A stretch of 64,000 nt of DNA, taken from assembly GCF_010586825.1 (NCBI RefSeq), contig NZ_JAAAGB010000005.1, forward strand, positions 372,001 to 436,000. Reading direction: 5' to 3'. The notes below the pieces were generated by a model, which made no database searches, was not told the origin of the DNA, and saw only the letters and a program-made list of their open reading frames with translations. Within the stretch, counting starts at the first letter, position 1. Every line of letters begins with the position of its first letter. Below, in pieces: positions 1 through 64,000 of this stretch. Origin of the DNA: Draconibacterium mangrovi. GTDB taxonomy: Bacteria > Bacteroidota > Bacteroidia > Bacteroidales > Prolixibacteraceae. The translations under genes and the position numbers were made by a program.

Positions 1-1
1 A

Positions 2-364
2 GAAATCCCGCTGAAAAACGAAATTGATGGTATCGATTTGATCCCGTATCTGAAGGGGGAGAATAATTCGCAACCACACGATCAATTATTTTGGAGAAAA
101 TTTGATGCACAGGATTATGCCGTTCGCCAGGGAGATGATAAACTGCTGATCAAAGCTGAAAGTAAAAACATGCTTTTTAACCTCACTGATGATATTTCGG
201 AAGAAAACAACCTTGAGGAACAGAGGCCAGATAGAGTTTTACAGCTAACCAAAGAATTTCAGAACTGGAACAGAAATATGAAGGATCCGATTTTTATGGG
301 ATTGAGTCAGGATAAGAAATATAATGAGCTTCATCCTGAAAGATTTGAAAAGCTTACAGAATAA
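2..364 (+). CDS. Sulfatase, C-terminal part (gene starts before the window)
   Basis: The reading frame is open from base 2 and ends at a TAA at 362-364, so this is the 3' end of a gene that begins upstream of the window. The readable part starts with a DGIDLIPYLKG block, which in family S1 sulfatases marks the C-terminal subdomain, and continues with a WRKFDAQDYAVRQGDDKLL strand pair and a LFNLTDDISEENNLEEQ block, the usual 'product details' close of Bacteroidota sulfatases. The catalytic Cys and metal ligands lie outside the window, so activity cannot be judged. It is followed in the same direction by another sulfatase and a beta-galactosidase, which fits removal of sulfate esters before glycosidase attack. 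Sulfatase assignment is firm; substrate is unknown. Confidence 0.85.
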   Translation, partial: EIPLKNEIDGIDLIPYLKGENNSQPHDQLFWRKFDAQDYAVRQGDDKLLIKAESKNMLFNLTDDISEENNLEEQRPDRVLQLTKEFQNWNRNMKDPIFMGLSQDKKYNELHPERFEKLTE

Positions 365-379
365 GAAAACCTAAACCAA

Positions 380-472
380 ATGAACCTTAATAAACTTATT
401 GTATTAGCTGGTGTATTTGTTGTTTCCGGTAGCGTTCTTTTAAACGTACAATCGGCTGCAATAAATACTTGA
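380..472 (+). pseudogene. Orphan signal-peptide scrap
   Basis: A 30-codon frame opens with ATG at 380, fifteen bases after the sulfatase stop, and encodes a basic N-terminus (MNLNKL) followed by a hydrophobic core (IVLAGVFVVSGSVLL) and then NVQSAAINT and TGA. This looks like a secretion signal with nothing behind it. It may be the surviving 5' end of a secreted enzyme gene whose body was lost. A genuine micro-protein is possible but there is no support for it. Confidence 0.5.
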
Positions 473-496
473 AATTATAAACACACAGAACTAAAC

Positions 497-1987
497 ATGA
501 TGAACCATTTTAATGGATTTTTTCTCATTATTATTTTCTCGGTAATTTTGTTGGGGTGTTCTCAGAAAACATCCCATCAAAACGAAAAACCAAACGTTTT
601 GCTCATCATTGTTGATGATCAGGGCTATGCCGATTTTGAACCGTTTGAAAATCATTCGCCTGAAGTTTCAACCCCAAGTATGAACAGGCTTGCCGAAGCG
701 GGTACGGTATTTACCGAGGCGTATACAACGGCACCGGTTTGCAGCCCTTCCAGAGCAGGGTTAATGACCGGGAAGAACCAATTCCGTTGGGATGAGAAAG
801 CAAGTTGGGGACCCGGATTGCCCGACAATGTGAAAACCATTGCCGAATATTTGAAAGAAGCAGGATACACAACTGCCCGAATTGGGAAAGCTGATTTTGG
901 AACAAATTACCATAAATTCGATGTGCGTGAATATCCTTTAAATCACGGTTATGATTACTTTTTAGGATTCAGCGCCCATGCCCACGACTATTGGTTAACA
1001 TCGGAAGAGATTGCTGGCCGTACACCCGATCCGAATGGAACCAGCGCACACCTTGGGCCATTAATGGAAAACAAGGGCTACAAAAGTTATCCTGATGAGG
1101 AATACCTGACCGATATTTTTACCAACGAAGCCATCAAATACTTGAAATCAGAAAAAGATGCTCCCTTCTTTCTAACGCTGGCGTACAACTCCGTACACCA
1201 TGTAATTCACGAAGTCCCGCAAAAATACCTGGATAAATACCAGGTGGATCCAATCCATAATTATGAACCCGATTCGATGGAAACATTTAATCATCAAAAA
1301 CCGGGATCTTATTCAGCTTATTACGAAAAATATACGCGACTTGGTGCCATTCAGGATGAGGACATGCGAAAGTTTTATCTGGCCAACCTGGATTGTCTCG
1401 ACGAGAACATTGGTCGTGTACTGGATGCGCTGAAAGAACAGGGACTCGATCAGGAAACAATGATAATTTTTGTTTCCGATAATGGTGGTTCTCCGTTAAC
1501 CGGCGCTAAAAATGCTCCGCTTTCAGCCGGTAAATATTCGCTTTGGGAAGGCGGAATACGGGTACCGATGGCAATAAGCTGGCCAGGAAAAGTGAAAGCC
1601 GGGAAAGTTGAAACCAATTATGTTTCGACTACCGATATTTTACCAACCATCAGCAATGCCGCCGGAATTGAACTGACCGACGAGACTATAGATGGAATTG
1701 ACCTTTTACACCCCAACCAGGATCGTGTGCTGGTTTGGCGGTGGGGGAATACCTGGGCAGTGCGTAAAGGCAACTGGAAACTTACCAATACGAACGAACA
1801 ATGGGGAAAAGGCCGTCCGTCCGATTTTTATATTAAACCGATATCTGATGATCTGAGCCTGAAACTTTTTAATCTTGCTGATGATCTGGGAGAGCGTGAT
1901 AATTTTGCGCTTTCTATGCCCGAAAAAGTAAAAGAGCTTGAAAACGCTTATAATAATTGGTTGAAAGAAAATAGCAGGAAGTATTAA
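497..1987 (+). CDS. Family S1 sulfatase, lipoprotein
   Basis: This 496-residue protein hydrolyses sulfate esters, probably on a glycan. The N-terminus is a lipoprotein signal (hydrophobic run ending LLGC, Cys about residue 21). The alkaline-phosphatase-like core starts with NVLLIIVDDQGYAD, where the Asp pair binds the metal. The CSPSR motif at about residue 82 is the formylglycine site (Cys type, needing a maturase not seen in this window). Further conserved pieces are GKADFG near residue 130, FVSDNGG near 327 and the C-terminal LFNLADDLGERDN. Length is normal for the family. It lies 24 bases upstream of a GH2 beta-galactosidase, so the two probably act in sequence on the same sulfated galactoside. 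The substrate position is not readable from the sequence. Confidence 0.92.
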   Translation: MMNHFNGFFLIIIFSVILLGCSQKTSHQNEKPNVLLIIVDDQGYADFEPFENHSPEVSTPSMNRLAEAGTVFTEAYTTAPVCSPSRAGLMTGKNQFRWDEKASWGPGLPDNVKTIAEYLKEAGYTTARIGKADFGTNYHKFDVREYPLNHGYDYFLGFSAHAHDYWLTSEEIAGRTPDPNGTSAHLGPLMENKGYKSYPDEEYLTDIFTNEAIKYLKSEKDAPFFLTLAYNSVHHVIHEVPQKYLDKYQVDPIHNYEPDSMETFNHQKPGSYSAYYEKYTRLGAIQDEDMRKFYLANLDCLDENIGRVLDALKEQGLDQETMIIFVSDNGGSPLTGAKNAPLSAGKYSLWEGGIRVPMAISWPGKVKAGKVETNYVSTTDILPTISNAAGIELTDETIDGIDLLHPNQDRVLVWRWGNTWAVRKGNWKLTNTNEQWGKGRPSDFYIKPISDDLSLKLFNLADDLGERDNFALSMPEKVKELENAYNNWLKENSRKY

Positions 1988-2008
1988 TCACTGTCATAAT
2001 TGAAATAA

Positions 2009-5152
<3,144 letters not shown>

Positions 5153-5263
5153 ATGAGAAAACGGTATGATCTTTCAAAAGACCCCGGCGAACAGCATAAT
5201 GTAGCCTCAGAGTATCCCGGGGTTGTTTCCCGGATTCAAAAGTTTAAGTTGATAAATGTATAG
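5153..5263 (+). pseudogene. Sulfatase C-terminal scrap
   Basis: A 36-residue frame begins with ATG right after the beta-galactosidase stop. It contains YDLSKDPGEQHNVASEYPG followed by a VVSRIQKF helix. This is the standard last strand and helix of an S1 sulfatase ('LYDLSKDPGEQHNVA...'), but no catalytic domain precedes it: the upstream bases belong to the GH2 gene. It is therefore read as the 3' remnant of a deleted sulfatase gene. The sequence is still in frame and well conserved, so the loss may be recent. Confidence 0.75.
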
Positions 5264-5289
5264 ATAGGGAATATTTTAAACACTAAACC

Positions 5290-6930
5290 ATGAATAAACT
5301 TCTTCTAATAATTATTGTCTTGCTTTTTGCTTCCTGTTCAAAAGAGGAACAGTCGAAACAAATTTACTATGTAAATAGCGAAATAGGGAGCGATACTAAC
5401 AACGGAATGACACCGGAAACTGCCTGGAAAAGTTTTGATCGAATAACTAAAATTGAACTAAAACCGGGTGCTCAAATTCTGTTGGCATCAGGTTCTGTAT
5501 TTCAGGGAGGATTGGTTTTGGAGGATGTTTCGGGAACTTCTGATTCGCCGGTTGAAATTAGCATGTACAAATATTCTGAAAATACGAATCTGCCTGTTAT
5601 TGATGCGAAAGGATTTGCCAATGGAATAACACTGCTAAACTGTAGTAATGTTGTTGTGTCTGATCTTGAAATTACCGGAAATGGGGGAGGTGTTATTCAA
5701 GCCGGAAACTCAGGACAAAATATGCATTGCGGAGTGTTGGTAACAACTACAACCGAAGGGGTTTATGAAAATATTCAGTTGAAAAACCTAAAGATACGCG
5801 ATGTTTTTTTTGAAGATGCCGGTTATAAAAGAGGCAAGGATGAAGTACGCACTGCAAACGGGACTCAAAGCTATGGTTGGGGCATTCGTGTTATTAATCA
5901 GCTGGAGAAGGCGGAAATAAAAAGTATCGTAATTGAAAATTGTGAGGTAAGCAATGTTGCTCACACAGGCATTAAATTAACGGGGCGAAACCAAAATATC
6001 AGTGAGGTTAAACTTTACAGCAACCGGGTTTTATTTTCCGGTGGCCCCGGAATGCAGATGAGCGGAGTTAAAAATGCACACATTCAAAAAAATTATATCG
6101 ACCATTCGGGTAGCAATAACGATTCACGAAAATGGGGGCGTGGCAGTGGCTTGTGGACCTGGGGTTGCTCTGATGTTTTAATCGAACACAATTCGTTCAG
6201 AAATGCTAATGGCCCAGGAGATTCAGCAGGGTGCCATATCGATTTTAATTGTAAAAATGTTGTTGTTCAATATTGTTTTAGTGAAAACAACGCTGGTGGA
6301 TTTTGTGAGATTTTAGGCAATAATTATAACTGTGCATATCGATACAATATCAGCGTTAACGATGGCCATCGTGTTAAAGGTGAGAATGGCGCATTTCAGG
6401 AAGGGAAAATATTTTGGCTAAGCGGATACAATGGCGACAAACCGCGAAAGGGGCCTTTTAATAGTTATTTTTATAACAATACCATTTACGTTAATAAGAA
6501 TATTGTAGCCAAAATTGCGGTCGACCGGGCTTCATCCGGAGTGCTTATTGCCAATAATATTTTTTGCATCGAAGGCGAAAGCCGGGCAGTTAAGGGCGAC
6601 CAGTATAAGCCGGAAACTGATGGGCAATCGCAGGTGGAAAATATCGTTTTTAAAAACAACTTATACCTGAAAAAAGAAAATTGGCCCGTTGATGTTTTAA
6701 TTCAGGATGAGGACCAGATTATTGGCGATCCTCAATTTAAAAATCCGGGAGGACTGAGTAAAGAGGATTATATTCCAGTTAACATTGACCTTATAAAAGA
6801 TAAGGGGATAAAAATTGAACCAATTCCGGGAGATCCGCTCGGCTTGACAATCGGATTAGACGTAGAATATGATTATTTTGGCAACAAAATAGAAGGTTTA
6901 CCCGACCTCGGGGCTATTCAATGCAAATAG
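5290..6930 (+). CDS. Right-handed parallel beta-helix lipoprotein
   Basis: This 546-residue protein has a lipoprotein signal (LLLIIIVLLFASC, Cys about residue 16) and then IYYVNSEIGSDTNNG with TAWKSFDRI, the start typical of Bacteroidota beta-helix proteins that carry polysaccharide lyase or glycosidase activity. The body is rich in short strands with Asn ladders (NVVVSDLEITGNGG, NVVVQYCFSENNAGG, VLIANNIFC), consistent with a right-handed helix from about residue 60 to 480. It ends with DYFGNKIEGLPDLGAIQ, common at the end of such proteins. I cannot assign a PL or GH family, and no catalytic triad is evident by eye. Its place between a beta-galactosidase and another hydrolase suggests that it cuts or binds the same glycan at the cell surface. 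Confidence 0.75.
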   Translation: MNKLLLIIIVLLFASCSKEEQSKQIYYVNSEIGSDTNNGMTPETAWKSFDRITKIELKPGAQILLASGSVFQGGLVLEDVSGTSDSPVEISMYKYSENTNLPVIDAKGFANGITLLNCSNVVVSDLEITGNGGGVIQAGNSGQNMHCGVLVTTTTEGVYENIQLKNLKIRDVFFEDAGYKRGKDEVRTANGTQSYGWGIRVINQLEKAEIKSIVIENCEVSNVAHTGIKLTGRNQNISEVKLYSNRVLFSGGPGMQMSGVKNAHIQKNYIDHSGSNNDSRKWGRGSGLWTWGCSDVLIEHNSFRNANGPGDSAGCHIDFNCKNVVVQYCFSENNAGGFCEILGNNYNCAYRYNISVNDGHRVKGENGAFQEGKIFWLSGYNGDKPRKGPFNSYFYNNTIYVNKNIVAKIAVDRASSGVLIANNIFCIEGESRAVKGDQYKPETDGQSQVENIVFKNNLYLKKENWPVDVLIQDEDQIIGDPQFKNPGGLSKEDYIPVNIDLIKDKGIKIEPIPGDPLGLTIGLDVEYDYFGNKIEGLPDLGAIQCK

Positions 6931-7006
6931 TATAAGCTACGGCTTAATGAACTAATATATGTTTTCATAAGGTGTGGCACAAGCAGATTAAAAACAAAAT
7001 AATTTC

Positions 7007-8647
7007 ATGTACAAAGCGATTCTAATTTCTTTTTTAGTAGCAATCTTGTTTGGATGCGATACAGACAAGAAAATTGAAAGCTTAGTCCCGAATGAGGTTG
7101 GGACAGCTCCAAATTATTGGTGTACCTGGTACTGGCAAAACTACCTCATCCTAAAAGGGCAGGAAGTAACAAATCCTGATGCTGCAACTGTTTATACAAA
7201 TGAAGCCGCGAGAGAAGAAATGAACGAAGAGAATATCTTTGGTGAGCAAGGCATGGCGGTGGTAATGTTGCCGAAAACAAGAAGCGACTATTATTTTGTG
7301 ATTGACCACGGCTGGCAAGATAAACGAATCAAGGATAATACATTTTTCACCTTAATAATGGACACGCTTGATTTTCCCAGATACGCAAAGTTCGATCCAG
7401 AGGAACGGATAAAACAAATGAACCATGATATCAAAGAGCTGGGATGGAAAGGACTTGGATTATGGGTTCGGGGAAATCCGCCGGAGGATGAAATGAGAAA
7501 ATTTGTGGAGTGGAACAAATATGCAGGAGTTGAATATTGGAAGATAGATGGAGGGGATATCGCCCATTATTACGCCTCCAAAATTAAAGATGAGATATAT
7601 CCTGAGCTGACTTTGGAGCATATTACGGGTACAGGACCGGTAAATCCTAAATGGAATACCCCCGGGTTAACTTCATATCTTTCAGTTTATAATGGACAAA
7701 AAGCTGTTTCTCAGGAATTGAATGCTTCATTAAATTCGACTACAGAAAAAGCAGAAAAATCATTGGATGTTATCAAAAATACAGATGTATTCAGAACGTA
7801 TGACGCAGCACCTTTGCTGGTGAGTACAACTACCATGCAAAGAGTACATGATATATTAGTGCAAACTGCAGGTAACAATGACTATAAAGCCTTTCTTAAT
7901 ATTCAGGATGATTGTAACATTGCTGCAGCTTTGGGTTTACTTGTTGCAGTTAAACGTCACCCGATGAATACCCCGCGAATATATAATGGAAAAGATTTTC
8001 ATTTACAGATTTCCGGAGATCGACATGTAGACAAACGACTAAATGAAATGGATCGATTTGCGTTATGGCAGCGTATTGCACCTCCAATGGTTGCCGGTTA
8101 TGGAACCTATCATTTTTCAACCCAAAGCCTTGTCGACAGTATTGTTTTCAAAAAAAATGACACTTGGCTAAAGTCGACACATGGAAAGATGGTACGGCAA
8201 AGTGCTCCTGCAATAATGACTCGAAATATAGCTCTTCCCGAAGTTAAATGTGAAGGAATGCCACCTTATGTACTGGCTTCAAAATTTCCAAATGGTGCTA
8301 TAGCAATTGCTACTGAAGGGCGGGTTACACCTGATAAAAGCTGGCAACATCCAAAGGCTGAAATTACATTAAAGGAAGTGGAGCTTAATAAGCCTATCGG
8401 TATATTTGGTTACTATGAATCTTTAACATTCGAATTTTCAGAAAGCTTACCTGATGAAATTAAGATTTATGGACAGGATTTGTTGTCAAAAAGAGCAATC
8501 GACATCACAAAAAAAATAAAGAGAAATAAGAATGGCTTTATAATTCAAGGTAATTTGATTGATGAAATAGGAACTATGGCCGGAGACAAAGGCGATATTT
8601 CGGTTCCTGGAATGGTTATTAAATTTATTTCTGATCAAGTCAATTAG
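7007..8647 (+). CDS. Putative glycoside hydrolase lipoprotein, alpha-galactosidase-like (clan GH-D) motifs
   Basis: This 546-residue protein begins with a lipoprotein signal (ILISFLVAILFGC, Cys about residue 17). Motifs in the first half resemble those of GH27/GH36 TIM barrels: VIDHGWQD (compare DDGWQ), GWKGLGLWVRG (compare the LGLKFGIW strand) and EYWKIDGGD near residue 180, comparable to the YLKxD strand that carries the nucleophile. LNIQDDCNIAAA near residue 300 could hold another acidic residue. The C-terminal 130 residues look like a beta-sandwich, as in alpha-galactosidases. Overall similarity to known families is too weak for a family number. The neighbours (beta-galactosidase, sulfatases) support a role in galactoside breakdown. 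It could also be a member of an undescribed GH family. Confidence 0.5.
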   Translation: MYKAILISFLVAILFGCDTDKKIESLVPNEVGTAPNYWCTWYWQNYLILKGQEVTNPDAATVYTNEAAREEMNEENIFGEQGMAVVMLPKTRSDYYFVIDHGWQDKRIKDNTFFTLIMDTLDFPRYAKFDPEERIKQMNHDIKELGWKGLGLWVRGNPPEDEMRKFVEWNKYAGVEYWKIDGGDIAHYYASKIKDEIYPELTLEHITGTGPVNPKWNTPGLTSYLSVYNGQKAVSQELNASLNSTTEKAEKSLDVIKNTDVFRTYDAAPLLVSTTTMQRVHDILVQTAGNNDYKAFLNIQDDCNIAAALGLLVAVKRHPMNTPRIYNGKDFHLQISGDRHVDKRLNEMDRFALWQRIAPPMVAGYGTYHFSTQSLVDSIVFKKNDTWLKSTHGKMVRQSAPAIMTRNIALPEVKCEGMPPYVLASKFPNGAIAIATEGRVTPDKSWQHPKAEITLKEVELNKPIGIFGYYESLTFEFSESLPDEIKIYGQDLLSKRAIDITKKIKRNKNGFIIQGNLIDEIGTMAGDKGDISVPGMVIKFISDQVN

Positions 8648-8770
8648 CCAGTTTCTAAGATTTACCTGGCAATGATAGGCGATGTTAGTTGTCAAAAGAT
8701 CAAATAATATAATGATGAGCATATGTTTAATTTTGTTTTTATAAATATTAATACTGAAAAATCTATTAAA

Positions 8771-10336
8771 ATGAATAAACTCAGAACTGCTTTTTATTCC
8801 GTACTACTTCTATTTTCGGTGTCGTTTGTGGCTTGCACATCTTCTACACAATCGAAGCAAGAAACGGCAGCACCGGAAACAAAACCCAATATTGTAATTT
8901 TTTACCTCGATGATTTGGGTTATGGCGATATGGGGGCCTACGGAGCAACTGAAATTAAAACACCAAACATGGATCGTTTGGCAAACGATGGTGTTATGTT
9001 TACCGACGGACATGCTTCGTCGTCAACCTGTACCCCAAGTCGTTATGCGTTGTTGACCGGCATGTATCCTTGGCGTAACAAGGATGCTAAAATTTTGCCG
9101 GGTACGGCACCGCTGATTATTGATACGGCGCAGGTAACTATCCCGAAAATGCTGAAAGGGCAGGGCTATTACACCGGAGTAGTAGGTAAATGGCACCTCG
9201 GCTTGGGAACCGGGCATGTTGATTGGAATAAACATGTTTCTCCCGGTCCGAACGAAGTGGGTTTCGACTATTCTTACATTATGGCGGCCACACAGGACAG
9301 AGTGCCTACGGTTTATCTTGAAAACGGACTGGTAGAAGGACTCGATGCGAACGATCCGATTGAAGTGGATTACGAGAAGAATTTTGAAGGAGAACCTACC
9401 GGGAAAGACAATCCTGAGTTGCTAACCATGAAATGGCACCACGGGCATAACAATTCAATCGTTAACGGCATTCCACGCATCGGTTTTATGAAAGGTGGCG
9501 AAAAAGCAAAATGGAGCGACGTGGATATGGCCGATCATTTTCTGGCAAAAGCTCAGGATTATGTGAAGGAACATAAGGACGAACCGTTCTTTTTGTACTA
9601 TGCCTTGCAGCAACCTCACGTTCCGCGTACGCCAAATCCAAGGTTTGTTGGAAGTACCGATCTGGGGCCGCGTGGCGATGTGATTGTTGAAGCCGACTGG
9701 TGTATTGGTGAATTTATGAAAACCCTGGAAGAAGAAGGAATTTTGGAAAATACACTGATTATCTTCTCTAGCGATAATGGCCCGGTGTTGAACGATGGCT
9801 ATTATGACGATGCTGTTGAACGAATTGGCAATCATGATCAGAATGGAGGGCTTAGAGGCGGAAAATACAGCTTATTCGAAGCCGGCACACGCGTTCCTTT
9901 TATTACCTATTGGAAAGGCAAAATTACTCCCTCAAAATCGGATGCTTTGATCAGTCAGATCGATCTATTGGCTTCGTTGGCAAAACTTTCAGGAACAGAA
10001 GAAAGCACAACCGACAGCCAGGAATTACTGGATGTTCTTCTTGGAAAATCAGAAAAGGGGAGAGAAGATCTCGTTTTGGAAGCCACTTCGCGGACAGCTT
10101 ATCGTAAGGGCCAATGGTTGATGATTCCGCCATACAAAGGCCCGGCAAAAATTGCTTCGGTAAACATAGAGATTGGTAACGCACCTGAGTATCAGCTGTA
10201 CAATTTGAAGGACGATATCTGTCAACAGAAGAATCTGGCTAATAGCAATCCTCAAAAACTTAATAAAATGGTAGAAGAATATAGAGAAGTTGTGGGAGAC
10301 CAGGATAAACAGATTGAAACGTTGGAATTGAAATAG
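8771..10336 (+). CDS. Family S1 sulfatase (arylsulfatase-like), lipoprotein
   Basis: The ATG at 8771 is chosen because it puts a lipoprotein signal (LLLFSVSFVAC, Cys about residue 22) at the N-terminus; an upstream in-frame start would add 16 residues without function. The 521-residue protein has NIVIFYLDDLGYGDMG (metal Asp pair), CTPSR at about residue 87 (formylglycine site), VVGKWHLG near 137 and FSSDNGP near 333, all standard for S1 sulfatases of the arylsulfatase A-like type. The C-terminus closes with YQLYNLKDDICQQKN. It is the last enzyme before a 640-base gap with a decayed insertion sequence and the transporter gene. It is expected to desulfate glycan fragments in the periplasm or at the surface. 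Substrate is not readable. Confidence 0.92.
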   Translation: MNKLRTAFYSVLLLFSVSFVACTSSTQSKQETAAPETKPNIVIFYLDDLGYGDMGAYGATEIKTPNMDRLANDGVMFTDGHASSSTCTPSRYALLTGMYPWRNKDAKILPGTAPLIIDTAQVTIPKMLKGQGYYTGVVGKWHLGLGTGHVDWNKHVSPGPNEVGFDYSYIMAATQDRVPTVYLENGLVEGLDANDPIEVDYEKNFEGEPTGKDNPELLTMKWHHGHNNSIVNGIPRIGFMKGGEKAKWSDVDMADHFLAKAQDYVKEHKDEPFFLYYALQQPHVPRTPNPRFVGSTDLGPRGDVIVEADWCIGEFMKTLEEEGILENTLIIFSSDNGPVLNDGYYDDAVERIGNHDQNGGLRGGKYSLFEAGTRVPFITYWKGKITPSKSDALISQIDLLASLAKLSGTEESTTDSQELLDVLLGKSEKGREDLVLEATSRTAYRKGQWLMIPPYKGPAKIASVNIEIGNAPEYQLYNLKDDICQQKNLANSNPQKLNKMVEEYREVVGDQDKQIETLELK

Positions 10337-10406
10337 AACAAATAACTAACCAAAAACAGCAGTGAAAAAGAAAGTAAACAAATCTTTTATATGCTTCTTT
10401 TTATGA

Positions 10407-10484
10407 TTCTGTCGCATTAATCCAGCACGATTTTAAAAATTATATTTTATGATGAATTATGAAGCCAAAGAATAAAATGTTTTA
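10407..10484 (+). repeat. 78-bp dispersed repeat, copy 1 (insertion-sequence end)
   Basis: This block begins TTCTGTCGCATTAATCC and ends in GTTTTA. A block of the same length with about nine mismatches occurs at 49155-49232 in the same orientation. It lies just beyond the 3' end of a decayed IS6-type transposase (10503-10860, minus strand), and TTCTGTCG resembles the outer end of IS6-family inverted repeats. I read it as the terminal segment of that element. Confidence 0.65.
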
Positions 10485-10502
10485 AAAGTTGTGGATTTAG
10501 AA

Positions 10503-10860
10503 TCAATAATCTGATTCATTTCTAATGAGATTTGTTATTTCAATTCCAGCCAAAGTTCGCTGGGCAGAATCAAACTCCTTGAATCCTGTAGTAATAGTGA
10601 TTTTTCGTTTGACATTGCGATGATCCTGTTCCACAATGTTGTTTTAATACTTACATTGACTACAACTTACATTTCGCTTCTTCCACATTTCGAAAGCTTA
10701 AAGTGAATCTTAATTTGAAGTAAACAGCTTGTTGGATTACTACTTCGTGTATCAATCGTGCTTGAACATGAAATTGAAATTTATTTTGAGCGGTAAAATT
10801 AATATGATTAGATTTATGTTTGATTAATGCGAAAGAACCCTCAGGTGCTGTATAGTCCAC
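10503..10860 (-). pseudogene. Decayed IS6-family transposase with internal deletion
   Basis: On the minus strand, the part from about 10641 to the TGA at 10503 encodes NNIVEQDHRNVKRKI, then GFKEFDSAQRTLAGIEI and TNLIRNE. That is the C-terminal signature of IS6/IS26-type DDE transposases (the Glu of the triad is in VEQDH). A TAA interrupts the frame just before it (QCKY*NNIVEQ). The part from 10860 to 10660 encodes an N-terminal-like stretch (QQAVYFKLRFTLSFRNVEE) that matches the start of these transposases. The roughly 120 residues that should lie between, with the two catalytic Asp, are absent. The element is dead. It accounts for most of the 640-base gap between the sulfatase and the transporter; nothing else was recognised in that gap. 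Confidence 0.75.
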
Positions 10861-10978
10861 CTGTTATACCTAAAACTCCACCCAATTTTAGTTTTAGTTT
10901 TTAATCTTTGACCCTAAGTTTTTATAGCTGACAGACGTCGGTATTATTAAATTTAATCAAACAATCAGAAATAAATCA

Positions 10979-12319
10979 ATGAAGAATCAAAAACTAAGCT
11001 TATTGGAAAAAATTGGCTACGGATCGGGAGATGCTGCCGTTAACGTGGTTATATCTTCCATGTTCCTTATCATCACTTATTTTTATACCGATATTTTTGG
11101 TCTTAAACCCAAAGATGTCGCCCTAATGTTCTTACTCGTTCGACTAATTGATGCTGTTAGCGATCCGTTGATGGGATTAATAACAGACAAGTATAAATTT
11201 AAAGGAGGCCGGTTTCGTCCCTACTTTTTGTTTCTATCGGTTCCTTTCGGAATCTCGGTTTTTCTAACCTTCACCACGCCGGGTTTTGATTATGCCGGAA
11301 AACTGATATACGCATACATTACCTATATTTTTGTTACGCTGATGTTCACATCGGTTACCATTCCTTATATTTCGCTAATTGGGGTTTTAACCAACGATCC
11401 GCAGGAACGTCTGTCGGCAAACGGCTACCGCCTTTTCTTTGCTAAGGTTGCTGCTTTTATGGTGTCGATCGTGGTTCCTATTCTGGCCGAAAAGTTAGGA
11501 CGCGATGATATGGGAAGAGGCTACCAGCTGGCCATGGGGCTAATGGCACTTATGGGAACTTTGTTGTTTTTGTTCAGCTACTTTACCACCAAAGAGCGTA
11601 TTGAACACGTTGTGGATAAAAAGCCCTTACACGAGCAATTTAAATTGCTGATCAGAAATAAACAGTGGCTTATTCTGTGGGGATCGTGCCTGTCGGGAAC
11701 TACCGGATATGTAATCCGTAGTTCGGTGGCTATTTTTTATGCAAAATATTACCTGGGTGGCGATGCCGGAATGCAATCCACTTTTATGGGAACCGGTGTA
11801 GCAGCCGCTATTTTGGCTATGCCTTTGTCAACGCTTATCACCAAGCGCTTTTGTAAAGTAAAGCTGTTCTGGATGTCGCAGTTTGGGGTGGGTGTACTAA
11901 GTGTTTTGATGTTTGTATTGGTTAAACCACAACCCGATAGTGTACTGTTGGCTTATGTGCTCTACTTTATCCTGTCGTTAGTGGTTGATGTGCACGCACC
12001 TGTATTTTGGTCGGCCATTGCCGAAGCAGTTGACCACGGACATGCAGAAAGTGGAAAACGTGTGTCAGGACTGGCATTTGGAGGTATTTCTTTTGCACAA
12101 AAAGCAGGAATGGGAATTGCCGGAGCCGTAGTTGGCCTGTTGCTTGATGCGTTTGGATATATTCCCGATGCCATTCAAACAAAAACAGCACTTACCGGAC
12201 TGGCAATTATGCTAACTCTAATTCCGGGTGTTTTTCATGTGATCAACGGAATGTTGATTTACCGATACAAAATTACCGACAAATATTACGAAACGATAAA
12301 AGCAAAAATTCACATTTAA
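10979..12319 (+). CDS. GPH-family sugar:cation symporter
   Basis: This 446-residue inner-membrane protein belongs to the glycoside-pentoside-hexuronide:cation symporter family (MFS_2). It opens with the family signature LLEKIGYGSGDAAVNVVISSM and has the loop RLIDAVSDPLMGLITD with GGRFRPYF, which in MelB-like transporters carries the cation-site Asp residues and the conserved GRFRP loop. About twelve hydrophobic segments are visible along the length. It should import mono- or oligosaccharides released in the periplasm together with Na+ or H+. The stop is one base before the ATG of a cytoplasmic GH43, so the pair is almost certainly co-transcribed and the imported sugar is probably the GH43 substrate. 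The sugar cannot be named; an arabinose-containing oligosaccharide fits the partner. Confidence 0.9.
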   Translation: MKNQKLSLLEKIGYGSGDAAVNVVISSMFLIITYFYTDIFGLKPKDVALMFLLVRLIDAVSDPLMGLITDKYKFKGGRFRPYFLFLSVPFGISVFLTFTTPGFDYAGKLIYAYITYIFVTLMFTSVTIPYISLIGVLTNDPQERLSANGYRLFFAKVAAFMVSIVVPILAEKLGRDDMGRGYQLAMGLMALMGTLLFLFSYFTTKERIEHVVDKKPLHEQFKLLIRNKQWLILWGSCLSGTTGYVIRSSVAIFYAKYYLGGDAGMQSTFMGTGVAAAILAMPLSTLITKRFCKVKLFWMSQFGVGVLSVLMFVLVKPQPDSVLLAYVLYFILSLVVDVHAPVFWSAIAEAVDHGHAESGKRVSGLAFGGISFAQKAGMGIAGAVVGLLLDAFGYIPDAIQTKTALTGLAIMLTLIPGVFHVINGMLIYRYKITDKYYETIKAKIHI

Positions 12320-12320
12320 G

Positions 12321-13322
12321 ATGGATACTACAGGAAAAAATGCGCCATTGGTTGAGCAACGCGCCGATCCGTTTGTGTATAAACATACTGATGGATATTA
12401 CTATTTCACCGGCTCGGTGCCAACTTACGATCGCATCGAGCTTCGGAAAGCAAAAACTATTGAAGGCTTAAAGGAGGCTGAAACGTTTGATGTTTGGTTC
12501 AAGCACGAAACCGGGCCGATGAGCCGTCATATCTGGGCACCCGAAATTCATTACCTCGATGGCAAATGGTATGTTTATTTTGCCGCCAGCCAAGAGGAAG
12601 ACATTTGGGCGTTACGACCTTATGTGTTGGAGTGCACCGGCCAGGATCCTTTAAAAGATGAGTGGATTGAGCTAGGGATGATGCAGGCCGCCGATGGCGA
12701 TGAAAAAACATTCATCGATTTTTCGCTCGATGGAACAGTATTCGAAAATAAGGGCAAACGCTATTTTTGCTGGGCCGAAAAAACCGGTGGTCAGTTTGCT
12801 GCTTCCAATTTATATTTAGCAGAAATGGAATCGCCCATTAAACTGAAAACCGTACAGTTTATGCTCACAACGCCTGATTACGATTGGGAAAGAGTAGATT
12901 TTTGGGTGAATGAGGGACCGGCAGTCATCAAAAATAAAGGTAAAATCTATATTACGTTTTCGGCAAGTGCCACCGGCGCCTGTTATTGTATGGGAATGAT
13001 GGAAGCCGATGAGAATGTAGATCTGCTGGATCGTAATTCGTGGAAGAAATCGAGATATCCGGTTCTGGAAACCGATTATGAAAAGAAAATATATGGTCCG
13101 GGACACAACTGTTTTACTGTGGCTGAAGATGATGTAACGCCACTTTGTATCTATCATGCCCGTGATTATGAGAAAGCTGTTGGTGATCCTGCAGTTGTTC
13201 CTGAAAGCGATAAACGGCCACTGGAAGAAATTATTGAGGATCCGTTGTACGATCCAAACCGTCATGCACGCGTGATGGAAGTTAAATTTGATGCTGACGG
13301 TAAACCGGTGTTTGAGTTTTAG
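12321..13322 (+). CDS. GH43 glycosidase, cytoplasmic
   Basis: This 333-residue five-bladed propeller enzyme lacks any signal peptide, so it acts in the cytoplasm. The three catalytic acids of GH43 can be placed: the base Asp in EQRADPFVY (about residue 16), the modulator Asp in FIDFSLDGTVFE (about residue 132) and the acid Glu in WVNEGPAVI (about residue 198). RHIWAPEIHYLDGKWYVYFAA is the conserved second blade. Intracellular members of this type are alpha-L-arabinofuranosidases or beta-xylosidases acting on imported oligosaccharides; I cannot separate the two by eye. It follows the GPH transporter by one base. A strong hairpin terminator follows at 13355-13397. Confidence 0.88.
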   Translation: MDTTGKNAPLVEQRADPFVYKHTDGYYYFTGSVPTYDRIELRKAKTIEGLKEAETFDVWFKHETGPMSRHIWAPEIHYLDGKWYVYFAASQEEDIWALRPYVLECTGQDPLKDEWIELGMMQAADGDEKTFIDFSLDGTVFENKGKRYFCWAEKTGGQFAASNLYLAEMESPIKLKTVQFMLTTPDYDWERVDFWVNEGPAVIKNKGKIYITFSASATGACYCMGMMEADENVDLLDRNSWKKSRYPVLETDYEKKIYGPGHNCFTVAEDDVTPLCIYHARDYEKAVGDPAVVPESDKRPLEEIIEDPLYDPNRHARVMEVKFDADGKPVFEF

Positions 13323-13354
13323 TTGAAACGATTATAAGCCGAAAAGGCAAAACC

Positions 13355-13397
13355 AAAGTGGGGGGCAGTATGAAACAATACCGTTCCCCACTTTTTA
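13355..13397 (+). terminator. Intrinsic terminator after the transporter-GH43 pair
   Basis: AAAGTGGGG at 13355-13363 pairs with CCCCACTTT at 13386-13394, with an inner GTAT/ATAC pairing, and the stem runs into TTTTT. It separates the first locus from the hybrid regulator gene. Confidence 0.8.
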
Positions 13398-13571
13398 TTT
13401 TGCTTCATGCTCTGAGTAGCCATCTCATGCTCCAATAGTGTAGCAACAATAAAGCAGGGTTAGATTGCCAAGACATCAAAGCGCGTATCAAAACCGAATT
13501 AAACGCTCACTTGTTGGTCAATCATGTCAGAATAGGTATTTTTACGACCAGGTTTTAAATTGGGCATATTT

Positions 13572-16500
13572 ATGGTAAAACTGTCGGGTAAATACTTTGT
13601 TGCTTTCCTGATCCTCATTTTTTGTATTACTACAGATACTGTATTTGCAAAATCGACCGAGCAAATCAGGCTAAATGTGCTTACTACAAACGACGGGCTT
13701 CCACAAAATACAGTTGATGTTATTACAAAGGACAGCAAGGGTTTTATGTGGTTTGGAACCTGGAACGGACTGTGCCGTTTTGATGGATACACCTTTAAAA
13801 CCTTCCATACACAAGAGCATGAATGGCTGAAAGGCAATATGATTCAGGCTTTATGTGAAGACGACGACGGCAACCTTTGGATTGGAACCGATAAAGGCTT
13901 GTCGTTTTTCGACTATCAGTTATTTCGGTTTTTACCCGTAAATGAGCTGAGCAGTAAAGTACTGAACTCTTCAGTTACTGCGATAGCCAAAGACGAAACA
14001 GGTGCAATCTGGGTTGGAACTGAAGAAAATGGATTGTGGAAAATAACAAAAAGCGTCGAGGGCACATTATCATGCCAAAAACGTTTTGGCGATTTGCTTC
14101 CGGCAGAAAATATAAACCATATTTTTATCACCCCCGAAAAAAGTATGTTTATTGGCACTGACAATGGCTTGGCAGTGCTTTCGTTGAACACAGACAAAAT
14201 CATTGACAAATATTCTTTATTGATCGACGAAATAGGAACTATTAGTATACAGTCTGTTTTTCAGGATTCAAGAAGCAATCTATGGATTGGCACATCCGAA
14301 GTGGGCTTATACTATTTCGAAAGCAGTTCAAAAAGTATTCAGTTTTTTGGCGCAACAAATACAAGCGAAGAAGACCTTGACCACCTGACAGTTCGCGACA
14401 TTGTTGAAGACCAGAACGGGGTAATTATAATTGGCACACTTGGCGGACTGAATTATTTCGACCAAAACAACCAAACTTTTTCGCACCTTTCCAACGATTC
14501 GAAACTAAGCAGCCCTTTTGTAAATTCGTTGTATGCCGATAAGGTGGGCAACATTTGGATTGGTACCGAAAAAGGAGGAATAAACCATTATAATTCCTAT
14601 CAAAAGCCATTTAATGCGCTTACCCACGAAGCTTCCAATCCTAATTCAATAAGCCACAATACCATCAACTCCATCTTTGCCGAAGATGATGTATTATGGG
14701 TAGGAACAGCCGGTGGTGGAGTAACCCGTATTAGCGACAACGGCCTAAGCCCAATCCATTTCCAACATTCAGACGAAAATCCCCAAAGTATAAACAGCGA
14801 CTTTGTAACCTCTTTTATCCGCGACAGCCAAAACCACCTGCTGGTGGGGACCTGGGGTGGCGGTTTAAACAAATTGCTCTCCGAAAAACAAAATCGTTTT
14901 GAAATTCTGGTAAACATACCCGGCGACGACAGAAGTCTGTGCAGTAGCTTTATTTCCAGTCTCGAATACCTCGACAACAAACATATTTTAATAGGAACGC
15001 GAGGAGGACTTGATATTTATAATCCCGGGGAAAATATTTTCCTGCATGTTCACGAAAAAATGAACATCGACCAGGCGCTCGAAATTGGTTGTATTTTAAC
15101 CGACAGCAAAAACAGAGTCTGGGTGGGTACCGAAAATGGTTTGTACCGTTTCAAACGATCAGAACTACTTGCACTTGACGAAAATACCGAACAACTCGAT
15201 TTCGAGAAATATTTAACCGATCCGGCTGATCCAGAATCGTTAGCCGGCAATTATGTTATCTCTTTTTGTGAGGCGCACGACGGAACCATTTGGATTGGCA
15301 CTTACGGAAACGGCATTTGCAAATACATTGAAAACGGGAATGGCGGCAGCTTTATTAATTACAACCAACAGAACGGATTATGCAATAATGTTGCTTATGG
15401 AATTGAAGAAGACGTAGAAGGAAATTTGTGGATATCTACCGATAACGGATTATCGAAGTTTGATCCGGTTAGTGAAACGTTCCAGAACTACTACTCAAGT
15501 GACGGATTGTTGAGCGATCAGTTTTATTGGTCGGCCTCCTGCTCCGACGACCAGGGGAATTTATATTTTGGCGGTGTAGAGGGCCTGAACTATTTTAACC
15601 CGGCCGAATTCGAATCGTATCCAAATATTCCGCAGCCGGTATTTACACAATTTTCGGTATTTAGCGATCCGGTGATCATTGGCGAAAAATACCATTCAAA
15701 AGTAATTTTGAACGCACCGATAAGCGAAACACAGGAAATCTCGCTCTCCTATAAAGATGCTGTTTTCTCCATCGAGTTTTCGGCACTCGACTATTTTCAG
15801 CCGGGAAAAATAAAATACGCCTATCAAATGGAAGGGGTGGATCAAAACTGGGTTGAAGTTTCGTCGAACCGCCGTTTTGCCAACTACACCAACCTGTCGG
15901 GGGGCGAGTATGTTTTTAAGGTGAAAGCTGCCAACAGCGATGGTATCTGGTCGGAAAACTACACTGCACTTACCATAACCATTGTTCCTCCGTTTTGGGA
16001 AACGGCCTGGTTTCAAATACTGGCGGTGTTGTTTATCATTGCAATGGTTTTAGTTTACATTCGCTACCGTACGCAATTCCTGAAAGAACAAAAACGCAAG
16101 CTGGAAAAACAGGTTCGGGAGCGTACTTTTAAAATTGAGGAGCAAAAAGAAGAACTTGAAAAACAAAACCAACAAATTGCCAAACAGCGCGACGAAGTAA
16201 TTGAACTGAACGAAAAAGTGAAGCTGGTAAACCAATTACGTTTACGTTTCTTTACGAATATTTCGCACGAATTCCGCACACCCTTAACGCTTATTATCGA
16301 CCCGCTTGAGCAGTTAATGAAAAACATGAAAGCCGACGTTAACACCCAAAATACGCTTAATATTATTAACCGCAACGCGCAACGTTTGCTGCACCTTATT
16401 AACCAGTTGCTGTATTTCCGCCGTATTGAAACCGGAAAACTGCAACTATACGTTAGCAAAGGCAACCTGCAGGGATTTTTACACGGTATTTTCGAGTCGT

Positions 16501-17831
16501 TTAAAGACCTGGCCGAACACCAGAAAATTAACTACCGCTTTATTGAAACCGAAATAAACGAAGAAACCTGGTTTGATGCTGAGAAAGTGGAAAACGTATT
16601 TTACAACCTGCTTTCCAATGCCTTTAAAAACACTCCAGCTTCCGGGTCAATCACCTTAAAAGTTGAGAAAATTACAGAAAAACACGAAGATTGTATTCCA
16701 ACTCCGTTTGTGGCAATAAGTGTTATTGATACCGGACGCGGAATCTCCAAAGAACATATGCCCCACATTTTTAACCGCTTTTATAAAGATACAGAGTCGG
16801 GAAAACAAACCGATTTTACCAGCTCGGGGATTGGATTGGCACTTACTTACGAGATTATTCAGGCCTTAAGCGGCGAAATTAAAGTGGAAAGTGAACCTAA
16901 AAAAGGCAGCACCTTTACGGTGTGTTTGCCGTATTCGAAAGACCGTTTTGATTCGGATGCCATTAACGAAACCAATGTGCCAACCGAAATCAACCTCGAA
17001 GGCAGGGTAAATGTACTTACCGAGCATATTGTAGCGCGAAACACCAACTACGAACTGGATGAAGTAACATCCGGAAACAAAACAAAACCTACCATTTTAA
17101 TAGTGGAGGACAATTTTGATTTACGTAGCTTCCTGCTGCAAACGCTGCGATCGGGGTACCGGGTTTTAGGTGCCGAAAACGGAAAAATCGGTCTGGAAAT
17201 GGCCAAAAAATATTCGCCCGAATTGATTATCAGCGATGTGATGATGCCTGTTATGGACGGAATTGAACTGTGCAGCCGCCTGAAAAAGAACATCCAAACC
17301 AGTCATATCCCCATTATTCTGCTTACCGCAAAAAATATGGTAGAAAGCTGGATTGAAGGACTGGAAACCGGTGCCGACGACTACATTCCGAAACCGTTTA
17401 ACCTGCAAATTCTGGAAATAAAAATGCGCAACATCATTGAGTCGCGCCGGAAGATTAAAAGCATTTTCAGCAGCCCCGATCCAGTGGCCCCCGAAAGATT
17501 GTCATCAAACAAATTAGACGAAGAGTTTATTATAAAAGCTTACCAGGTATTAGAAAAAAATTACAGCGAACCAGACTTTTCGGTGGAACAATTTGCCCGT
17601 GAAATGTTTGTAAGCCGAAGTTTGCTGTATAAAAAAATTAAGGCATTAACCGATCTCAACATTACCGATTTCATCAATTCATACAAATTGAAAAAGGCGG
17701 TTGAAATGATAAAAACCACCGATCAGTCCATATCCGAAATCGCTTTTAAAACCGGTTTTAACGACCCAAAATACTTCAGCCGTATTTTCAAAAAATTCTA
17801 CGGGTCAAGCCCCAGTGGATTCTCTAAATGA
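13572..17831 (+). CDS. Hybrid two-component system regulator (HTCS)
   Basis: A single 1419-residue polypeptide combines sensor, kinase and DNA-binding regulator. ATG 13572 is chosen because it starts a signal peptide (MVKLSGKYFVAFLILIF...VFA). Residues about 30-740 form two periplasmic beta-propellers with repeats of the type LWIGTDKGLSFFD and IWVGTEENGLWKI. A Y_Y_Y domain follows (about 745-810), then one membrane segment (about 815-835), a coiled coil, HisKA with SHEFRTPL (His about 898), HATPase with NVFYNLLSNAF and DTGRGIS, a receiver with the acceptor Asp in ISDVMMP (about 1222), and an AraC-type HTH at the end (ISEIAFKTGFNDPKYFSRIFKK). All catalytic residues are present. It stands 150 bases before the arabinan SusCD operon and probably binds an arabino-oligosaccharide in the periplasm to activate that operon. 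Confidence 0.95.
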   Translation: MVKLSGKYFVAFLILIFCITTDTVFAKSTEQIRLNVLTTNDGLPQNTVDVITKDSKGFMWFGTWNGLCRFDGYTFKTFHTQEHEWLKGNMIQALCEDDDGNLWIGTDKGLSFFDYQLFRFLPVNELSSKVLNSSVTAIAKDETGAIWVGTEENGLWKITKSVEGTLSCQKRFGDLLPAENINHIFITPEKSMFIGTDNGLAVLSLNTDKIIDKYSLLIDEIGTISIQSVFQDSRSNLWIGTSEVGLYYFESSSKSIQFFGATNTSEEDLDHLTVRDIVEDQNGVIIIGTLGGLNYFDQNNQTFSHLSNDSKLSSPFVNSLYADKVGNIWIGTEKGGINHYNSYQKPFNALTHEASNPNSISHNTINSIFAEDDVLWVGTAGGGVTRISDNGLSPIHFQHSDENPQSINSDFVTSFIRDSQNHLLVGTWGGGLNKLLSEKQNRFEILVNIPGDDRSLCSSFISSLEYLDNKHILIGTRGGLDIYNPGENIFLHVHEKMNIDQALEIGCILTDSKNRVWVGTENGLYRFKRSELLALDENTEQLDFEKYLTDPADPESLAGNYVISFCEAHDGTIWIGTYGNGICKYIENGNGGSFINYNQQNGLCNNVAYGIEEDVEGNLWISTDNGLSKFDPVSETFQNYYSSDGLLSDQFYWSASCSDDQGNLYFGGVEGLNYFNPAEFESYPNIPQPVFTQFSVFSDPVIIGEKYHSKVILNAPISETQEISLSYKDAVFSIEFSALDYFQPGKIKYAYQMEGVDQNWVEVSSNRRFANYTNLSGGEYVFKVKAANSDGIWSENYTALTITIVPPFWETAWFQILAVLFIIAMVLVYIRYRTQFLKEQKRKLEKQVRERTFKIEEQKEELEKQNQQIAKQRDEVIELNEKVKLVNQLRLRFFTNISHEFRTPLTLIIDPLEQLMKNMKADVNTQNTLNIINRNAQRLLHLINQLLYFRRIETGKLQLYVSKGNLQGFLHGIFESFKDLAEHQKINYRFIETEINEETWFDAEKVENVFYNLLSNAFKNTPASGSITLKVEKITEKHEDCIPTPFVAISVIDTGRGISKEHMPHIFNRFYKDTESGKQTDFTSSGIGLALTYEIIQALSGEIKVESEPKKGSTFTVCLPYSKDRFDSDAINETNVPTEINLEGRVNVLTEHIVARNTNYELDEVTSGNKTKPTILIVEDNFDLRSFLLQTLRSGYRVLGAENGKIGLEMAKKYSPELIISDVMMPVMDGIELCSRLKKNIQTSHIPIILLTAKNMVESWIEGLETGADDYIPKPFNLQILEIKMRNIIESRRKIKSIFSSPDPVAPERLSSNKLDEEFIIKAYQVLEKNYSEPDFSVEQFAREMFVSRSLLYKKIKALTDLNITDFINSYKLKKAVEMIKTTDQSISEIAFKTGFNDPKYFSRIFKKFYGSSPSGFSK

Positions 17832-17888
17832 TACATTTCCAGCTATTTAGGCATCTATAGAACCTCCCTGGACAAGATTTCCTAATTC

Positions 17889-17915
17889 GTCCACTATCAA
17901 TATTAAATTGTCCAC
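17889..17915 (+). promoter_or_regulatory. Candidate HTCS operator: GTCCAC direct repeat, 21-bp period
   Basis: GTCCAC occurs at 17889-17894 and again at 17910-17915, so the two half-sites lie on one face of the helix two turns apart. The site is 70-90 bases upstream of the surface lipoprotein gene, in the gap between the hybrid regulator and the operon it should control. AraC-type regulators commonly bind such direct repeats. A third, inverted half-match (GGACA) lies near 17870. Confidence 0.45.
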
Positions 17916-17981
17916 CACTTTGGATACCCTCCCGACGTAATTTTACACTCAGAATTTACGTGTAAACCAATTTTATTAATT

Positions 17982-19739
17982 ATGAAGAGAAACTTAACTT
18001 ATTTATTGAGCTTATTTCTTTTTACTTCCGGAATAAGTAAAAATTCTAAACTGTTGAGGCGTGCCTTGTATATGGTAGTTTTAGCAGCATTTAGTATAGT
18101 TGGGTGCGAGGAGTTGGATACTTATTCAATTGATGCGCCCGGTGACCTGCAAAGCAGAATCGACTCAATTGCAGATGCAAAAGCCAATATGGATACAGGT
18201 GATACCACTTACATCAACATTGCTACAGCGATAGTTGGTGCTGAAGATTACAGTTCCGGCTGGTGGACTGCATTTTCTGATTATTTCACTGTTCCTTCTA
18301 ACAAACTATTACATATCGGGTTTGTGAATCACAATGGTGGTAGCCAAAACAACTGGAATAACTGGAACCTTGGCGTAGCCAACGAAATAGCAGATCGTGA
18401 TGCTGACGGGTACGCAGAATATTTTGTACTGCGTTCTGATGCTTACGGCTGGGGTAACGAAGATTTCGATCTGGCCATGATCTCTCAAAACTATCCCGAT
18501 ACCGATGGAGATGACGATATTTGGAACGACTTCCGCGCGACCATGGATGGCGCCTATGTTACAATAGAAATAGACCACTCTGCTACCGGCAATGTATTTG
18601 TAACTGCCACCGCTGTTGGAACCAACGGAATTGAACTGGTTCAAACCTATCAGCAACCGGTTTCGGCCACTAAAGATATCACGGCTTTCTTAATTGGTGA
18701 TGCCAGTTATTTCGAAATGAAAGAAGCTTATCTTCTGCCATCGAAAGTTACTGTTGTTGAAGATGTTACGCCAGTAAAAATTTCGGTTACAGGAGCTCCT
18801 GAATTTGTTGAAATCGGGAATGAAGATTTCTGGGGAAATGCAGTGGCTACGGTTACTTATGCCGACGGTTCGTCTGAAGTAGTTGATACTACCGATATTT
18901 CATTCTCGGTAATTCCTGATATGACCACGCTTGGACAGAAAACAGTTATTGTAGCTTATAACAAAACCAAACAAGGCGAATTGAGCGCGCCTGTAACAAC
19001 CTTATATACTTTGGAGGTTACCAACTCGGTTACTGCCCTTGAGGTTACTACAATGCCAAATATTACTGAATACTATTTCTATACCGATACCATGGGCATC
19101 ATATTCAACACCACGGGATTGGTTGTAACAGCTACCTATTCCGATGGTACAACCGGCGTTTTGTCGAATGAAGCGCTACAGTTTAGCACAATTCCGGCTG
19201 CCGAGGGTGCTCAGGATGCAGTTATTTCATATGTTGGTGCAACAAGCACAGTAACTACAACATGCACGATGACGCTTATTAAAGGTATCGGCCAGGTAGG
19301 TGTTTACGATTTTTCTACCGGTTGGTGGTCACAATTCTCTGAGGATTACCCGGTTGCTTCAGGCACAAGCAAAACAATTAAAATGTACGCCTACTCTAAC
19401 GGAGTTAATAACTGGAACAGTCCGAGTACAATTCTTCGTAAAGCTGACATGACTGAATACGGTGTAGTTCGTATGGACAACTTCGGTTGGGGCGATGGTT
19501 ATGCCACAGCAACTTCTACCAACGACTGGAACTTCGACATTTTTGGAGCAAACATAAGTGGATCAAGAATTGAGATCACTGTTACCAATAACGGCGACAA
19601 CACTGCCGACATTCGTTACGATGTTACTTATGCCACCGGCGAAACACATTTCCAGGAATATGCAGGAATAACGGTAGACAGCTCTGATTTGAATGCTGCG
19701 ATCGTGCTGGAAGGATCTTACATCGTAATTGTTGAATAA
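17982..19739 (+). CDS. Surface glycan-binding-like lipoprotein with duplicated module
   Basis: This 585-residue protein has a hydrophobic segment ending FSIVGC, a lipobox at about residue 42; ATG 18072 is an alternative start that would give a shorter signal. After the signal there is a module beginning EDYSSGWWTAFSDYFTV (about 85-255), two bacterial Ig-like domains (about 265-440, with VTYADGSSEVVDTTDISFS and VTATYSDGTTGVLSNEALQFS) and a second module beginning YDFSTGWWSQFSEDYPV (about 442-585). The two modules are clearly related: both have the SGWW/TGWW start, a GWG motif and a NxWN motif. No catalytic features are visible. Aromatic-rich twin modules joined by Ig spacers and first place in a SusCD operon suggest that it captures polysaccharide at the surface. 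Such proteins usually follow susD, so its position before susC is uncommon. Confidence 0.7.
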   Translation: MKRNLTYLLSLFLFTSGISKNSKLLRRALYMVVLAAFSIVGCEELDTYSIDAPGDLQSRIDSIADAKANMDTGDTTYINIATAIVGAEDYSSGWWTAFSDYFTVPSNKLLHIGFVNHNGGSQNNWNNWNLGVANEIADRDADGYAEYFVLRSDAYGWGNEDFDLAMISQNYPDTDGDDDIWNDFRATMDGAYVTIEIDHSATGNVFVTATAVGTNGIELVQTYQQPVSATKDITAFLIGDASYFEMKEAYLLPSKVTVVEDVTPVKISVTGAPEFVEIGNEDFWGNAVATVTYADGSSEVVDTTDISFSVIPDMTTLGQKTVIVAYNKTKQGELSAPVTTLYTLEVTNSVTALEVTTMPNITEYYFYTDTMGIIFNTTGLVVTATYSDGTTGVLSNEALQFSTIPAAEGAQDAVISYVGATSTVTTTCTMTLIKGIGQVGVYDFSTGWWSQFSEDYPVASGTSKTIKMYAYSNGVNNWNSPSTILRKADMTEYGVVRMDNFGWGDGYATATSTNDWNFDIFGANISGSRIEITVTNNGDNTADIRYDVTYATGETHFQEYAGITVDSSDLNAAIVLEGSYIVIVE

Positions 19740-19764
19740 TCACTTTGATAAAACATATTTAGAC

Positions 19765-22700
19765 ATGAAATATTTATTCTTAATCCTGCTGGGGTTGCTG
19801 GCATTTTCAACGGCAACATACGCGGAAGGCAGCGGTAATGCCGATCAGGTGTCAATAGCTCAACAAGACAACATAACTGTAAATGGTAAAATCGTTGACG
19901 AAAACGGAGAACCGCTTCCGGGCGCAACCATTCAACAAAAAGGAACAACAAATGGTACCATTACCGATATTGATGGTAACTTCTCTCTTTCTGTTCCTTC
20001 TGATGCTGCACTTTCAATCTCGTTTATCGGATACAAAAGTATTGAAGTAAACGTTGAAGGAAAAACTCAACTGGGAAGCATAACATTGGCTCCGGATATG
20101 ATCGGCCTCGACCAGGTAGTGGTTGTAGGTTACGGTACACAACGTAAAGTTGATCTTACTGGTTCGGTTGCAATTGTTGATACCGAAGAGATGAAAAAAG
20201 TGTCAAACTCAAACATCTCAACCATGCTTCAGGGTAAAGTATCGGGTGTTCAGATTACATCTGACGGACAACCGGGAGCCGACCCAACAGTACGTATTCG
20301 TGGTATTGGTTCATTTGGTAGCACTGCTCCGCTTTATGTTGTTGATGGAGTGCCAATGGGAACAACAATTCGCGACTTCTCGCCAAACGATATCGAAACC
20401 CTGCAGGTGCTTAAAGATGCTTCTGCTGCGGCAATCTATGGTTCGCGTGCTGCAAATGGTGTTGTTATCATCACCACAAAGCAGGGAAAAAAGAACCAGG
20501 CGATGAAAATCGACTATAAAGGTTACGTTGGTATCGACCAGGTACAGGAAGGTGTTTACGATGTTATGGATGCATCGCAATACGCACAATACGTTACCAT
20601 GGCCTACAATAACAGCGATATGGATGTTCCTGCCGGATACAATCCTTCAAGTGATAAATACCTTGATCCGAGCGAAGTAAACACCGATTGGTTTCAGGAA
20701 GCATTCAAAACAGGTATCCGTCAGAACCACAACATTAACTTATCGGGTGGTGGCGAAAACAACACCTACAACATTGCGCTCGACTACTTTAGCCAGGAAG
20801 GAACAATGGAAGGTGCCGGTCCTAACTTCGAACGTTATACTGCCCGTATAAACAACAGTATGGATGTAAAATTCATCAAAATTAAAACGAACTTCGTTTA
20901 TAGCCATAGTGACCAGGACAATATGTCGCTGAGTAACGCCAACGAGTATGTTCAGGGTTTATATGGTGCACAATTTCCGGTTATGGCATCGGCATTGCTT
21001 ACACCACCAAGTATTAAAGCTTACGATGAATCGACCTGGGTGCTTGACGATAAAATTTCGGCCGCATCAGAATACAACTACGACTCTTACGGTTATGGTA
21101 CTTACTATGACGACGTTCACGGTGACTTGCGTGTAACCAACCTTTTACTTACTAATAATCTTTTGGAAAGAAACACGGTTGTTGACCGTATTGTTGCTTC
21201 AGGTTCGGCAAATGTTGACCTGATTGACATGGTTGGATTACAAAGCGAAAATCACAGTTTCGAATACAACCTTAACTTGTCGTACAGTAAAACAACTGCA
21301 AAAGACTTTACTTTCGTCCCTGCATTTATACAGAGTACAACAAACTACCTGTCAAAAAGCAACGAAACCCTGTCACAAGGCTATCGTAATTTTAGCGATG
21401 CACTTATCGAAAACACATTAAATTACGATGGTAAATTTGGACGTCATCACGTTAATGTACTTGCTGGTCAAACATTCCAGCGCGAGCTCTTTCACACACT
21501 TGCAGGCAAAGGTGTTAACCTGCCCGAGCCATACTATCTGCAAGTAAACAATGCGGAGGAGACAGCAGCATCAACGTTTGAAACCGAACACGTGTTGGCA
21601 TCGTACATTGGTCGTGTCAACTACAATTTCGATGATAAGTACCTGCTTTCGGCAACAGTGCGTCGCGATGGTTCAAGCCGTCTTTCTTCTGACGACCGTT
21701 GGGACTGGTTCCCATCCGTATCAGCCGGTTGGCGTATAGAACGTGAAAACTTCTTTCCTGTAGACGAATCGACTGTCAATCTATTCAAGATTCGTGGTAG
21801 CTATGGAGAATTGGGTAACGAAAACATTGGCGAATACCAGTACATGGATGTGATGTCAAGAGGTAACTATACATATAGCTTTGATAATAATAAAGTTACC
21901 GGTTCTGCAATTTCAAACTACGTGAATACAGGTATCATGTGGGAAAAGAAGAAAACCATCGACTTTGGTCTTGATCTTGGAATGTTCAACAATAAGTTGG
22001 AATTTACTTTCGACTGGTATAAGTCAACATCAGAAGACCTTCTTTACAGTGTAGCCGTTCCAACCAATGCAGGTGCTACCAACGGAACTGTAACGATGAA
22101 CGCAGCAACAATGGAAAACTCGGGTCTTGAGTTCCTTGTTGCTTACCACAATCATCAACATGCTGTTAATTTCGATCTTTCTGCCAATTTATCTACCCTT
22201 AACAACAAGGTGACCAAGTTGGGCGTTTCGGGCGAACCTCGTACCGATGGCAACAGCCGCACAGAAGTGGGTCGTGAAGTAGGTTCATTTTATGGTTACG
22301 TTTACGAAGGTATCTTCCAATCGCAGGAAGAGATTGACACCCGTATCAACTCTGAAGGTAATTACGTGAACCAAAACGGAGCACAACCGGGCGACGTGGC
22401 TTACGCCGACCTGAACAACGACGGCGAAATTACCAACGAAGACCAGACATATTTGGGTAGCGGTTTACCAGACTTTAACTTTGGTTTTAATGCACGTGCT
22501 GAATGGAAAGGTTTGGACCTGAGTGTGGCAACACACGGAGCTGCAGGTTTTAAAGCTGTAGATTTTATTGATGTTGCGTTAAGAGGCTCTTATGGCGCAC
22601 TAAACAAAAACGTTGATTTATTAAATGCCTGGACACCGGACAATACAAACACCGATGTACCTCGCGTTGCTTACAAATCGTCAGGTTCAATTACCAACGA

Positions 22701-22962
22701 CATGTTTAGCCAGCGTTATATTCAAGATGCTTCGTACCTGAAAATTGCCAACATTGAACTGGGTTACAATATGCCCGACAAATGGTTTGGCGGATACATT
22801 AGCGGAGTTCGTGTTTACGCATCGGCTCAAAATGTGGCCACATTGTCGAAATACAAAGGTTACAACGTAGATTTTGCAGGAGGAACATTTACTCCGGGTT
22901 ACAACTACGCTTCGTATCCAACACCACGAAGCATGATGTTCGGAGTAAACCTTTCATTCTAA
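19765..22962 (+). CDS. SusC/RagA TonB-dependent outer-membrane transporter
   Basis: The ATG at 19765 gives a proper signal peptide (MKYLFLILLGLLAFSTATYA); the frame extends upstream only through a non-ATG start inside the preceding gene. The 1065-residue protein has a CarboxypepD_reg domain (about 35-115, ITVNGKIVDENGEPLPG and GATIQQKG), a short TonB-box-like stretch (DQVVVVGYGTQRKVD, about 122-137), the plug domain with RIRGIGSFGSTAPLYVVDGVP and ASAAAIYGSRAANGVVIITTK, and then a 22-strand barrel ending in FGVNLSF with the C-terminal Phe needed for barrel assembly. It imports oligosaccharides across the outer membrane together with the SusD encoded 29 bases downstream. The flanking enzymes point to arabinan fragments. 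Confidence 0.96.
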   Translation: MKYLFLILLGLLAFSTATYAEGSGNADQVSIAQQDNITVNGKIVDENGEPLPGATIQQKGTTNGTITDIDGNFSLSVPSDAALSISFIGYKSIEVNVEGKTQLGSITLAPDMIGLDQVVVVGYGTQRKVDLTGSVAIVDTEEMKKVSNSNISTMLQGKVSGVQITSDGQPGADPTVRIRGIGSFGSTAPLYVVDGVPMGTTIRDFSPNDIETLQVLKDASAAAIYGSRAANGVVIITTKQGKKNQAMKIDYKGYVGIDQVQEGVYDVMDASQYAQYVTMAYNNSDMDVPAGYNPSSDKYLDPSEVNTDWFQEAFKTGIRQNHNINLSGGGENNTYNIALDYFSQEGTMEGAGPNFERYTARINNSMDVKFIKIKTNFVYSHSDQDNMSLSNANEYVQGLYGAQFPVMASALLTPPSIKAYDESTWVLDDKISAASEYNYDSYGYGTYYDDVHGDLRVTNLLLTNNLLERNTVVDRIVASGSANVDLIDMVGLQSENHSFEYNLNLSYSKTTAKDFTFVPAFIQSTTNYLSKSNETLSQGYRNFSDALIENTLNYDGKFGRHHVNVLAGQTFQRELFHTLAGKGVNLPEPYYLQVNNAEETAASTFETEHVLASYIGRVNYNFDDKYLLSATVRRDGSSRLSSDDRWDWFPSVSAGWRIERENFFPVDESTVNLFKIRGSYGELGNENIGEYQYMDVMSRGNYTYSFDNNKVTGSAISNYVNTGIMWEKKKTIDFGLDLGMFNNKLEFTFDWYKSTSEDLLYSVAVPTNAGATNGTVTMNAATMENSGLEFLVAYHNHQHAVNFDLSANLSTLNNKVTKLGVSGEPRTDGNSRTEVGREVGSFYGYVYEGIFQSQEEIDTRINSEGNYVNQNGAQPGDVAYADLNNDGEITNEDQTYLGSGLPDFNFGFNARAEWKGLDLSVATHGAAGFKAVDFIDVALRGSYGALNKNVDLLNAWTPDNTNTDVPRVAYKSSGSITNDMFSQRYIQDASYLKIANIELGYNMPDKWFGGYISGVRVYASAQNVATLSKYKGYNVDFAGGTFTPGYNYASYPTPRSMMFGVNLSF

Positions 22963-22991
22963 AACTATAATCGAATAAAGAAGAAATCATT

Positions 22992-24749
22992 ATGAAAAGA
23001 TTAAATATAATTCTAGCAATGTTGGCGCTTATTGGAGGTTTTACCGCCTGCAATGAGCAACTGGATGTAGTGAATCCGAACAACCAGACGACCTATGATT
23101 TTGGTAATACAGAATCTGAACTTCAGGAGGCGATTATTGCGTGCTACAACCGCATTCGCCTTGAAGGTACGTATGCCCGTGTTGGTTATACTTTAGATGC
23201 TGTACGTGGCGATGAAGTTTGGAACTCATCCCAACAGTGGTATTTAGACTACGACAATCTCAACTCTCCGGGAACAATCGGAATTGGTGACGAGTGGCCC
23301 TGGCGCGACAACTATCATGTGGTTAACCGCACCAACTTTGTATTATCGAAAGTTGATGAAGTTGATTTGTCGGACGATGCATACAACGAGATTAAAGGAC
23401 AGGCACTGTTCCTCAGATCTTTGGCTTACTACGCATTGGCTACGTATTATCAAACTGTTCCTTTGATTACTGATTATGCTTCGTATTCTGACATAAATAC
23501 CATGTATGCGGCTAACAATACGCAAGATGAAGTATTTGATCAAATTGAGGCCGACTTTGCCGAAGCGATGAATATTTTGCCGTCGCGCGATGAAGGTGGC
23601 GAGTGGGCCGGAGGTCGTGCGACATGTGGTGCTGCTGCCGGATATTTGGCTCGCACATTAATGTTCCGTCATAAATTTAACGAAGCTTACGCGGTACTGA
23701 AAGAGATTATTGCCGGTAAATACGGACATTACGAGTTGGTGGCCGACTATGGTGACAATTTTAAAGAGGATACCGAAAACAACGCAGAAAGTCTTTTCGA
23801 AGTGCAATTTTTAGACTTCGGAACAGGCGGAACTGACGAAGAGTGGACTCCGGTAAACATTAGCCCGGAAGCCACCCAGGGACACGCCGTAGAAAGTAAC
23901 TTTGCTTCTCAGCAATTGGGTAGCTGGGGCGACCTTGCAGGAGCTCCATGGTTGTATAACCTGTTCATAGCAGAGAATTGTACTGATGGCCGTTTAGATC
24001 CACGATTATACTGGACACTGGTAACTTACGAACCGGAATATAGCACTTATACCGGTCTGAAAACTGATGCATATCCTAATGGAGATCCTCGTAGTAATAC
24101 AATTTACGAGCAGGAAATTACTGAAACTCCGCTATCAAACAATGCACAGGGTGGTATCTCTATCGCGAAATTCACAAATGCGAGAAACAACATCTACAGT
24201 TCAATTACAAATGGATTGCACTGCGGTGTTAACCTTCGCCTAATGCGTTACAGCGATGTTTTATTGCGTGCAGCAGAATGCGAAAATGAAATCAACGGCC
24301 CAACACAAACGGCTATCGATTACATTAACGAAGTACGTAGCCGTGTTGCTCTTGAAGATCTTGAGGTTGCTGACTTCCCGTCGGCCAATGCGTTGTTCGA
24401 ACAAATTGCAAACGTTGAGCGCCCAAAAGAATTTGGTTGCGAAAACGGACGTGGAATTGACTTACTTCGCTGGGGATTCTTTTACGATTCGGATCGTTTG
24501 AATCAGTTGGTTGAACATGGTTACTATAAGCGTGATGGTACTGCTTCAACAGAACCACTTACTGCTGAAAATGCCGACGATTCATCGTTCAAGTATTACT
24601 ATAAAGGACATGAATATTTTCCAATATTTCAATCTACTCTTAATGCCAACCCAAATCTTGTGGGTAACTCGGCAAATAAGAACGAGGATAACGGACCTGC
24701 TTTTTTTGAGAAAGGGTACATGGTTCGTCCTGTTGTTGATTTGAATTAG
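22992..24749 (+). CDS. SusD/RagB family lipoprotein
   Basis: This 585-residue lipoprotein (signal ALIGGFTAC, Cys about residue 20) is the lid and binding partner of the SusC just upstream. It shows the SusD N-terminal part (EQLDVVNPNNQTTYDF, then EAIIACYNRIR), the helical TPR-like region with EIKGQALFLRSLAYYALATYY (residues about 130-155), and the C-terminal SusD domain with LRLMRYSDVLLRAAECENE and AIDYINEVRSRV. RPKEFGCENGRGIDLLRWG near residue 475 is the conserved E-F-E-G-R-W-like block. Length is typical. It is followed by a long perfect hairpin rather than by an immediate next gene, which may set the ratio between SusCD and the enzymes. Confidence 0.95.
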   Translation: MKRLNIILAMLALIGGFTACNEQLDVVNPNNQTTYDFGNTESELQEAIIACYNRIRLEGTYARVGYTLDAVRGDEVWNSSQQWYLDYDNLNSPGTIGIGDEWPWRDNYHVVNRTNFVLSKVDEVDLSDDAYNEIKGQALFLRSLAYYALATYYQTVPLITDYASYSDINTMYAANNTQDEVFDQIEADFAEAMNILPSRDEGGEWAGGRATCGAAAGYLARTLMFRHKFNEAYAVLKEIIAGKYGHYELVADYGDNFKEDTENNAESLFEVQFLDFGTGGTDEEWTPVNISPEATQGHAVESNFASQQLGSWGDLAGAPWLYNLFIAENCTDGRLDPRLYWTLVTYEPEYSTYTGLKTDAYPNGDPRSNTIYEQEITETPLSNNAQGGISIAKFTNARNNIYSSITNGLHCGVNLRLMRYSDVLLRAAECENEINGPTQTAIDYINEVRSRVALEDLEVADFPSANALFEQIANVERPKEFGCENGRGIDLLRWGFFYDSDRLNQLVEHGYYKRDGTASTEPLTAENADDSSFKYYYKGHEYFPIFQSTLNANPNLVGNSANKNEDNGPAFFEKGYMVRPVVDLN

Positions 24750-24775
24750 GAAAAATTAGCGAGAAGCAGAGATTT

Positions 24776-24809
24776 CCTTATCGGAGTACAAAACGGTACT
24801 CCGATAAGG
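24776..24809 (+). terminator. 14-bp perfect hairpin between susD and the GH43 genes
   Basis: CCTTATCGGAGTAC (24776-24789) pairs perfectly with GTACTCCGATAAGG (24796-24809) around a six-base AAAACG loop. There is no U-run after it, so it is more likely a 3'-end stabiliser or partial terminator that raises susCD mRNA relative to the downstream enzyme genes than a full stop. Confidence 0.65.
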
Positions 24810-24837
24810 TGGTCATTTAATCAAAAACAAATTTGAA

Positions 24838-26529
24838 ATGAAACTAAAGTATTTACTGATTTTATTTATCAGCATTACTGCTCTATCGATTGTAGGATGC
24901 AGTGACGATGATCTGGGACCAACAGGCATAACTACAAAGCCTGAAGATCCGGATGATAATACTGATCCCGATATAGATTTTATCATTCCGTCATATGCCG
25001 ACGACTATTCCGCAATAGCATCGTGGGATAAACGTAACGAGTGGAATCTGGCCAACGTTCACGACCCGTCAGTTGCCTACTACAACGGATATTACTATAT
25101 GTACGGTACCGATGCGTCGTATGGTAATTCGCACGAAGGACACGGTCATTTTCAGGGAAAACGTTCAACCGACCTGGTTAACTGGGAATGGGTAGGCGGA
25201 CCTTTTTATGAAGCACCATCCTGGGTAGCTGATTCACTTAACGCCATTCGTTTGCGTATGAATCTTGAGGCCATTGCAAACGACAATATACAATACGGTT
25301 ATTGGGCACCGGTAGTACGGCGGGTTAACGTTGGAGGACAAGAGATTTTGAGGATGTACTATAGTATCGTTATTCATAACTACATAAAAACCGGAAACCC
25401 CACTACTGCCAGCTTTGATGGAAGCTGGACTGAACGCGCCTTTATCGGCATGTGCGAATCGACCGATCCGGCAGGAGCGGTATGGGAAGACAAAGGTTTT
25501 GTTACAACTTCATCGTCAGATCGTGGTCTTGATTTTAGCCGTGCCAGTATATCAGACTGGAGTGGATATTTCTACTACAACGCTATCGATCCTACATACA
25601 TCGTATCGCCCGAAGGAAATCATTACCTGATACACGGCTCGTGGCATAGCGGCTTTGCTCTTTTGCAGGTAGATGCAACAACCGGAAAACCGTTAAACAC
25701 ACTTGGCAACCCCTGGGCTGACAATGCAAGTGAACTCACTGCGAGATATGGAGCAAGAGTCGGTACACGTTCGAATGGCTCGCGTTGGCAAGCCAGCGAA
25801 GCCCCGGAGGTAATTTACAAAGATGGATACTACTATTTGTTTATGGCTTACGATGGCCTTGATGTACCATACAACACGCGGGTGGTTCGAAGCGAAAATA
25901 TTGAAGGACCCTATTACGATATTACCGGGCGTAACTTTACCAACGGACAAGGAGACAGTTACCCGATTGTAACTCACCCATACAAATTCAATCTTAGCAA
26001 CGGATGGGTAGGAATAGCACACTGCTGTATATTCCAAAAAGAAAATACCGACGAATGGTTCTACATGTCTCAGGGACGATTGCCCGTAAACGTTGGCGGC
26101 AATCCATTCTCCAATGCCATTATGATGGGGCACGTACGTCGTATCGTTTGGTGTCCGGCCTCGGTAAACGAACCCAATAACCTGTGGCCTATTGCATTGC
26201 CCGAACGATATGCCGGCGTACCTGAAGAATACGGTACAATTACCGAAAACGAGCTGATAGGAACCTGGGAGCATATAAATCTGAGCTACCGCTTCGCTCA
26301 ACAAAATAGCGCCACCGGTCTCACCCTCAAATCAGACGGTACGATGACAGGTGCACTAACAGGTAACTGGAGTTACAATGAGTCGAAAAAACAACTAACA
26401 CTTGGTAATGTAATTGTTTGCGTTGAACGCGAAGTAGACTGGGAAGCCTCTCCCCGACGTGTTACGCTGGTGTATGCCGGAACGGAGAAAAATCTTAACG
26501 CAACCTATTGGGGTAAAAAGTCGAAATAA
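24838..26529 (+). CDS. GH43 endo-arabinanase-like lipoprotein with C-terminal beta-domain
   Basis: This 563-residue lipoprotein (signal ITALSIVGC, Cys about residue 21, followed by an acidic surface-export-like stretch SDDDLG) has a GH43 propeller at about 55-460 and an extra C-terminal beta-barrel at about 470-563 (ELIGTWEHINLSYRF ... GTEKNLNATYWGKK). Catalytic acids fit NVHDPSVAYY (base Asp, about 78), NAIDPTYIVSPEGNHYLIHGSW (modulator Asp, about 248) and ASEAPEVIYKDGYYYLF (acid Glu, about 323). The extra barrel is found in Bacteroidota arabinan endo-1,5-alpha-L-arabinosidases. It would cut the arabinan backbone, probably at the cell surface. Its stop overlaps the start of the next gene (TAATG), indicating translational coupling. 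Confidence 0.85.
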   Translation: MKLKYLLILFISITALSIVGCSDDDLGPTGITTKPEDPDDNTDPDIDFIIPSYADDYSAIASWDKRNEWNLANVHDPSVAYYNGYYYMYGTDASYGNSHEGHGHFQGKRSTDLVNWEWVGGPFYEAPSWVADSLNAIRLRMNLEAIANDNIQYGYWAPVVRRVNVGGQEILRMYYSIVIHNYIKTGNPTTASFDGSWTERAFIGMCESTDPAGAVWEDKGFVTTSSSDRGLDFSRASISDWSGYFYYNAIDPTYIVSPEGNHYLIHGSWHSGFALLQVDATTGKPLNTLGNPWADNASELTARYGARVGTRSNGSRWQASEAPEVIYKDGYYYLFMAYDGLDVPYNTRVVRSENIEGPYYDITGRNFTNGQGDSYPIVTHPYKFNLSNGWVGIAHCCIFQKENTDEWFYMSQGRLPVNVGGNPFSNAIMMGHVRRIVWCPASVNEPNNLWPIALPERYAGVPEEYGTITENELIGTWEHINLSYRFAQQNSATGLTLKSDGTMTGALTGNWSYNESKKQLTLGNVIVCVEREVDWEASPRRVTLVYAGTEKNLNATYWGKKSK

Positions 26530-27530
26530 TGAAATCAACAGCAAACATATTGGCAGTGTGTCTTTTGGGTTCAGTCCTATTGAATTGTACTTCTGCAAAC
26601 AAGGATGGTGAAACACAAGTTGCGGCCAATACTTCCGTAAAGGAAGTTAATATCAATAATCCTATTATTACCGATAAGTTCTCGGCCGATCCGGCAGCTT
26701 TGGTATCTGACAACACCGTGTACCTCTACGCAGGCCACGATGAAGCACCTGACGATTTCAACTTTTACCGGATGAACGAATGGCTTGTGTATTCTTCTAC
26801 CGACATGGTAAACTGGAAAGAACATGCAGTTCCACTTAAAACAACAGATTTTGAGTGGGCAAAAGGTGATGCATGGGCAGCTCAGGTAATCGGGCGCAAC
26901 GGAAAATTTTACTGGTATGTAACTGTTGAACACGGCAGTATTCCCGGAAAATCAATTGGCATTGCTGTTGCCGACAGTCCGGTTGGTCCGTTTAAAGATG
27001 CACTTGGGAAAGCTCTGATAACAAACGATATGACCACTGATAAAACACAAATCAGCTGGGACGATATCGATCCGACGGTTTACATCGACGAGGATGGCCA
27101 GGCCTACCTGTATTGGGGAAATACGGCTTGTTACTGGGCCAAACTTAAAGACAATATGATTGAACTTGATGGCGAAATACATACCGTTGATTTGCCTTAT
27201 TTTACCGAAGCTCCATGGATTCACAAACGTGGCGATTGGTATTACCTGTCATACGCCTATCAATTTCCCGAGAAAACGGCTTATGCCATGAGTAAATCGA
27301 TTACCGGACCATGGGAATACAAAGGCATTTTAAATGAACTGGCCGGCAATTCAAATACAAACCATCAGGCTATTATCGAATTTAAAGATCAGTGGTATTT
27401 TATTTATCACACCGGAGGTATTCAGCCTAACGGCGGAAGTTTTCGCCGGTCGGTTTGTATCGACGAACTGCACTATAACCCGGATGGTACAATGAAACGG
27501 GTAGTTATGACATCTGAAGGAATTCAATAA
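26529..27530 (+). CDS. GH43 glycosidase, lipoprotein
   Basis: This 333-residue lipoprotein (signal LAVCLLGSVLLNC, Cys about residue 18) is a single-domain GH43. The base Asp is in KFSADPAALV (about residue 56), the modulator Asp in DDIDPTVYIDEDGQAYLYWG (about 180) and the acid Glu in YFTEAPWIHKRGDWYYLSYA (about 226). It resembles exo-acting alpha-L-arabinofuranosidase or beta-xylosidase members more than endo-arabinanases, because it lacks the C-C-x-G loop seen in the next gene. It is translationally coupled to the upstream GH43 by a one-base overlap and lies ten bases before a third GH43. Together the three enzymes give endo and debranching or exo activities for arabinan. Its linkage specificity cannot be read directly. 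Confidence 0.85.
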   Translation: MKSTANILAVCLLGSVLLNCTSANKDGETQVAANTSVKEVNINNPIITDKFSADPAALVSDNTVYLYAGHDEAPDDFNFYRMNEWLVYSSTDMVNWKEHAVPLKTTDFEWAKGDAWAAQVIGRNGKFYWYVTVEHGSIPGKSIGIAVADSPVGPFKDALGKALITNDMTTDKTQISWDDIDPTVYIDEDGQAYLYWGNTACYWAKLKDNMIELDGEIHTVDLPYFTEAPWIHKRGDWYYLSYAYQFPEKTAYAMSKSITGPWEYKGILNELAGNSNTNHQAIIEFKDQWYFIYHTGGIQPNGGSFRRSVCIDELHYNPDGTMKRVVMTSEGIQ

Positions 27531-27539
27531 TCAAATCAA

Positions 27540-28517
27540 ATGAAGCAATCAATTTTTATCATAATAGCGCTGGTCCTTTTTTCGGGAAAAGTGTTTTCGC
27601 AAATCTTTGTTCACGATCCGGTTATAGCACAACAAAACGATAAATATTATTTGTTTTGCACCGGATTGGGAATAACAATCTGGTCGTCGCCAGATATGGA
27701 AAACTGGACAAAAGAAGGCCGCGTTTTTGATCAAACACCTCAATGGGTTTCGGAAACACTGGACGACTTTGCAGGGCACATGTGGGCGCCCGATATTATC
27801 TACAATAATGGACAGTATTTTTTATATTATTCGGTATCGGCATTTGGTAAAAATACCTCGTGTATTGGAGTCGCCACAAACAGCACCCTTAACCCTGAAG
27901 ACACGGATTATAAGTGGGTTGATCACGGAATAGTAATTCAGTCAGTACCGGGAAGAGACGACTGGAATGCCATTGATCCTGCTATTGCTTTTGATGACGA
28001 CGAGCAACCATGGATGTCTTTCGGATCGTTTTGGAATGGACTAAAACTCGTAAAATTAGACAACGACCTAAAAAACATTGCGCAACCCGAGGAATGGCAT
28101 ACTATTGCAAAACGGCAAAGAAGTTTTGACATTGAAGAAGCAGATGCTGGAGATGGTGCAATAGAAGCACCGTTTATATTCAAACAGAATGGGTATTACT
28201 ACCTTTTTGTATCTTTCGATTATTGTTGCCGTGGAGCCGAAAGCAACTATAAGATAATGGTCGGTCGCGCAAAAAACATCGAGGGCCCTTATTTCGATAA
28301 AAATGGAAAATCGATGCTAAACGGTGGAGGGTCGCTGGTGCTTAAAGGCAATGAAAACTGGTATGGCATTGGGCACAATGCAGCCTATACTTTTGATGGA
28401 AAAGATTATTTGGTATGCCATGGCTACGACAAACACGACAATGCCAGGCAAAAACTGATTATTAGGGAAATACAGTGGGATAAGAACGACTGGCCGGTGG
28501 TTGATCAAACGAAATAA
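27540..28517 (+). CDS. GH43 endo-1,5-alpha-L-arabinanase, secreted
   Basis: This 325-residue enzyme has a cleavable signal (MKQSIFIIIALVLFSGKVFS) and no lipobox, so it is periplasmic or released. It carries the best endo-arabinanase signatures of the three GH43 genes: FVHDPVIAQQNDKYYLF (base Asp, about 25), NAIDPAIAFDDDEQPWMSFGSFW (modulator Asp, about 142) and AIEAPFIFKQNGYYYLFVS (acid Glu, about 205) followed by FDYCCRGAESNY, the Cys-Cys loop conserved in arabinanases. HMWAPDI is the conserved blade-2 motif. It is the third GH43 in the run, ten bases after the second, and is followed after 95 bases by the GH51 arabinofuranosidase. It should split arabinan chains into short oligosaccharides in the periplasm. 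Confidence 0.9.
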   Translation: MKQSIFIIIALVLFSGKVFSQIFVHDPVIAQQNDKYYLFCTGLGITIWSSPDMENWTKEGRVFDQTPQWVSETLDDFAGHMWAPDIIYNNGQYFLYYSVSAFGKNTSCIGVATNSTLNPEDTDYKWVDHGIVIQSVPGRDDWNAIDPAIAFDDDEQPWMSFGSFWNGLKLVKLDNDLKNIAQPEEWHTIAKRQRSFDIEEADAGDGAIEAPFIFKQNGYYYLFVSFDYCCRGAESNYKIMVGRAKNIEGPYFDKNGKSMLNGGGSLVLKGNENWYGIGHNAAYTFDGKDYLVCHGYDKHDNARQKLIIREIQWDKNDWPVVDQTK

Positions 28518-28612
28518 CGATTTGCCGAATGTTGGGCAGCTTGTTTTAAGAGCTTCTGCTTAGCCACTTTGGATTAAAATTTTATTGGACACATACATAA
28601 AATAGCTGAATC

Positions 28613-30145
28613 ATGTTAAAATTAAAAATCACATTAGCTGCTTTACTTCTGTTTGCAGTTTCGGTGTCTTTTGCACAAAGTACACTTAAGCTGCACACCG
28701 ATCAGGCAGAGACAAAAATTAACAAAGAAATTTACGGACACTTTGCTGAGCACCTTGGCCGCTGTATTTACGGTGGTATTTATGTTGGAGAAAATTCCGA
28801 CATCTCGAATACCCGTGGTTTCCGCGATGATGTAATTGTAGCGCTTCAGGAAATGGATATTCCGGTATTGCGCTGGCCCGGAGGATGTTTCGGAGATACC
28901 TACCACTGGAAAGACGGAATTGGCCCCCAAAAAGACCGCCCGTCAATGGTAAATATTCACTGGGGTGGAGTTACCGAAGATAACAGCTTTGGAACACACG
29001 AATTTCTCGATTTTTGTGAAATTATTGGTGCTGAACCATACATTAATATAAATGTTGGATCGGGAACCGTGCAGGAAGCTTCGGAGTGGGTTGAATACGT
29101 TACTTCATCGAACGTTAGCCCAATGACCGACTTGCGTAAAGAGAACGGCCGCGAAGAGCCATGGGATGTAAAATACTGGGGAATTGGTAACGAAAACTGG
29201 GGCTGCGGAGGAAACATGACTCCTGAATATTATTCTGATTTATACAATCGTTTTGCCAGCTACTGTGGGGGTGCCGAGTATAAAATTGCCGGTGGTCCGA
29301 ACGTTGCCGACTACAACTGGATGGAAGTGGTAATGCAAAAAACCATGCGTCATCCTCACCTGGTTCAGGGAGTTTCGTTGCATGCTTACACCTTTACAAC
29401 TGCGTGGGAAGATAAAGGACATGCCACCGATTTTGGCGAAAAAGAGTGGATTTCGTTACTGAATAATACGCTGAATATGGAAACATTGGTTAACCGTCAT
29501 TCAACCATTATGGACAAATACGATCCGGCCAAACGGGTTGGTTTAATTGTTGATGAATGGGGTAACTGGTTTAATGTTGAAGAAGGAACAAACCCCGGAT
29601 TTCTGTACCAGCAAAACACTTTGCGCGACGCTTTGGTAGCCGGTATCAACCTGAATATATTTAACAACCACGCCGACCGCGTTAAGATGAGTAATATTGC
29701 TCAAACCGTTAATGTTTTGCAATCGGTTATTCTTACCAAAGACGATGAAATGGTATTGACACCAACTTACTATGTATTTAAAATGTACAGCGTTCACCAG
29801 GATGCAACAATGATTCCGGCGAACCTGAAAACCGACAAATATGAACTCGATGGAAAATCAGTTCCTACTGTTCACGCTTCGGCTTCAACAAAAGATGGTG
29901 TAGTTTCAATTACACTTTGTAACCTGAATCCGAATGAAAGCGAATCAATCGAAATTGAAGTGACCGGAGATGATTTCTCATCAGCAAACGGACAAATTAT
30001 CACTTCTGACAAAATGAATAACTATAATGATTTTGGCAGGCAGGAAACGGTAAGCTTAAAAGACTTTGATGTTGCCAAACCAAAAAACGGTAAATTAACT
30101 GTTGAGCTACCATCAAAATCAGTTGTTTTGGTACAATTACAATAA
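28613..30145 (+). CDS. GH51 alpha-L-arabinofuranosidase, secreted
   Basis: This 510-residue enzyme starts with a signal peptide ([18 protein letters not shown]). It has the GH51 layout: [23 protein letters not shown] at the barrel start, [22 protein letters not shown], acid/base Glu in [12 protein letters not shown] (about residue 193) and nucleophile Glu in [11 protein letters not shown] (about 313), followed by a C-terminal beta-sandwich. Length is normal. It removes alpha-L-arabinofuranosyl residues from the oligosaccharides made by the GH43 enzymes. It is the last gene of the arabinan locus, with a hairpin terminator 25 bases after its stop. Most GH51 enzymes are cytoplasmic, whereas the signal peptide here places this one in the periplasm, as in several Bacteroidota loci. 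Confidence 0.93.
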
Positions 30146-30170
30146 GCGATTATCGTTTTATAAAATAGAA

Positions 30171-30197
30171 AAGGAAGCAATATTGCTTCCTTTTTTT
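30171..30197 (+). terminator. Intrinsic terminator of the arabinan operon
   Basis: AAGGAAGCAA pairs with TTGCTTCCTT across a TA loop, followed by a run of seven T. It closes the susCD-GH43-GH51 unit. The remaining bases up to 30350 show nothing recognisable. Confidence 0.88.
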
Positions 30198-30350
30198 GCA
30201 CTTAAAAGTTGCTTGTATTCTGTTTTCTTTCGTAATGTGAAATTCTCCAATAAAAGCTATTTGATCTTCAATATTTTATATTCTTGTTTAGATGATCGAT
30301 CTGCTTGATATTTCAATCTTATAGTTGTATTCAAAATATTCTCGAATTAA

Positions 30351-30380
30351 GTAGGGTATTCCAAACCAAACCTGTATATA
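30351..30380 (+). promoter_or_regulatory. ECF-type promoter motif, site A
   Basis: GTAGGGTA (30351-30358), twelve bases, then CCTGTATATA (30371-30380). The same two blocks with the same 12-base spacing occur at four other intergenic places in this window. The expected start of transcription is near 30386. The FKBP lipoprotein gene follows at 30513, with a hairpin in between. Confidence 0.7.
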
Positions 30381-30449
30381 GAATGATTGCCACATAAAGT
30401 TGTAATCAATTTTGAGGTTTTAATGGTAAAAAACGGAAACAGTTAGTGG

Positions 30450-30478
30450 CAACCCGTCTGATGAGGCGGGTTGTTTTG
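30450..30478 (+). terminator. Hairpin/T-tract in the FKBP leader (attenuator or small-RNA 3' end)
   Basis: CAACCCGTCT and AGGCGGGTTG form a stem of about ten pairs (one G-T) with a GATG loop, followed by TTTTG. It lies 70-98 bases after promoter motif A and 35 bases before the FKBP start codon, so transcripts from A would meet it before the gene. The sequence GAAACAGTTAG comes just before the stem; a near copy precedes the equivalent hairpin at 35618. Confidence 0.6.
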
Positions 30479-30512
30479 TATCCGGGAATATGAATACTTA
30501 AAAAGGAAACTA

Positions 30513-31031
30513 ATGAGAAAATTTACTTTAGGATTGATGTTTAGCTTTGTTTTTGTTCTTGGCTTATTCACATCGTGTATCGACGTTGAAACGGAAGACA
30601 GAACTTATTCCGACGAAATGTTGGAGCTCGGTGAATTGTTGAGCAGCCTGGTTGCAGAAGGCTATGATATTGATACCACGGCGCTGGGAGTATACTATAT
30701 TGTTGTGGAAGAAGGAACAGGAGCCTGCCCGGTTGATGGAGATACCATTTCAATAAATTATAATGGCTATTTTGCTGATGGCACATTGTTCGACTCCTCA
30801 GATGATTGGGCAACCGACGGTATTTGGGAATTTGTTTATGGCGAACAATCGCTGATAACCGGATTTACAAATGCACTTTCGGTGATGAAAGCCGGAAGCC
30901 AGATGCAATTTATAATACCTTCCGATCTTGCTTACGGTTCATACGGTTATGGCAGTATTGGTGAATACCAGACACTTGTTTTTGCTATTGAAATGCACGA
31001 AATAAAATCAGTCTCCAACAGCTCCGAGTAG
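30513..31031 (+). CDS. FKBP-type peptidyl-prolyl isomerase lipoprotein
   Basis: ATG 30513 (after AAAAGGAAAC) is chosen over an upstream in-frame start because it gives a clean lipoprotein signal (LGLMFSFVFVLGLFTSC, Cys about residue 22). The 172-residue protein has an FKBP domain at about 65-165: YYIVVEEGTGACPVDGDTI, ISINYNGYFADGTLFDSS, LITGFTNALSVMKAGSQMQF and IPSDLAYGSYGYG, which are the Y-x-G-x-L-x-D-G-x-x-F-D-S and P-x-x-L-A-Y-G signatures. It should catalyse proline isomerisation of exported proteins at an outer membrane leaflet. It is preceded by motif A, and its stop codon overlaps motif B, which precedes the sigma factor gene. That arrangement suggests that it belongs to the same regulon, perhaps as a folding factor for the envelope proteins encoded nearby. 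Confidence 0.9.
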   Translation: MRKFTLGLMFSFVFVLGLFTSCIDVETEDRTYSDEMLELGELLSSLVAEGYDIDTTALGVYYIVVEEGTGACPVDGDTISINYNGYFADGTLFDSSDDWATDGIWEFVYGEQSLITGFTNALSVMKAGSQMQFIIPSDLAYGSYGYGSIGEYQTLVFAIEMHEIKSVSNSSE

Positions 31032-31059
31032 GGTAAAATTCTGCCTAGCTGTATAATAA
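31028..31059 (+). promoter_or_regulatory. ECF-type promoter motif, site B
   Basis: GTAGGGTA (31028-31035), twelve bases, then GCTGTATAATAA (31048-31059). It overlaps the TAG stop of the FKBP gene and lies about 110 bases before the ECF sigma gene, as expected for an autoregulated sigma factor. Confidence 0.7.
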
Positions 31060-31091
31060 ATGAAACGAGTCCCGGATTAACGGGATGAGTT

Positions 31092-31129
31092 CATCTGTTT
31101 CCGTAAAAATAAACAATTGCAAACAGATG
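31092..31129 (+). promoter_or_regulatory. Hairpin in the sigma-factor leader
   Basis: CATCTGTTT (31092-31100) pairs with AAACAGATG (31121-31129) around a 20-base loop in the leader downstream of motif B. There is no T-run. The strand CTGTTTCCGT (31095-31104) is also exactly complementary to ACGGAAACAG at 30433-30442 in the FKBP leader, so the two leaders could in principle pair. Confidence 0.4.
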
Positions 31130-31170
31130 AAAATTGATTAAATTAAGTTCGATTTACAGAAACTGTTTCT

Positions 31171-31671
31171 ATGCCGGGTATAGAGAAAAGAGAATTTATA
31201 GACTTGTTTAACGAAATGTTCCAGCCGATAAAGAACTACGTTTATTATAAGGTTGGAGATATTGAGGTGGCCGAAGATATTGCACAGGACACATTTGCGA
31301 AAGTGTGGGAAAAGCGCCGGGAGATCAGGCAAAGTACCATGAAGTCGTTGTTGTACACCATTGCCAATAATTTGTGCAAAAACAGGTTCGAGCATCAGCA
31401 GGTGGTTTACGAGTTTGCGAATAACTACGACCGTAACCAGTGGGATGTGTCGCCCGAATTTGAACTTGAACTAAAAGAATTTAATACAAAGCTACAGAAT
31501 GAAATTGCCCGGTTGACAGAAAAGAACAGGACTGTATTTTTAATGAACAGAATAGACGGATACACTTACAAAGAAATAGCAGACAACCTGGGAATAAGCG
31601 TAAAAGCTGTTGAGAAACGTATGAAAAATGCCTTAACTGAATTGAAAAAAACGATTGAACACAAATTCTAG
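31171..31671 (+). CDS. ECF sigma factor, FecI-like
   Basis: This 166-residue RNA polymerase sigma factor has region 2 at about 8-75 (FNEMFQPIKNYVYYKVGD, then DIAQDTFAKVWEKR, the core-binding and -10 recognition helices) and region 4 at about 105-160 (RTVFLMNRIDGYTYKEIAD, then NLGISVKAVEKRMKNALTELKK, the -35 recognition helix-turn-helix). It belongs to the Bacteroidota FecI-type group that works with FecR anti-sigma factors. The FecR gene follows after four bases and a TonB-dependent transducer after that, the classical cell-surface signalling triad. Motif B sits upstream, so I infer that it transcribes itself and the other genes that carry the GTAGGGTA-N12-CCTGTA motif. Confidence 0.95.
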   Translation: MPGIEKREFIDLFNEMFQPIKNYVYYKVGDIEVAEDIAQDTFAKVWEKRREIRQSTMKSLLYTIANNLCKNRFEHQQVVYEFANNYDRNQWDVSPEFELELKEFNTKLQNEIARLTEKNRTVFLMNRIDGYTYKEIADNLGISVKAVEKRMKNALTELKKTIEHKF

Positions 31672-31675
31672 AAAA

Positions 31676-32548
31676 ATGACTACCAACAACGGAAATAAAA
31701 TAACACAGGAAGAATTCGGAAAAATGAGTTCGGAGGATAAGATCCTGAATGTGGCCAGTGGTTTTGTTCCGCCCAAGGGTAGACCACAGGACGACATTTT
31801 AAACGAACTTCTTGATAAAATGGAGGAGGACTCGCCAACGCGCACGCTTCCGATTATACGTTACCTGCAAGTTGCGGCTGCTGTAGCCATAATATTGCTA
31901 ACCGTAAGAGTGGTTCCGGGGCTGTTGTTTGCCCAGCAAGTTAAAACTGCCAACGCCGAGCAGCAGGAAATTACCTTGCCCGACGGATCGGAGGTGATTC
32001 TGAATTCGGCATCGAAACTAAAATGGAACAAACGAAACTTTACTGATAAACGCTACCTTACACTCACAGGCGAGGCCTTTTTTGATGTTCAGAAAGGAAA
32101 TGAGTTTGTGATTGAAACAAAAAACGGCGAGGTTGAAATTTTGGGAACACAACTGAACGTATTTTCAAGGGGTAACGAATTTTGGGTGAGCTGTTTGAGA
32201 GGGAAAGTACGTGTTCGGCACCAGGATAGCGAACAGATAATTACTCCCGGAGAAATGGTTCGTTTGGATGACGAGGAGCTACAAAAAACAACTTCAGAGA
32301 CGATAGAAAACACTGCATCGTGGAAAGAGGGGATATTGCATTTTGAAGAAACAAAGCTTAGCACTATTTTTGCTGAGCTGGAAAGACAATTCGACGTTAC
32401 GATTTTCTTCGATGGAAACGAGGAACGTAAAGCAACGATTGACTTTTCCAACAAAGATCTTCAGGAAGCCTTAGATGTTGTGTGTATCCCGATGGAGCTA
32501 AAATATGAAGTTGACAACGACAAAATTACGATATCAGAAAAGAAATAG
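31676..32548 (+). CDS. FecR-family anti-sigma factor
   Basis: ATG 31676 lies four bases after the sigma stop; the frame could extend seven codons further upstream only through a non-ATG start inside the sigma gene. The 290-residue protein has a cytoplasmic N-terminus (1-58) that should hold the sigma factor, one membrane segment (about 59-82, LQVAAAVAIILLTVRVVPGLLF), a periplasmic FecR domain (about 95-190, EITLPDGSEVILNSASKLKW, LTGEAFFDVQKG, VEILGTQLNVFSRG) and the C-terminal DUF4974 domain (about 220-290, FEETKLSTIFAELERQFDV). It links the transducer in the outer membrane to the sigma factor. Its last 44 bases overlap the transducer gene, indicating coupled translation. Confidence 0.95.
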   Translation: MTTNNGNKITQEEFGKMSSEDKILNVASGFVPPKGRPQDDILNELLDKMEEDSPTRTLPIIRYLQVAAAVAIILLTVRVVPGLLFAQQVKTANAEQQEITLPDGSEVILNSASKLKWNKRNFTDKRYLTLTGEAFFDVQKGNEFVIETKNGEVEILGTQLNVFSRGNEFWVSCLRGKVRVRHQDSEQIITPGEMVRLDDEELQKTTSETIENTASWKEGILHFEETKLSTIFAELERQFDVTIFFDGNEERKATIDFSNKDLQEALDVVCIPMELKYEVDNDKITISEKK

Positions 32549-35156
32549 TTTACCTAATATTTTAGTCGTATTATTCTTGTTGCTGTTTCCTGTTCTTAGC
32601 TCTGCTCAGCAACTCAAATTTTCTTTCCATCAAACACCTGTCTCCTCTGCATTGCTTGAGGTGGCCAACAAAACCAACATTCGTATATCTTTTGATGTCG
32701 GAAATATGGAAAAGTTTTTAATCAATGATAGTTTGGAAACTGACAGTGTTTCTACTGTGCTGAACTGGATATTGGATGGAACCGGCTACCGTGCAGAATT
32801 CAAATACAATACCTGGCTGATTTATAAATCCGGCGAGGATGAGCAAAAGAAGGAACCTTCCGAAATTCATGTGTCGGGGTATATCTCTGATGGCGAATCG
32901 GGTGAGCGCTTGCCATATGCCACCGTATTTGTTGGACAGAAAAATGCAGTTATTCCATCAACGGTTGATGGTGTTTTCAGTGTGAAACTGAAAGAAAATG
33001 AAGAATGTCTTTTCCAGGTGCGCTACCTGGGGTATCAAACTTTGGATACCATAATTACAATAAACTCAGCGAATACTGCTTTAAACTTTGCATTGCAGCA
33101 AAAACTACAAAATATTGCCACAATTGATGTACCTGGGCATAAACTCGAAATGCTGGAAGTAAGTAACGATGCCGGTCATGTTACATTTAATCCGAGGCGT
33201 TTTACCGATTTACCCAATTTTGGAGAGCCTGATGTGTTTAAAACCCTGCAACTTTTGCCGGGAATTAGCACTCAGGAAAACTCATCGCAATTAAACATCA
33301 GGGGAAGTTCTGCCGACCAGAACCTGGTTACTTTTGATGGTTTTACGTTGTACAACCTAGATCATTTTTTTGGTGTTTTTTCCGCACTCAATCCTAATGT
33401 AATTAAAGATATTCAGGTTTACCGCGGAGGTTTTGATTCGCGCTATGGAGAACGTGTTTCTGGCATTGTAGAGATAACCGGGAAGAGTGGCGATAAAACA
33501 AAACCACGAATTTATGGTGGTATAAACATGATTAGTGGAAACCTGACTGCTGAGATCCCGATTTCTGAAAAACTATCGTTAGTAGCTGCCGGACGCCGGG
33601 CATATTCCGATGTATATTCCAGTTGGCTGGCCGACGCTATTTTGGCTAAACAAACAGGCCGGGGAAATCGTTTGCCAGATGCCGATAATACCATCGAACC
33701 TGAATTTTATTTCAGTGATTTTAATACCAAACTTACCTGGACGCCTAGCAAAAAAGATATTGTTTCCTTCAGTGTTTACGGTGCAAAAGATAATTTGAAC
33801 AGTTCCAACTTAATGGATCGCAATAATGTTGAGATTAATACGGAAGATGTAAATAAGTGGGGTAATTACGGATTTGGAATAACCTGGAAAACACAACACA
33901 AAGCCAATTATTTCAGCGAACTACAGTTGGGGCATTCAGGTTATTACAACGATTATTACAATAATACTACTTTTTCCGATTCGCTCGATCAGCAAATTCC
34001 TGTGCCTGACCAAAGGGAACATACTGCAACCAACGAGGAGAATAAGTTGCTCGACTATTTTCTGTCGTATAAAAATACTGTCTTTCTGAATACGGCTAAT
34101 CAACTGGAGTTTGGTTTAGCATCGCGTTACACGACCTTTAATTATTACAAAGATGCCGAGGAAGATGTGATTTACAGTAGGCTCGAGAAATCGGCTATGT
34201 TGTATACCGGCTTTGTACAGGATAAAATCTCATTAAGCACAAAATGGGCCGTAAAACCGGGCTTTCGTATAAATTTTTACGATGAAACCGATAAGTTTTA
34301 TTTCGAGCCCAGGCTGGCCGTTAACTACCAGGCAAATGAAAATATTCTGCTAAAAATGGCCACCGGCAAATATTACCAGTTTTTGAATAAATCGGAAACT
34401 GAACAAACCTATGGTTACAATCGCGATTTTTGGATTCTGGCTGATGGCGACCGCAACCCGGTAGTTTCGTCTAATCATTTTATTTTAGGTACCAGTATAA
34501 CTGCCGGGAAATTGTTTTTCGATGTTGAGGGGTATTATAAAAGTGTGAGCGGTCTCCAGGAATATTTATTCAAAGCGCCTGACAGAACTCCCGGAGAAAC
34601 GCCTTCAGTAGAACCCGGCGAGGAGCCTTTGAGTCTATTTATTGCCGGCGATGGAAAAGCTTATGGAATTGATTTTCTGGTAAAATACCAGGCGGCAAAC
34701 TTTAGTAGCTGGGTAGCTTATTCATTAAGTAAGTCGATACGTAATTTCGATAAGATAAATGATGGCGCAGACATTCCTGCTTCATTTGATCAAACGCACG
34801 AGCTAAAATGGACCAACATGTTGTCGTATAAGCGATGGAATTTTTCGGCCGTAATGCAATATACCACAGGACATCCGTACTATGAACCTACAGCGGAAGA
34901 CGATGATTTTAACGTAACACGTGATTACAAACGTTTGCCTGATTATTTTAGAGTCGATCTCTCGGCCAATTATAACTTCAACATAAAGAAGGTAAATATT
35001 AAACCGGGATTGTCGATCCTGAATGCCTTTAATACCGAGAATTACCTGGGAGTGTATGTTCGAGAATATAATTTTAATGGAGAAAACATTACCGATGTAG
35101 TCGGCATAAAAGCCCAGGATATTACACTTAACTTTTTTGTCAATTTCAGTTTCTAA
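32505..35156 (+). CDS. TonB-dependent transducer with STN domain
   Basis: This 883-residue outer-membrane protein starts with ATG 32505 inside the FecR gene and has a signal peptide (ILVVLFLLLFPVLSSA). The STN domain follows (about 38-108, LKFSFHQTPVSSALLEVA ... ILDGTGYRAEF), the part that contacts FecR-type anti-sigma factors. Then come a CarboxypepD_reg-like domain (about 120-205), the plug (about 225-330, LNIRGSSADQNLVTFDGF and VYRGGFDSRYGERVSGIVEI) and a beta-barrel ending in NFFVNFSF. There is no SusD partner gene, so it is probably a dedicated sensor or small-ligand importer rather than a glycan importer. With the FecR and sigma genes it forms the signalling path that I think controls the GTAGGGTA regulon. 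The ligand is unknown. Confidence 0.92.
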   Translation: MKLTTTKLRYQKRNSLPNILVVLFLLLFPVLSSAQQLKFSFHQTPVSSALLEVANKTNIRISFDVGNMEKFLINDSLETDSVSTVLNWILDGTGYRAEFKYNTWLIYKSGEDEQKKEPSEIHVSGYISDGESGERLPYATVFVGQKNAVIPSTVDGVFSVKLKENEECLFQVRYLGYQTLDTIITINSANTALNFALQQKLQNIATIDVPGHKLEMLEVSNDAGHVTFNPRRFTDLPNFGEPDVFKTLQLLPGISTQENSSQLNIRGSSADQNLVTFDGFTLYNLDHFFGVFSALNPNVIKDIQVYRGGFDSRYGERVSGIVEITGKSGDKTKPRIYGGINMISGNLTAEIPISEKLSLVAAGRRAYSDVYSSWLADAILAKQTGRGNRLPDADNTIEPEFYFSDFNTKLTWTPSKKDIVSFSVYGAKDNLNSSNLMDRNNVEINTEDVNKWGNYGFGITWKTQHKANYFSELQLGHSGYYNDYYNNTTFSDSLDQQIPVPDQREHTATNEENKLLDYFLSYKNTVFLNTANQLEFGLASRYTTFNYYKDAEEDVIYSRLEKSAMLYTGFVQDKISLSTKWAVKPGFRINFYDETDKFYFEPRLAVNYQANENILLKMATGKYYQFLNKSETEQTYGYNRDFWILADGDRNPVVSSNHFILGTSITAGKLFFDVEGYYKSVSGLQEYLFKAPDRTPGETPSVEPGEEPLSLFIAGDGKAYGIDFLVKYQAANFSSWVAYSLSKSIRNFDKINDGADIPASFDQTHELKWTNMLSYKRWNFSAVMQYTTGHPYYEPTAEDDDFNVTRDYKRLPDYFRVDLSANYNFNIKKVNIKPGLSILNAFNTENYLGVYVREYNFNGENITDVVGIKAQDITLNFFVNFSF

Positions 35157-35176
35157 AAAGAAATTTTGTATATACA

Positions 35177-35206
35177 GTAGGGTATTTCAGCGTAGGCCTG
35201 TAATAA
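35177..35206 (+). promoter_or_regulatory. ECF-type promoter motif, site C
   Basis: GTAGGGTA (35177-35184), twelve bases, then CCTGTAATAA (35197-35206), 20 bases after the transducer stop. It is the first of two tandem copies in the 660-base gap before the LytTR gene. No open frame with family features follows it within 500 bases, so it may make a non-coding RNA or a long leader. Confidence 0.65.
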
Positions 35207-35368
35207 AGGTATAAGCATTTAAAAACTTCATAGAAAGGTTTAGTTAAACAGAAAAGTAGAAACATAAGATCGAAAAGTACTCTACTTTGCAAAAGTACAT
35301 TTCTTCTTGTTGAAGAGGATTTGTGCTTTTGCTGTTTTAGGAATGTGTTGTTACTTCATGTATTTATA

Positions 35369-35411
35369 CCCATCCTCTTATCCTTCCCTGCAAGTAAGGA
35401 AGGACGATGGG
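35369..35411. repeat. Imperfect inverted repeat in the transducer-LytTR gap
   Basis: CCCATC and TCCTTCC at 35369-35387 pair with GGAAGGA and GATGGG at 35398-35411, giving a two-part stem. A second hairpin of similar composition, TCTTTCCCTT-CAAG-AAGGGAGAGA, lies at 35477-35500. Neither has a T-run. They look like small intergenic palindromes, possibly folded parts of an RNA started at site C. Confidence 0.5.
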
Positions 35412-35542
35412 TTGGTGGTTCAGCGAAGGTCTAAATCAATTAATTCATGTTCGTCGTTACTTGTGGAGGCCAATCGTCTTTCCCTTCAAGAAGGGAGAGA
35501 CAGGAGAGAGGGTAAAAAGGATCAAATAAATATTGTTTTTGG

Positions 35543-35572
35543 GTAGGGTAAAAAAATTCTTACCTGTATTAT
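35543..35572 (+). promoter_or_regulatory. ECF-type promoter motif, site D
   Basis: GTAGGGTA (35543-35550), twelve bases, then CCTGTATTAT (35563-35572). Transcription would start near 35578 and meet a strong hairpin/T-tract at 35618-35647 before reaching the LytTR gene. Confidence 0.7.
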
Positions 35573-35617
35573 AGATGTTTTCAGGCAGAGGCCGAAGACT
35601 AGAAACAGTTTGGTTCA

Positions 35618-35647
35618 CAATCCGCCTCACCCGGCGGATTGTTTTTT
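35618..35647 (+). terminator. Intrinsic terminator in the LytTR leader (attenuator or small-RNA 3' end)
   Basis: CAATCCGCC (35618-35626) pairs with GGCGGATTG (35633-35641) around TCACCC, followed by six T. A transcript from site D would be only about 70 nt if it stopped here. AGAAACAGTTTGG lies just before the stem, like the GGAAACAGTTAGTGG before the hairpin at 30450. It may gate LytTR expression or end a small RNA. Confidence 0.75.
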
Positions 35648-35818
35648 CCACTTGGGAAATGTTTTTGGCCTGAATAACATAACGATTAACACCTGTTAAA
35701 ACATCTTAAGGTTTTTTGGGGTGTGGTGTTTAGGAAAATGCCTGTATTAGTTCATAAATTGCGTTGCCAAACTTTCAATTTTGCAATGCCAAACAAAAAA
35801 CTGAAAACCACTGGAGAA

Positions 35819-36544
35819 ATGAATTGTATTATACTTGAAAAACCTCATACGCAAAGTTCGTTACGAGAAATGGTAAATATGGTGCCTTATTTTCACCTGA
35901 TGTCGTACTGCTCGTCGGTTTTTGATGCTTACGAAATTTTGCGAAGAGAAAAAATTGATATCGTATTTGTAGATACCGTATTGTCAAAAATTTCAGGTAT
36001 TGATTTTATTAAAAGCCTCGATCAAAAGCCGCTTTTTGTGTTTGTGTCCGACAAGCCGGAGTTGGCTGTTGAAGGCTATAATCTAAATGCACTTGATTTT
36101 CTTTTAAAACCTTTGAGCTTCGATCGTTTTCTGAAAACGGCAAATAAAGCTTACGAGTGTTGTGCCACAGAAACAAAACGTTCGGAGTTTGTTTCGGAGC
36201 CTGAACATCAGGAGGCAGGCCATAAAACGATCCTGGTTAAAACTGATTACAAAACCATTCTGATTAAGTTGAACAATATTTTGTACATCGAAGGATTAAA
36301 AGACTATATAAAAATTTATACGTCAGGAAATAACAAGCCTGTTATTACGCTTAATTCATTAAAAAGGCTGCAGCAAAACCTACCTGCCGATCGATTTTCG
36401 AGAGTACATAAATCTTACATTGTTGGCCTCGATCATATTAACGCTATCAACAAAACCCAGGTAATGATAAAAGACAAATTTATTCCGATTGGGGAAAGTT
36501 ATCGTTCGGTATTTAGTCAGCGGATGGAAGAATTGCGTATCTAA
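35819..36544 (+). CDS. LytTR-type response regulator with degenerate receiver
   Basis: I prefer ATG 35819 because the receiver domain starts directly there (MNCIILEKPH); in-frame ATG 35786 would add eleven residues. The 241-residue protein has a receiver (about 1-115) and a LytTR DNA-binding domain (about 135-235, ILVKTDYKTILIKLNNILYIEGLKDYIKIYT ... FSRVHKSYIVGL). The phospho-acceptor Asp (IVFVDTVLSKISGIDF) and the Lys of LNALDFLLKPL are kept. The acidic pair that holds Mg2+ (normally DDE in CIIVDDEP) reads LEKP, so phosphorylation may be weak or absent. No histidine kinase gene is next to it. It follows two ECF-type motifs (C and D) and converges with the outer-membrane gene at 36666-37928, so its level may be set by the ECF system rather than by a kinase. 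Confidence 0.88.
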   Translation: MNCIILEKPHTQSSLREMVNMVPYFHLMSYCSSVFDAYEILRREKIDIVFVDTVLSKISGIDFIKSLDQKPLFVFVSDKPELAVEGYNLNALDFLLKPLSFDRFLKTANKAYECCATETKRSEFVSEPEHQEAGHKTILVKTDYKTILIKLNNILYIEGLKDYIKIYTSGNNKPVITLNSLKRLQQNLPADRFSRVHKSYIVGLDHINAINKTQVMIKDKFIPIGESYRSVFSQRMEELRI

Positions 36545-36665
36545 AAAAATTTGCATATTCTTTACTACCCCCAAAAATCTACTTCATGTATTAACCGTTG
36601 CAGCATATTTTGCTGTGCTTTTACAATCCTAAATGTGCAATCGTTAATCAATATTCATCGTTCGA

Positions 36666-37928
36666 TTAATCAATCACTCGTTTCATAAACGCAATCTCAT
36701 TCAGGCTAAAACCAATATTGAAAAGCAGGTATTTCTCTTTTGTAAGGTGGCCGGCGTTGCTTCCGTAAGTTCCTCTGGTTATCGACAAGTCCATATTCGA
36801 AATTGCTCCGTATAAAGGAATTCCGGCACCAATGGTAAAAGCATTGCTTCCCAATGTGGTATTTCCGAATTTCAGGTACGACGATTCGTGGCTGTATCCC
36901 ATTCGATAGGTCCAGTTCTTGAATCCAGGATTTATTGCGCGGCGTTCCCACGGGTTGGTTTCAATTCCCAGCGAGAACCGGTGCGAATCACTAAACTCTT
37001 CGGCTTGTATTGGGTATTCAACATTGCTCCACTGTTGAAAAGTGTAGTCAAAAGCCAGTTTTAAACGGTCGCGTGTTAAGCCAATTCCTGCGCCAAAAAT
37101 CTGCGGAATAACAAGGTATTCGGTATTGTATTGTTGTCCCTGTATAATCGAGTAGTCGCTGTCGTAGGCAGTAATAAGGTGCTTGGAGCTTAAACTTTGT
37201 TCAGGTGCGTAAGTCAGACCCAGCGAGTAGTTGGTATGTGCTGTATTAAATTGATATTGCAGTCCAAAATCGAAGTAAAAGCTTCGGAGAAAATCTTTTC
37301 GTTCAATCATCATCTCCGGAACAAGCGTCGAGCCCGTTATATATTCTTCCTGAATGAGCGGCCCAAACAGGTACGAAGTGTTTATGCCGAGCGATAACTT
37401 TTTTAGTAGCTTAATGGCATTGGCAAAGTAAAAGCGGGTTATTCCGCCACTTCCAACATAGTTGGAGGTATATTGCTCATTGGTACCTTCAATGTAGTTC
37501 GATCGGTTTATTGAGTAACCAACTGTACTGAAAGGCATCATTCCAAATGAGCCGGCCATCCAGCTCGTGTATTTAAAACCCAGCGCAAAATAGGCGAGGT
37601 TGGCTTCAAAACCCGAAAGTGATTGATTGGAGTTGCTGATGTTGTAAGTTTTCCCCTGAAGTCCAAACTCAAAAATCAGCTTCAGGCTGTCCATTCCGGC
37701 GTAAGAAGCCGGATTGAGCGAGTTCAGGTTATTCTCCGATTCGAGAGCAATTCCTGTTCCCCCCATGCCTAAGTTGGTTCCAAAGCCTCCGCTGCGAATT
37801 TCTCCAGGCCCGAAAATAGAGTAGGGCGATACCGTATTTTGTGCGTTCCCGAGAAATGGTAAAATCAATAAAAGTATAGAAATAATGCTGATGTAAGCAA
37901 TCGAAATTAATCTGTTCATTTTATTCAA
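36666..37928 (-). CDS. Outer-membrane beta-barrel protein
   Basis: This 420-residue protein starts with a signal peptide (ISIAYISIISILLLILPFLGNA) and continues NTVSPYSIFGPGEIRSGGFG and NLGMGGTGIALESENNLNSLNPASYAGM, a start typical of FadL/PorV-like Bacteroidota outer-membrane proteins. The rest alternates polar and aromatic strands (AYFALGFKYTSWMAGSFGM, RMGYSHESSYLKFGNTTLG) consistent with a barrel of about 14 strands. It is encoded 14 bases after a DUF4270 lipoprotein on the same strand, and these two families are often neighbours. The function is unknown; the barrel could carry hydrophobic or glycan-linked molecules or anchor a surface complex with the lipoprotein. Confidence 0.75.
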   Translation of the reverse strand: MNKMNRLISIAYISIISILLLILPFLGNAQNTVSPYSIFGPGEIRSGGFGTNLGMGGTGIALESENNLNSLNPASYAGMDSLKLIFEFGLQGKTYNISNSNQSLSGFEANLAYFALGFKYTSWMAGSFGMMPFSTVGYSINRSNYIEGTNEQYTSNYVGSGGITRFYFANAIKLLKKLSLGINTSYLFGPLIQEEYITGSTLVPEMMIERKDFLRSFYFDFGLQYQFNTAHTNYSLGLTYAPEQSLSSKHLITAYDSDYSIIQGQQYNTEYLVIPQIFGAGIGLTRDRLKLAFDYTFQQWSNVEYPIQAEEFSDSHRFSLGIETNPWERRAINPGFKNWTYRMGYSHESSYLKFGNTTLGSNAFTIGAGIPLYGAISNMDLSITRGTYGSNAGHLTKEKYLLFNIGFSLNEIAFMKRVID

Positions 37929-37942
37929 TTTAAGCCTGTTGG

Positions 37943-39268
37943 CTATTCGTAAAAAACGTAGTACAGGTTTAAGGTAGGACGGTAATTGGAAAGTGAGCGG
38001 GCATCAAACACAATGTTGTCGAGCGTGCCGCCATATTCGGTTTCGGGCAACATTACCAGTAATCCGTCTTCCGGATCAACGTAACCATCGCTCAACTCGG
38101 TGTAAATAAAATCGGTAATATCGAAGATGTACTGTGTATATTCGTCGTAAAATTCATCGTAATAAAAGGTGGCCGGAATTGAATAGTCATCTTGGTCTGT
38201 CAGCTCCTCAACAACATTATTTTTTTTGTCGGAAGTATACAGAATGAGATTTTCAGGCAATTCTCCTTTATTTTTGTAAGTTCCCGATAGTGGTTTAAGT
38301 ACCAATTCTGCTTTATACAATATGTTTTTATATTGTACCTCCAGAATTTTACTGATACCCGGAAAATCAATCCGCGTGGTATAACCCAAGCTTGCCAGCA
38401 GGTAAGAGCGTTTGTTTAACAGGCCTGAAGAAACTTCCCCGGTTTGAGTTATGGCTTGCTCCAGAGCCATGCCGCTAACATCGTTGCTAACATTGTTGAA
38501 ATGATTGTGCGATGTGCTTTGATGTACAAATGTGTACGACTTATTTACTTTGGTTTCTTTGATAATGTGAGTGTAAATCCTTATTTGAAAAGATGTATCG
38601 ACATCAAAACTTAATATCGAGTTATTCTCATCTCCCGGAACCAGTGCTACTCCTTGGAAATAATCAAGGAATTCGCTTGTCGATTGCAGTTCATCATCAT
38701 CGTCGCGAAGGTAGGACAGGAATTCCAGTCCCAGTGCATCATTCAACCGAATGGCAAGTGTATCGTGGAAGTTGGGTTTCGGAACTATTGTTTGCGAGCC
38801 TAAAGGATTTTCGTCGTAGTTAAAGGTGGTGGTATTATAAAGGTAAGGTTCGGCATCGTAATCGTCGTTTGGTTCAATGTCTTCTCGTACACGATGAACT
38901 CTGAAAGTTTGTGGTAAAAGCGTGTCGCCATAAGCCATTCCGCTGTAGTTCATACAAATTACTATCGAGTCAAAAATTTCATCGTCGTCGATATCGGCCG
39001 ATGGCATACCAATTTGAGCATAGGCAGTGGCGCTTATTTTTCCTAAATCGGCATCGGTGTAACTTCCACACAATAAATAGCTGCTCTCGGAAGTGGGGAT
39101 TGAATCCATTTTTACGGTTGATAAAAGGATTTGTATCGTATCAATAAGTGCAACATTTGTTTGGTTATTAATGTAGTTGTCGCCAAGTGAGACCATTAGT
39201 GATTCATCATCGTGGCACGACAATAAAAATAACCAGCCAACCAGGACAATAATTGCTTTTTTCTTCAT
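37943..39268 (-). CDS. DUF4270 family lipoprotein
   Basis: This 441-residue protein has a lipoprotein signal (IIVLVGWLFLLSC, Cys about residue 18, followed by HDDESL). The N-terminal part with SLGDNYINNQTNVALIDTIQILLSTVKMDSI and LLCGSYTDADLGKISATAYAQ matches DUF4270, a Bacteroidota family of surface lipoproteins of unknown role. The second half consists of beta-strands (LEVQYKNILYKAELVLKPL, IFDITDFIYTELSDG) in a jelly-roll-like pattern. It precedes the outer-membrane barrel gene in a two-gene unit and is divergent from the Kelch lipoprotein at 39550. The shared upstream region holds a TTAACGATAAAA direct repeat. The function cannot be assigned. Confidence 0.82.
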   Translation of the reverse strand: MKKKAIIVLVGWLFLLSCHDDESLMVSLGDNYINNQTNVALIDTIQILLSTVKMDSIPTSESSYLLCGSYTDADLGKISATAYAQIGMPSADIDDDEIFDSIVICMNYSGMAYGDTLLPQTFRVHRVREDIEPNDDYDAEPYLYNTTTFNYDENPLGSQTIVPKPNFHDTLAIRLNDALGLEFLSYLRDDDDELQSTSEFLDYFQGVALVPGDENNSILSFDVDTSFQIRIYTHIIKETKVNKSYTFVHQSTSHNHFNNVSNDVSGMALEQAITQTGEVSSGLLNKRSYLLASLGYTTRIDFPGISKILEVQYKNILYKAELVLKPLSGTYKNKGELPENLILYTSDKKNNVVEELTDQDDYSIPATFYYDEFYDEYTQYIFDITDFIYTELSDGYVDPEDGLLVMLPETEYGGTLDNIVFDARSLSNYRPTLNLYYVFYE

Positions 39269-39386
39269 TGTATATTTTCTGTTTTCGGTTTCAAATGAAG
39301 AAAAGAAATGCCGTACGGGAAAAGAATATATACCAAACGGACATTGTTACAGACCATTCGGTGGAATCTATTTCTTTTAGAACTTT

Positions 39387-39438
39387 TTAACGATAAAATA
39401 TGGGTGAATCATCAATTATTCGGCGATTAACGATAAAA
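39387..39438. promoter_or_regulatory. Direct repeat TTAACGATAAAA, candidate operator between divergent genes
   Basis: TTAACGATAAAA occurs at 39387-39398 and, exactly 40 bases on, at 39427-39438, between the divergent DUF4270 and Kelch lipoprotein genes. Its complement reads TTTTATCGTTAA, and TCCGTTCAT follows at 39443-39451; both resemble the GTT-centred half-sites that LytTR regulators bind. ATAACGATTAACA occurs once at 35680 before the LytTR gene itself. Binding by that regulator is inference. Confidence 0.4.
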
Positions 39439-39549
39439 ACCATCCGTTCATCTATACTTATTCCGCCATAGTCCAAATTCCTTTTTTATCAATGCAAACA
39501 GACTTAGGTTTGCCTAACAGAATTGAACAATTAAAATAATTTTTTAGTC

Positions 39550-40566
39550 ATGATGAAGACAGGAAAAAACATTCTTTTATATGCATTATTTATAGTACTG
39601 GCAACGCTGGTTTCGTGCACCGACGACGATGATGATGAAATTACCGACGGCGACTGGTGGGAAATGTCGGATTTTGATGGTGTGCCCCGTAGCGATGCCG
39701 TTTGTTTCGAAATAAATGATAATGCCTACATTGGTTTGGGATACGATGGCGATGATCGCCTGAATGATTTTTGGAAGTACGATCCGGATAATAATTTCTG
39801 GACAAAGATTGCTTCATTTCCCGGAGCCGCCAGGAACGGAGCTGTTGCTTTTAGTATCGACGGAAAAGGATATGTTGGCACCGGATATAGTGGAGAAGAT
39901 GAATTAAACGATTTTTGGGAATACAACCCATCGACTGATACCTGGACGCAGAAAGCAGATTTTATGGGAAGCGCACGTTATGGTGCTGTTGGTTTTGCGG
40001 TTAGCGGCAAAGGGTATATCGGCAGTGGTTACGACGGAAATTACCTGAAAGATTTTTATGCCTATTCTCCTGAAAGTGACAGCTGGGAGCAGATTATAAG
40101 TATTGGCGGATCGAAAAGACGCGATGCCTCGTGTTTTGTAATTGGCAGCAAAGCTTATGTATTGTCGGGTTTGGATAACGGCGTTTATGAAAACGATCTT
40201 TGGGAGTACGATCCGTCAACCGGATACTGGACCGAAAAACGAGCTATATCAGACGATGACGACGATTTGAGCTATGACGATGAATATTTATCGATTGCAC
40301 GTATTAATGGTGTTGGATTTTCGCTTAACGGATTAGGATACCTTGCAACCGGTAGTACCGGATCGATGATAAGTAACATTTGGGAGTACGATCCGCAGCA
40401 GGATTTGTGGTCTGAAAAAACATCGTTTGAAGGTACATCAAGAACAGAAGCTGTAGGATTTGCAATTGGTTCGAGAGGTTACATTACCACCGGCAGAAGT
40501 TCAACCTACTACTTCGATGATATCTGGACTTTTGATCCGGGAAAAGAGTATGATGAGGATAATTAA
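39550..40566 (+). CDS. Kelch-repeat surface lipoprotein
   Basis: This 338-residue lipoprotein (signal ALFIVLATLVSC, Cys about residue 23) continues with a run of Asp (TDDDDDE), a common export tag for surface lipoproteins in Bacteroidota. The body is a Kelch beta-propeller of about five or six blades, each with the pattern R-x-G-A-V-x-F ... K-G-Y-V-G-T-G-Y ... L-N-D-F-W-E-Y-x-P-x-x-x-x-W-x-x-K (for example ARNGAVAFSIDGKGYVGTGY and LNDFWEYNPSTDTWTQKADF). An acidic insertion (ISDDDDDLSYDDE) breaks the pattern near residue 240. Kelch propellers bind proteins or glycans. It is divergent from the DUF4270-barrel pair, probably shares their control region, and may assemble with them on the surface. 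It ends with a strong terminator. Confidence 0.88.
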   Translation: MMKTGKNILLYALFIVLATLVSCTDDDDDEITDGDWWEMSDFDGVPRSDAVCFEINDNAYIGLGYDGDDRLNDFWKYDPDNNFWTKIASFPGAARNGAVAFSIDGKGYVGTGYSGEDELNDFWEYNPSTDTWTQKADFMGSARYGAVGFAVSGKGYIGSGYDGNYLKDFYAYSPESDSWEQIISIGGSKRRDASCFVIGSKAYVLSGLDNGVYENDLWEYDPSTGYWTEKRAISDDDDDLSYDDEYLSIARINGVGFSLNGLGYLATGSTGSMISNIWEYDPQQDLWSEKTSFEGTSRTEAVGFAIGSRGYITTGRSSTYYFDDIWTFDPGKEYDEDN

Positions 40567-40610
40567 TAATGTCTGAACAGGACAGTTAGTTATATATTTC
40601 TTGTGAATAA

Positions 40611-40639
40611 AAAGCGCTTAGCAATAAGCGCTTTTTTTA
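40611..40639 (+). terminator. Intrinsic terminator of the Kelch gene
   Basis: AAAGCGCTTA (40611-40620), loop GCAA, then TAAGCGCTTT (40625-40634) and further T residues. It is a ten-pair perfect stem. Confidence 0.9.
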
Positions 40640-40736
40640 TGCTTCCCTCAGGGGAAAGTTGCGGATATAAACAGCTTCTGGTTTCATATTGAATGAAATA
40701 ATATTGTTTTACTTTAAGAGTAGAAAAAACTGTTTG

Positions 40737-40960
40737 GTGGCTTAAACTAAAGTTTAAAGCAGAATACATTTTTTTTGATTAAACTTTAGTTTAAACGCTG
40801 GCGGAGCTCCGGCGAGCGTTTAAAGGTTTGTTTATTTGCTTCCGGCGTTCCTTTTGACGCTTAAACATAAGTTTTAAACGCTCTCCGGCGTTCCTTTCAG
40901 GGCTTAAAGGTTTGTTTAAGTCTTGTCGGGTGTTCCTTTTGGGCTTTAAACTAATGTTTA
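40737..40960. repeat. Cluster of degenerate intergenic repeats and palindromes
   Basis: The 670-base gap between the Kelch gene and the DUF2490 gene contains a repeated block of the form CCGGCGTTCCTTT...GCTTAAA, seen at about 40842-40864, 40885-40907 and (as GTCGGGTGTTCC) 40925-40950, each followed by an AA-N(4-6)-GTTT segment. Before it, AAACTAAAGTTT (40744) and its reverse complement AAACTTTAGTTT (40780) form an inverted pair, and AAACGCT-GGC-GGAGCTCC-GGCG-AGCGTTT (40793-40821) is a palindrome. No ORF is supported here. Bases 40961-41185 show nothing recognisable. Confidence 0.6.
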
Positions 40961-41185
40961 TGGGCAGAAAGTAAATTCCGGGGGCTTAAAACTTACCGGC
41001 TATCCCCGTGAAAGCTGAGCTGATCCATCTTAAACCTGCATAAGGGTGGAGGAGAATAAGATCTTTGGTATCAAATATCGTCCGAAACTATTCTATGTGC
41101 ACTGCAAAAGTTCCTTTTGTGGATTTAGGGTTAATTATAAGCGTGGAAAATGGAAATGAACCTGGACAATATGCCTTGCTTCTGC

Positions 41186-41212
41186 AAAAAAAAGGAGGCG
41201 CATTGGCCTCCT
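41186..41212 (-). terminator. Intrinsic terminator of the VTC operon
   Basis: On the minus strand AGGAGGC and GCCTCCT (41193-41199 and 41206-41212) form a seven-pair GC-rich stem followed by eight T. It lies 29 bases after the DUF2490 stop. Confidence 0.85.
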
Positions 41213-41240
41213 CAAACTAACTTATGATAATAACTCTAAT

Positions 41241-41870
41241 TTACAGGCTAAACCTGTATGATAGTCCAAGAATATTTTTGTTGTCCTTTGTGCTATTTAG
41301 GTAATTGTTTATGCGGTAATAAGCACCTATTTTGTTGTGTTTGTTGATCTTGTACATCAAACCTCCTTCAAAACGTGATTTGCTGAATTCTTTGGCGTCC
41401 AGATCGTGATACCATTCATTTAGAATGTAAGGTTCCAGGTTCAGCTTTTTAATTTTATACTCCAGCCCGATTTTGTAACGCAGGTAATTTGTTGCTTCAT
41501 TGTTGTCGGCAAAATCATCGTCGTTGGTAAAACGCAGTCTGAACTTTGGACTAAAATTCTTCCATTTAAATCCGGTTTTTACGTCGATATTGAACCGCCC
41601 GAAGGATTCGTGTTCATCGTCGCCGTTTATGTTGTAACCAAAGCGGTAACCGGCTCCCAGCTTAAAATATTTGCTGAATTTATATTCCAGTCCTGTTTGC
41701 AGAAAATACTCGTTCAGCTCAAAATTATCTTTAAAACGTATTTCGGGCGAAACCGAGAATTCAAGGTCTTTCACAATTTCTGTTGAAAATTCGGTCTCGA
41801 ACCAGGTATCCTGCGAAAAGGCCTGGAAAAAGGCGAGTGTAACACTCAGCACTAAAATTATCTTCTTCAT
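41241..41870 (-). CDS. DUF2490-like outer-membrane beta-barrel protein
   Basis: This 209-residue protein has a signal peptide (MKKIILVLSVTLAFFQAFS) and a body made of about ten amphipathic strands (WFETEFSTEIVKDLEFSVSPEIRF, EYFLQTGLEYKFSKYFKLGAGYRF, KIGAYYRINNYLNST) ending in LGLSYRFSL with the C-terminal aromatic typical of outer-membrane barrels. The layout matches the DUF2490 family. It is the last gene of the minus-strand operon, three bases after the DUF4956 gene. A small barrel in an operon with a polymerase suggests an export or anchoring role for the product, but no function is established. Confidence 0.78.
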   Translation of the reverse strand: MKKIILVLSVTLAFFQAFSQDTWFETEFSTEIVKDLEFSVSPEIRFKDNFELNEYFLQTGLEYKFSKYFKLGAGYRFGYNINGDDEHESFGRFNIDVKTGFKWKNFSPKFRLRFTNDDDFADNNEATNYLRYKIGLEYKIKKLNLEPYILNEWYHDLDAKEFSKSRFEGGLMYKINKHNKIGAYYRINNYLNSTKDNKNILGLSYRFSL

Positions 41871-41873
41871 GTA

Positions 41874-42539
41874 CTAAAAAGTATTTGATTCGCCGTTGGC
41901 ACCATTAATATCGTGATAGACCTTTATTTTGGCCACATCGCGCAGGTAGTTTACCTCTTCAATTTCAATTCGTTTTACTTTAATCCCGGTGCGCTCCTGA
42001 ATGTCGGCGTATAATTCTGCTTTCTTTTTAATATTGATGTTCTCAATGTTTTCGTAATTAATTACCAGGCAGATTTCCTGTTTTAAAATCAGTATCTTCT
42101 CCAGAATCCACAGGGTGAGCATAATAACCACATTGGTGAAAATTAATTCAGCATGGCTTACTTTTTTGTTGGATAAGGCATTGATTACCGAGATGCCGAT
42201 AATTACAAAAAGGTAGGTCATTTCTTTAATGGGAATGGGGTCGGTACGGTAACGGATAATACCGAATATGGCAAATAAACCGAATGCAAATCCCAGCTCG
42301 AGTTTTACGCTCTCCAGTAAAAAGCAAAGCACAAATATGGTGATGCTAATGGAAATGTAGCTGAAATAAAAATCTTTACGGTTGCTGTTTTTTGAGTAGA
42401 TATAATTAACTACTACAAATATAACCAGCAGATTTAATCCAAAACGTACCAATAATTGTGTAAAATCTTCGGGATTAATAACCTTAATGCCCAGCCACCT
42501 GAGCGGCTCGCTGATAATCGTATCCTGTATCTGATCCAT
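41874..42539 (-). CDS. DUF4956 membrane protein
   Basis: This 221-residue inner-membrane protein has four hydrophobic segments in the first 135 residues (LLVRFGLNLLVIFVVVNYIY, ISISITIFVLCFLLESV, FAFGLFAIFGIIRYR, VIMLTLWILEKILI) with the conserved cytoplasmic loop IIRYRTDPIPIKEMTYLF, the DUF4956 signature. The C-terminal 80 residues are a soluble alpha/beta domain (LVINYENIENINIKKKAELYADI, VNYLRDVAKIKVYHD). It overlaps the VTC gene by 56 bases, so translation is coupled. DUF4956 proteins are regular partners of bacterial VTC-domain proteins. They are thought to form the membrane part of the system, analogous to the membrane segments of yeast VTC subunits. Confidence 0.88.
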   Translation of the reverse strand: MDQIQDTIISEPLRWLGIKVINPEDFTQLLVRFGLNLLVIFVVVNYIYSKNSNRKDFYFSYISISITIFVLCFLLESVKLELGFAFGLFAIFGIIRYRTDPIPIKEMTYLFVIIGISVINALSNKKVSHAELIFTNVVIMLTLWILEKILILKQEICLVINYENIENINIKKKAELYADIQERTGIKVKRIEIEEVNYLRDVAKIKVYHDINGANGESNTF

Positions 42540-43362
42540 AATTTTTGTTTTCGATGAAAGTTAATGTTGACTTTTTGTGCAGGGCTGTTAACGCGATTTC
42601 GTTTTTAAATTGTTTTCTAAGCTGAATCAATCGTTCTTTAAATAAGTTTCTTTTTAAACCGGGTTCCAGAAAAGCCCGGCCAATACAATATTTACTAAAT
42701 CCACCGGGTTTAATTCTGAAGTAATTCAGTGCTAAACAAAGTGGTGTTTTTTCGTTTATACTTCCTTGTTTTAGTTCCACCACGACTATATCTCCCAATT
42801 CCAGTTTCTTTGAACTGGAATACGAAACCAGGTGAATATCGATCGTGCAACGCTCCGAAAAATCTTTATTAACCAGTGTAATGCGCTCGAATGAGTTGGT
42901 ATTTTTAACCGGCAACGTAAAGTTCGACAGGTGAAAATCGAAGTCGGTATTTTCGCTTAAAAAATGCAGTTCTTTTGCCGAGAACGAAGCATTTTTGTTT
43001 TCTGCTATCATTCGCAGCTTTCTCGTTTTACCCTTGTTATTTTTTTTCTTTATCTCCAGAAAAACAAGGCCCGAATCCATATAGGCCCGCTTCCTGATCT
43101 TCATACGGTTTAATTTCCCGTTATGATGATTGATGTATAAATTATCTGCACTCGAATCGTAGTACAAAGTTTGGTAACTGTGTTTTCGTTTTCCGTCTAT
43201 TTCTAAAATGTAGTAATCGTCTTTTATAGCTTCGAGGACTTCGTATAATTTGCCAGCCGACAGCTGATATTTTGAATCAAAACGGTTGAGTAAGGCTACC
43301 TCGTTCATCTCATTAAGCGAAATAGCATCAAACTGTTGTGTAAGTGCAATTATTGATATCAT
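42484..43362 (-). CDS. VTC-domain polyphosphate-polymerase-like protein
   Basis: This 292-residue soluble protein carries a VTC domain, a tunnel enzyme fold that in yeast Vtc4 makes polyphosphate from ATP. Visible conserved parts are NRFDSKYQLSAGKLYEVL (start, with basic tunnel Lys), YQTLYYDSSADNLYINHHNG, RMKIRKRAYMDSGLVFLEIKKK (the R-x-R-x-Y and E-x-K motifs), KTRKLRM, DIVVVELKQG (the acidic residue for metal) and PGGFSKYCIGRAFL (the late K-Y-x-x-G motif). The full set looks intact. It lies three bases after the beta-helix lipoprotein gene and overlaps the DUF4956 gene. The product is probably polyphosphate, or a related phosphoryl polymer or modification; a CotH kinase, a frequent partner of such genes, is not present here. 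Confidence 0.88.
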   Translation of the reverse strand: MISIIALTQQFDAISLNEMNEVALLNRFDSKYQLSAGKLYEVLEAIKDDYYILEIDGKRKHSYQTLYYDSSADNLYINHHNGKLNRMKIRKRAYMDSGLVFLEIKKKNNKGKTRKLRMIAENKNASFSAKELHFLSENTDFDFHLSNFTLPVKNTNSFERITLVNKDFSERCTIDIHLVSYSSSKKLELGDIVVVELKQGSINEKTPLCLALNYFRIKPGGFSKYCIGRAFLEPGLKRNLFKERLIQLRKQFKNEIALTALHKKSTLTFIENKNYGSDTGYDYQRAAQVAGH

Positions 43363-43365
43363 GCT

Positions 43366-45159
43366 TTAATTGCTTAATTGATATCCTGTAATCCGTTGCG
43401 ATAGCGTAAAGGTCTTTTGCAATGTTCCTGCCGTATAAGTTGCATTGGTGTAATAACCGTTTTGAGCGGTTCCGGTTACCTTGCCACCGCTGTAGAAATT
43501 GTAACTTACGCCTTGTTTCAGTTCCGGCGAACTGTAAATAAACGCCTGAATGTCTTTTGCCGGTTCAAATGTCACTACTTCATCACCATTACTGGTTTCG
43601 ATGTGGCACAACGTGCCCGCCTGTTGGGTGCTTCGGAAAACTAAAGCAACGCAGTTTACACTCGATGAAGACCCTGGAGCCTGCAACATTCCTGAACTAC
43701 CTGCACCTATTAATGTTCCGCCTGTTTGTACAAAAGAGTCATCGTAATCGAGAATTCCGTTGCCACTTCCTGTTGGTCCGTTAACGATCACCAAACCATC
43801 GCTCATCTCAACCGATCCGTTGGAATCGAGGCCATCTCCCTGTGCATTTACGACCAAACGTTCGGGTGCCAGGTATAAGGTATAACTTGCAGTGGCTGAT
43901 TTACCCCATCCTCCGGGGCCACCTGCCATGCTGTCGCCACCGGCTGCAACATTCAGCCCGTCGTCGCTCGAAACAATATCAAACGTACCGCCATTGATAG
44001 CCAAATCTCCAGACGTACTTTCTATTCCTTCGTACGACTTTGTAATTGTGTAATCTCCCGAGTTTATTGTAAGGTCGTAGTCTGCATGAATCCCGTCGTC
44101 GCTGGCCGAAATGGTATACGTTCCGCCATTTAGCGTAATGGTTTGATCAGAATGAATCGCATCTTCCGCTGAATTAATCAAAAACGTTCCTGCATTTACG
44201 ATCATATTTACTCCCGATTTCAGCCCTTTTAATGACGTGTCGGAGTATGAACCGGAACCGTTGGTAGTAAGATCGAAGGTTCCATTTTCAATCAGAATAT
44301 CGGTTTCCGCAGAGATGGCGTCGCCACCAGCAGTAATATCGATATCGACGGTTAGTATTTCTATGTAACCTCGTGTTTCGTCGGTGTCATTATCCGACTT
44401 TAATCCGTCTCCACCGGAATTAATGTTGATGGTTCCATCTTTTATAATCAGGTAATCTTTTCCCCTGATTCCGTCATCAACGGCATTAATCTCCAATTGG
44501 TTTACATCTACTATCAAACCATCTTTCGTGTTAACTGCGTCGTTAAAGTTCCCGTTCAGCACCAGCTTGCCTTCGCCGTAAAGCGTAAGGTCGGTTTTGC
44601 TGAAAATAGTGGCATTCGGTTCTTCGTCTTCAACATCGTCGTAGTCGTACGAGCTTCCATCGGTAAGTGTGTTTTCGGTATTTGCGTTAGCTACTACAAT
44701 TACTTTCTCCGCACTCTTTATATAAATGGGAGCGCTGTTTGAACAACTAATATCCACGCCATCGAGTAGCAAGCGAACTAGGTCGGTTTCCGCTGCATTA
44801 ACAATAATTTGCCCGTTACTCAGACTGCCGTTAAAACTATAAGTGCCTGCTGCTGTTATGGATACTGTGCTGCCACTCACTTCAACATCATCTAGACTCT
44901 CGCTAACCGAACTTCCATTTAAAGTAATCGATTTAACATCCGAGCTGCTCCATGTATAATCTGAAGTCTCTTCATGGTCTCCATCGTTGTTGGCTTCTGC
45001 ATCTGTTATTTCATCTTCATTGTCAGCGGCAGCTGCGGCTTCTTCTGTATCATCAGTTTCGTCATCAACTATTGGAGATGTAAGATCGCACGCCCAGAAT
45101 GAGAATGAGAATAGGAGGGTTCCCAGTAAGATCAAAATTGTTTTTTGCTTCATTTTCAT
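43366..45159 (-). CDS. Cthe_2159-like beta-helix carbohydrate-binding lipoprotein
   Basis: This 597-residue protein has a signal with a possible lipobox (LLFSFSFWAC, Cys about residue 24) and then an acidic, low-complexity linker of about 45 residues rich in D, E and A. The rest resembles the Cthe_2159 carbohydrate-binding family: SDVKSITLNGSSVSESLDDVEVSGSTVSITAAGTYSF-type start, then short repeats such as LIIKDGTININSGGDGLKSDN, DILIENGTFDLTTNGSG, TITLNGGTYTISASDDGIHAD and LAINGGTFDIVSSDDGLN, which form a right-handed beta-helix with Ca-binding-like S-D-D-G-I/L turns. It is the first gene of the VTC operon, and motif E lies only about 30 bases before it. It may bind acidic polysaccharide at the surface. 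Similar beta-helix/VTC/DUF4956 groupings exist in Firmicutes and Bacteroidota, but their function is open. Confidence 0.82.
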   Translation of the reverse strand: MKMKQKTILILLGTLLFSFSFWACDLTSPIVDDETDDTEEAAAAADNEDEITDAEANNDGDHEETSDYTWSSSDVKSITLNGSSVSESLDDVEVSGSTVSITAAGTYSFNGSLSNGQIIVNAAETDLVRLLLDGVDISCSNSAPIYIKSAEKVIVVANANTENTLTDGSSYDYDDVEDEEPNATIFSKTDLTLYGEGKLVLNGNFNDAVNTKDGLIVDVNQLEINAVDDGIRGKDYLIIKDGTININSGGDGLKSDNDTDETRGYIEILTVDIDITAGGDAISAETDILIENGTFDLTTNGSGSYSDTSLKGLKSGVNMIVNAGTFLINSAEDAIHSDQTITLNGGTYTISASDDGIHADYDLTINSGDYTITKSYEGIESTSGDLAINGGTFDIVSSDDGLNVAAGGDSMAGGPGGWGKSATASYTLYLAPERLVVNAQGDGLDSNGSVEMSDGLVIVNGPTGSGNGILDYDDSFVQTGGTLIGAGSSGMLQAPGSSSSVNCVALVFRSTQQAGTLCHIETSNGDEVVTFEPAKDIQAFIYSSPELKQGVSYNFYSGGKVTGTAQNGYYTNATYTAGTLQKTFTLSQRITGYQLSN

Positions 45160-45190
45160 ACGTTGTGAATAAAATTTATTGTTGTGTTTT

Positions 45191-45217
45191 ATACAGGAGA
45201 GGGAAGGATTACCCTAC
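45191..45217 (-). promoter_or_regulatory. ECF-type promoter motif, site E
   Basis: On the minus strand GTAGGGTA (45217-45210), twelve bases, then CCTGTATAAAA (from 45197 downward). The 12-base spacing equals that of sites A-D. The start codon of the beta-helix/VTC operon is about 33 bases after the second block, giving a short leader without a hairpin. The rest of the gap to 45323 shows nothing. Confidence 0.7.
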
Positions 45218-45323
45218 CGAATGTTACAATAATGTTACATATAGATTGGAGGGGATTGAATGAGGAGTTGAGTACAGAAAATGTGCTGTAATTGATTTTT
45301 AAGGCATGTATGCGGGGGGTATT

Positions 45324-45372
45324 AAAACATTAAACCATTGTAATTACTAGAATTACAATGGTTTAATGTTTT
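45324..45372. terminator. 22-bp perfect hairpin after the GH2 gene
   Basis: AAAACATTAAACCATTGTAATT (45324-45345) pairs without mismatch with 45351-45372 around ACTAG. It lies between the GH2 gene (minus, ending at 45496) and the VTC operon promoter. A T-rich tract follows on the plus strand only. It probably stops or protects the GH2 transcript and insulates site E. Confidence 0.7.
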
Positions 45373-45495
45373 GTTTTTGTGATCAGAAAAGGTGTATGGT
45401 TTGATTTATTATGCTTTGGGGCGAACTTTTATAAATTGTTTGAGAAAACCAAAGCCCACCATAAGGCCAGCTTTTGATTTTCATATTGTCTTAAT

Positions 45496-48400
45496 TTATT
45501 GAACATTGAAACCGCTGATTTCAACATTTGGTTGATTCCCATTGGTATCTTCATTCTTCAAATTCATTGTTATCACTTTTTCTTCTCCAGGTAGTAACGA
45601 AACGTAATTGTCGCTATAAATTACAGGTAGCATACGATCTCCTGTCTTAGCTCCAACCACGTTTAGCCGAACCATTAACGCCGGAGTATCTGACGTATTC
45701 TTCATTGTAGTTGTAAGCGTCCAGGTGATGTTCGATTCTGAAACGGAAGTGTTGCTTTCTAAATTCACTTTTGGAAGTGTATTTAGTGCCTGGTAATTTC
45801 CTTCTTCCGTGCCGCGCCAGTAAAAGTTTTCAGAAATAACCTTATCGTTTTCAGTTAACTTGAGTTTTATAAAGTGAACGTCAGACAAGTTATCCGGGAA
45901 TTCCAGTTTAAAGCATTTTTCTGTTGAATCTTCTTTACTGTCGATTTTTGCGTCAGACTTCCAGGCAACATTTCCATCCATGTTTATTAGTTCCGCTTTA
46001 ACCGAAAGCCCGCTTCTGTCTCTACCAAAATTATTCACAACTTCAATTTCATCTGTAACCGGATTCCATTGGATGTGAATTGGCTCACAAGCCTTTTTAC
46101 AGCCAAAATAGGCGGCGGTTGGTTCGAAGTAATAATCGTAGGTCTGCCACACCATCGATGGCCAGGCCGAATGACTCATCCAAAGCAGGAGTCCTTTTCT
46201 GTACTGGCTCCTTGCTTCAAACATTCCGCGATAACCTTCATAGTTAATCCATTGGGCGAGCTCGGTAAATTCTTTTGCATCATCAGCTTTTCCAAAAGCT
46301 TTCTCGATAATCTGGTTAAACGAGGCAGCTCCCTGTGCTCCTTCCAAACAATAGTCGTGAATTCCCCATAAACTATTTTGCGGCCACAGTGCCGATTCCG
46401 GCAACGTTTGTTTAAGGCTCTCATAAGTCATCACATTAGGCATTCCCCTTTCGCTGTGGAACTTGTCCAGACCATTTATTGAATAGTATGTTTTTACCGG
46501 AAGCGCACGGTAAGGGCCTTCACCACTAACAACTCCCCGCGACGAATGAGAAATATAATGTAGCCCGGGATGTGATTGAAGAACCAGGTTGTTCAAGGCA
46601 GTATCCAGTTCAACAGGAGGATTACCTTCGTTTCTTCCGCAATAAATGGCAATGGAAGGGTGGTTTCTAATCCGTTTTACCATATCTGTGGCGTTGGCCA
46701 TAAACATGCTATTGTTATCCGGATCCGGTCCGTCCCATGGATTAGCCAGCCAGAAATCCTGCCAAATCATAACCCCGTACTTGTCACACGCTTCGTAAAA
46801 TTCGTCATCACCAATTTGTCCCACCCAGTTACGAATCAATGTAAAATTCATATCTGCATGGTAGGCAACGGCAATATCGTACTCTCTGCCACGGTAGTTC
46901 AGGTTCGATTCAGAGAAACCCCAGTTACCACCACGGCCAATAAAACGTCTGCCATTAATGAATAACCTCAATGCCCCGTTTTCTTCATCATAGTTCATTT
47001 CTCGCACTCCCGATTTGAATTCCTTCACGTCAGAAACAGTTCCGGCAACCTCAAATTCCAGTTTCACATCGTAGAGGTATGGATTTCCATATCCTTTTGG
47101 CCACCACAATTTTGGATTTTCGAAATGCAGGGCAGGGTAATCTGACGGATCTAATTTTACACTTTGAACTTCGTCGGCATTAAGCGAAATATTTTTTTCG
47201 AAAGTGATGTCTCCATAAGAACCTTTAAGCATTCCTTCAATGTTTTCCGAAGAAGTATTTCTAAGTGTCAATTCAATGTTGATGTCTGCAGCTGTGGTAT
47301 CAGGAAGTGCTAAATCAGTAGTAACAAATGGATCTTCGATGCTAACCGGCCCAACAGTTGACAAGAATACATCATTCCAAATCCCGATGTTTCTGCCACG
47401 TATGGTTGGTATCCAGTCCCATCCAATTGAAGCGTGATAGGTTGGATTATCAGCCCCCAATATACCACCGTTTTTATCCGGAGTGATTTGAGTTTGCTCT
47501 TTGATAACACCCGGATTATCATTTTTGTGAATTAAAACAGCAAGTGAATTTGTTTGCCCCGGTTCAATTAAATCAGTAACGTCAAATTTACTATGAATAA
47601 AGGCTCCTTCAATCTTGCCTGCATTTTTGCCGTTCACAAAAACATCAGCTTTCCAGTTAATGCCATCAAAATTCAAAAACAGCTTGTCGCTTTTAAAATC
47701 TGCAGGCACATCAAACTCGTTGCGGTACCAAAAATCAGAATAGAAAAACGACTCGGAGATCATTAGTTGGTTATCACTATAGTTTGGATCGGGCAAAGCT
47801 TCTGTGTTAACATAGCTTGACAAAACTGTGCCCGGTACTGTTGCCGGAATCCAGCCTGAATCGTCAAAGTCTTTTTGTGAGATCTCACTACCGTTACCTC
47901 CAACTTCCGATGCTCGTTGTAATTTCCATCCGCCTCTTGTTAAATTCAACTTTGAGTTGGAATTCGAGGCAGGTGCCGGTTTTGCTACCGGAGCTAAGCC
48001 GCCTTTTCCATATACTTCCAGTTCGCTTAAAATAATCTTTTCGCCAGGAGCGGCATCCTGCAACTTAAGTTTTACGAACCTTCCATTAACAGGACTGTCG
48101 AGTTTGATTTCATTTGATATTTCATCAGAATCGAATGATGTTACATCTGTCCAGCCTTTGGAAATATTATCTGAAAGCTGAATTTGTCCTTTTCCGGCCT
48201 TTTTTATCCAGTGCAAGTTAAATTGGTCGATGGAGCACACTGCACCCAAATCAACATTTACCCACTCGTTTTCACTGCCTGAACTCATCCAGGCGCTTCT
48301 GAAATAATGAGAAGGTGCCATTTCAACCTGCTTCTGATTATTAAAAAAGTCAAGGTCGGTAATTGTCCATTGTTCAGCGCTTGGAGCAGATAATTTTATT

Positions 48401-49113
48401 TGGTAGAATTTGTATGAGACTGGTGAAAAACTAAATGAGTTGATTATTTTTTTCTGATCTCCCAGCATTCTGTCGAGATTGGAAATACTTAATTTAGTTT
48501 CGTCAGCATTACACATCGCCTGGCCCGACATGTTCGATCCTCGCTTTTCATCAAGAACGGTCCAGTTTTCACCATCATCAGATGCCGAACAAACAAACTG
48601 CCATTTACCCGATTTCTTTTTATCGGATGCCACCAACATGCCGATCACATCAATTTCTGATATCTCAGGAAACGCGGTGTCTCCACCTGTTTCGAATTGT
48701 ATCCACACTTCATTGCCTTCCAAAATTATTGGTGTAACTACATTGTGGTCAAGTAGGTATTCCCTCTGATTTTTAGGTACAACACCTGAGTTGGTTGATA
48801 CCGAAATCCAGTTTGGCTCTTCTTTTTCAATAATGCCATCAGTAATAAGCTGAGCTGTTAGGTTGTAATCATAGCTTGAAGAATGGTATGCCGGCCTGTT
48901 TTTGGCCAGGTTTCGGTAATTTTCATCAGCAGCCACCATTTCAGGCGAAGCATCTTCTGCCGGATTTCCCGGGTAAATTCCAATACCACGGGTGTAAGTT
49001 TCATTTTTCTCCTGACATCCGACCAGGAGCGATACAAAGAAAATAAATAGTAAGGGATACAACTCTACCCGGTTTAATCTTAAGAAATAAAAAAGTTGAT
49101 TGTGTTTTTTCAT
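45496..49113 (-). CDS. Multidomain GH2 lipoprotein (mannosidase/exo-glucosaminidase-like)
   Basis: This 1205-residue lipoprotein (signal [13 protein letters not shown], Cys about residue 33) has two discoidin/F5-8-type domains at about 60-265 and 268-372 (second: [21 protein letters not shown] ... [10 protein letters not shown]) and then a full GH2 enzyme from about 390. The GH2 part has the sandwich domain ([31 protein letters not shown]), the barrel with [28 protein letters not shown], the acid/base Glu in [12 protein letters not shown] (about 827) and the nucleophile Glu in [10 protein letters not shown] (about 899). [19 protein letters not shown] is typical of GH2 beta-mannosidases, mannosylglycoprotein endo-mannosidases and exo-glucosaminidases, not of LacZ. 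It is transcribed in the same direction as the hybrid regulator upstream and probably belongs to the 49680-64000 locus. Confidence 0.85.
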   Translation of the reverse strand: [1205 protein letters not shown]

Positions 49114-49154
49114 TATTTTGATTTATAGAATTTATTTATGCATAGTTCAATTGG

Positions 49155-49232
49155 TTCTGTCGTATTAATCCGACACGATTTTCAAAATTATATTTTATTA
49201 TAAATAATGAAGCCAAAGATTAAAAGGTTTTA
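49155..49232 (+). repeat. 78-bp dispersed repeat, copy 2
   Basis: Same length as, and about nine mismatches from, the block at 10407-10484, beginning TTCTGTCGTATTAATCC. No transposase remains are visible next to it. It lies in the 566-base gap upstream of the GH2 gene. It is probably a solo end of the same IS6-type element. The rest of this gap holds only the hairpin at 49384. Confidence 0.65.
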
Positions 49233-49383
49233 TACGTTAATGATTAATGCCGCAGAGCCGGTATCTGTTATTTTAGGTGGAGTTTTCTGTATGTAATAAG
49301 AACAACTAAGTTCTATAAACTTAAATATAGGAGGTATTAAGCTAAAGTAGAGTTGAGATTGTCTGTCTGGCTATGACTTAAAA

Positions 49384-49421
49384 TAAAAGCCAGTATAATT
49401 CTTTAATCTATACTGGCTTAT
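49384..49421 (-). terminator. Intrinsic terminator downstream of the second hybrid regulator
   Basis: On the minus strand TAAGCCAGTATA and TATACTGGCTT form an eleven-pair stem followed by TTATTTT. It lies about 260 bases after the regulator stop and before the GH2 gene, so the two minus-strand genes are probably separate units. Confidence 0.7.
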
Positions 49422-49679
49422 GATTCTCTCTCGGTGCCCCGTAAAGGAAGATTTTGTATTTTGTTATGCTCTTAAAGTCAGTATGTTGCAAGAGTTGGAA
49501 ATTTTTGTTCTCGATAAAGTCTCTCCTATTATTCAATACTATTTCTGTAACAAATTTACATAAATTGGAATAAAAAATTATAGTTGTAAGACCTTGAATA
49601 ATGGTATTATTTATGTTTTATATTGTTGGTTTCCTATTATGGTATTTAAGGGACATTATAATGTCAATACTTTGGTTGT

Positions 49680-52600
49680 TTAGTTACGATCGATTTTCGA
49701 TGGATTCTTACCAAACTCTTTACTAAAGCAAATGGTGAAATAATTCGGATCGGTGAATCCAACCATATAGGACGCTTCCGAAACCATTAATCCTTCATTT
49801 TTAATCAGTTCAAACGCTTTTTTTAACCGAATGGATTTAATAAGGCTATTAGGTGTTTGTCCGGTGAGCGACTTAATTTTTCGGTTTAGTTGGGTTCTGC
49901 TTATTGAAAAATGCCTCGCAATTGTCTCTACATTGAGGTTCTGATTTGAAAGGTTATCATCAAGAAACAACTTCAACGCATCGATAAATTCAATGTCTCT
50001 TTTGCTGATCTTATTTTCGTTTCCATTGCTTTGTTCAACGCCTAAGAAACGGTTGCGAAGTTTTTTTCTGTTTTTTAAGATTGCGAGAACTGAAGTTTCC
50101 AGCAGATCGATGGAGAATGGTTTTGTAATATAAGCATCTGCTCCGGTAGTTAGGCCTTTTATTTGTTGCTCTGTTGTGCTGTTAGAAGTAAGCATTACTA
50201 CCGGAATATGTGAGGTGTCAAAATTATTTCGTATTTCATTGCATAGCTCATAACCGTTCATATTCGGCATTAGAATATCGCTTATTATAATATCAGGAAG
50301 CTTCTCTTTGGCTAATTTCAACCCTTGCTGGCCGTCATCTGCACTGTATACTTTAAAGTTTTTATCAAAGAAATCAACCAGGTATTCGCGAAGTTCCTGA
50401 TTGTCTTCCACCAATAACACTTTAGGTAAATTGTAACGGTTATGTTTGTTTTTTTCAAAGTCATATGTGTTTTCTGTATCGTCTTCACGTTTGAACGGCA
50501 AACTGGTTTCTGCTTTTTCGATTTCAGATTCAACAAATAAATGTTTTTCTGCCGGAATACTTACCGTAAATGTAGTTCCAACGCCTTCTTTTGAATTTAG
50601 TGCTATAGTTCCGCGATGAAGCTCAACCAGATCTTTTACAATTGAAAGCCCTATCCCGGTACCTTTAATTTCGCTTCCTTCATGTTTATCGTATTGATAG
50701 AACCGGTTAAATATTTTTTCGTGTTCTGCATCCGGAATTCCAACACCTGTATCTTTTACACTTAATTTCAGATAAATATGGTTGTCAACTTTCTCCTCTT
50801 CTGCGCTTAAAAATACTTTACCGTCTGCTGTTGTATACTTGCTTGCATTCGATAATAAATTCCACAAAATCTGTTCGATTTTTTTTGAATCGATATATAC
50901 ATTATTCTGAACGGTTGAATTTCGCTCAAAGTGAATTGCTTTGTTTTTAAATTCCTTTTCAAAAGCCTGATATATATTCTCTATTAATAAGTTGATGTTT
51001 GTTTCCCCTACTTTTAATGGAAGTTGGTTATTTGATAGCTTTCTAAAATCAAGGAGGTCGGTAATCAATTTGTAAAGTCTCTTTGCATTTCGCTTTATTA
51101 TTAGCAGTTTTTCTTTTTCAGAACTACGTATGTTTTCCGAGCGCAGTAATTCATTAACAGGTGCATCGATCAGGGTAAGAGGGGTCTTTAAATCGTGCGA
51201 TACATTGGTAAAAAATACCAGTTTCTTCTCAGTCAACTGACGCTCGGCGTTCACTTTAAACTCCGACATTTCAACCTCTTTTTTTAACTTCAACCGGTTT
51301 GTATAGGCATACATCGATCCAAATACTATTGCAATAACACCAATAACATAACCAACAATTGCATACCAGCTTAAATACCAGGGAGGGTTAATCTGAATAA
51401 TCAGTTGGGTTGGGATCTCGCTCCACACATTACTTTTATTCGTGCATTTAACTTGAAAAGTATATTTACCGGGTGAAAGATTGGTGTAAGTAGTATGTTT
51501 TGTTTCTCCCAGGTATATCCAGTCTTCTTCAAGGCCCTGTAAGCGATACCGGTAATTATTGTATTTGGGTAAATTTTTGTCTTTAGAGAAAAAATGTATT
51601 GTAAATGAATTTCTGTTGTACGGTAAATGAATTTCCCCCGTTTCTTCAAGCGGGCGATTTAAAACCGGGATATCATCTATTTGTTTAATGCTTTGGTTAT
51701 GAAAAGTGATATCGGAAATGATTACCTGGGTTTGAGAAGTATCAGGTTTTACTTTTTCAGGATCAACAAAAGTAAATCCTGCGTTTGAAGCAAAAATAAT
51801 TTTCCCCTCGTCGGTGATTACCGATGCACGTGCTGAAAATTCATTGGCCGAAAGACCATGTTCATGATTAAAGATAAGTATTTCCCCGGTTTCCATCTCG
51901 AACCTGCAAAGTCCGGCGATGGTGCTTATCCACAAGTATTTATTATCGGTACATTCTATTCGAAGTAAGGTGTTGGTGGGCAAACCTTGTTCACTTGTCC
52001 ATTTGTCAAACTCACGTCCATTTTCCGACATTCGAATAAGGCCCTGTGTTTGCGTTGCGAGCCAATAATATCCATTTCTGTCGTGGTAGAAATCATTTAA
52101 TTTGAAAGTGATTCTGTTGTTAATTTCCGGAAAATTGTTTTCAAGAATACCTTTCTCTAAATTAACGGTGTACAAGCCATAAGCCCTCAATAAAGCCAAT
52201 GTTTCTCCTTCCTGATTCTCCCTTAAAGAAGTTGGTTCAAGATTTTTTCTTGGTTGTCCGTCGATGGTTAATGTGATTGGTGTCACCTTTTCTGACTTCA
52301 GATTAAAATTTAGAAGATTTTTGTCTGTATAATGAGTTCCAATCAGCAGATTATCCCCCTCGCATTGATGTAATGATACAATACGCTGCATATTTGTGCC
52401 ATCCTCGCCACACGGCTTGTAACTGCGAATAAGCTTTAAGTCAGAAGTATATTTTCCGAGTAATCCGTCGTAAGTTCCTATCCAAAAATTATTCTCTTCA
52501 TGGCTATGAAGTGCTGTAACTTTCGAACCCTTCAAATCTTTTTTTATTCGGTTCATGAATAAATTGGAAAATGCGCCCGTGTTTTCTTCGAGAATTGACA

Positions 52601-53654
52601 GGCCATAGTTGGTGCCCAAAAAGATTCTATTACCTTTTTTAAAAACCGAAACTCCTTCTTTAGCAACCAACGAATTCCGGTTTCCCGGTTCAGGAATGAT
52701 GTTTTTAAATGGTGACGTATCATCCAATATACACACTAAGCCGGCACCATATGTGGCTATCCATACTTCATTATCCTGGCCAAGATAAATATCATAAATA
52801 CTATTGCTTTGTAGTTTCGAATTTTTTGGATATCCGTGCTTTATGGACCGTATATAATTAAGCTTTTCATCCAGTATAATAATTCCGCTGCCATCAGTCG
52901 CCAACCAAAATTCATCATCTACTTTTTCTATTTCCAAAATAGAATGGTGGTTGGAAATTTTTATTTCCGTCTCTTTATTATCTTCGTTTATTACAAATAA
53001 CTGCCCGTTGTGGCATCCGAAAAAAAGAATACCATCAATTTCCCTGATCAATGGAACTAACTTGCCTTCCAGATAATTCTTTTCGATACCTTTTCCTGAA
53101 TTGCCAGACTGAAATTTAATCCCATCATATCCATTTGTGTACCATATCCCTTTCTCCGTTACAACAAATTCACGAATATAAGTACCTGATATTAGTTCAA
53201 TCAATCCATCGGGTTCCACTTTCCATACCTTGTTTTGGGACGCAAAATAGATAGCGTTCTTGAAGTTGGATAAGGATTCGATAAAACCTTCATACTTTAT
53301 TTCAAACCGGTCTTTTAAGCGGTTGTATGAATATAAGCCCTGGTCACTTGAGAGCCAAAGATTATTATCGGGGTCAATGATGAGCTTTCTGATTATTTGT
53401 CCGTTCAACTGCTCATAATTACGAAAAACACTTCCGTTGTAACGCGCAACACCATTACCTGTTCCAACCCATAAATAGCCATATTTGTCCTGTTCTATAC
53501 AGGTAACTAAATTTCGCGGAAGTCCGTCAATGTCCGTAAAATATATGTATTTGCCTCGTTCAGTTGAAAAAACCAGTTGTGGTGAAATGACTACAAACAG
53601 TATTACAACAAAACAAAACAGTAAGAAAGGTTTTGTTATCAGTTTATCTTTCAT
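49680..53654 (-). CDS. Hybrid two-component system regulator (HTCS)
   Basis: This 1324-residue regulator combines a periplasmic sensor of two beta-propellers (about 30-665; repeats such as YLWVGTGNGVARYNG and NFWIGTYDGLLGKYT), a Y_Y_Y domain (about 670-755, YTNLSPGKYTFQVKCTN), a membrane segment (about 762-785), HisKA with NVSHDLKTPLTLI (His about 818), HATPase with ILWNLLSNASKY and DTGVGIPD, a receiver with the acceptor Asp in IISDILMPNMNG (about 1124) and a C-terminal AraC HTH (LMVSEASYMVGFTDPNYFTICFSKEFGKNPS). Signal peptide: FLLFCFVVILFVVISPQLVFS. All catalytic residues are kept. It is divergent from the sulfatase-SusCD genes at 53919 across a 264-base control region and should switch them on in response to a glycan fragment. 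Confidence 0.95.
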   Translation of the reverse strand: MKDKLITKPFLLFCFVVILFVVISPQLVFSTERGKYIYFTDIDGLPRNLVTCIEQDKYGYLWVGTGNGVARYNGSVFRNYEQLNGQIIRKLIIDPDNNLWLSSDQGLYSYNRLKDRFEIKYEGFIESLSNFKNAIYFASQNKVWKVEPDGLIELISGTYIREFVVTEKGIWYTNGYDGIKFQSGNSGKGIEKNYLEGKLVPLIREIDGILFFGCHNGQLFVINEDNKETEIKISNHHSILEIEKVDDEFWLATDGSGIIILDEKLNYIRSIKHGYPKNSKLQSNSIYDIYLGQDNEVWIATYGAGLVCILDDTSPFKNIIPEPGNRNSLVAKEGVSVFKKGNRIFLGTNYGLSILEENTGAFSNLFMNRIKKDLKGSKVTALHSHEENNFWIGTYDGLLGKYTSDLKLIRSYKPCGEDGTNMQRIVSLHQCEGDNLLIGTHYTDKNLLNFNLKSEKVTPITLTIDGQPRKNLEPTSLRENQEGETLALLRAYGLYTVNLEKGILENNFPEINNRITFKLNDFYHDRNGYYWLATQTQGLIRMSENGREFDKWTSEQGLPTNTLLRIECTDNKYLWISTIAGLCRFEMETGEILIFNHEHGLSANEFSARASVITDEGKIIFASNAGFTFVDPEKVKPDTSQTQVIISDITFHNQSIKQIDDIPVLNRPLEETGEIHLPYNRNSFTIHFFSKDKNLPKYNNYRYRLQGLEEDWIYLGETKHTTYTNLSPGKYTFQVKCTNKSNVWSEIPTQLIIQINPPWYLSWYAIVGYVIGVIAIVFGSMYAYTNRLKLKKEVEMSEFKVNAERQLTEKKLVFFTNVSHDLKTPLTLIDAPVNELLRSENIRSSEKEKLLIIKRNAKRLYKLITDLLDFRKLSNNQLPLKVGETNINLLIENIYQAFEKEFKNKAIHFERNSTVQNNVYIDSKKIEQILWNLLSNASKYTTADGKVFLSAEEEKVDNHIYLKLSVKDTGVGIPDAEHEKIFNRFYQYDKHEGSEIKGTGIGLSIVKDLVELHRGTIALNSKEGVGTTFTVSIPAEKHLFVESEIEKAETSLPFKREDDTENTYDFEKNKHNRYNLPKVLLVEDNQELREYLVDFFDKNFKVYSADDGQQGLKLAKEKLPDIIISDILMPNMNGYELCNEIRNNFDTSHIPVVMLTSNSTTEQQIKGLTTGADAYITKPFSIDLLETSVLAILKNRKKLRNRFLGVEQSNGNENKISKRDIEFIDALKLFLDDNLSNQNLNVETIARHFSISRTQLNRKIKSLTGQTPNSLIKSIRLKKAFELIKNEGLMVSEASYMVGFTDPNYFTICFSKEFGKNPSKIDRN

Positions 53655-53918
53655 ATTCTAGGCTCGACAGCACCAAAATACAAATTTATTTCTCCTTCTA
53701 TGGAGAATTTGCTACAAACGTTTCGCGAATTTAAAGTCCATCTTTAAAATCCATCCATAAATCTTTAAATATGATTCATCAATGCTATAACATGTTAAAA
53801 AACATATGTATTGGTTGAAAATTCAAGATTCCAAAATCTATCCTCAAGATGTTTAATCCCGCCTGAAGATACTTTTACATCCGAATTAAAAAACGCAATC
53901 AATTTAACTAAATAGACC

Positions 53919-55370
53919 ATGAAGAAATATATGAGATTTCTATTAATTCTCATCCTTCCCATACAATCAATAAACTATTCGTTTAAAAATATTAGGCAAG
54001 ATGAAAACGAAAAGGATAAAATGAATGTCCTTTTTATTGCGGTTGATGATCTTCGACTGCAAGCTGGTGTTTATGGTCAGTCACAAATGATAACACCAAC
54101 TCTGGACAAGCTTGGCAGTGAGGGGGTCGTTTTTTCAAGAGCATATTGTAGCGTGCCGGTTTGCGGGGCATCAAGGGCAAGTTTACTGTCAGGATTACGT
54201 CCAACTCCAACACGCTTTATCGATTATTATACGAAAAAAGATGAAGATGCCCCTGATGTGCCAAGTTTGCCAATGTGGTTTAAAAATAATGGTTATACTA
54301 CTTTATCTCTAGGGAAAATTTACCATCATAACAACGACGACATAAATTCGTGGTCGGAAACTCCATATTTGCCTGTTGTTGGTATTGGTTGGCAAAGCTA
54401 TATTACTGACGAATCGAAAAAAATTGTTGAATCAAACAAAGATCCGTTAAATCCCCGCCGGATTATTGGTCCTGCATATGAATCTCCAAACGTCGAAGAC
54501 GATAAATATCCAGACGGTTTACTGGCCGAGAAAGCCATTGAGGATTTAAAGCATTTCTCGAAAACAGGCGAGCCTTTTTTTCTGGCCGTAGGGTTCTGGA
54601 AACCACACCTGCCATTTAATGCACCTAAAAAATACTGGGACTTGTACAACGAAGCCGAAATACAGGTAGCTGATAATCCTTATATACCCGAAAATGCACC
54701 TAAAGCAGCAATTCACCAATGGAATGAACTTCGCGTGTATGATGGTATACCCAAAGAAGGACCTGTTTCTGATTCTTTGGCGAAGAAGCTGATTCACGGT
54801 TATTACGCTTGTGTAAGTTATACCGACAATCAAATCGGTAAAGTTCTACATGAACTCGATCGGTTAGGATTGGCAGATAATACGATTGTGGTTTTATGGG
54901 GCGATCATGGCTGGCATTTGGGAGAACACGGTTTATGGTGTAAGCATTGTAATTTCGACAAAGTTTTAAATGCTCCCTTAATTGTTAAGGCGCCCGGAAA
55001 AGCAAAAGGTGCCCAAACAAATACCCTCGTTGAATTTATAGATATCTACCCAACACTTTGCGATTTAACCGGATTGAAACAACCGGCACATTTAGACGGC
55101 AAAAGTTTTGAACCGGTCTTAAAAGATCCTGAGATAAAGCATAAAGAAGTAGCCTTTAGCAGATATATCAATGGTGAATCAGTGATCACTGAAGAGTTTT
55201 TGTATACCACTTGGCTGAAAGACGGGAGATTTATTTCACAAATGCTTTACGACCGAAAAAATGATCCAGCCGAGAATATTAACGTGGCAGAAATGCCTGA
55301 ATATAAGAAGGTAGTTGATGAGATGAACCATTTGTTGGAGGGAAAAAATGCAACGCTTTCGAAAGACTAA
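53919..55370 (+). CDS. Family S1 sulfatase, iduronate-2-sulfatase-like
   Basis: This 483-residue enzyme has an N-terminal hydrophobic signal (MRFLLILILPIQSINY). The core begins NVLFIAVDDLRLQAGVYG, and the formylglycine motif reads CGASR (about residue 82; VCGASRASLLSG), the Ala variant of C-x-(P/A)-S-R used by iduronate-2-sulfatase-like members. GKIYHHNNDD near 130, GFWKPHLPF near 226 and LWGDHGWHLGEHGLWCKH near 326 are the standard metal and sulfate ligands of this subgroup. Length is normal. It is the first gene rightwards from the hybrid regulator and stands 127 bases before a SusC, so it probably removes a sulfate from the glycan imported by that pair. Activity on a uronic acid is only a family-based guess. 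Confidence 0.92.
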   Translation: MKKYMRFLLILILPIQSINYSFKNIRQDENEKDKMNVLFIAVDDLRLQAGVYGQSQMITPTLDKLGSEGVVFSRAYCSVPVCGASRASLLSGLRPTPTRFIDYYTKKDEDAPDVPSLPMWFKNNGYTTLSLGKIYHHNNDDINSWSETPYLPVVGIGWQSYITDESKKIVESNKDPLNPRRIIGPAYESPNVEDDKYPDGLLAEKAIEDLKHFSKTGEPFFLAVGFWKPHLPFNAPKKYWDLYNEAEIQVADNPYIPENAPKAAIHQWNELRVYDGIPKEGPVSDSLAKKLIHGYYACVSYTDNQIGKVLHELDRLGLADNTIVVLWGDHGWHLGEHGLWCKHCNFDKVLNAPLIVKAPGKAKGAQTNTLVEFIDIYPTLCDLTGLKQPAHLDGKSFEPVLKDPEIKHKEVAFSRYINGESVITEEFLYTTWLKDGRFISQMLYDRKNDPAENINVAEMPEYKKVVDEMNHLLEGKNATLSKD

Positions 55371-55497
55371 AAACGAAAAATAACAGGCTATAACCAAAAC
55401 CGGATATACTACGATAAGCAAAATAGCAAAACATGGTCTAAGTACCACTGATACCGGGAACTTAACTAAATATAATTAATCATCAAAAAATGAATTT

Positions 55498-58400
55498 ATG
55501 AAAGAAAAACTAACGTTTTTTCCTTCTTCCAAAACCGGGAAGGGAAACAAATTTAGCCGAAAAGCTGTTTGCATTGCGTTTTTTCTTTTAGCTCCTCTGG
55601 TTTTTGTTAATGCAAACGAAAACCATGAAAAAGCTAATGGAAAACCAGAGCATATTGACCGGCTAAATGATTATTCCGAGCAAGCAGAAAAAAACATTAC
55701 AGGCGTTGTTGTTGATGCTGAAGGAAATGCTATGCCCGGAGTTACGGTTTATGTAAAAGGAACTACAACCGGAACAGTTACAGATATTGATGGTAAGTAC
55801 TCAATACGTTCGAAAAATGAGGAAGACATTCTGGTTTTCACTTTTATTGGAATGACATCTCAAGAAATACCTGTAACCGGCAAAACCGTGATTTCTGTAA
55901 CGATGGAGAATGCAACGGAGTTGCTTGACGATGTTGTTGTGGTAGGTTACGGTGTACAGAAAAAGGAAAGTGTGGTGGGGGCGATTACCCAGGCAACAGG
56001 AGAAGAACTGCTTCAAGCCGGTGGTGTAACCAACGTGGGGGAAGCTCTGCAAGGTAGACTGCCTGGTGTAACCACCATATACTCGAGTGGTTTACCAGGT
56101 GAAAGCGATCCGCAGATTTTCATTCGAGGGCAGAGCTCATGGAACGGTTCAGGCCAGCCACTTATTTTAGTTGATGGTGTTGAACGTAGTATGAGCGACA
56201 TCGATTTAAATGAAATCGACCAGATTTCGGTTTTAAAAGATGCTTCAGCAACTGCCGTTTTTGGCGTAAAAGGTGCAAATGGAGTTATCCTAATCACCAC
56301 CAAAAGAGGTAAAACAGGAAAGGCCCAACTTACCTTGTCAGCCAACTCCACAATAAAAATGCCATCGAAACTACCTAACAAGCTGGATTCATATGATGCA
56401 ATTATGATAGGTAATGAGTCTATCATGCGCGAGCTAATGTACGCTCCAGGTTCATGGGATCAGTACACACCGATGACAATTGCTGATAAATACCGCAATC
56501 CTGCATCAATAGAAGAAGGTTATCAGTACCCAAATATAGATTGGGCCGACGAACTTTTAAAGGATTTTGCGACAGATTATCGTGTTAATTTATCGGTTCG
56601 TGGTGGTTCTGATTTTGCCAAATATTTTGGCAGTTTATCTTACCAGGCAATAAACGATATTTTTAACGGAAGTAAATACCCGAACAAAAAAGGTTACGAA
56701 AGTGGCTATAATTACAACAGGTTTAACTATAGAAGTAATCTGGATTTTAACATTACCAAAACCACAACATTCTCGGTTAATCTCTCCGGGTTCTTAGGAA
56801 TACAGGAAAAGCCTCAGGAAGATCTGAGATTGGCAGTAAGTTCGATTTACGAATTGGCACCATCAATTTATACCCCTTTATATCCCGATGGATACTATGG
56901 TTCAGAGGTTAGCTTTGATTGGAACCTTAAAAATCCAATAGTAAGCCTTACCAGTGCAGGATACAATACTTATAATAAGGTTCAGATCAACAGTGACTTT
57001 TTGTTGGATCAAAAACTGGATTTTATCACCGAAGGATTAAGTTTTAAAGGGAAGTTGTCTTATGACAATGATATGACAAGCAGTCAACAATTGAGCGATC
57101 CGGCTATTAGTGGCTATGAAAACTTAGTCTTTAGAGTGTACAATGGCGATGAAGAATTAATTATTTCGCCTCCAGGGATAAACGATTTCGATTTTGTTGT
57201 ACAACCCTGGACATTAAACAATATGCAGGTGCAGAACGGCACTCGAATGCGTAGATTAAATTATGAGTTATCGCTGAACTACAACCGAATATTTGCAAAA
57301 AAACATAATCTGTCAGCACTCTTCCTTTTTAAAAGAGAAGAATTTGCGATTGGCAATATGTTTCCACGATTTCGTGAAGACTGGGTCGGCCGTATAACTT
57401 ATAATTATGATTCAAGATATTTTATCGATGTAAACGGAGCCTACAATGGATCTGAGAAATTCGGTACTGGCTATCGTTTCGATCTTTTCCCCTCGGCAGC
57501 TTTGGGTTGGATGGTTTCAAACGAGACCTTTATGAAAGGTCTGACCTGGTTGGACAAACTTAAAATTAGAGGTTCGTATGGTCTGGTTGGAGACGACAAC
57601 TTTTCAGGCCGATGGAAATATATGACCCAATGGGGAAGTGGTAATTATGCGTTTCTGGTACCAAGCCAGTTTGATGGGAGATCACCTTATTTATGGTATA
57701 AAGAGGTAAGTGTTGGTAATCCTGATTTGCAGTGGGAAACAGCCATAAAATCGAATATCGGGCTTGAGGTTTCCCTGTGGGAAAACATGGTTACTGCTGA
57801 TTTTGACTACTTTATGGAAGACCGGGATAACATTCTGATTTCAGGCAATCAACGCAGTGTCCCCGACTTTTACGGAACAGCACCTCCAGACTTTAACAGC
57901 GGACAGGTAGAGGTAAGAGGTTATGAATTGGTTCTGGGATTTAATTATAAATTCAAAAATGGAATTAAAACTTGGGTAAACTATAGTTTTACTGATGCGA
58001 AAGACAAAATAATCTACAAAGAAGATCCTGCCTTGCGCCCATTCTACCAAAAAGCGGAAGGATATCCTATCGGACAAACAAGAAAACCTATAGCAGGTGA
58101 TCTAATGACCAGCTGGGACGATGTTTATATGTCAACGCCGCTTGCGTCAAATCAGGGGTATCGCCGAATTGGTTATTACGATTATGTAGATTTTGATGCT
58201 GATGGTGCTTATAATGGTGCCTATGATAACGCTCCTTATGGTTACACTAATCGTCCCGAAAGAACCTGGAACCTGACCGCTGGAGCAGGGTATAAAGGAT
58301 TTAATATAATGGTACAATTGTATGGGACACAAAATGCCACCAGACAATACGACACAAGAACTTTTGAAAAACAGACTGACTTGTTTTTTGCTCATAAGTT

Positions 58401-58731
58401 AGGCTATTGGTCAAAAGACAACCCAACCGGAACTACAACACTTCCATCTTGGTCTCTGTCACAGGGAGCCACTGATCCTTACGGCAACTATTACGACGCT
58501 TCATTGGTAAGACTTAAAACAGTTGAAATATCATATGATATTCCGAAAAAAATATGTACGAAAATTGGAATTAGCGGTTTGAAAGTTTTTGCCAATGGTA
58601 ACAACCTCTATTTGTGGACCGATTTGCCGGATGATAGGGAATTTAACGGGAATAACACGCTGAACTCGAATTTCAGGGGAGATTATCCAACAATGAAGAG
58701 ATTTAACTTCGGATTAAACTTAAACTTCTAA
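55498..58731 (+). CDS. SusC/RagA TonB-dependent outer-membrane transporter
   Basis: This 1077-residue protein has a long N-terminus (ATG 55498) with a signal (FSRKAVCIAFFLLAPLVFVNA), a CarboxypepD_reg domain (about 65-145, ITGVVVDAEGNAMPGVTVYVKG), a DDVVVVGYGVQKKESVVGAI stretch, a plug with FIRGQSSWNGSGQPLILVDG and VLKDASATAVFGVKGANGVI, and a barrel ending FNFGLNLNF. It pairs with the SusD that begins about 100 bases downstream. Together they import fragments of the glycan processed by the sulfatase upstream. Regulation is expected through the divergent hybrid regulator. Confidence 0.96.
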   Translation: MKEKLTFFPSSKTGKGNKFSRKAVCIAFFLLAPLVFVNANENHEKANGKPEHIDRLNDYSEQAEKNITGVVVDAEGNAMPGVTVYVKGTTTGTVTDIDGKYSIRSKNEEDILVFTFIGMTSQEIPVTGKTVISVTMENATELLDDVVVVGYGVQKKESVVGAITQATGEELLQAGGVTNVGEALQGRLPGVTTIYSSGLPGESDPQIFIRGQSSWNGSGQPLILVDGVERSMSDIDLNEIDQISVLKDASATAVFGVKGANGVILITTKRGKTGKAQLTLSANSTIKMPSKLPNKLDSYDAIMIGNESIMRELMYAPGSWDQYTPMTIADKYRNPASIEEGYQYPNIDWADELLKDFATDYRVNLSVRGGSDFAKYFGSLSYQAINDIFNGSKYPNKKGYESGYNYNRFNYRSNLDFNITKTTTFSVNLSGFLGIQEKPQEDLRLAVSSIYELAPSIYTPLYPDGYYGSEVSFDWNLKNPIVSLTSAGYNTYNKVQINSDFLLDQKLDFITEGLSFKGKLSYDNDMTSSQQLSDPAISGYENLVFRVYNGDEELIISPPGINDFDFVVQPWTLNNMQVQNGTRMRRLNYELSLNYNRIFAKKHNLSALFLFKREEFAIGNMFPRFREDWVGRITYNYDSRYFIDVNGAYNGSEKFGTGYRFDLFPSAALGWMVSNETFMKGLTWLDKLKIRGSYGLVGDDNFSGRWKYMTQWGSGNYAFLVPSQFDGRSPYLWYKEVSVGNPDLQWETAIKSNIGLEVSLWENMVTADFDYFMEDRDNILISGNQRSVPDFYGTAPPDFNSGQVEVRGYELVLGFNYKFKNGIKTWVNYSFTDAKDKIIYKEDPALRPFYQKAEGYPIGQTRKPIAGDLMTSWDDVYMSTPLASNQGYRRIGYYDYVDFDADGAYNGAYDNAPYGYTNRPERTWNLTAGAGYKGFNIMVQLYGTQNATRQYDTRTFEKQTDLFFAHKLGYWSKDNPTGTTTLPSWSLSQGATDPYGNYYDASLVRLKTVEISYDIPKKICTKIGISGLKVFANGNNLYLWTDLPDDREFNGNNTLNSNFRGDYPTMKRFNFGLNLNF

Positions 58732-58834
58732 AATAAAAGCAATGAAACAAGCATTAAAAAATTGTGACACAAATGAGCATGATTGTATAAAGCAGGTTCC
58801 ATGCGTTGCAATTAAAAAGGACAATAATAAGCAT

Positions 58835-60652
58835 ATGAAAAGCTATATATTCAAATCAATATGCATTTTGGCTGTTTTGTTTTTATTCTCATGCGAGGAT
58901 TATTTAGATAAAGCACCAGAATCAACTTTAACCGCTGAGGAAGTTTTTAAAGACTTCGATCATGCGCAGGGATTTATTGAAGAAATGTATGCATTTGTGG
59001 TTGATTATGGAACAGGCGGCCACTGGCAAACTGATTACATATATGGCGATGATGCGATTGTAAATAATACCTGGATGCCCAGTGCATCAATTGACAACGG
59101 AAATCTCACATTTTGGCGGAATTCCAACTTCTCATACTTGGTTGTTGGTAGCGGCAGAAATGGACATGCCTACGATTCAGCCCCTTTTAACAGACCAGGT
59201 ATTTGGGATGGTGGTTTAATGGGAATTCGTAAAGCAAATATTGCTATAGCGAATATTGATTTAATGATCAATGCTACACAGGAAGAAAGAGACGTAATTC
59301 TTGGTCAAGCCTATTTTTTTAGAGCCTTCTTTCATTTTGAAATCATGAAGTTTTGGGGACGCTTCCCATATATCAAGGAGGTTTTATCAGATGATTATCA
59401 ACTACCCCGACCTGAAACTTTTAAGGAATGTGCCCTGGAAGCCAATGAAGATTTTAAAAAGGCAGCACAATTATTACCTGTAAACTGGGATGACCATAGC
59501 TATGGGCAAAAAACATTGGGTGAAAACAAAGGAAGACTTACCAAAGGTGCAGCCTATGCATTTCAAGGCAAAAACTTACTAATGGCTGCCAGCCCCTTAA
59601 TGAAAGGAAGTACTGACACTTACGATTATGATACTGAATTAGCGAGTATGGCAGTTGACGCTTTTGCAGAAGTGTTGAAACTGGATGATCAAGGAGTTTA
59701 CGATCTTGTCCCCTTTGATAGATACGAAGAAGTATTCTGGAAATCTGGTAAAAAGGTTTGGCCCGGAAGTACCGAATTTATTTTTAATGGAATGGGGGGT
59801 AGCGCTGGCCGAACCAGGGCTTTAGCTGACGTCACCCTGGATAATAAACTTACAGGTGGAAGTGCTGTCTTGATAAGCCCGACGCATAACTTTATTTATA
59901 ATAATTTTGGAATGGCGAACGGTCTTTCTATCGAAGACGATTTAAGTGGCACTTATGGCACCCCTACTTACGACCCAACAAAACCCTTCGAAAATCGTGA
60001 TCCACGGTTTTATAAATGGATTACCGTTGATGGCGACGTTTTATCAGATAAACCAGCTGCCGGAAATAATGCCATAGCACAACTTTACACCGGAGGACTG
60101 CACCGCAGCTCTGGCACTGGGTCAAAGACTGGATATTTTTATAAAAAGTTTTTACCTACACTATACTGTAAATGGAATACGGGGATGATTGTTAACAATT
60201 CCCCCTGGCGCATTCGAATGCGGCTTACAGATGTGTATTTAATGTACGCTGAAGCTTTACATGCGGCAAAGAACAATTCAACTACAGCACCTGGCTCATA
60301 CAATCTAACGGCAGAGCAAGTGGTTAATATCATGCGCGACAGGGCTGGTGTTCCTCATGTTTCTGCCTCAATAGTAAGTAATCCATCCAAATTTATGGAC
60401 GAATTGAGGCGTGAGCGTAGTGTGGAGTTATCATTCGAAGCACACCGTTGGGTTGACATTCGCAGATGGGTGTTGGCCGATCAACTAAAGTATAGAATGA
60501 AAACCGGGCTTGATTTTCCAAAGGACCACTCGTACTTCCAGGAATTTGAACTTAAAACAAGGGTATGCGAATATCCGAAACATTTTTGGCTGCCATTTGA
60601 GACCAATCAAACGCAGTTTTATGAAGGTTTCCCGCAAAACCCGGGTTGGTAA
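58835..60652 (+). CDS. SusD/RagB family lipoprotein
   Basis: ATG 58835 is preferred because it starts a lipoprotein signal (ICILAVLFLFSC, Cys about residue 18); an in-frame ATG at 58742 would add 31 polar residues in front of it. The 605-residue protein has CEDYLDKAPESTLTAEEVF, GQAYFFRAFFHFEIMKFWG (helical TPR-like part), and the C-terminal RLTDVYLMYAEALHAAKN, VVNIMRDRAGV and FMDELRRERSVELSFEAHRWVDIRRWV, the conserved SusD end block. It is the partner of the SusC just upstream and belongs to the larger SusD type that has inserted surface loops (KWNTGMIVNNSPWRIR region). Confidence 0.95.
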   Translation: MKSYIFKSICILAVLFLFSCEDYLDKAPESTLTAEEVFKDFDHAQGFIEEMYAFVVDYGTGGHWQTDYIYGDDAIVNNTWMPSASIDNGNLTFWRNSNFSYLVVGSGRNGHAYDSAPFNRPGIWDGGLMGIRKANIAIANIDLMINATQEERDVILGQAYFFRAFFHFEIMKFWGRFPYIKEVLSDDYQLPRPETFKECALEANEDFKKAAQLLPVNWDDHSYGQKTLGENKGRLTKGAAYAFQGKNLLMAASPLMKGSTDTYDYDTELASMAVDAFAEVLKLDDQGVYDLVPFDRYEEVFWKSGKKVWPGSTEFIFNGMGGSAGRTRALADVTLDNKLTGGSAVLISPTHNFIYNNFGMANGLSIEDDLSGTYGTPTYDPTKPFENRDPRFYKWITVDGDVLSDKPAAGNNAIAQLYTGGLHRSSGTGSKTGYFYKKFLPTLYCKWNTGMIVNNSPWRIRMRLTDVYLMYAEALHAAKNNSTTAPGSYNLTAEQVVNIMRDRAGVPHVSASIVSNPSKFMDELRRERSVELSFEAHRWVDIRRWVLADQLKYRMKTGLDFPKDHSYFQEFELKTRVCEYPKHFWLPFETNQTQFYEGFPQNPGW

Positions 60653-60691
60653 TTTTCACTTACAAAGTTTTAATTAACGAAAGAATATAAA

Positions 60692-63600
60692 ATGAAACAA
60701 ATAATATATAAACTGCTTATCCTGGGGTGTGCAGCAATATTTTGTTTTGCCGCTACGTCAAGTGCGCAAAATCAAAGCTCAAACATATCTGCCACGATCT
60801 TTAATGAGCAAGGAAATCCTATAGAAGGGGTGAATATATTCGCTCCCAATGGTAAATCAACTGTAACTGATGCAGACGGAAAATTCGAAATACAGGTAAA
60901 AGATAAATCTTCCATCGTAATTGAAAGAGATGGATATAATTCTGAATTGCTGAATATTTCAGATCTGTCAGATAAGATAACATTGAAAGAAGTAATCTTC
61001 CTTCAATCTGCCCAAGACCAAATAAAACTTGGAATCGGTACTAAAAACAAACGCGAAATGGTTGGGGCGACTTCAACAATTACGCCTAAAAACCATATGA
61101 CTTACGACAATACCCAATGGGTAAGAGACTATATTGAAGGGCTTTTACTTGGTGTAAAAGGATCATCAAACATTAGAGGACTGGGTAATGCACTTTTTGT
61201 AATAGATGGTGTAATCGGTCGTGACCCAAATATCCTGAACATGGAAGAGGTCGACCAGATTACGGTTCTAAAAGATGCCAACGCAGTTGCATTGTATGGC
61301 AGCCAGGCAAAAAACGGGGTTATCGTGATTAACACGAAACGAGGTTTGGCAAATAGAAGATTAGCGAATGTAAATGTTCGTTATGGTTTCAAAACACCGA
61401 TCTCCTTGCCCAACTACCTTGGTTCTGCCGAATACATGACACTCTACAACGAAGCCAGAACAAATGATGGATTGGATCTTCAATATGATCCCGTGCTTAT
61501 TGAAGAATATAGAAACAGCACCAATCCCTATCGGTATCCCAATGTCGATTTCTATTCTGACGATTATTTGCGTTCAATGGTAACTACTGCAGATATAACA
61601 ACAGAATTCTCGGGAGGAAATGACAAGACTCAATATTATGTGAATATGGGGTGGAACTACAGTCAGTCTCTTGTTGATATTAATCCGGATGCAAATGCTG
61701 GTTCAAATAGATTTAATGTTAGAGGTAATATCGATTTTAAGGTAAACGATTTTATTAAAAGTAGTGTTGATGCGGTAGCGATATTAAGCAGTAATAAATC
61801 ATCATTAAGTAACCTGTTATCCGAAGGGGCCAGTTTCAAACCCAATGCTTACGCTCCATTGCTACCGATATCGATGATTGATACAGCAAGTAACCCCGCA
61901 CTGGCAGCACAGTTAAATGCAGCTGGTATATACGGAGGAATGCTTCTTGGTGGATCACAACAGTTTAAAGATGATACACCTGTGGCCAATGTAATTGCCG
62001 GGGGATATCAAAATAGAATGTTCCGTTCTACACAGTTCAACAATAGTGTTGACTTTGATTTGGACATGATAACAGAAGGTTTATCGGCAAAAACATATTT
62101 AAGTTTTGATTTTTACGATGCTTACAGGATTTCAGTCAATAACAAGTATTCGGTTTACGAACCAACATGGGATGTGGATGAAATTATCAGCCTGACACCT
62201 TACGGTGATGTGGATCAGAAAGATTTAACTGAAAATGTTAACACTATTGATTATGTAACTCGCCTGGGGTTTTATGGATTGATCAACTATCAGAAACAGA
62301 TAAACGAAAATCATTCCATTCAATCGACTTTTTTAGGGTATGTAAATTCGCATAAGACCAACAATACGATACAACCTACCAATAATGCACATTTGGGACT
62401 TCAAGTTTCGTATGCTTTTAAAGATAAGTTGTTTGTTGATTTTAGTTCAGCTTATGTAAATTCCAATAAATTGCCGGAAGGTAACCGCGGCGGATTCTCG
62501 CCAACTGGTGGAGTTGCTTATATTCTTAGTGAAGAGGAGTTTATCAAAAATATCGATTTCATCAATTTTTTGAAGTTAAAAGCAACAGGTGGGATTGTAA
62601 AATCTGACCTGGGAATTGATAACTACTACTTGTATGCCGAGACCTATTCGGATGGTGCATGGTACAACTGGGCCGATGGCGCAAGTCAAAATCGTGTAAA
62701 AGACATTTCGCAGGGAGCAAACAACCTACTGGGATATGAAGAACGCGTTGATTTGAATCTAGGTTTTGAAACTTATTTGATGAAATCAATTTGGTTGGAA
62801 TTTAACTATTTCAAAACCGACATGGATAAACAATTGGTTACATTGAATAATAAATATCCATCCTACTATAATGTTTTTAAACCTTACGATAATTACAATA
62901 AAGATACATACCGTGGTTTTGAATTGGGAGTGGATTATTCGAAAACTTTCAACGACTTTACCATTAAATTAGGTGGTAATTTATTGTATGCGCAATCAGA
63001 AGTAGTAAAACGCGACGAAATTTACGAATACCAATATCAGTATCGAGCTGGTAATCCTGTTGAGAGTATTTATGGTCTTGTTGATCAAGGTTTTTATTCG
63101 GAGAACGATTTTAATATCGGCGACGATGGTAAATACATCTTAAAAGATGATATGCCAGCTCCAGCTTATGGAGCAGTGCAACCCGGAGACATAAAATACC
63201 TTGACAAAAATAACGATGGTATTGTTAATGATAACGACAAAGAAAACATTGGACGATGGACGAACCCGTGGTCGTATGGTCTTAATCTAAGGTTGCAATA
63301 CAAAGGCTTAAGCTTTTTCGTATTGGGTACAGGCCAGTTTGGTGGAGAGTCAATTATGAATGGTGATTACTATTGGGTGGATGGTAGCGATAAGTACTCT
63401 GAAGTAGTTATGAACCGCTGGACACCGGAAACCGCCAATATCGCTAGCTATCCAAGATTATCAGCCGGGGTTAATAATAATAATTATAGAACCTCAACAT
63501 TTTGGATGTATGATAATAGCTTCTTTTCTATAAACAGGGCTCAGCTAACTTACGAATTTGGGGATAAAGTATGCCAGAAACTGAGAATGAAGAACCTAAG

Positions 63601-63721
63601 TGTAAATGTTGCGGGATCAAATCTTCTGGAAGTTTCAAAGAATAGTGATATCCGCCAGTTGAACATTGGGGGAGATCCACAATACAGATACTTTATGCTT
63701 GGTTTAAGAACATCATTTTAA
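60692..63721 (+). CDS. SusC-like TonB-dependent transporter, second pair
   Basis: This 1009-residue protein starts with a signal (LLILGCAAIFCFAATSSA). Its CarboxypepD_reg domain is divergent (ISATIFNEQGNPIEGVNIFA, then STVTDADGKFEI), and the usual DEVVVVGYG block is replaced by IKLGIGTKNKREMVGATSTI. The plug has GSSNIRGLGNALFVIDGVI and ITVLKDANAVALYGSQAKNGVIVI; the segment before IRG is short compared with the first SusC. A barrel follows, ending FMLGLRTSF. It comes 39 bases after the first SusD and is followed by its own SusD, so the locus has two tandem SusCD pairs in one operon. The divergent plug start suggests a different ligand or partner geometry from pair one. Confidence 0.92.
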   Translation: MKQIIYKLLILGCAAIFCFAATSSAQNQSSNISATIFNEQGNPIEGVNIFAPNGKSTVTDADGKFEIQVKDKSSIVIERDGYNSELLNISDLSDKITLKEVIFLQSAQDQIKLGIGTKNKREMVGATSTITPKNHMTYDNTQWVRDYIEGLLLGVKGSSNIRGLGNALFVIDGVIGRDPNILNMEEVDQITVLKDANAVALYGSQAKNGVIVINTKRGLANRRLANVNVRYGFKTPISLPNYLGSAEYMTLYNEARTNDGLDLQYDPVLIEEYRNSTNPYRYPNVDFYSDDYLRSMVTTADITTEFSGGNDKTQYYVNMGWNYSQSLVDINPDANAGSNRFNVRGNIDFKVNDFIKSSVDAVAILSSNKSSLSNLLSEGASFKPNAYAPLLPISMIDTASNPALAAQLNAAGIYGGMLLGGSQQFKDDTPVANVIAGGYQNRMFRSTQFNNSVDFDLDMITEGLSAKTYLSFDFYDAYRISVNNKYSVYEPTWDVDEIISLTPYGDVDQKDLTENVNTIDYVTRLGFYGLINYQKQINENHSIQSTFLGYVNSHKTNNTIQPTNNAHLGLQVSYAFKDKLFVDFSSAYVNSNKLPEGNRGGFSPTGGVAYILSEEEFIKNIDFINFLKLKATGGIVKSDLGIDNYYLYAETYSDGAWYNWADGASQNRVKDISQGANNLLGYEERVDLNLGFETYLMKSIWLEFNYFKTDMDKQLVTLNNKYPSYYNVFKPYDNYNKDTYRGFELGVDYSKTFNDFTIKLGGNLLYAQSEVVKRDEIYEYQYQYRAGNPVESIYGLVDQGFYSENDFNIGDDGKYILKDDMPAPAYGAVQPGDIKYLDKNNDGIVNDNDKENIGRWTNPWSYGLNLRLQYKGLSFFVLGTGQFGGESIMNGDYYWVDGSDKYSEVVMNRWTPETANIASYPRLSAGVNNNNYRTSTFWMYDNSFFSINRAQLTYEFGDKVCQKLRMKNLSVNVAGSNLLEVSKNSDIRQLNIGGDPQYRYFMLGLRTSF

Positions 63722-63744
63722 TTCAATCAAAAAATTAAGATTAA

Positions 63745-64000
63745 ATGAAAAAGTTAATAATATACATAACAGTTCTGGTTTTCGCAGGCTTCTTTTCTTG
63801 TGATATGCTGGAACCGGTTGATGAGAATCGGCTAACAACCGAGTATATCGGAACAGATCCGGAATCGGCAGAGGGCGTATTGTTACATGGATATACCGGT
63901 TTAATAAATCAATACTCATTCTCAGAAGGAGGAACCGATGATGCAGTTAATAATCAATTGGATAATAGTTATAAACGAATGGCCAATGGCGAGTTAACTG
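63745..64000 (+). CDS. SusD/RagB family lipoprotein, N-terminal part (cut by window end)
   Basis: ATG 63745 lies 23 bases after the second SusC. The 85 visible residues begin with a lipoprotein signal (VLVFAGFFSC, Cys about residue 19) and continue DMLEPVDENRLTTEYIGTD, then AEGVLLHGYTGLINQY and NQLDNSYKRMANGELT, which match the first helices of SusD proteins (early helix with GxYxxL-like spacing, and the R-M-A-N-G-E-L block found in this subgroup). The gene runs out of the window. It is the partner of the SusC just upstream. Confidence 0.88.
   Translation, partial: MKKLIIYITVLVFAGFFSCDMLEPVDENRLTTEYIGTDPESAEGVLLHGYTGLINQYSFSEGGTDDAVNNQLDNSYKRMANGELT

Follow-up and report, generated by a model that had tools for sequence, protein, structure and literature searches.

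A predicted promoter motif of a FecI-type ECF sigma factor in Draconibacterium mangrovi and two putative small RNAs complementary to the sigma start

The window analysed here, a 64,000-nucleotide stretch of the Draconibacterium mangrovi genome, contains a motif, GTAGGGTA-N12-nCTGTATTA, which is very probably the promoter of the FecI-type ECF sigma factor encoded from position 31171. The best reading of the locus, which we favour with some reserve, is that the sigma factor transcribes its own operon, a beta-helix/VTC operon and the gene of a LytTR regulator, together with two small RNAs by which its translation would be kept in check. Comparison with related genomes showed conservation of the predicted promoter family, the putative regulon, the apparent terminated RNA units and the complementarity; dependence on the sigma factor, the transcripts, pairing in the cell and repression are predicted from the sequence.

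The motif and its predicted sigma factor

All five copies of the motif described in the original prediction were found where it had placed them, with 0 mismatches and a spacer of exactly 12 bases, and the copy at 31028 overlaps, as claimed, the stop codon of the FKBP gene. A sixth site is a variant. The sites, located by pattern search and assigned by comparison between genomes, are:

30351-30376, plus strand: motif site, predicted promoter of RNA A
31028-31053, plus strand: motif site, predicted sigma-operon promoter, GTAGGGTA-N12-GCTGTA(TAA), overlapping the FKBP stop codon
35177-35202, plus strand: motif site, predicted promoter of candidate RNA C
35543-35568, plus strand: motif site, predicted promoter of RNA B
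35721-35746, plus strand: variant LytTR promoter (predicted), GTGTGGTG-N12-CCTGTA-TTA, 3 mismatches
45192-45217, minus strand: motif site, predicted promoter of the beta-helix/VTC operon (orthologue comparison)

In the whole assembly (5,903,439 bases, 27 contigs) GTAGGGTA-N12-SCTGTA occurs exactly five times, always within the same 15 kb of the window; the reversed control pattern occurs once, and the chance expectation for the exact motif is about 0.09 (arithmetic estimate). When up to two mismatches were allowed, there were 33 matches versus 54 for the control, thus the exact sites alone stand out. Both one-mismatch sites outside the locus overlap open reading frames. That the motif is a genome-wide element was ruled out by the five exact sites and by near-matches that do not exceed the control.

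All 16 orthologues of the ECF sigma gene with at least 62% identity are preceded by the motif, with zero to two mismatches. The logo of 59 sites gave the consensus KTAKGGTA-N12-nCTGTATTA; because these sites were collected with the motif itself, the logo adds only the TTA extension and the finding that no second promoter block is conserved around the 59 sites. The -10 block, originally given as CCTGTA or GCTGTA, is thus present but longer, extending to CTGTATTA. The motif does differ, as had been proposed, from the Bacteroidota housekeeping promoter: TAnnTTTG at -7 is not conserved across the 59 sites, and the housekeeping -7 element TATATTTG was seen overlapping or just after the -10 in 3 of the 16 sigma leaders (G050, G107 and G137).

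More distant relatives of the sigma factor that have a site keep the -35 and have an altered -10 at the same 12-base offset, and the -35/-10 code is traceable over three subclades; the weight matrix used for these distant sigmas was trained on sites that included loci L019-L026, so the results are independent from L027 onward only. Among sigma homologues without GTAGGG at the sigma gene, a search for it as a -35 before the receptor gene (51 loci, both genes found in 50) was convincing at L043 alone, with partial sites at L090 and L097. Two blocks at fixed spacing before the sigma factor's own operon in every orthologue, and in the logo, are what is expected of an ECF-type promoter. The core of the original prediction, namely that the motif is an ECF-type promoter targeted by the sigma factor at 31171, which would be autoregulated, is supported by this comparison, by the lack of any other conserved block and by a constant -35 next to a -10 that differs from one sigma clade to another.

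The genes concerned are the following:

30513-31031, plus strand: FKBP-type isomerase, between RNA A and the sigma promoter (PF00254; ORF from 30471, start taken as 30513)
31171-31671, plus strand: ECF sigma factor, TIGR02985 (NCBIfam, 130.1 bits versus a cut-off of 126.4; Pfam regions 2 and 4)
31676-32548, plus strand: FecR-type anti-sigma factor (PF04773, PF16344; ORF from 31655)
32505-35156, plus strand: TonB-dependent receptor with N-terminal extension (Plug, CarbopepD_reg_2)
35819-36544, plus strand: LytTR response regulator, receiver and LytTR domain (Pfam; ORF from 35723)
41241-41870, minus strand: DUF2490 protein (PF10677)
41874-42539, minus strand: DUF4956 protein (PF16316)
42484-43362, minus strand: VTC-domain protein (PF09359)
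43366-45159, minus strand: Cthe_2159-type beta-helix gene (PF14262)

The sigma factor scores above the curated TIGR02985 cut-off and has both regions 2 and 4, and the FecR anti-sigma factor and the TonB receptor adjoin it in a FecIRA arrangement. About 120 residues precede the first domain of the receptor, and Pfam found no STN match at a maximum E-value of 10, a setting at which the HMMER filters drop most weak matches. In each of the six genomes in which the upstream end is covered, the motif precedes the beta-helix/VTC genes linked to the sigma factor. Seventeen of the 25 unlinked matches to VTC operons in the same genomes were read: 16 had no site and one had a weak site, and LytTR genes lie near nine of the 17. 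A search of the open-licence literature returned no paper with both terms 'VTC domain' and 'DUF4956'.

Putative short conserved RNAs at three sites

The sites had originally been assigned to FKBP, the sigma factor, LytTR (twice) and the beta-helix/VTC operon. This stands for the sigma and beta-helix/VTC sites, but the 'FKBP' site and the two 'LytTR' sites appear to head short RNAs that end at a hairpin terminator, in the case of 35177 only probably. Assigning 35177 and 35543 to LytTR missed its actual variant promoter at 35721, which is conserved ahead of LytTR in eight genomes including D. mangrovi; a ninth genome, G107, has an exact motif site before LytTR. Intrinsic terminators follow the sites at 30351 and 35543 after roughly 70-100 nt, ahead of FKBP and LytTR, and FKBP could be reached from the RNA A promoter by read-through alone. 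The predicted RNAs are:

30385-30480, plus strand: RNA A, some 95 nt long with approximate ends; a 5' hairpin is followed by a conserved middle part, GAAACAGTT (30436-30444) and a terminator stem (30448-30475)
35211-35340, plus strand: candidate RNA C, some 130 nt long; a long hairpin in the 3' part (35289-35332) is followed by TGTTTT
35575-35649, plus strand: RNA B, some 75 nt long with approximate ends; a 5' hairpin is followed by AGAAACAGTTT (35601-35611) and a terminator (35617-35642) with a T run

Conservation of RNAs A and B spans the -35, the -10, the RNA body and the terminator, and falls to background on both flanks; each has its own predicted promoter and an intrinsic terminator, and is conserved as an RNA rather than as a reading frame. 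Five base pairs of RNA A are changed on both sides, four of them in the terminator. Candidate RNA C is conserved in four genomes, with conservation dropping past the hairpin. A small peptide is not favoured in either RNA: in RNA A the frame is broken by indels and the start codon is lost, whereas in RNA B only one copy is shifted by an insertion and only one has a changed start codon. Rfam gave five matches between 30100 and 36000, all below the gathering score.

Of the 140 genomes of the family, exactly seven have RNA A with a score of at least 91 bits, and the sigma factor is present in all seven. The site G066:20742, which precedes an FKBP gene, was excluded from the RNA A set, and the alignments of RNA B hold six of the seven copies (G061 is identical to G062 and was omitted). 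In G070, where the sigma factor, the nearby VTC operon and FecR are all missing, there are two damaged copies of RNA A, one of them a truncated copy at about C1:77284; despite the missing sigma this genome retains RNA B (C1:78456), site C and the LytTR site. RNAs A and B were not found in G098, G137 and G058, but these genomes are only 80-89% complete. Nine weak extra matches of the RNA models were read: L191, L194, L195 and L209 correspond to the 3' end of an OsmC-family gene (by Pfam for L194 only), L190 is a damaged RNA A of G070, and the remaining four looked unrelated.

Complementarity to the sigma start and the proposed circuit

RNAs A and B have GAAACAGTT in common just before the terminator, and it is perfectly complementary to the start region of the sigma gene (AACTGTTTCT-ATG):

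31160-31170, plus strand: AAACTGTTTCT, abutting the sigma ATG on its 5' side; it can pair with AGAAACAGTTT of RNA B, and its AACTGTTTC part with GAAACAGTT of RNA A

The common seed would form 9-12 perfect pairs adjoining the ATG. AACTGTTTC stands before the sigma start in all seven genomes with an intact RNA A and in none of the nine other orthologues; these seven genomes are closely related and conservation of the start region reaches further than the seed match, thus they do not count as seven independent cases. The pairing showed no compensatory changes.

Pairing was computed on the linkers only, a choice made after the full-length duplex prediction had been seen, which was uninformative because the terminators were opened in it; start positions were off by a few bases in 4 of the 9 control orthologues. 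Among the 31 gene starts of the window, sigma ranks first for RNA A (-14.7, versus -9.4 for the next) and second for RNA B (-14.9), behind the DUF2490 start (-16.6). Equally good pairing occurs in 0.6-3.4% of 4,870 ATG windows for RNA A and in about 1% of 3,665 for RNA B; of 5000 composition-shuffled linkers per RNA, 62 equalled the real pairing for A and 128 for B. Pairing strength by itself is not extreme. On balance, we are inclined to think that RNAs A and B act on the sigma mRNA.

In the circuit that we propose, the sigma factor would be freed by a signal relayed from the TonB receptor via FecR, as the gene set suggests. The freed sigma would transcribe its own operon, the beta-helix/VTC/DUF4956/DUF2490 operon and the LytTR gene, and in addition two or more short RNAs with terminators, among them A and B. 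Pairing of their GAAACAGTT with AACTGTTTC immediately 5' of the sigma start codon would hinder translation, so that positive transcriptional autoregulation would be checked by an RNA-mediated negative loop. One ECF sigma making two separate RNAs with a common seed, which silence its start codon while it activates its own operon, would be a self-limiting pulse switch. We give even chances to this closed loop jointly with a readable promoter code, in which the -35 (GTAGGGTA) is fixed in the sigma clade and the -10 differs between subclades.

It is very improbable that the motif is no sigma promoter but an operator, bound by the LytTR protein or another DNA-binding regulator. LytTR-domain regulators often bind paired sites, and a LytTR gene is found in this neighbourhood as well as near nine of the 17 unlinked VTC operons read; the halves of the motif, however, are not repeats, no other promoter block is conserved around the sites, the motif precedes sigma also where the covered part of the locus has no LytTR orthologue, and it is missing from the other VTC operons that have LytTR genes nearby. 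A less remote though still improbable explanation is that A and B are no free RNAs but leader attenuators, whose terminators between promoter and FKBP or LytTR allow conditional read-through. In D. mangrovi A lies just 5' of FKBP and B 5' of LytTR, on the same strand, and five of the seven genomes (G000, G067, G069, G035 and G066) have an FKBP gene behind RNA A in the same orientation, thus RNA A may also be a leader. Against this, RNA A of G061 and G062 directly precedes the sigma promoter with no FKBP, the second FKBP of G066 has its own motif site, LytTR has its own predicted promoter 3' of B, G067 carries two copies of RNA B, and conservation stops at the strong terminators; moreover, a leader role is compatible with a small-RNA role. 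In all, RNA B is in all likelihood a stand-alone RNA, and RNA A is likely to be one, an estimate lowered by the FKBP gene that follows it.

Somewhat more weight, although we consider it unlikely, goes to the possibility that A and B are sigma-dependent small RNAs mainly targeting other mRNAs, such as those of outer-membrane proteins, which are targets of the sigma-E RNAs of E. coli; their match to the sigma start would then be secondary or accidental. The classical sigma-E small RNAs act on envelope mRNAs (PMC11005410), the middle block GAGGTTTTAATGG of RNA A is conserved about as well as the seed, the best partner of RNA B among the 31 starts is DUF2490, a second AACTGTTTCTATG site is common to G035 and G066, and the seed also has a match in the region coding for the N-terminus of a CarbopepD_reg_2 protein (L261), by eye a SusC-type receptor. 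On the other side, the perfect pairs of the A/B seed abut the sigma ATG only in genomes with RNA A, and other matches to AACTGTTTC-N0-12-ATG in two genomes gave no convincing intergenic gene start. One match to this pattern, L283 of G062, a FUSC-like gene, may or may not be such a start.

Comparison with known systems

The locus resembles FecI-FecR-FecA in that an ECF sigma factor, a FecR protein and a TonB receptor adjoin, and differs from it in the receptor, where Pfam detected no STN (maximum E-value 10, weak matches mostly filtered), and in a predicted regulon that takes in the VTC operon and the RNAs. E. coli fecIR is not known to be preceded by its own sigma's promoter type, unlike the sigma operon here. 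Bacteroidota may have dozens of ECF sigmas, with 50 in Bacteroides thetaiotaomicron according to a 2025 study, which also gives evidence for SigW-1 and SigH-1 at non-canonical promoters (PMC12596196); a 2020 study states that a recognition motif was then known for no B. thetaiotaomicron ECF (PMC7366714). The motif described here can be tied by sequence to one sigma clade and makes a small regulon readable in a phylum with few known ECF promoters. The RNA loop, if true, would offer a direct test of ECF sigma self-limitation by RNA, and would link sigma control to the VTC/DUF4956 module.

No report of such a circuit was found in the open-licence literature; the systems below are compared on the basis of the accessible parts of the cited papers. 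Like GibS and FopS of B. thetaiotaomicron, A and B would be Bacteroidota small RNAs with a seed and a terminator that bind the start region of an mRNA; unlike them, they would be made from an ECF-type promoter, FopS using a housekeeping promoter and GibS the motif PM2, and the reported GibS/FopS targets are glycan-use and other genes, with no sigma factor among them (PMC11697453, PMC7366714). As with sigma-E and MicA or RybB, and with Fusobacterium sigma-E and FoxI or FoxJ, an ECF sigma is predicted to transcribe small RNAs; when FoxI or FoxJ is overexpressed, rpoE and further members of the regulon are reduced (PMC11005410). The loop of the sigma-E systems is described as dampening through OMP repression, whereas here the predicted site is the sigma factor's own start codon, with one seed for two RNAs. 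StsR of Rhodobacter sphaeroides, a 72-nt RNA that is itself sigma-dependent, base-pairs close to the start of a sigma mRNA, and in its absence the half-life about doubles (PMC8307010). StsR is made by RpoHI/RpoHII and targets rpoE in an indirect two-sigma loop, whereas here one sigma factor would be both maker and target.

Probable promoter sites in the genome and among relatives of the sigma factor

The proposed promoter pair (a -35 element, a 12-base spacer and an SCTGTA core as the -10 element) was located by pattern search exactly at the five positions of the original prediction. The features concerned are as follows.

30351, plus strand: site before RNA A (about 30385-30480), a predicted short terminated RNA
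31028, plus strand: site before the sigma operon
35177, plus strand: site before the candidate RNA C (about 35211-35340)
35543, plus strand: site before RNA B (about 35575-35649), a predicted short terminated RNA
45217, minus strand: site before the beta-helix/VTC operon
From 45159, minus strand: genes for a Cthe_2159-type beta-helix protein, VTC, DUF4956 and DUF2490, in that order

The genome-wide search suggested with that prediction confirmed how restricted the motif is: the exact pattern occurs five times in the assembly, always inside the same 15 kb (reversed control, one match). With up to two mismatches there were 33 matches in the whole assembly vs. 54 control matches, thus the genomic set of sites is very small and local. 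Elsewhere in the assembly, two sites depart from the pattern at one position, and both overlap reading frames. A relaxed pattern (extended -10, one mismatch) gave 16 matches, the five known sites plus 11 others, vs. 28 in the control.

The gene at 31171 encodes an ECF sigma factor (TIGR02985) and is followed by FecR, an N-terminally extended TonB receptor and, downstream of the receptor gene, a LytTR response regulator. The nearest named relatives of the sigma factor are from Draconibacterium (an uncultured member at 85% identity, D. aestuarii at 77%). At E<=1e-40 a sigma match was found in 40 of the 140 family genomes; 16 genomes form an orthologue set at >=62% identity, separated by a gap from the next value (54%), and every one of them carries the motif, with spacer 12 and 0-2 mismatches, immediately 5' of the sigma gene. 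The weighted logo of 59 sites gave the consensus KTAKGGTA-N12-nCTGTATTA; between -39 and +86 no further block was strongly conserved.

A wider comparison took in 79 sigma relatives whose upstream DNA could be read (one of 80 was dropped). Of these, 26 have a GTAGGG-type -35 within 200 nt upstream, where the background rate predicts about 1.4. It is present in all 17 top-ranked relatives (L019-L035) and missing in the next six (L036-L041, 45-49% identity), so the element follows subclades and not identity alone. The -10 reads nCTGTATTA in L019-L026 (62-85% identity; TTT in one), rTTGTA followed mostly by TCA in L027-L035 (47-53%), and nnCGG in nine loci of 40-45% identity, including Sunxiuqinia; its offset from the -35 is identical in the three subclades. 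Four nnCGG loci have a second such site before a further-downstream gene. Sigma region 4 is better conserved than region 2 in the second (0.66 vs. 0.45) and third (0.58 vs. 0.38) subclades, which is compatible with this being the promoter of the sigma factor without proving it, because 29 relatives lacking the motif show the same pattern (0.58 vs. 0.41).

Predicted target genes and a natural deletion

The motif precedes sigma-linked beta-helix/VTC genes in six genomes (this genome, G067, G069, G036, G053 and G107); the sites of G036 and G053 each carry two mismatches. The operon is split in G107, one site standing before FKBP and beta-helix genes and another before DUF4956 and DUF2490; in G098 the contig end falls short of the operon start, and G137 has a site before a weakly similar beta-helix gene (28%). 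There were 25 DUF4956 matches outside sigma loci, and the surroundings of 17 were read with a site score cut-off of 16: no site reached this score at 16 of these unlinked VTC operons, and a weak one was found at the remaining one (G137). G067 and G069 possess a second operon without a site (DUF4956 89-90% identical), which is a within-genome control.

VTC-DUF4956-DUF2490 operons recur at further loci (L329-L345), and the proximity of a LytTR gene (29-37% identity) to nine of the 17 read suggests that such regulators are linked to this module. A second TonB receptor, which has a site of its own and is 32-34% identical to the first, lies 3' of the sigma operon in G050 (L149), G058 (L143) and G054 (L140), and no VTC operon was seen in the examined sigma loci of these genomes.

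A sixth, degenerate promoter (35721-35746, GTGTGGTG) before the LytTR gene is conserved, in most genomes with TTAGTTCATAAA downstream. The variant LytTR sites mostly read GTATGGTA or GTGTGGTA (G000, which is this genome, G067, G069, G070, G062, G061, G035, G066); G107 has an exact site.

G070, a single contig of 100% completeness, gave no match to the sigma factor at E<=1e-40. Its locus runs from inside RNA A straight into the final quarter of the receptor gene, leaving a truncated RNA A without seed and terminator; another RNA A copy (C1:866509) has an altered promoter, one altered seed base and an altered terminator. The close VTC operon is gone, a 34% match, also present in this genome, remains, and the B, C and LytTR sites are retained. 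This pattern fits a dependence of RNA A and the VTC operon on the sigma factor, and the persistence of B and C may reflect a recent loss or another use.

Putative short RNAs and their complementarity to the sigma message

Downstream of site 30351 about 95 nt end in a 12-pair hairpin with a T-rich tail, and downstream of site 35543 about 75 nt end in a 10-pair hairpin and a T run; RNAs A and B fold better than shuffled sequences (z -3.2 and -4.6). Conservation of A (seven genomes) and B (six aligned copies) spans the whole unit, from the -35 and -10 through the RNA to its terminator, with background outside. For RNA C (four genomes) it falls past the hairpin, the receptor gene being on the upstream side. 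RNA A has five pairs with changes on both sides; RNA B has none, its copies being too uniform, and has one pair disrupted in a single copy and another in two copies. The RNA models R1 and R2 were searched across the 140 genomes with stricter filters, by which weak relatives may be lost. Strong RNA A matches (>=91 bits) are confined to seven genomes, each of which has the sigma gene, and strong RNA B matches occur in G000, G061, G062, G067 (two copies), G069 and G070. R2 also picks up RNA A genes (35-46 bits) because A and B have a common seed and terminator layout; the two may be paralogous. Rfam gave no match above gathering. The 3' end of an OsmC-family gene (L191, L194, L195, L209; family from L194) has GAGATTTTAATGGTA before a terminator, a sequence resembling the RNA A middle block GAGGTTTTAATGGTA, perhaps through a common protein-binding site or origin.

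The seed (GAAACAGTT), just 5' of the terminator, is complementary to the sigma start sequence (ACAGAAACTGTTTCT-ATG). The predicted pairing comprises 12 nt in RNA B, reaching the first base of the ATG, and 9 nt plus one G-U in RNA A. Just upstream, G035 has one inserted base and G066 four, with AACTGTTTCTATG intact in both, and AACTGTTTC is missing before the sigma start in nine orthologues without RNA A. By duplex energy the sigma start ranks in the best 0.6-3.4% for A (4870 ATG windows) and about 1% for B (3665). Against the 31 gene starts of the window, RNA A ranks sigma first (-14.7; next -9.4) and RNA B ranks DUF2490 first (-16.6) and sigma second (-14.9).

On its own, AACTGTTTC-N0-12-ATG is a frequent pattern, with 30 occurrences in this genome and 25 in G062. 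The remaining 29 of this genome, the remaining 24 of G062 and another four from further genomes were read. Judged mechanically, almost all of these fall within open frames of >=100 codons or are not followed by a frame of 50 codons. The exceptions are L261, where the coding region of a CarbopepD_reg_2 protein begins; L243, with a 51-codon frame; possibly L283, close to the start of a FUSC-like gene in G062; and L267/L268, where G035 and G066 have AACTGTTTCTATGAAGGGGGATG in common before short doubtful frames, which may be a second target of RNA A. In this genome, G067 and G069 the sigma leader contains an extra hairpin (here 31090-31145, CATCTGTT...AACAGATG), absent from the shorter leaders of four others; inside it, CTGTTTCCGT is complementary to ACGGAAACAG of RNA A, here and in G069, not in G067.

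Proposed feedback model and known systems

We favour, with some reservation, the explanation that the sigma factor drives its own regulon, including RNAs A and B, which in turn restrain its translation. A cell-surface signal, judging by the gene set, would pass via the receptor and FecR, and the freed sigma factor would switch on its own promoter together with those of the VTC operon, LytTR and the RNAs; as the RNAs built up they would cover the sigma start codon, making the positive loop self-limiting. Alternatively, A and B could be leader attenuators upstream of FKBP or LytTR, which we consider improbable. An FKBP gene (30513-31031 here; 44-100% identity) does follow RNA A in five of the seven genomes, making read-through possible; this slightly raised the weight of the leader reading and slightly lowered that of the feedback explanation. 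No FKBP gene follows RNA A in G061 and G062. FKBP genes (40-46%) also accompany the sigma gene in genomes without RNA A (L145/L146 in G107, L143 in G058, L140 in G054, L149 in G050), and one of those in G107 stands ahead of the beta-helix gene, downstream of a site. FKBP therefore probably belongs to this sigma system.

In our searches of open-licence papers, no ECF sigma factor with two RNAs directed at its own start codon came to light. Sigma-dependent RNAs with feedback are already known from the sigma-E RNAs and FoxI/FoxJ (PMC11005410) and from StsR, which acts on rpoE (PMC8307010), Bacteroides RNAs are known to bind start regions (PMC11697453, PMC7366714), and the ECF regulons of B. thetaiotaomicron have recently been mapped (PMC12596196).
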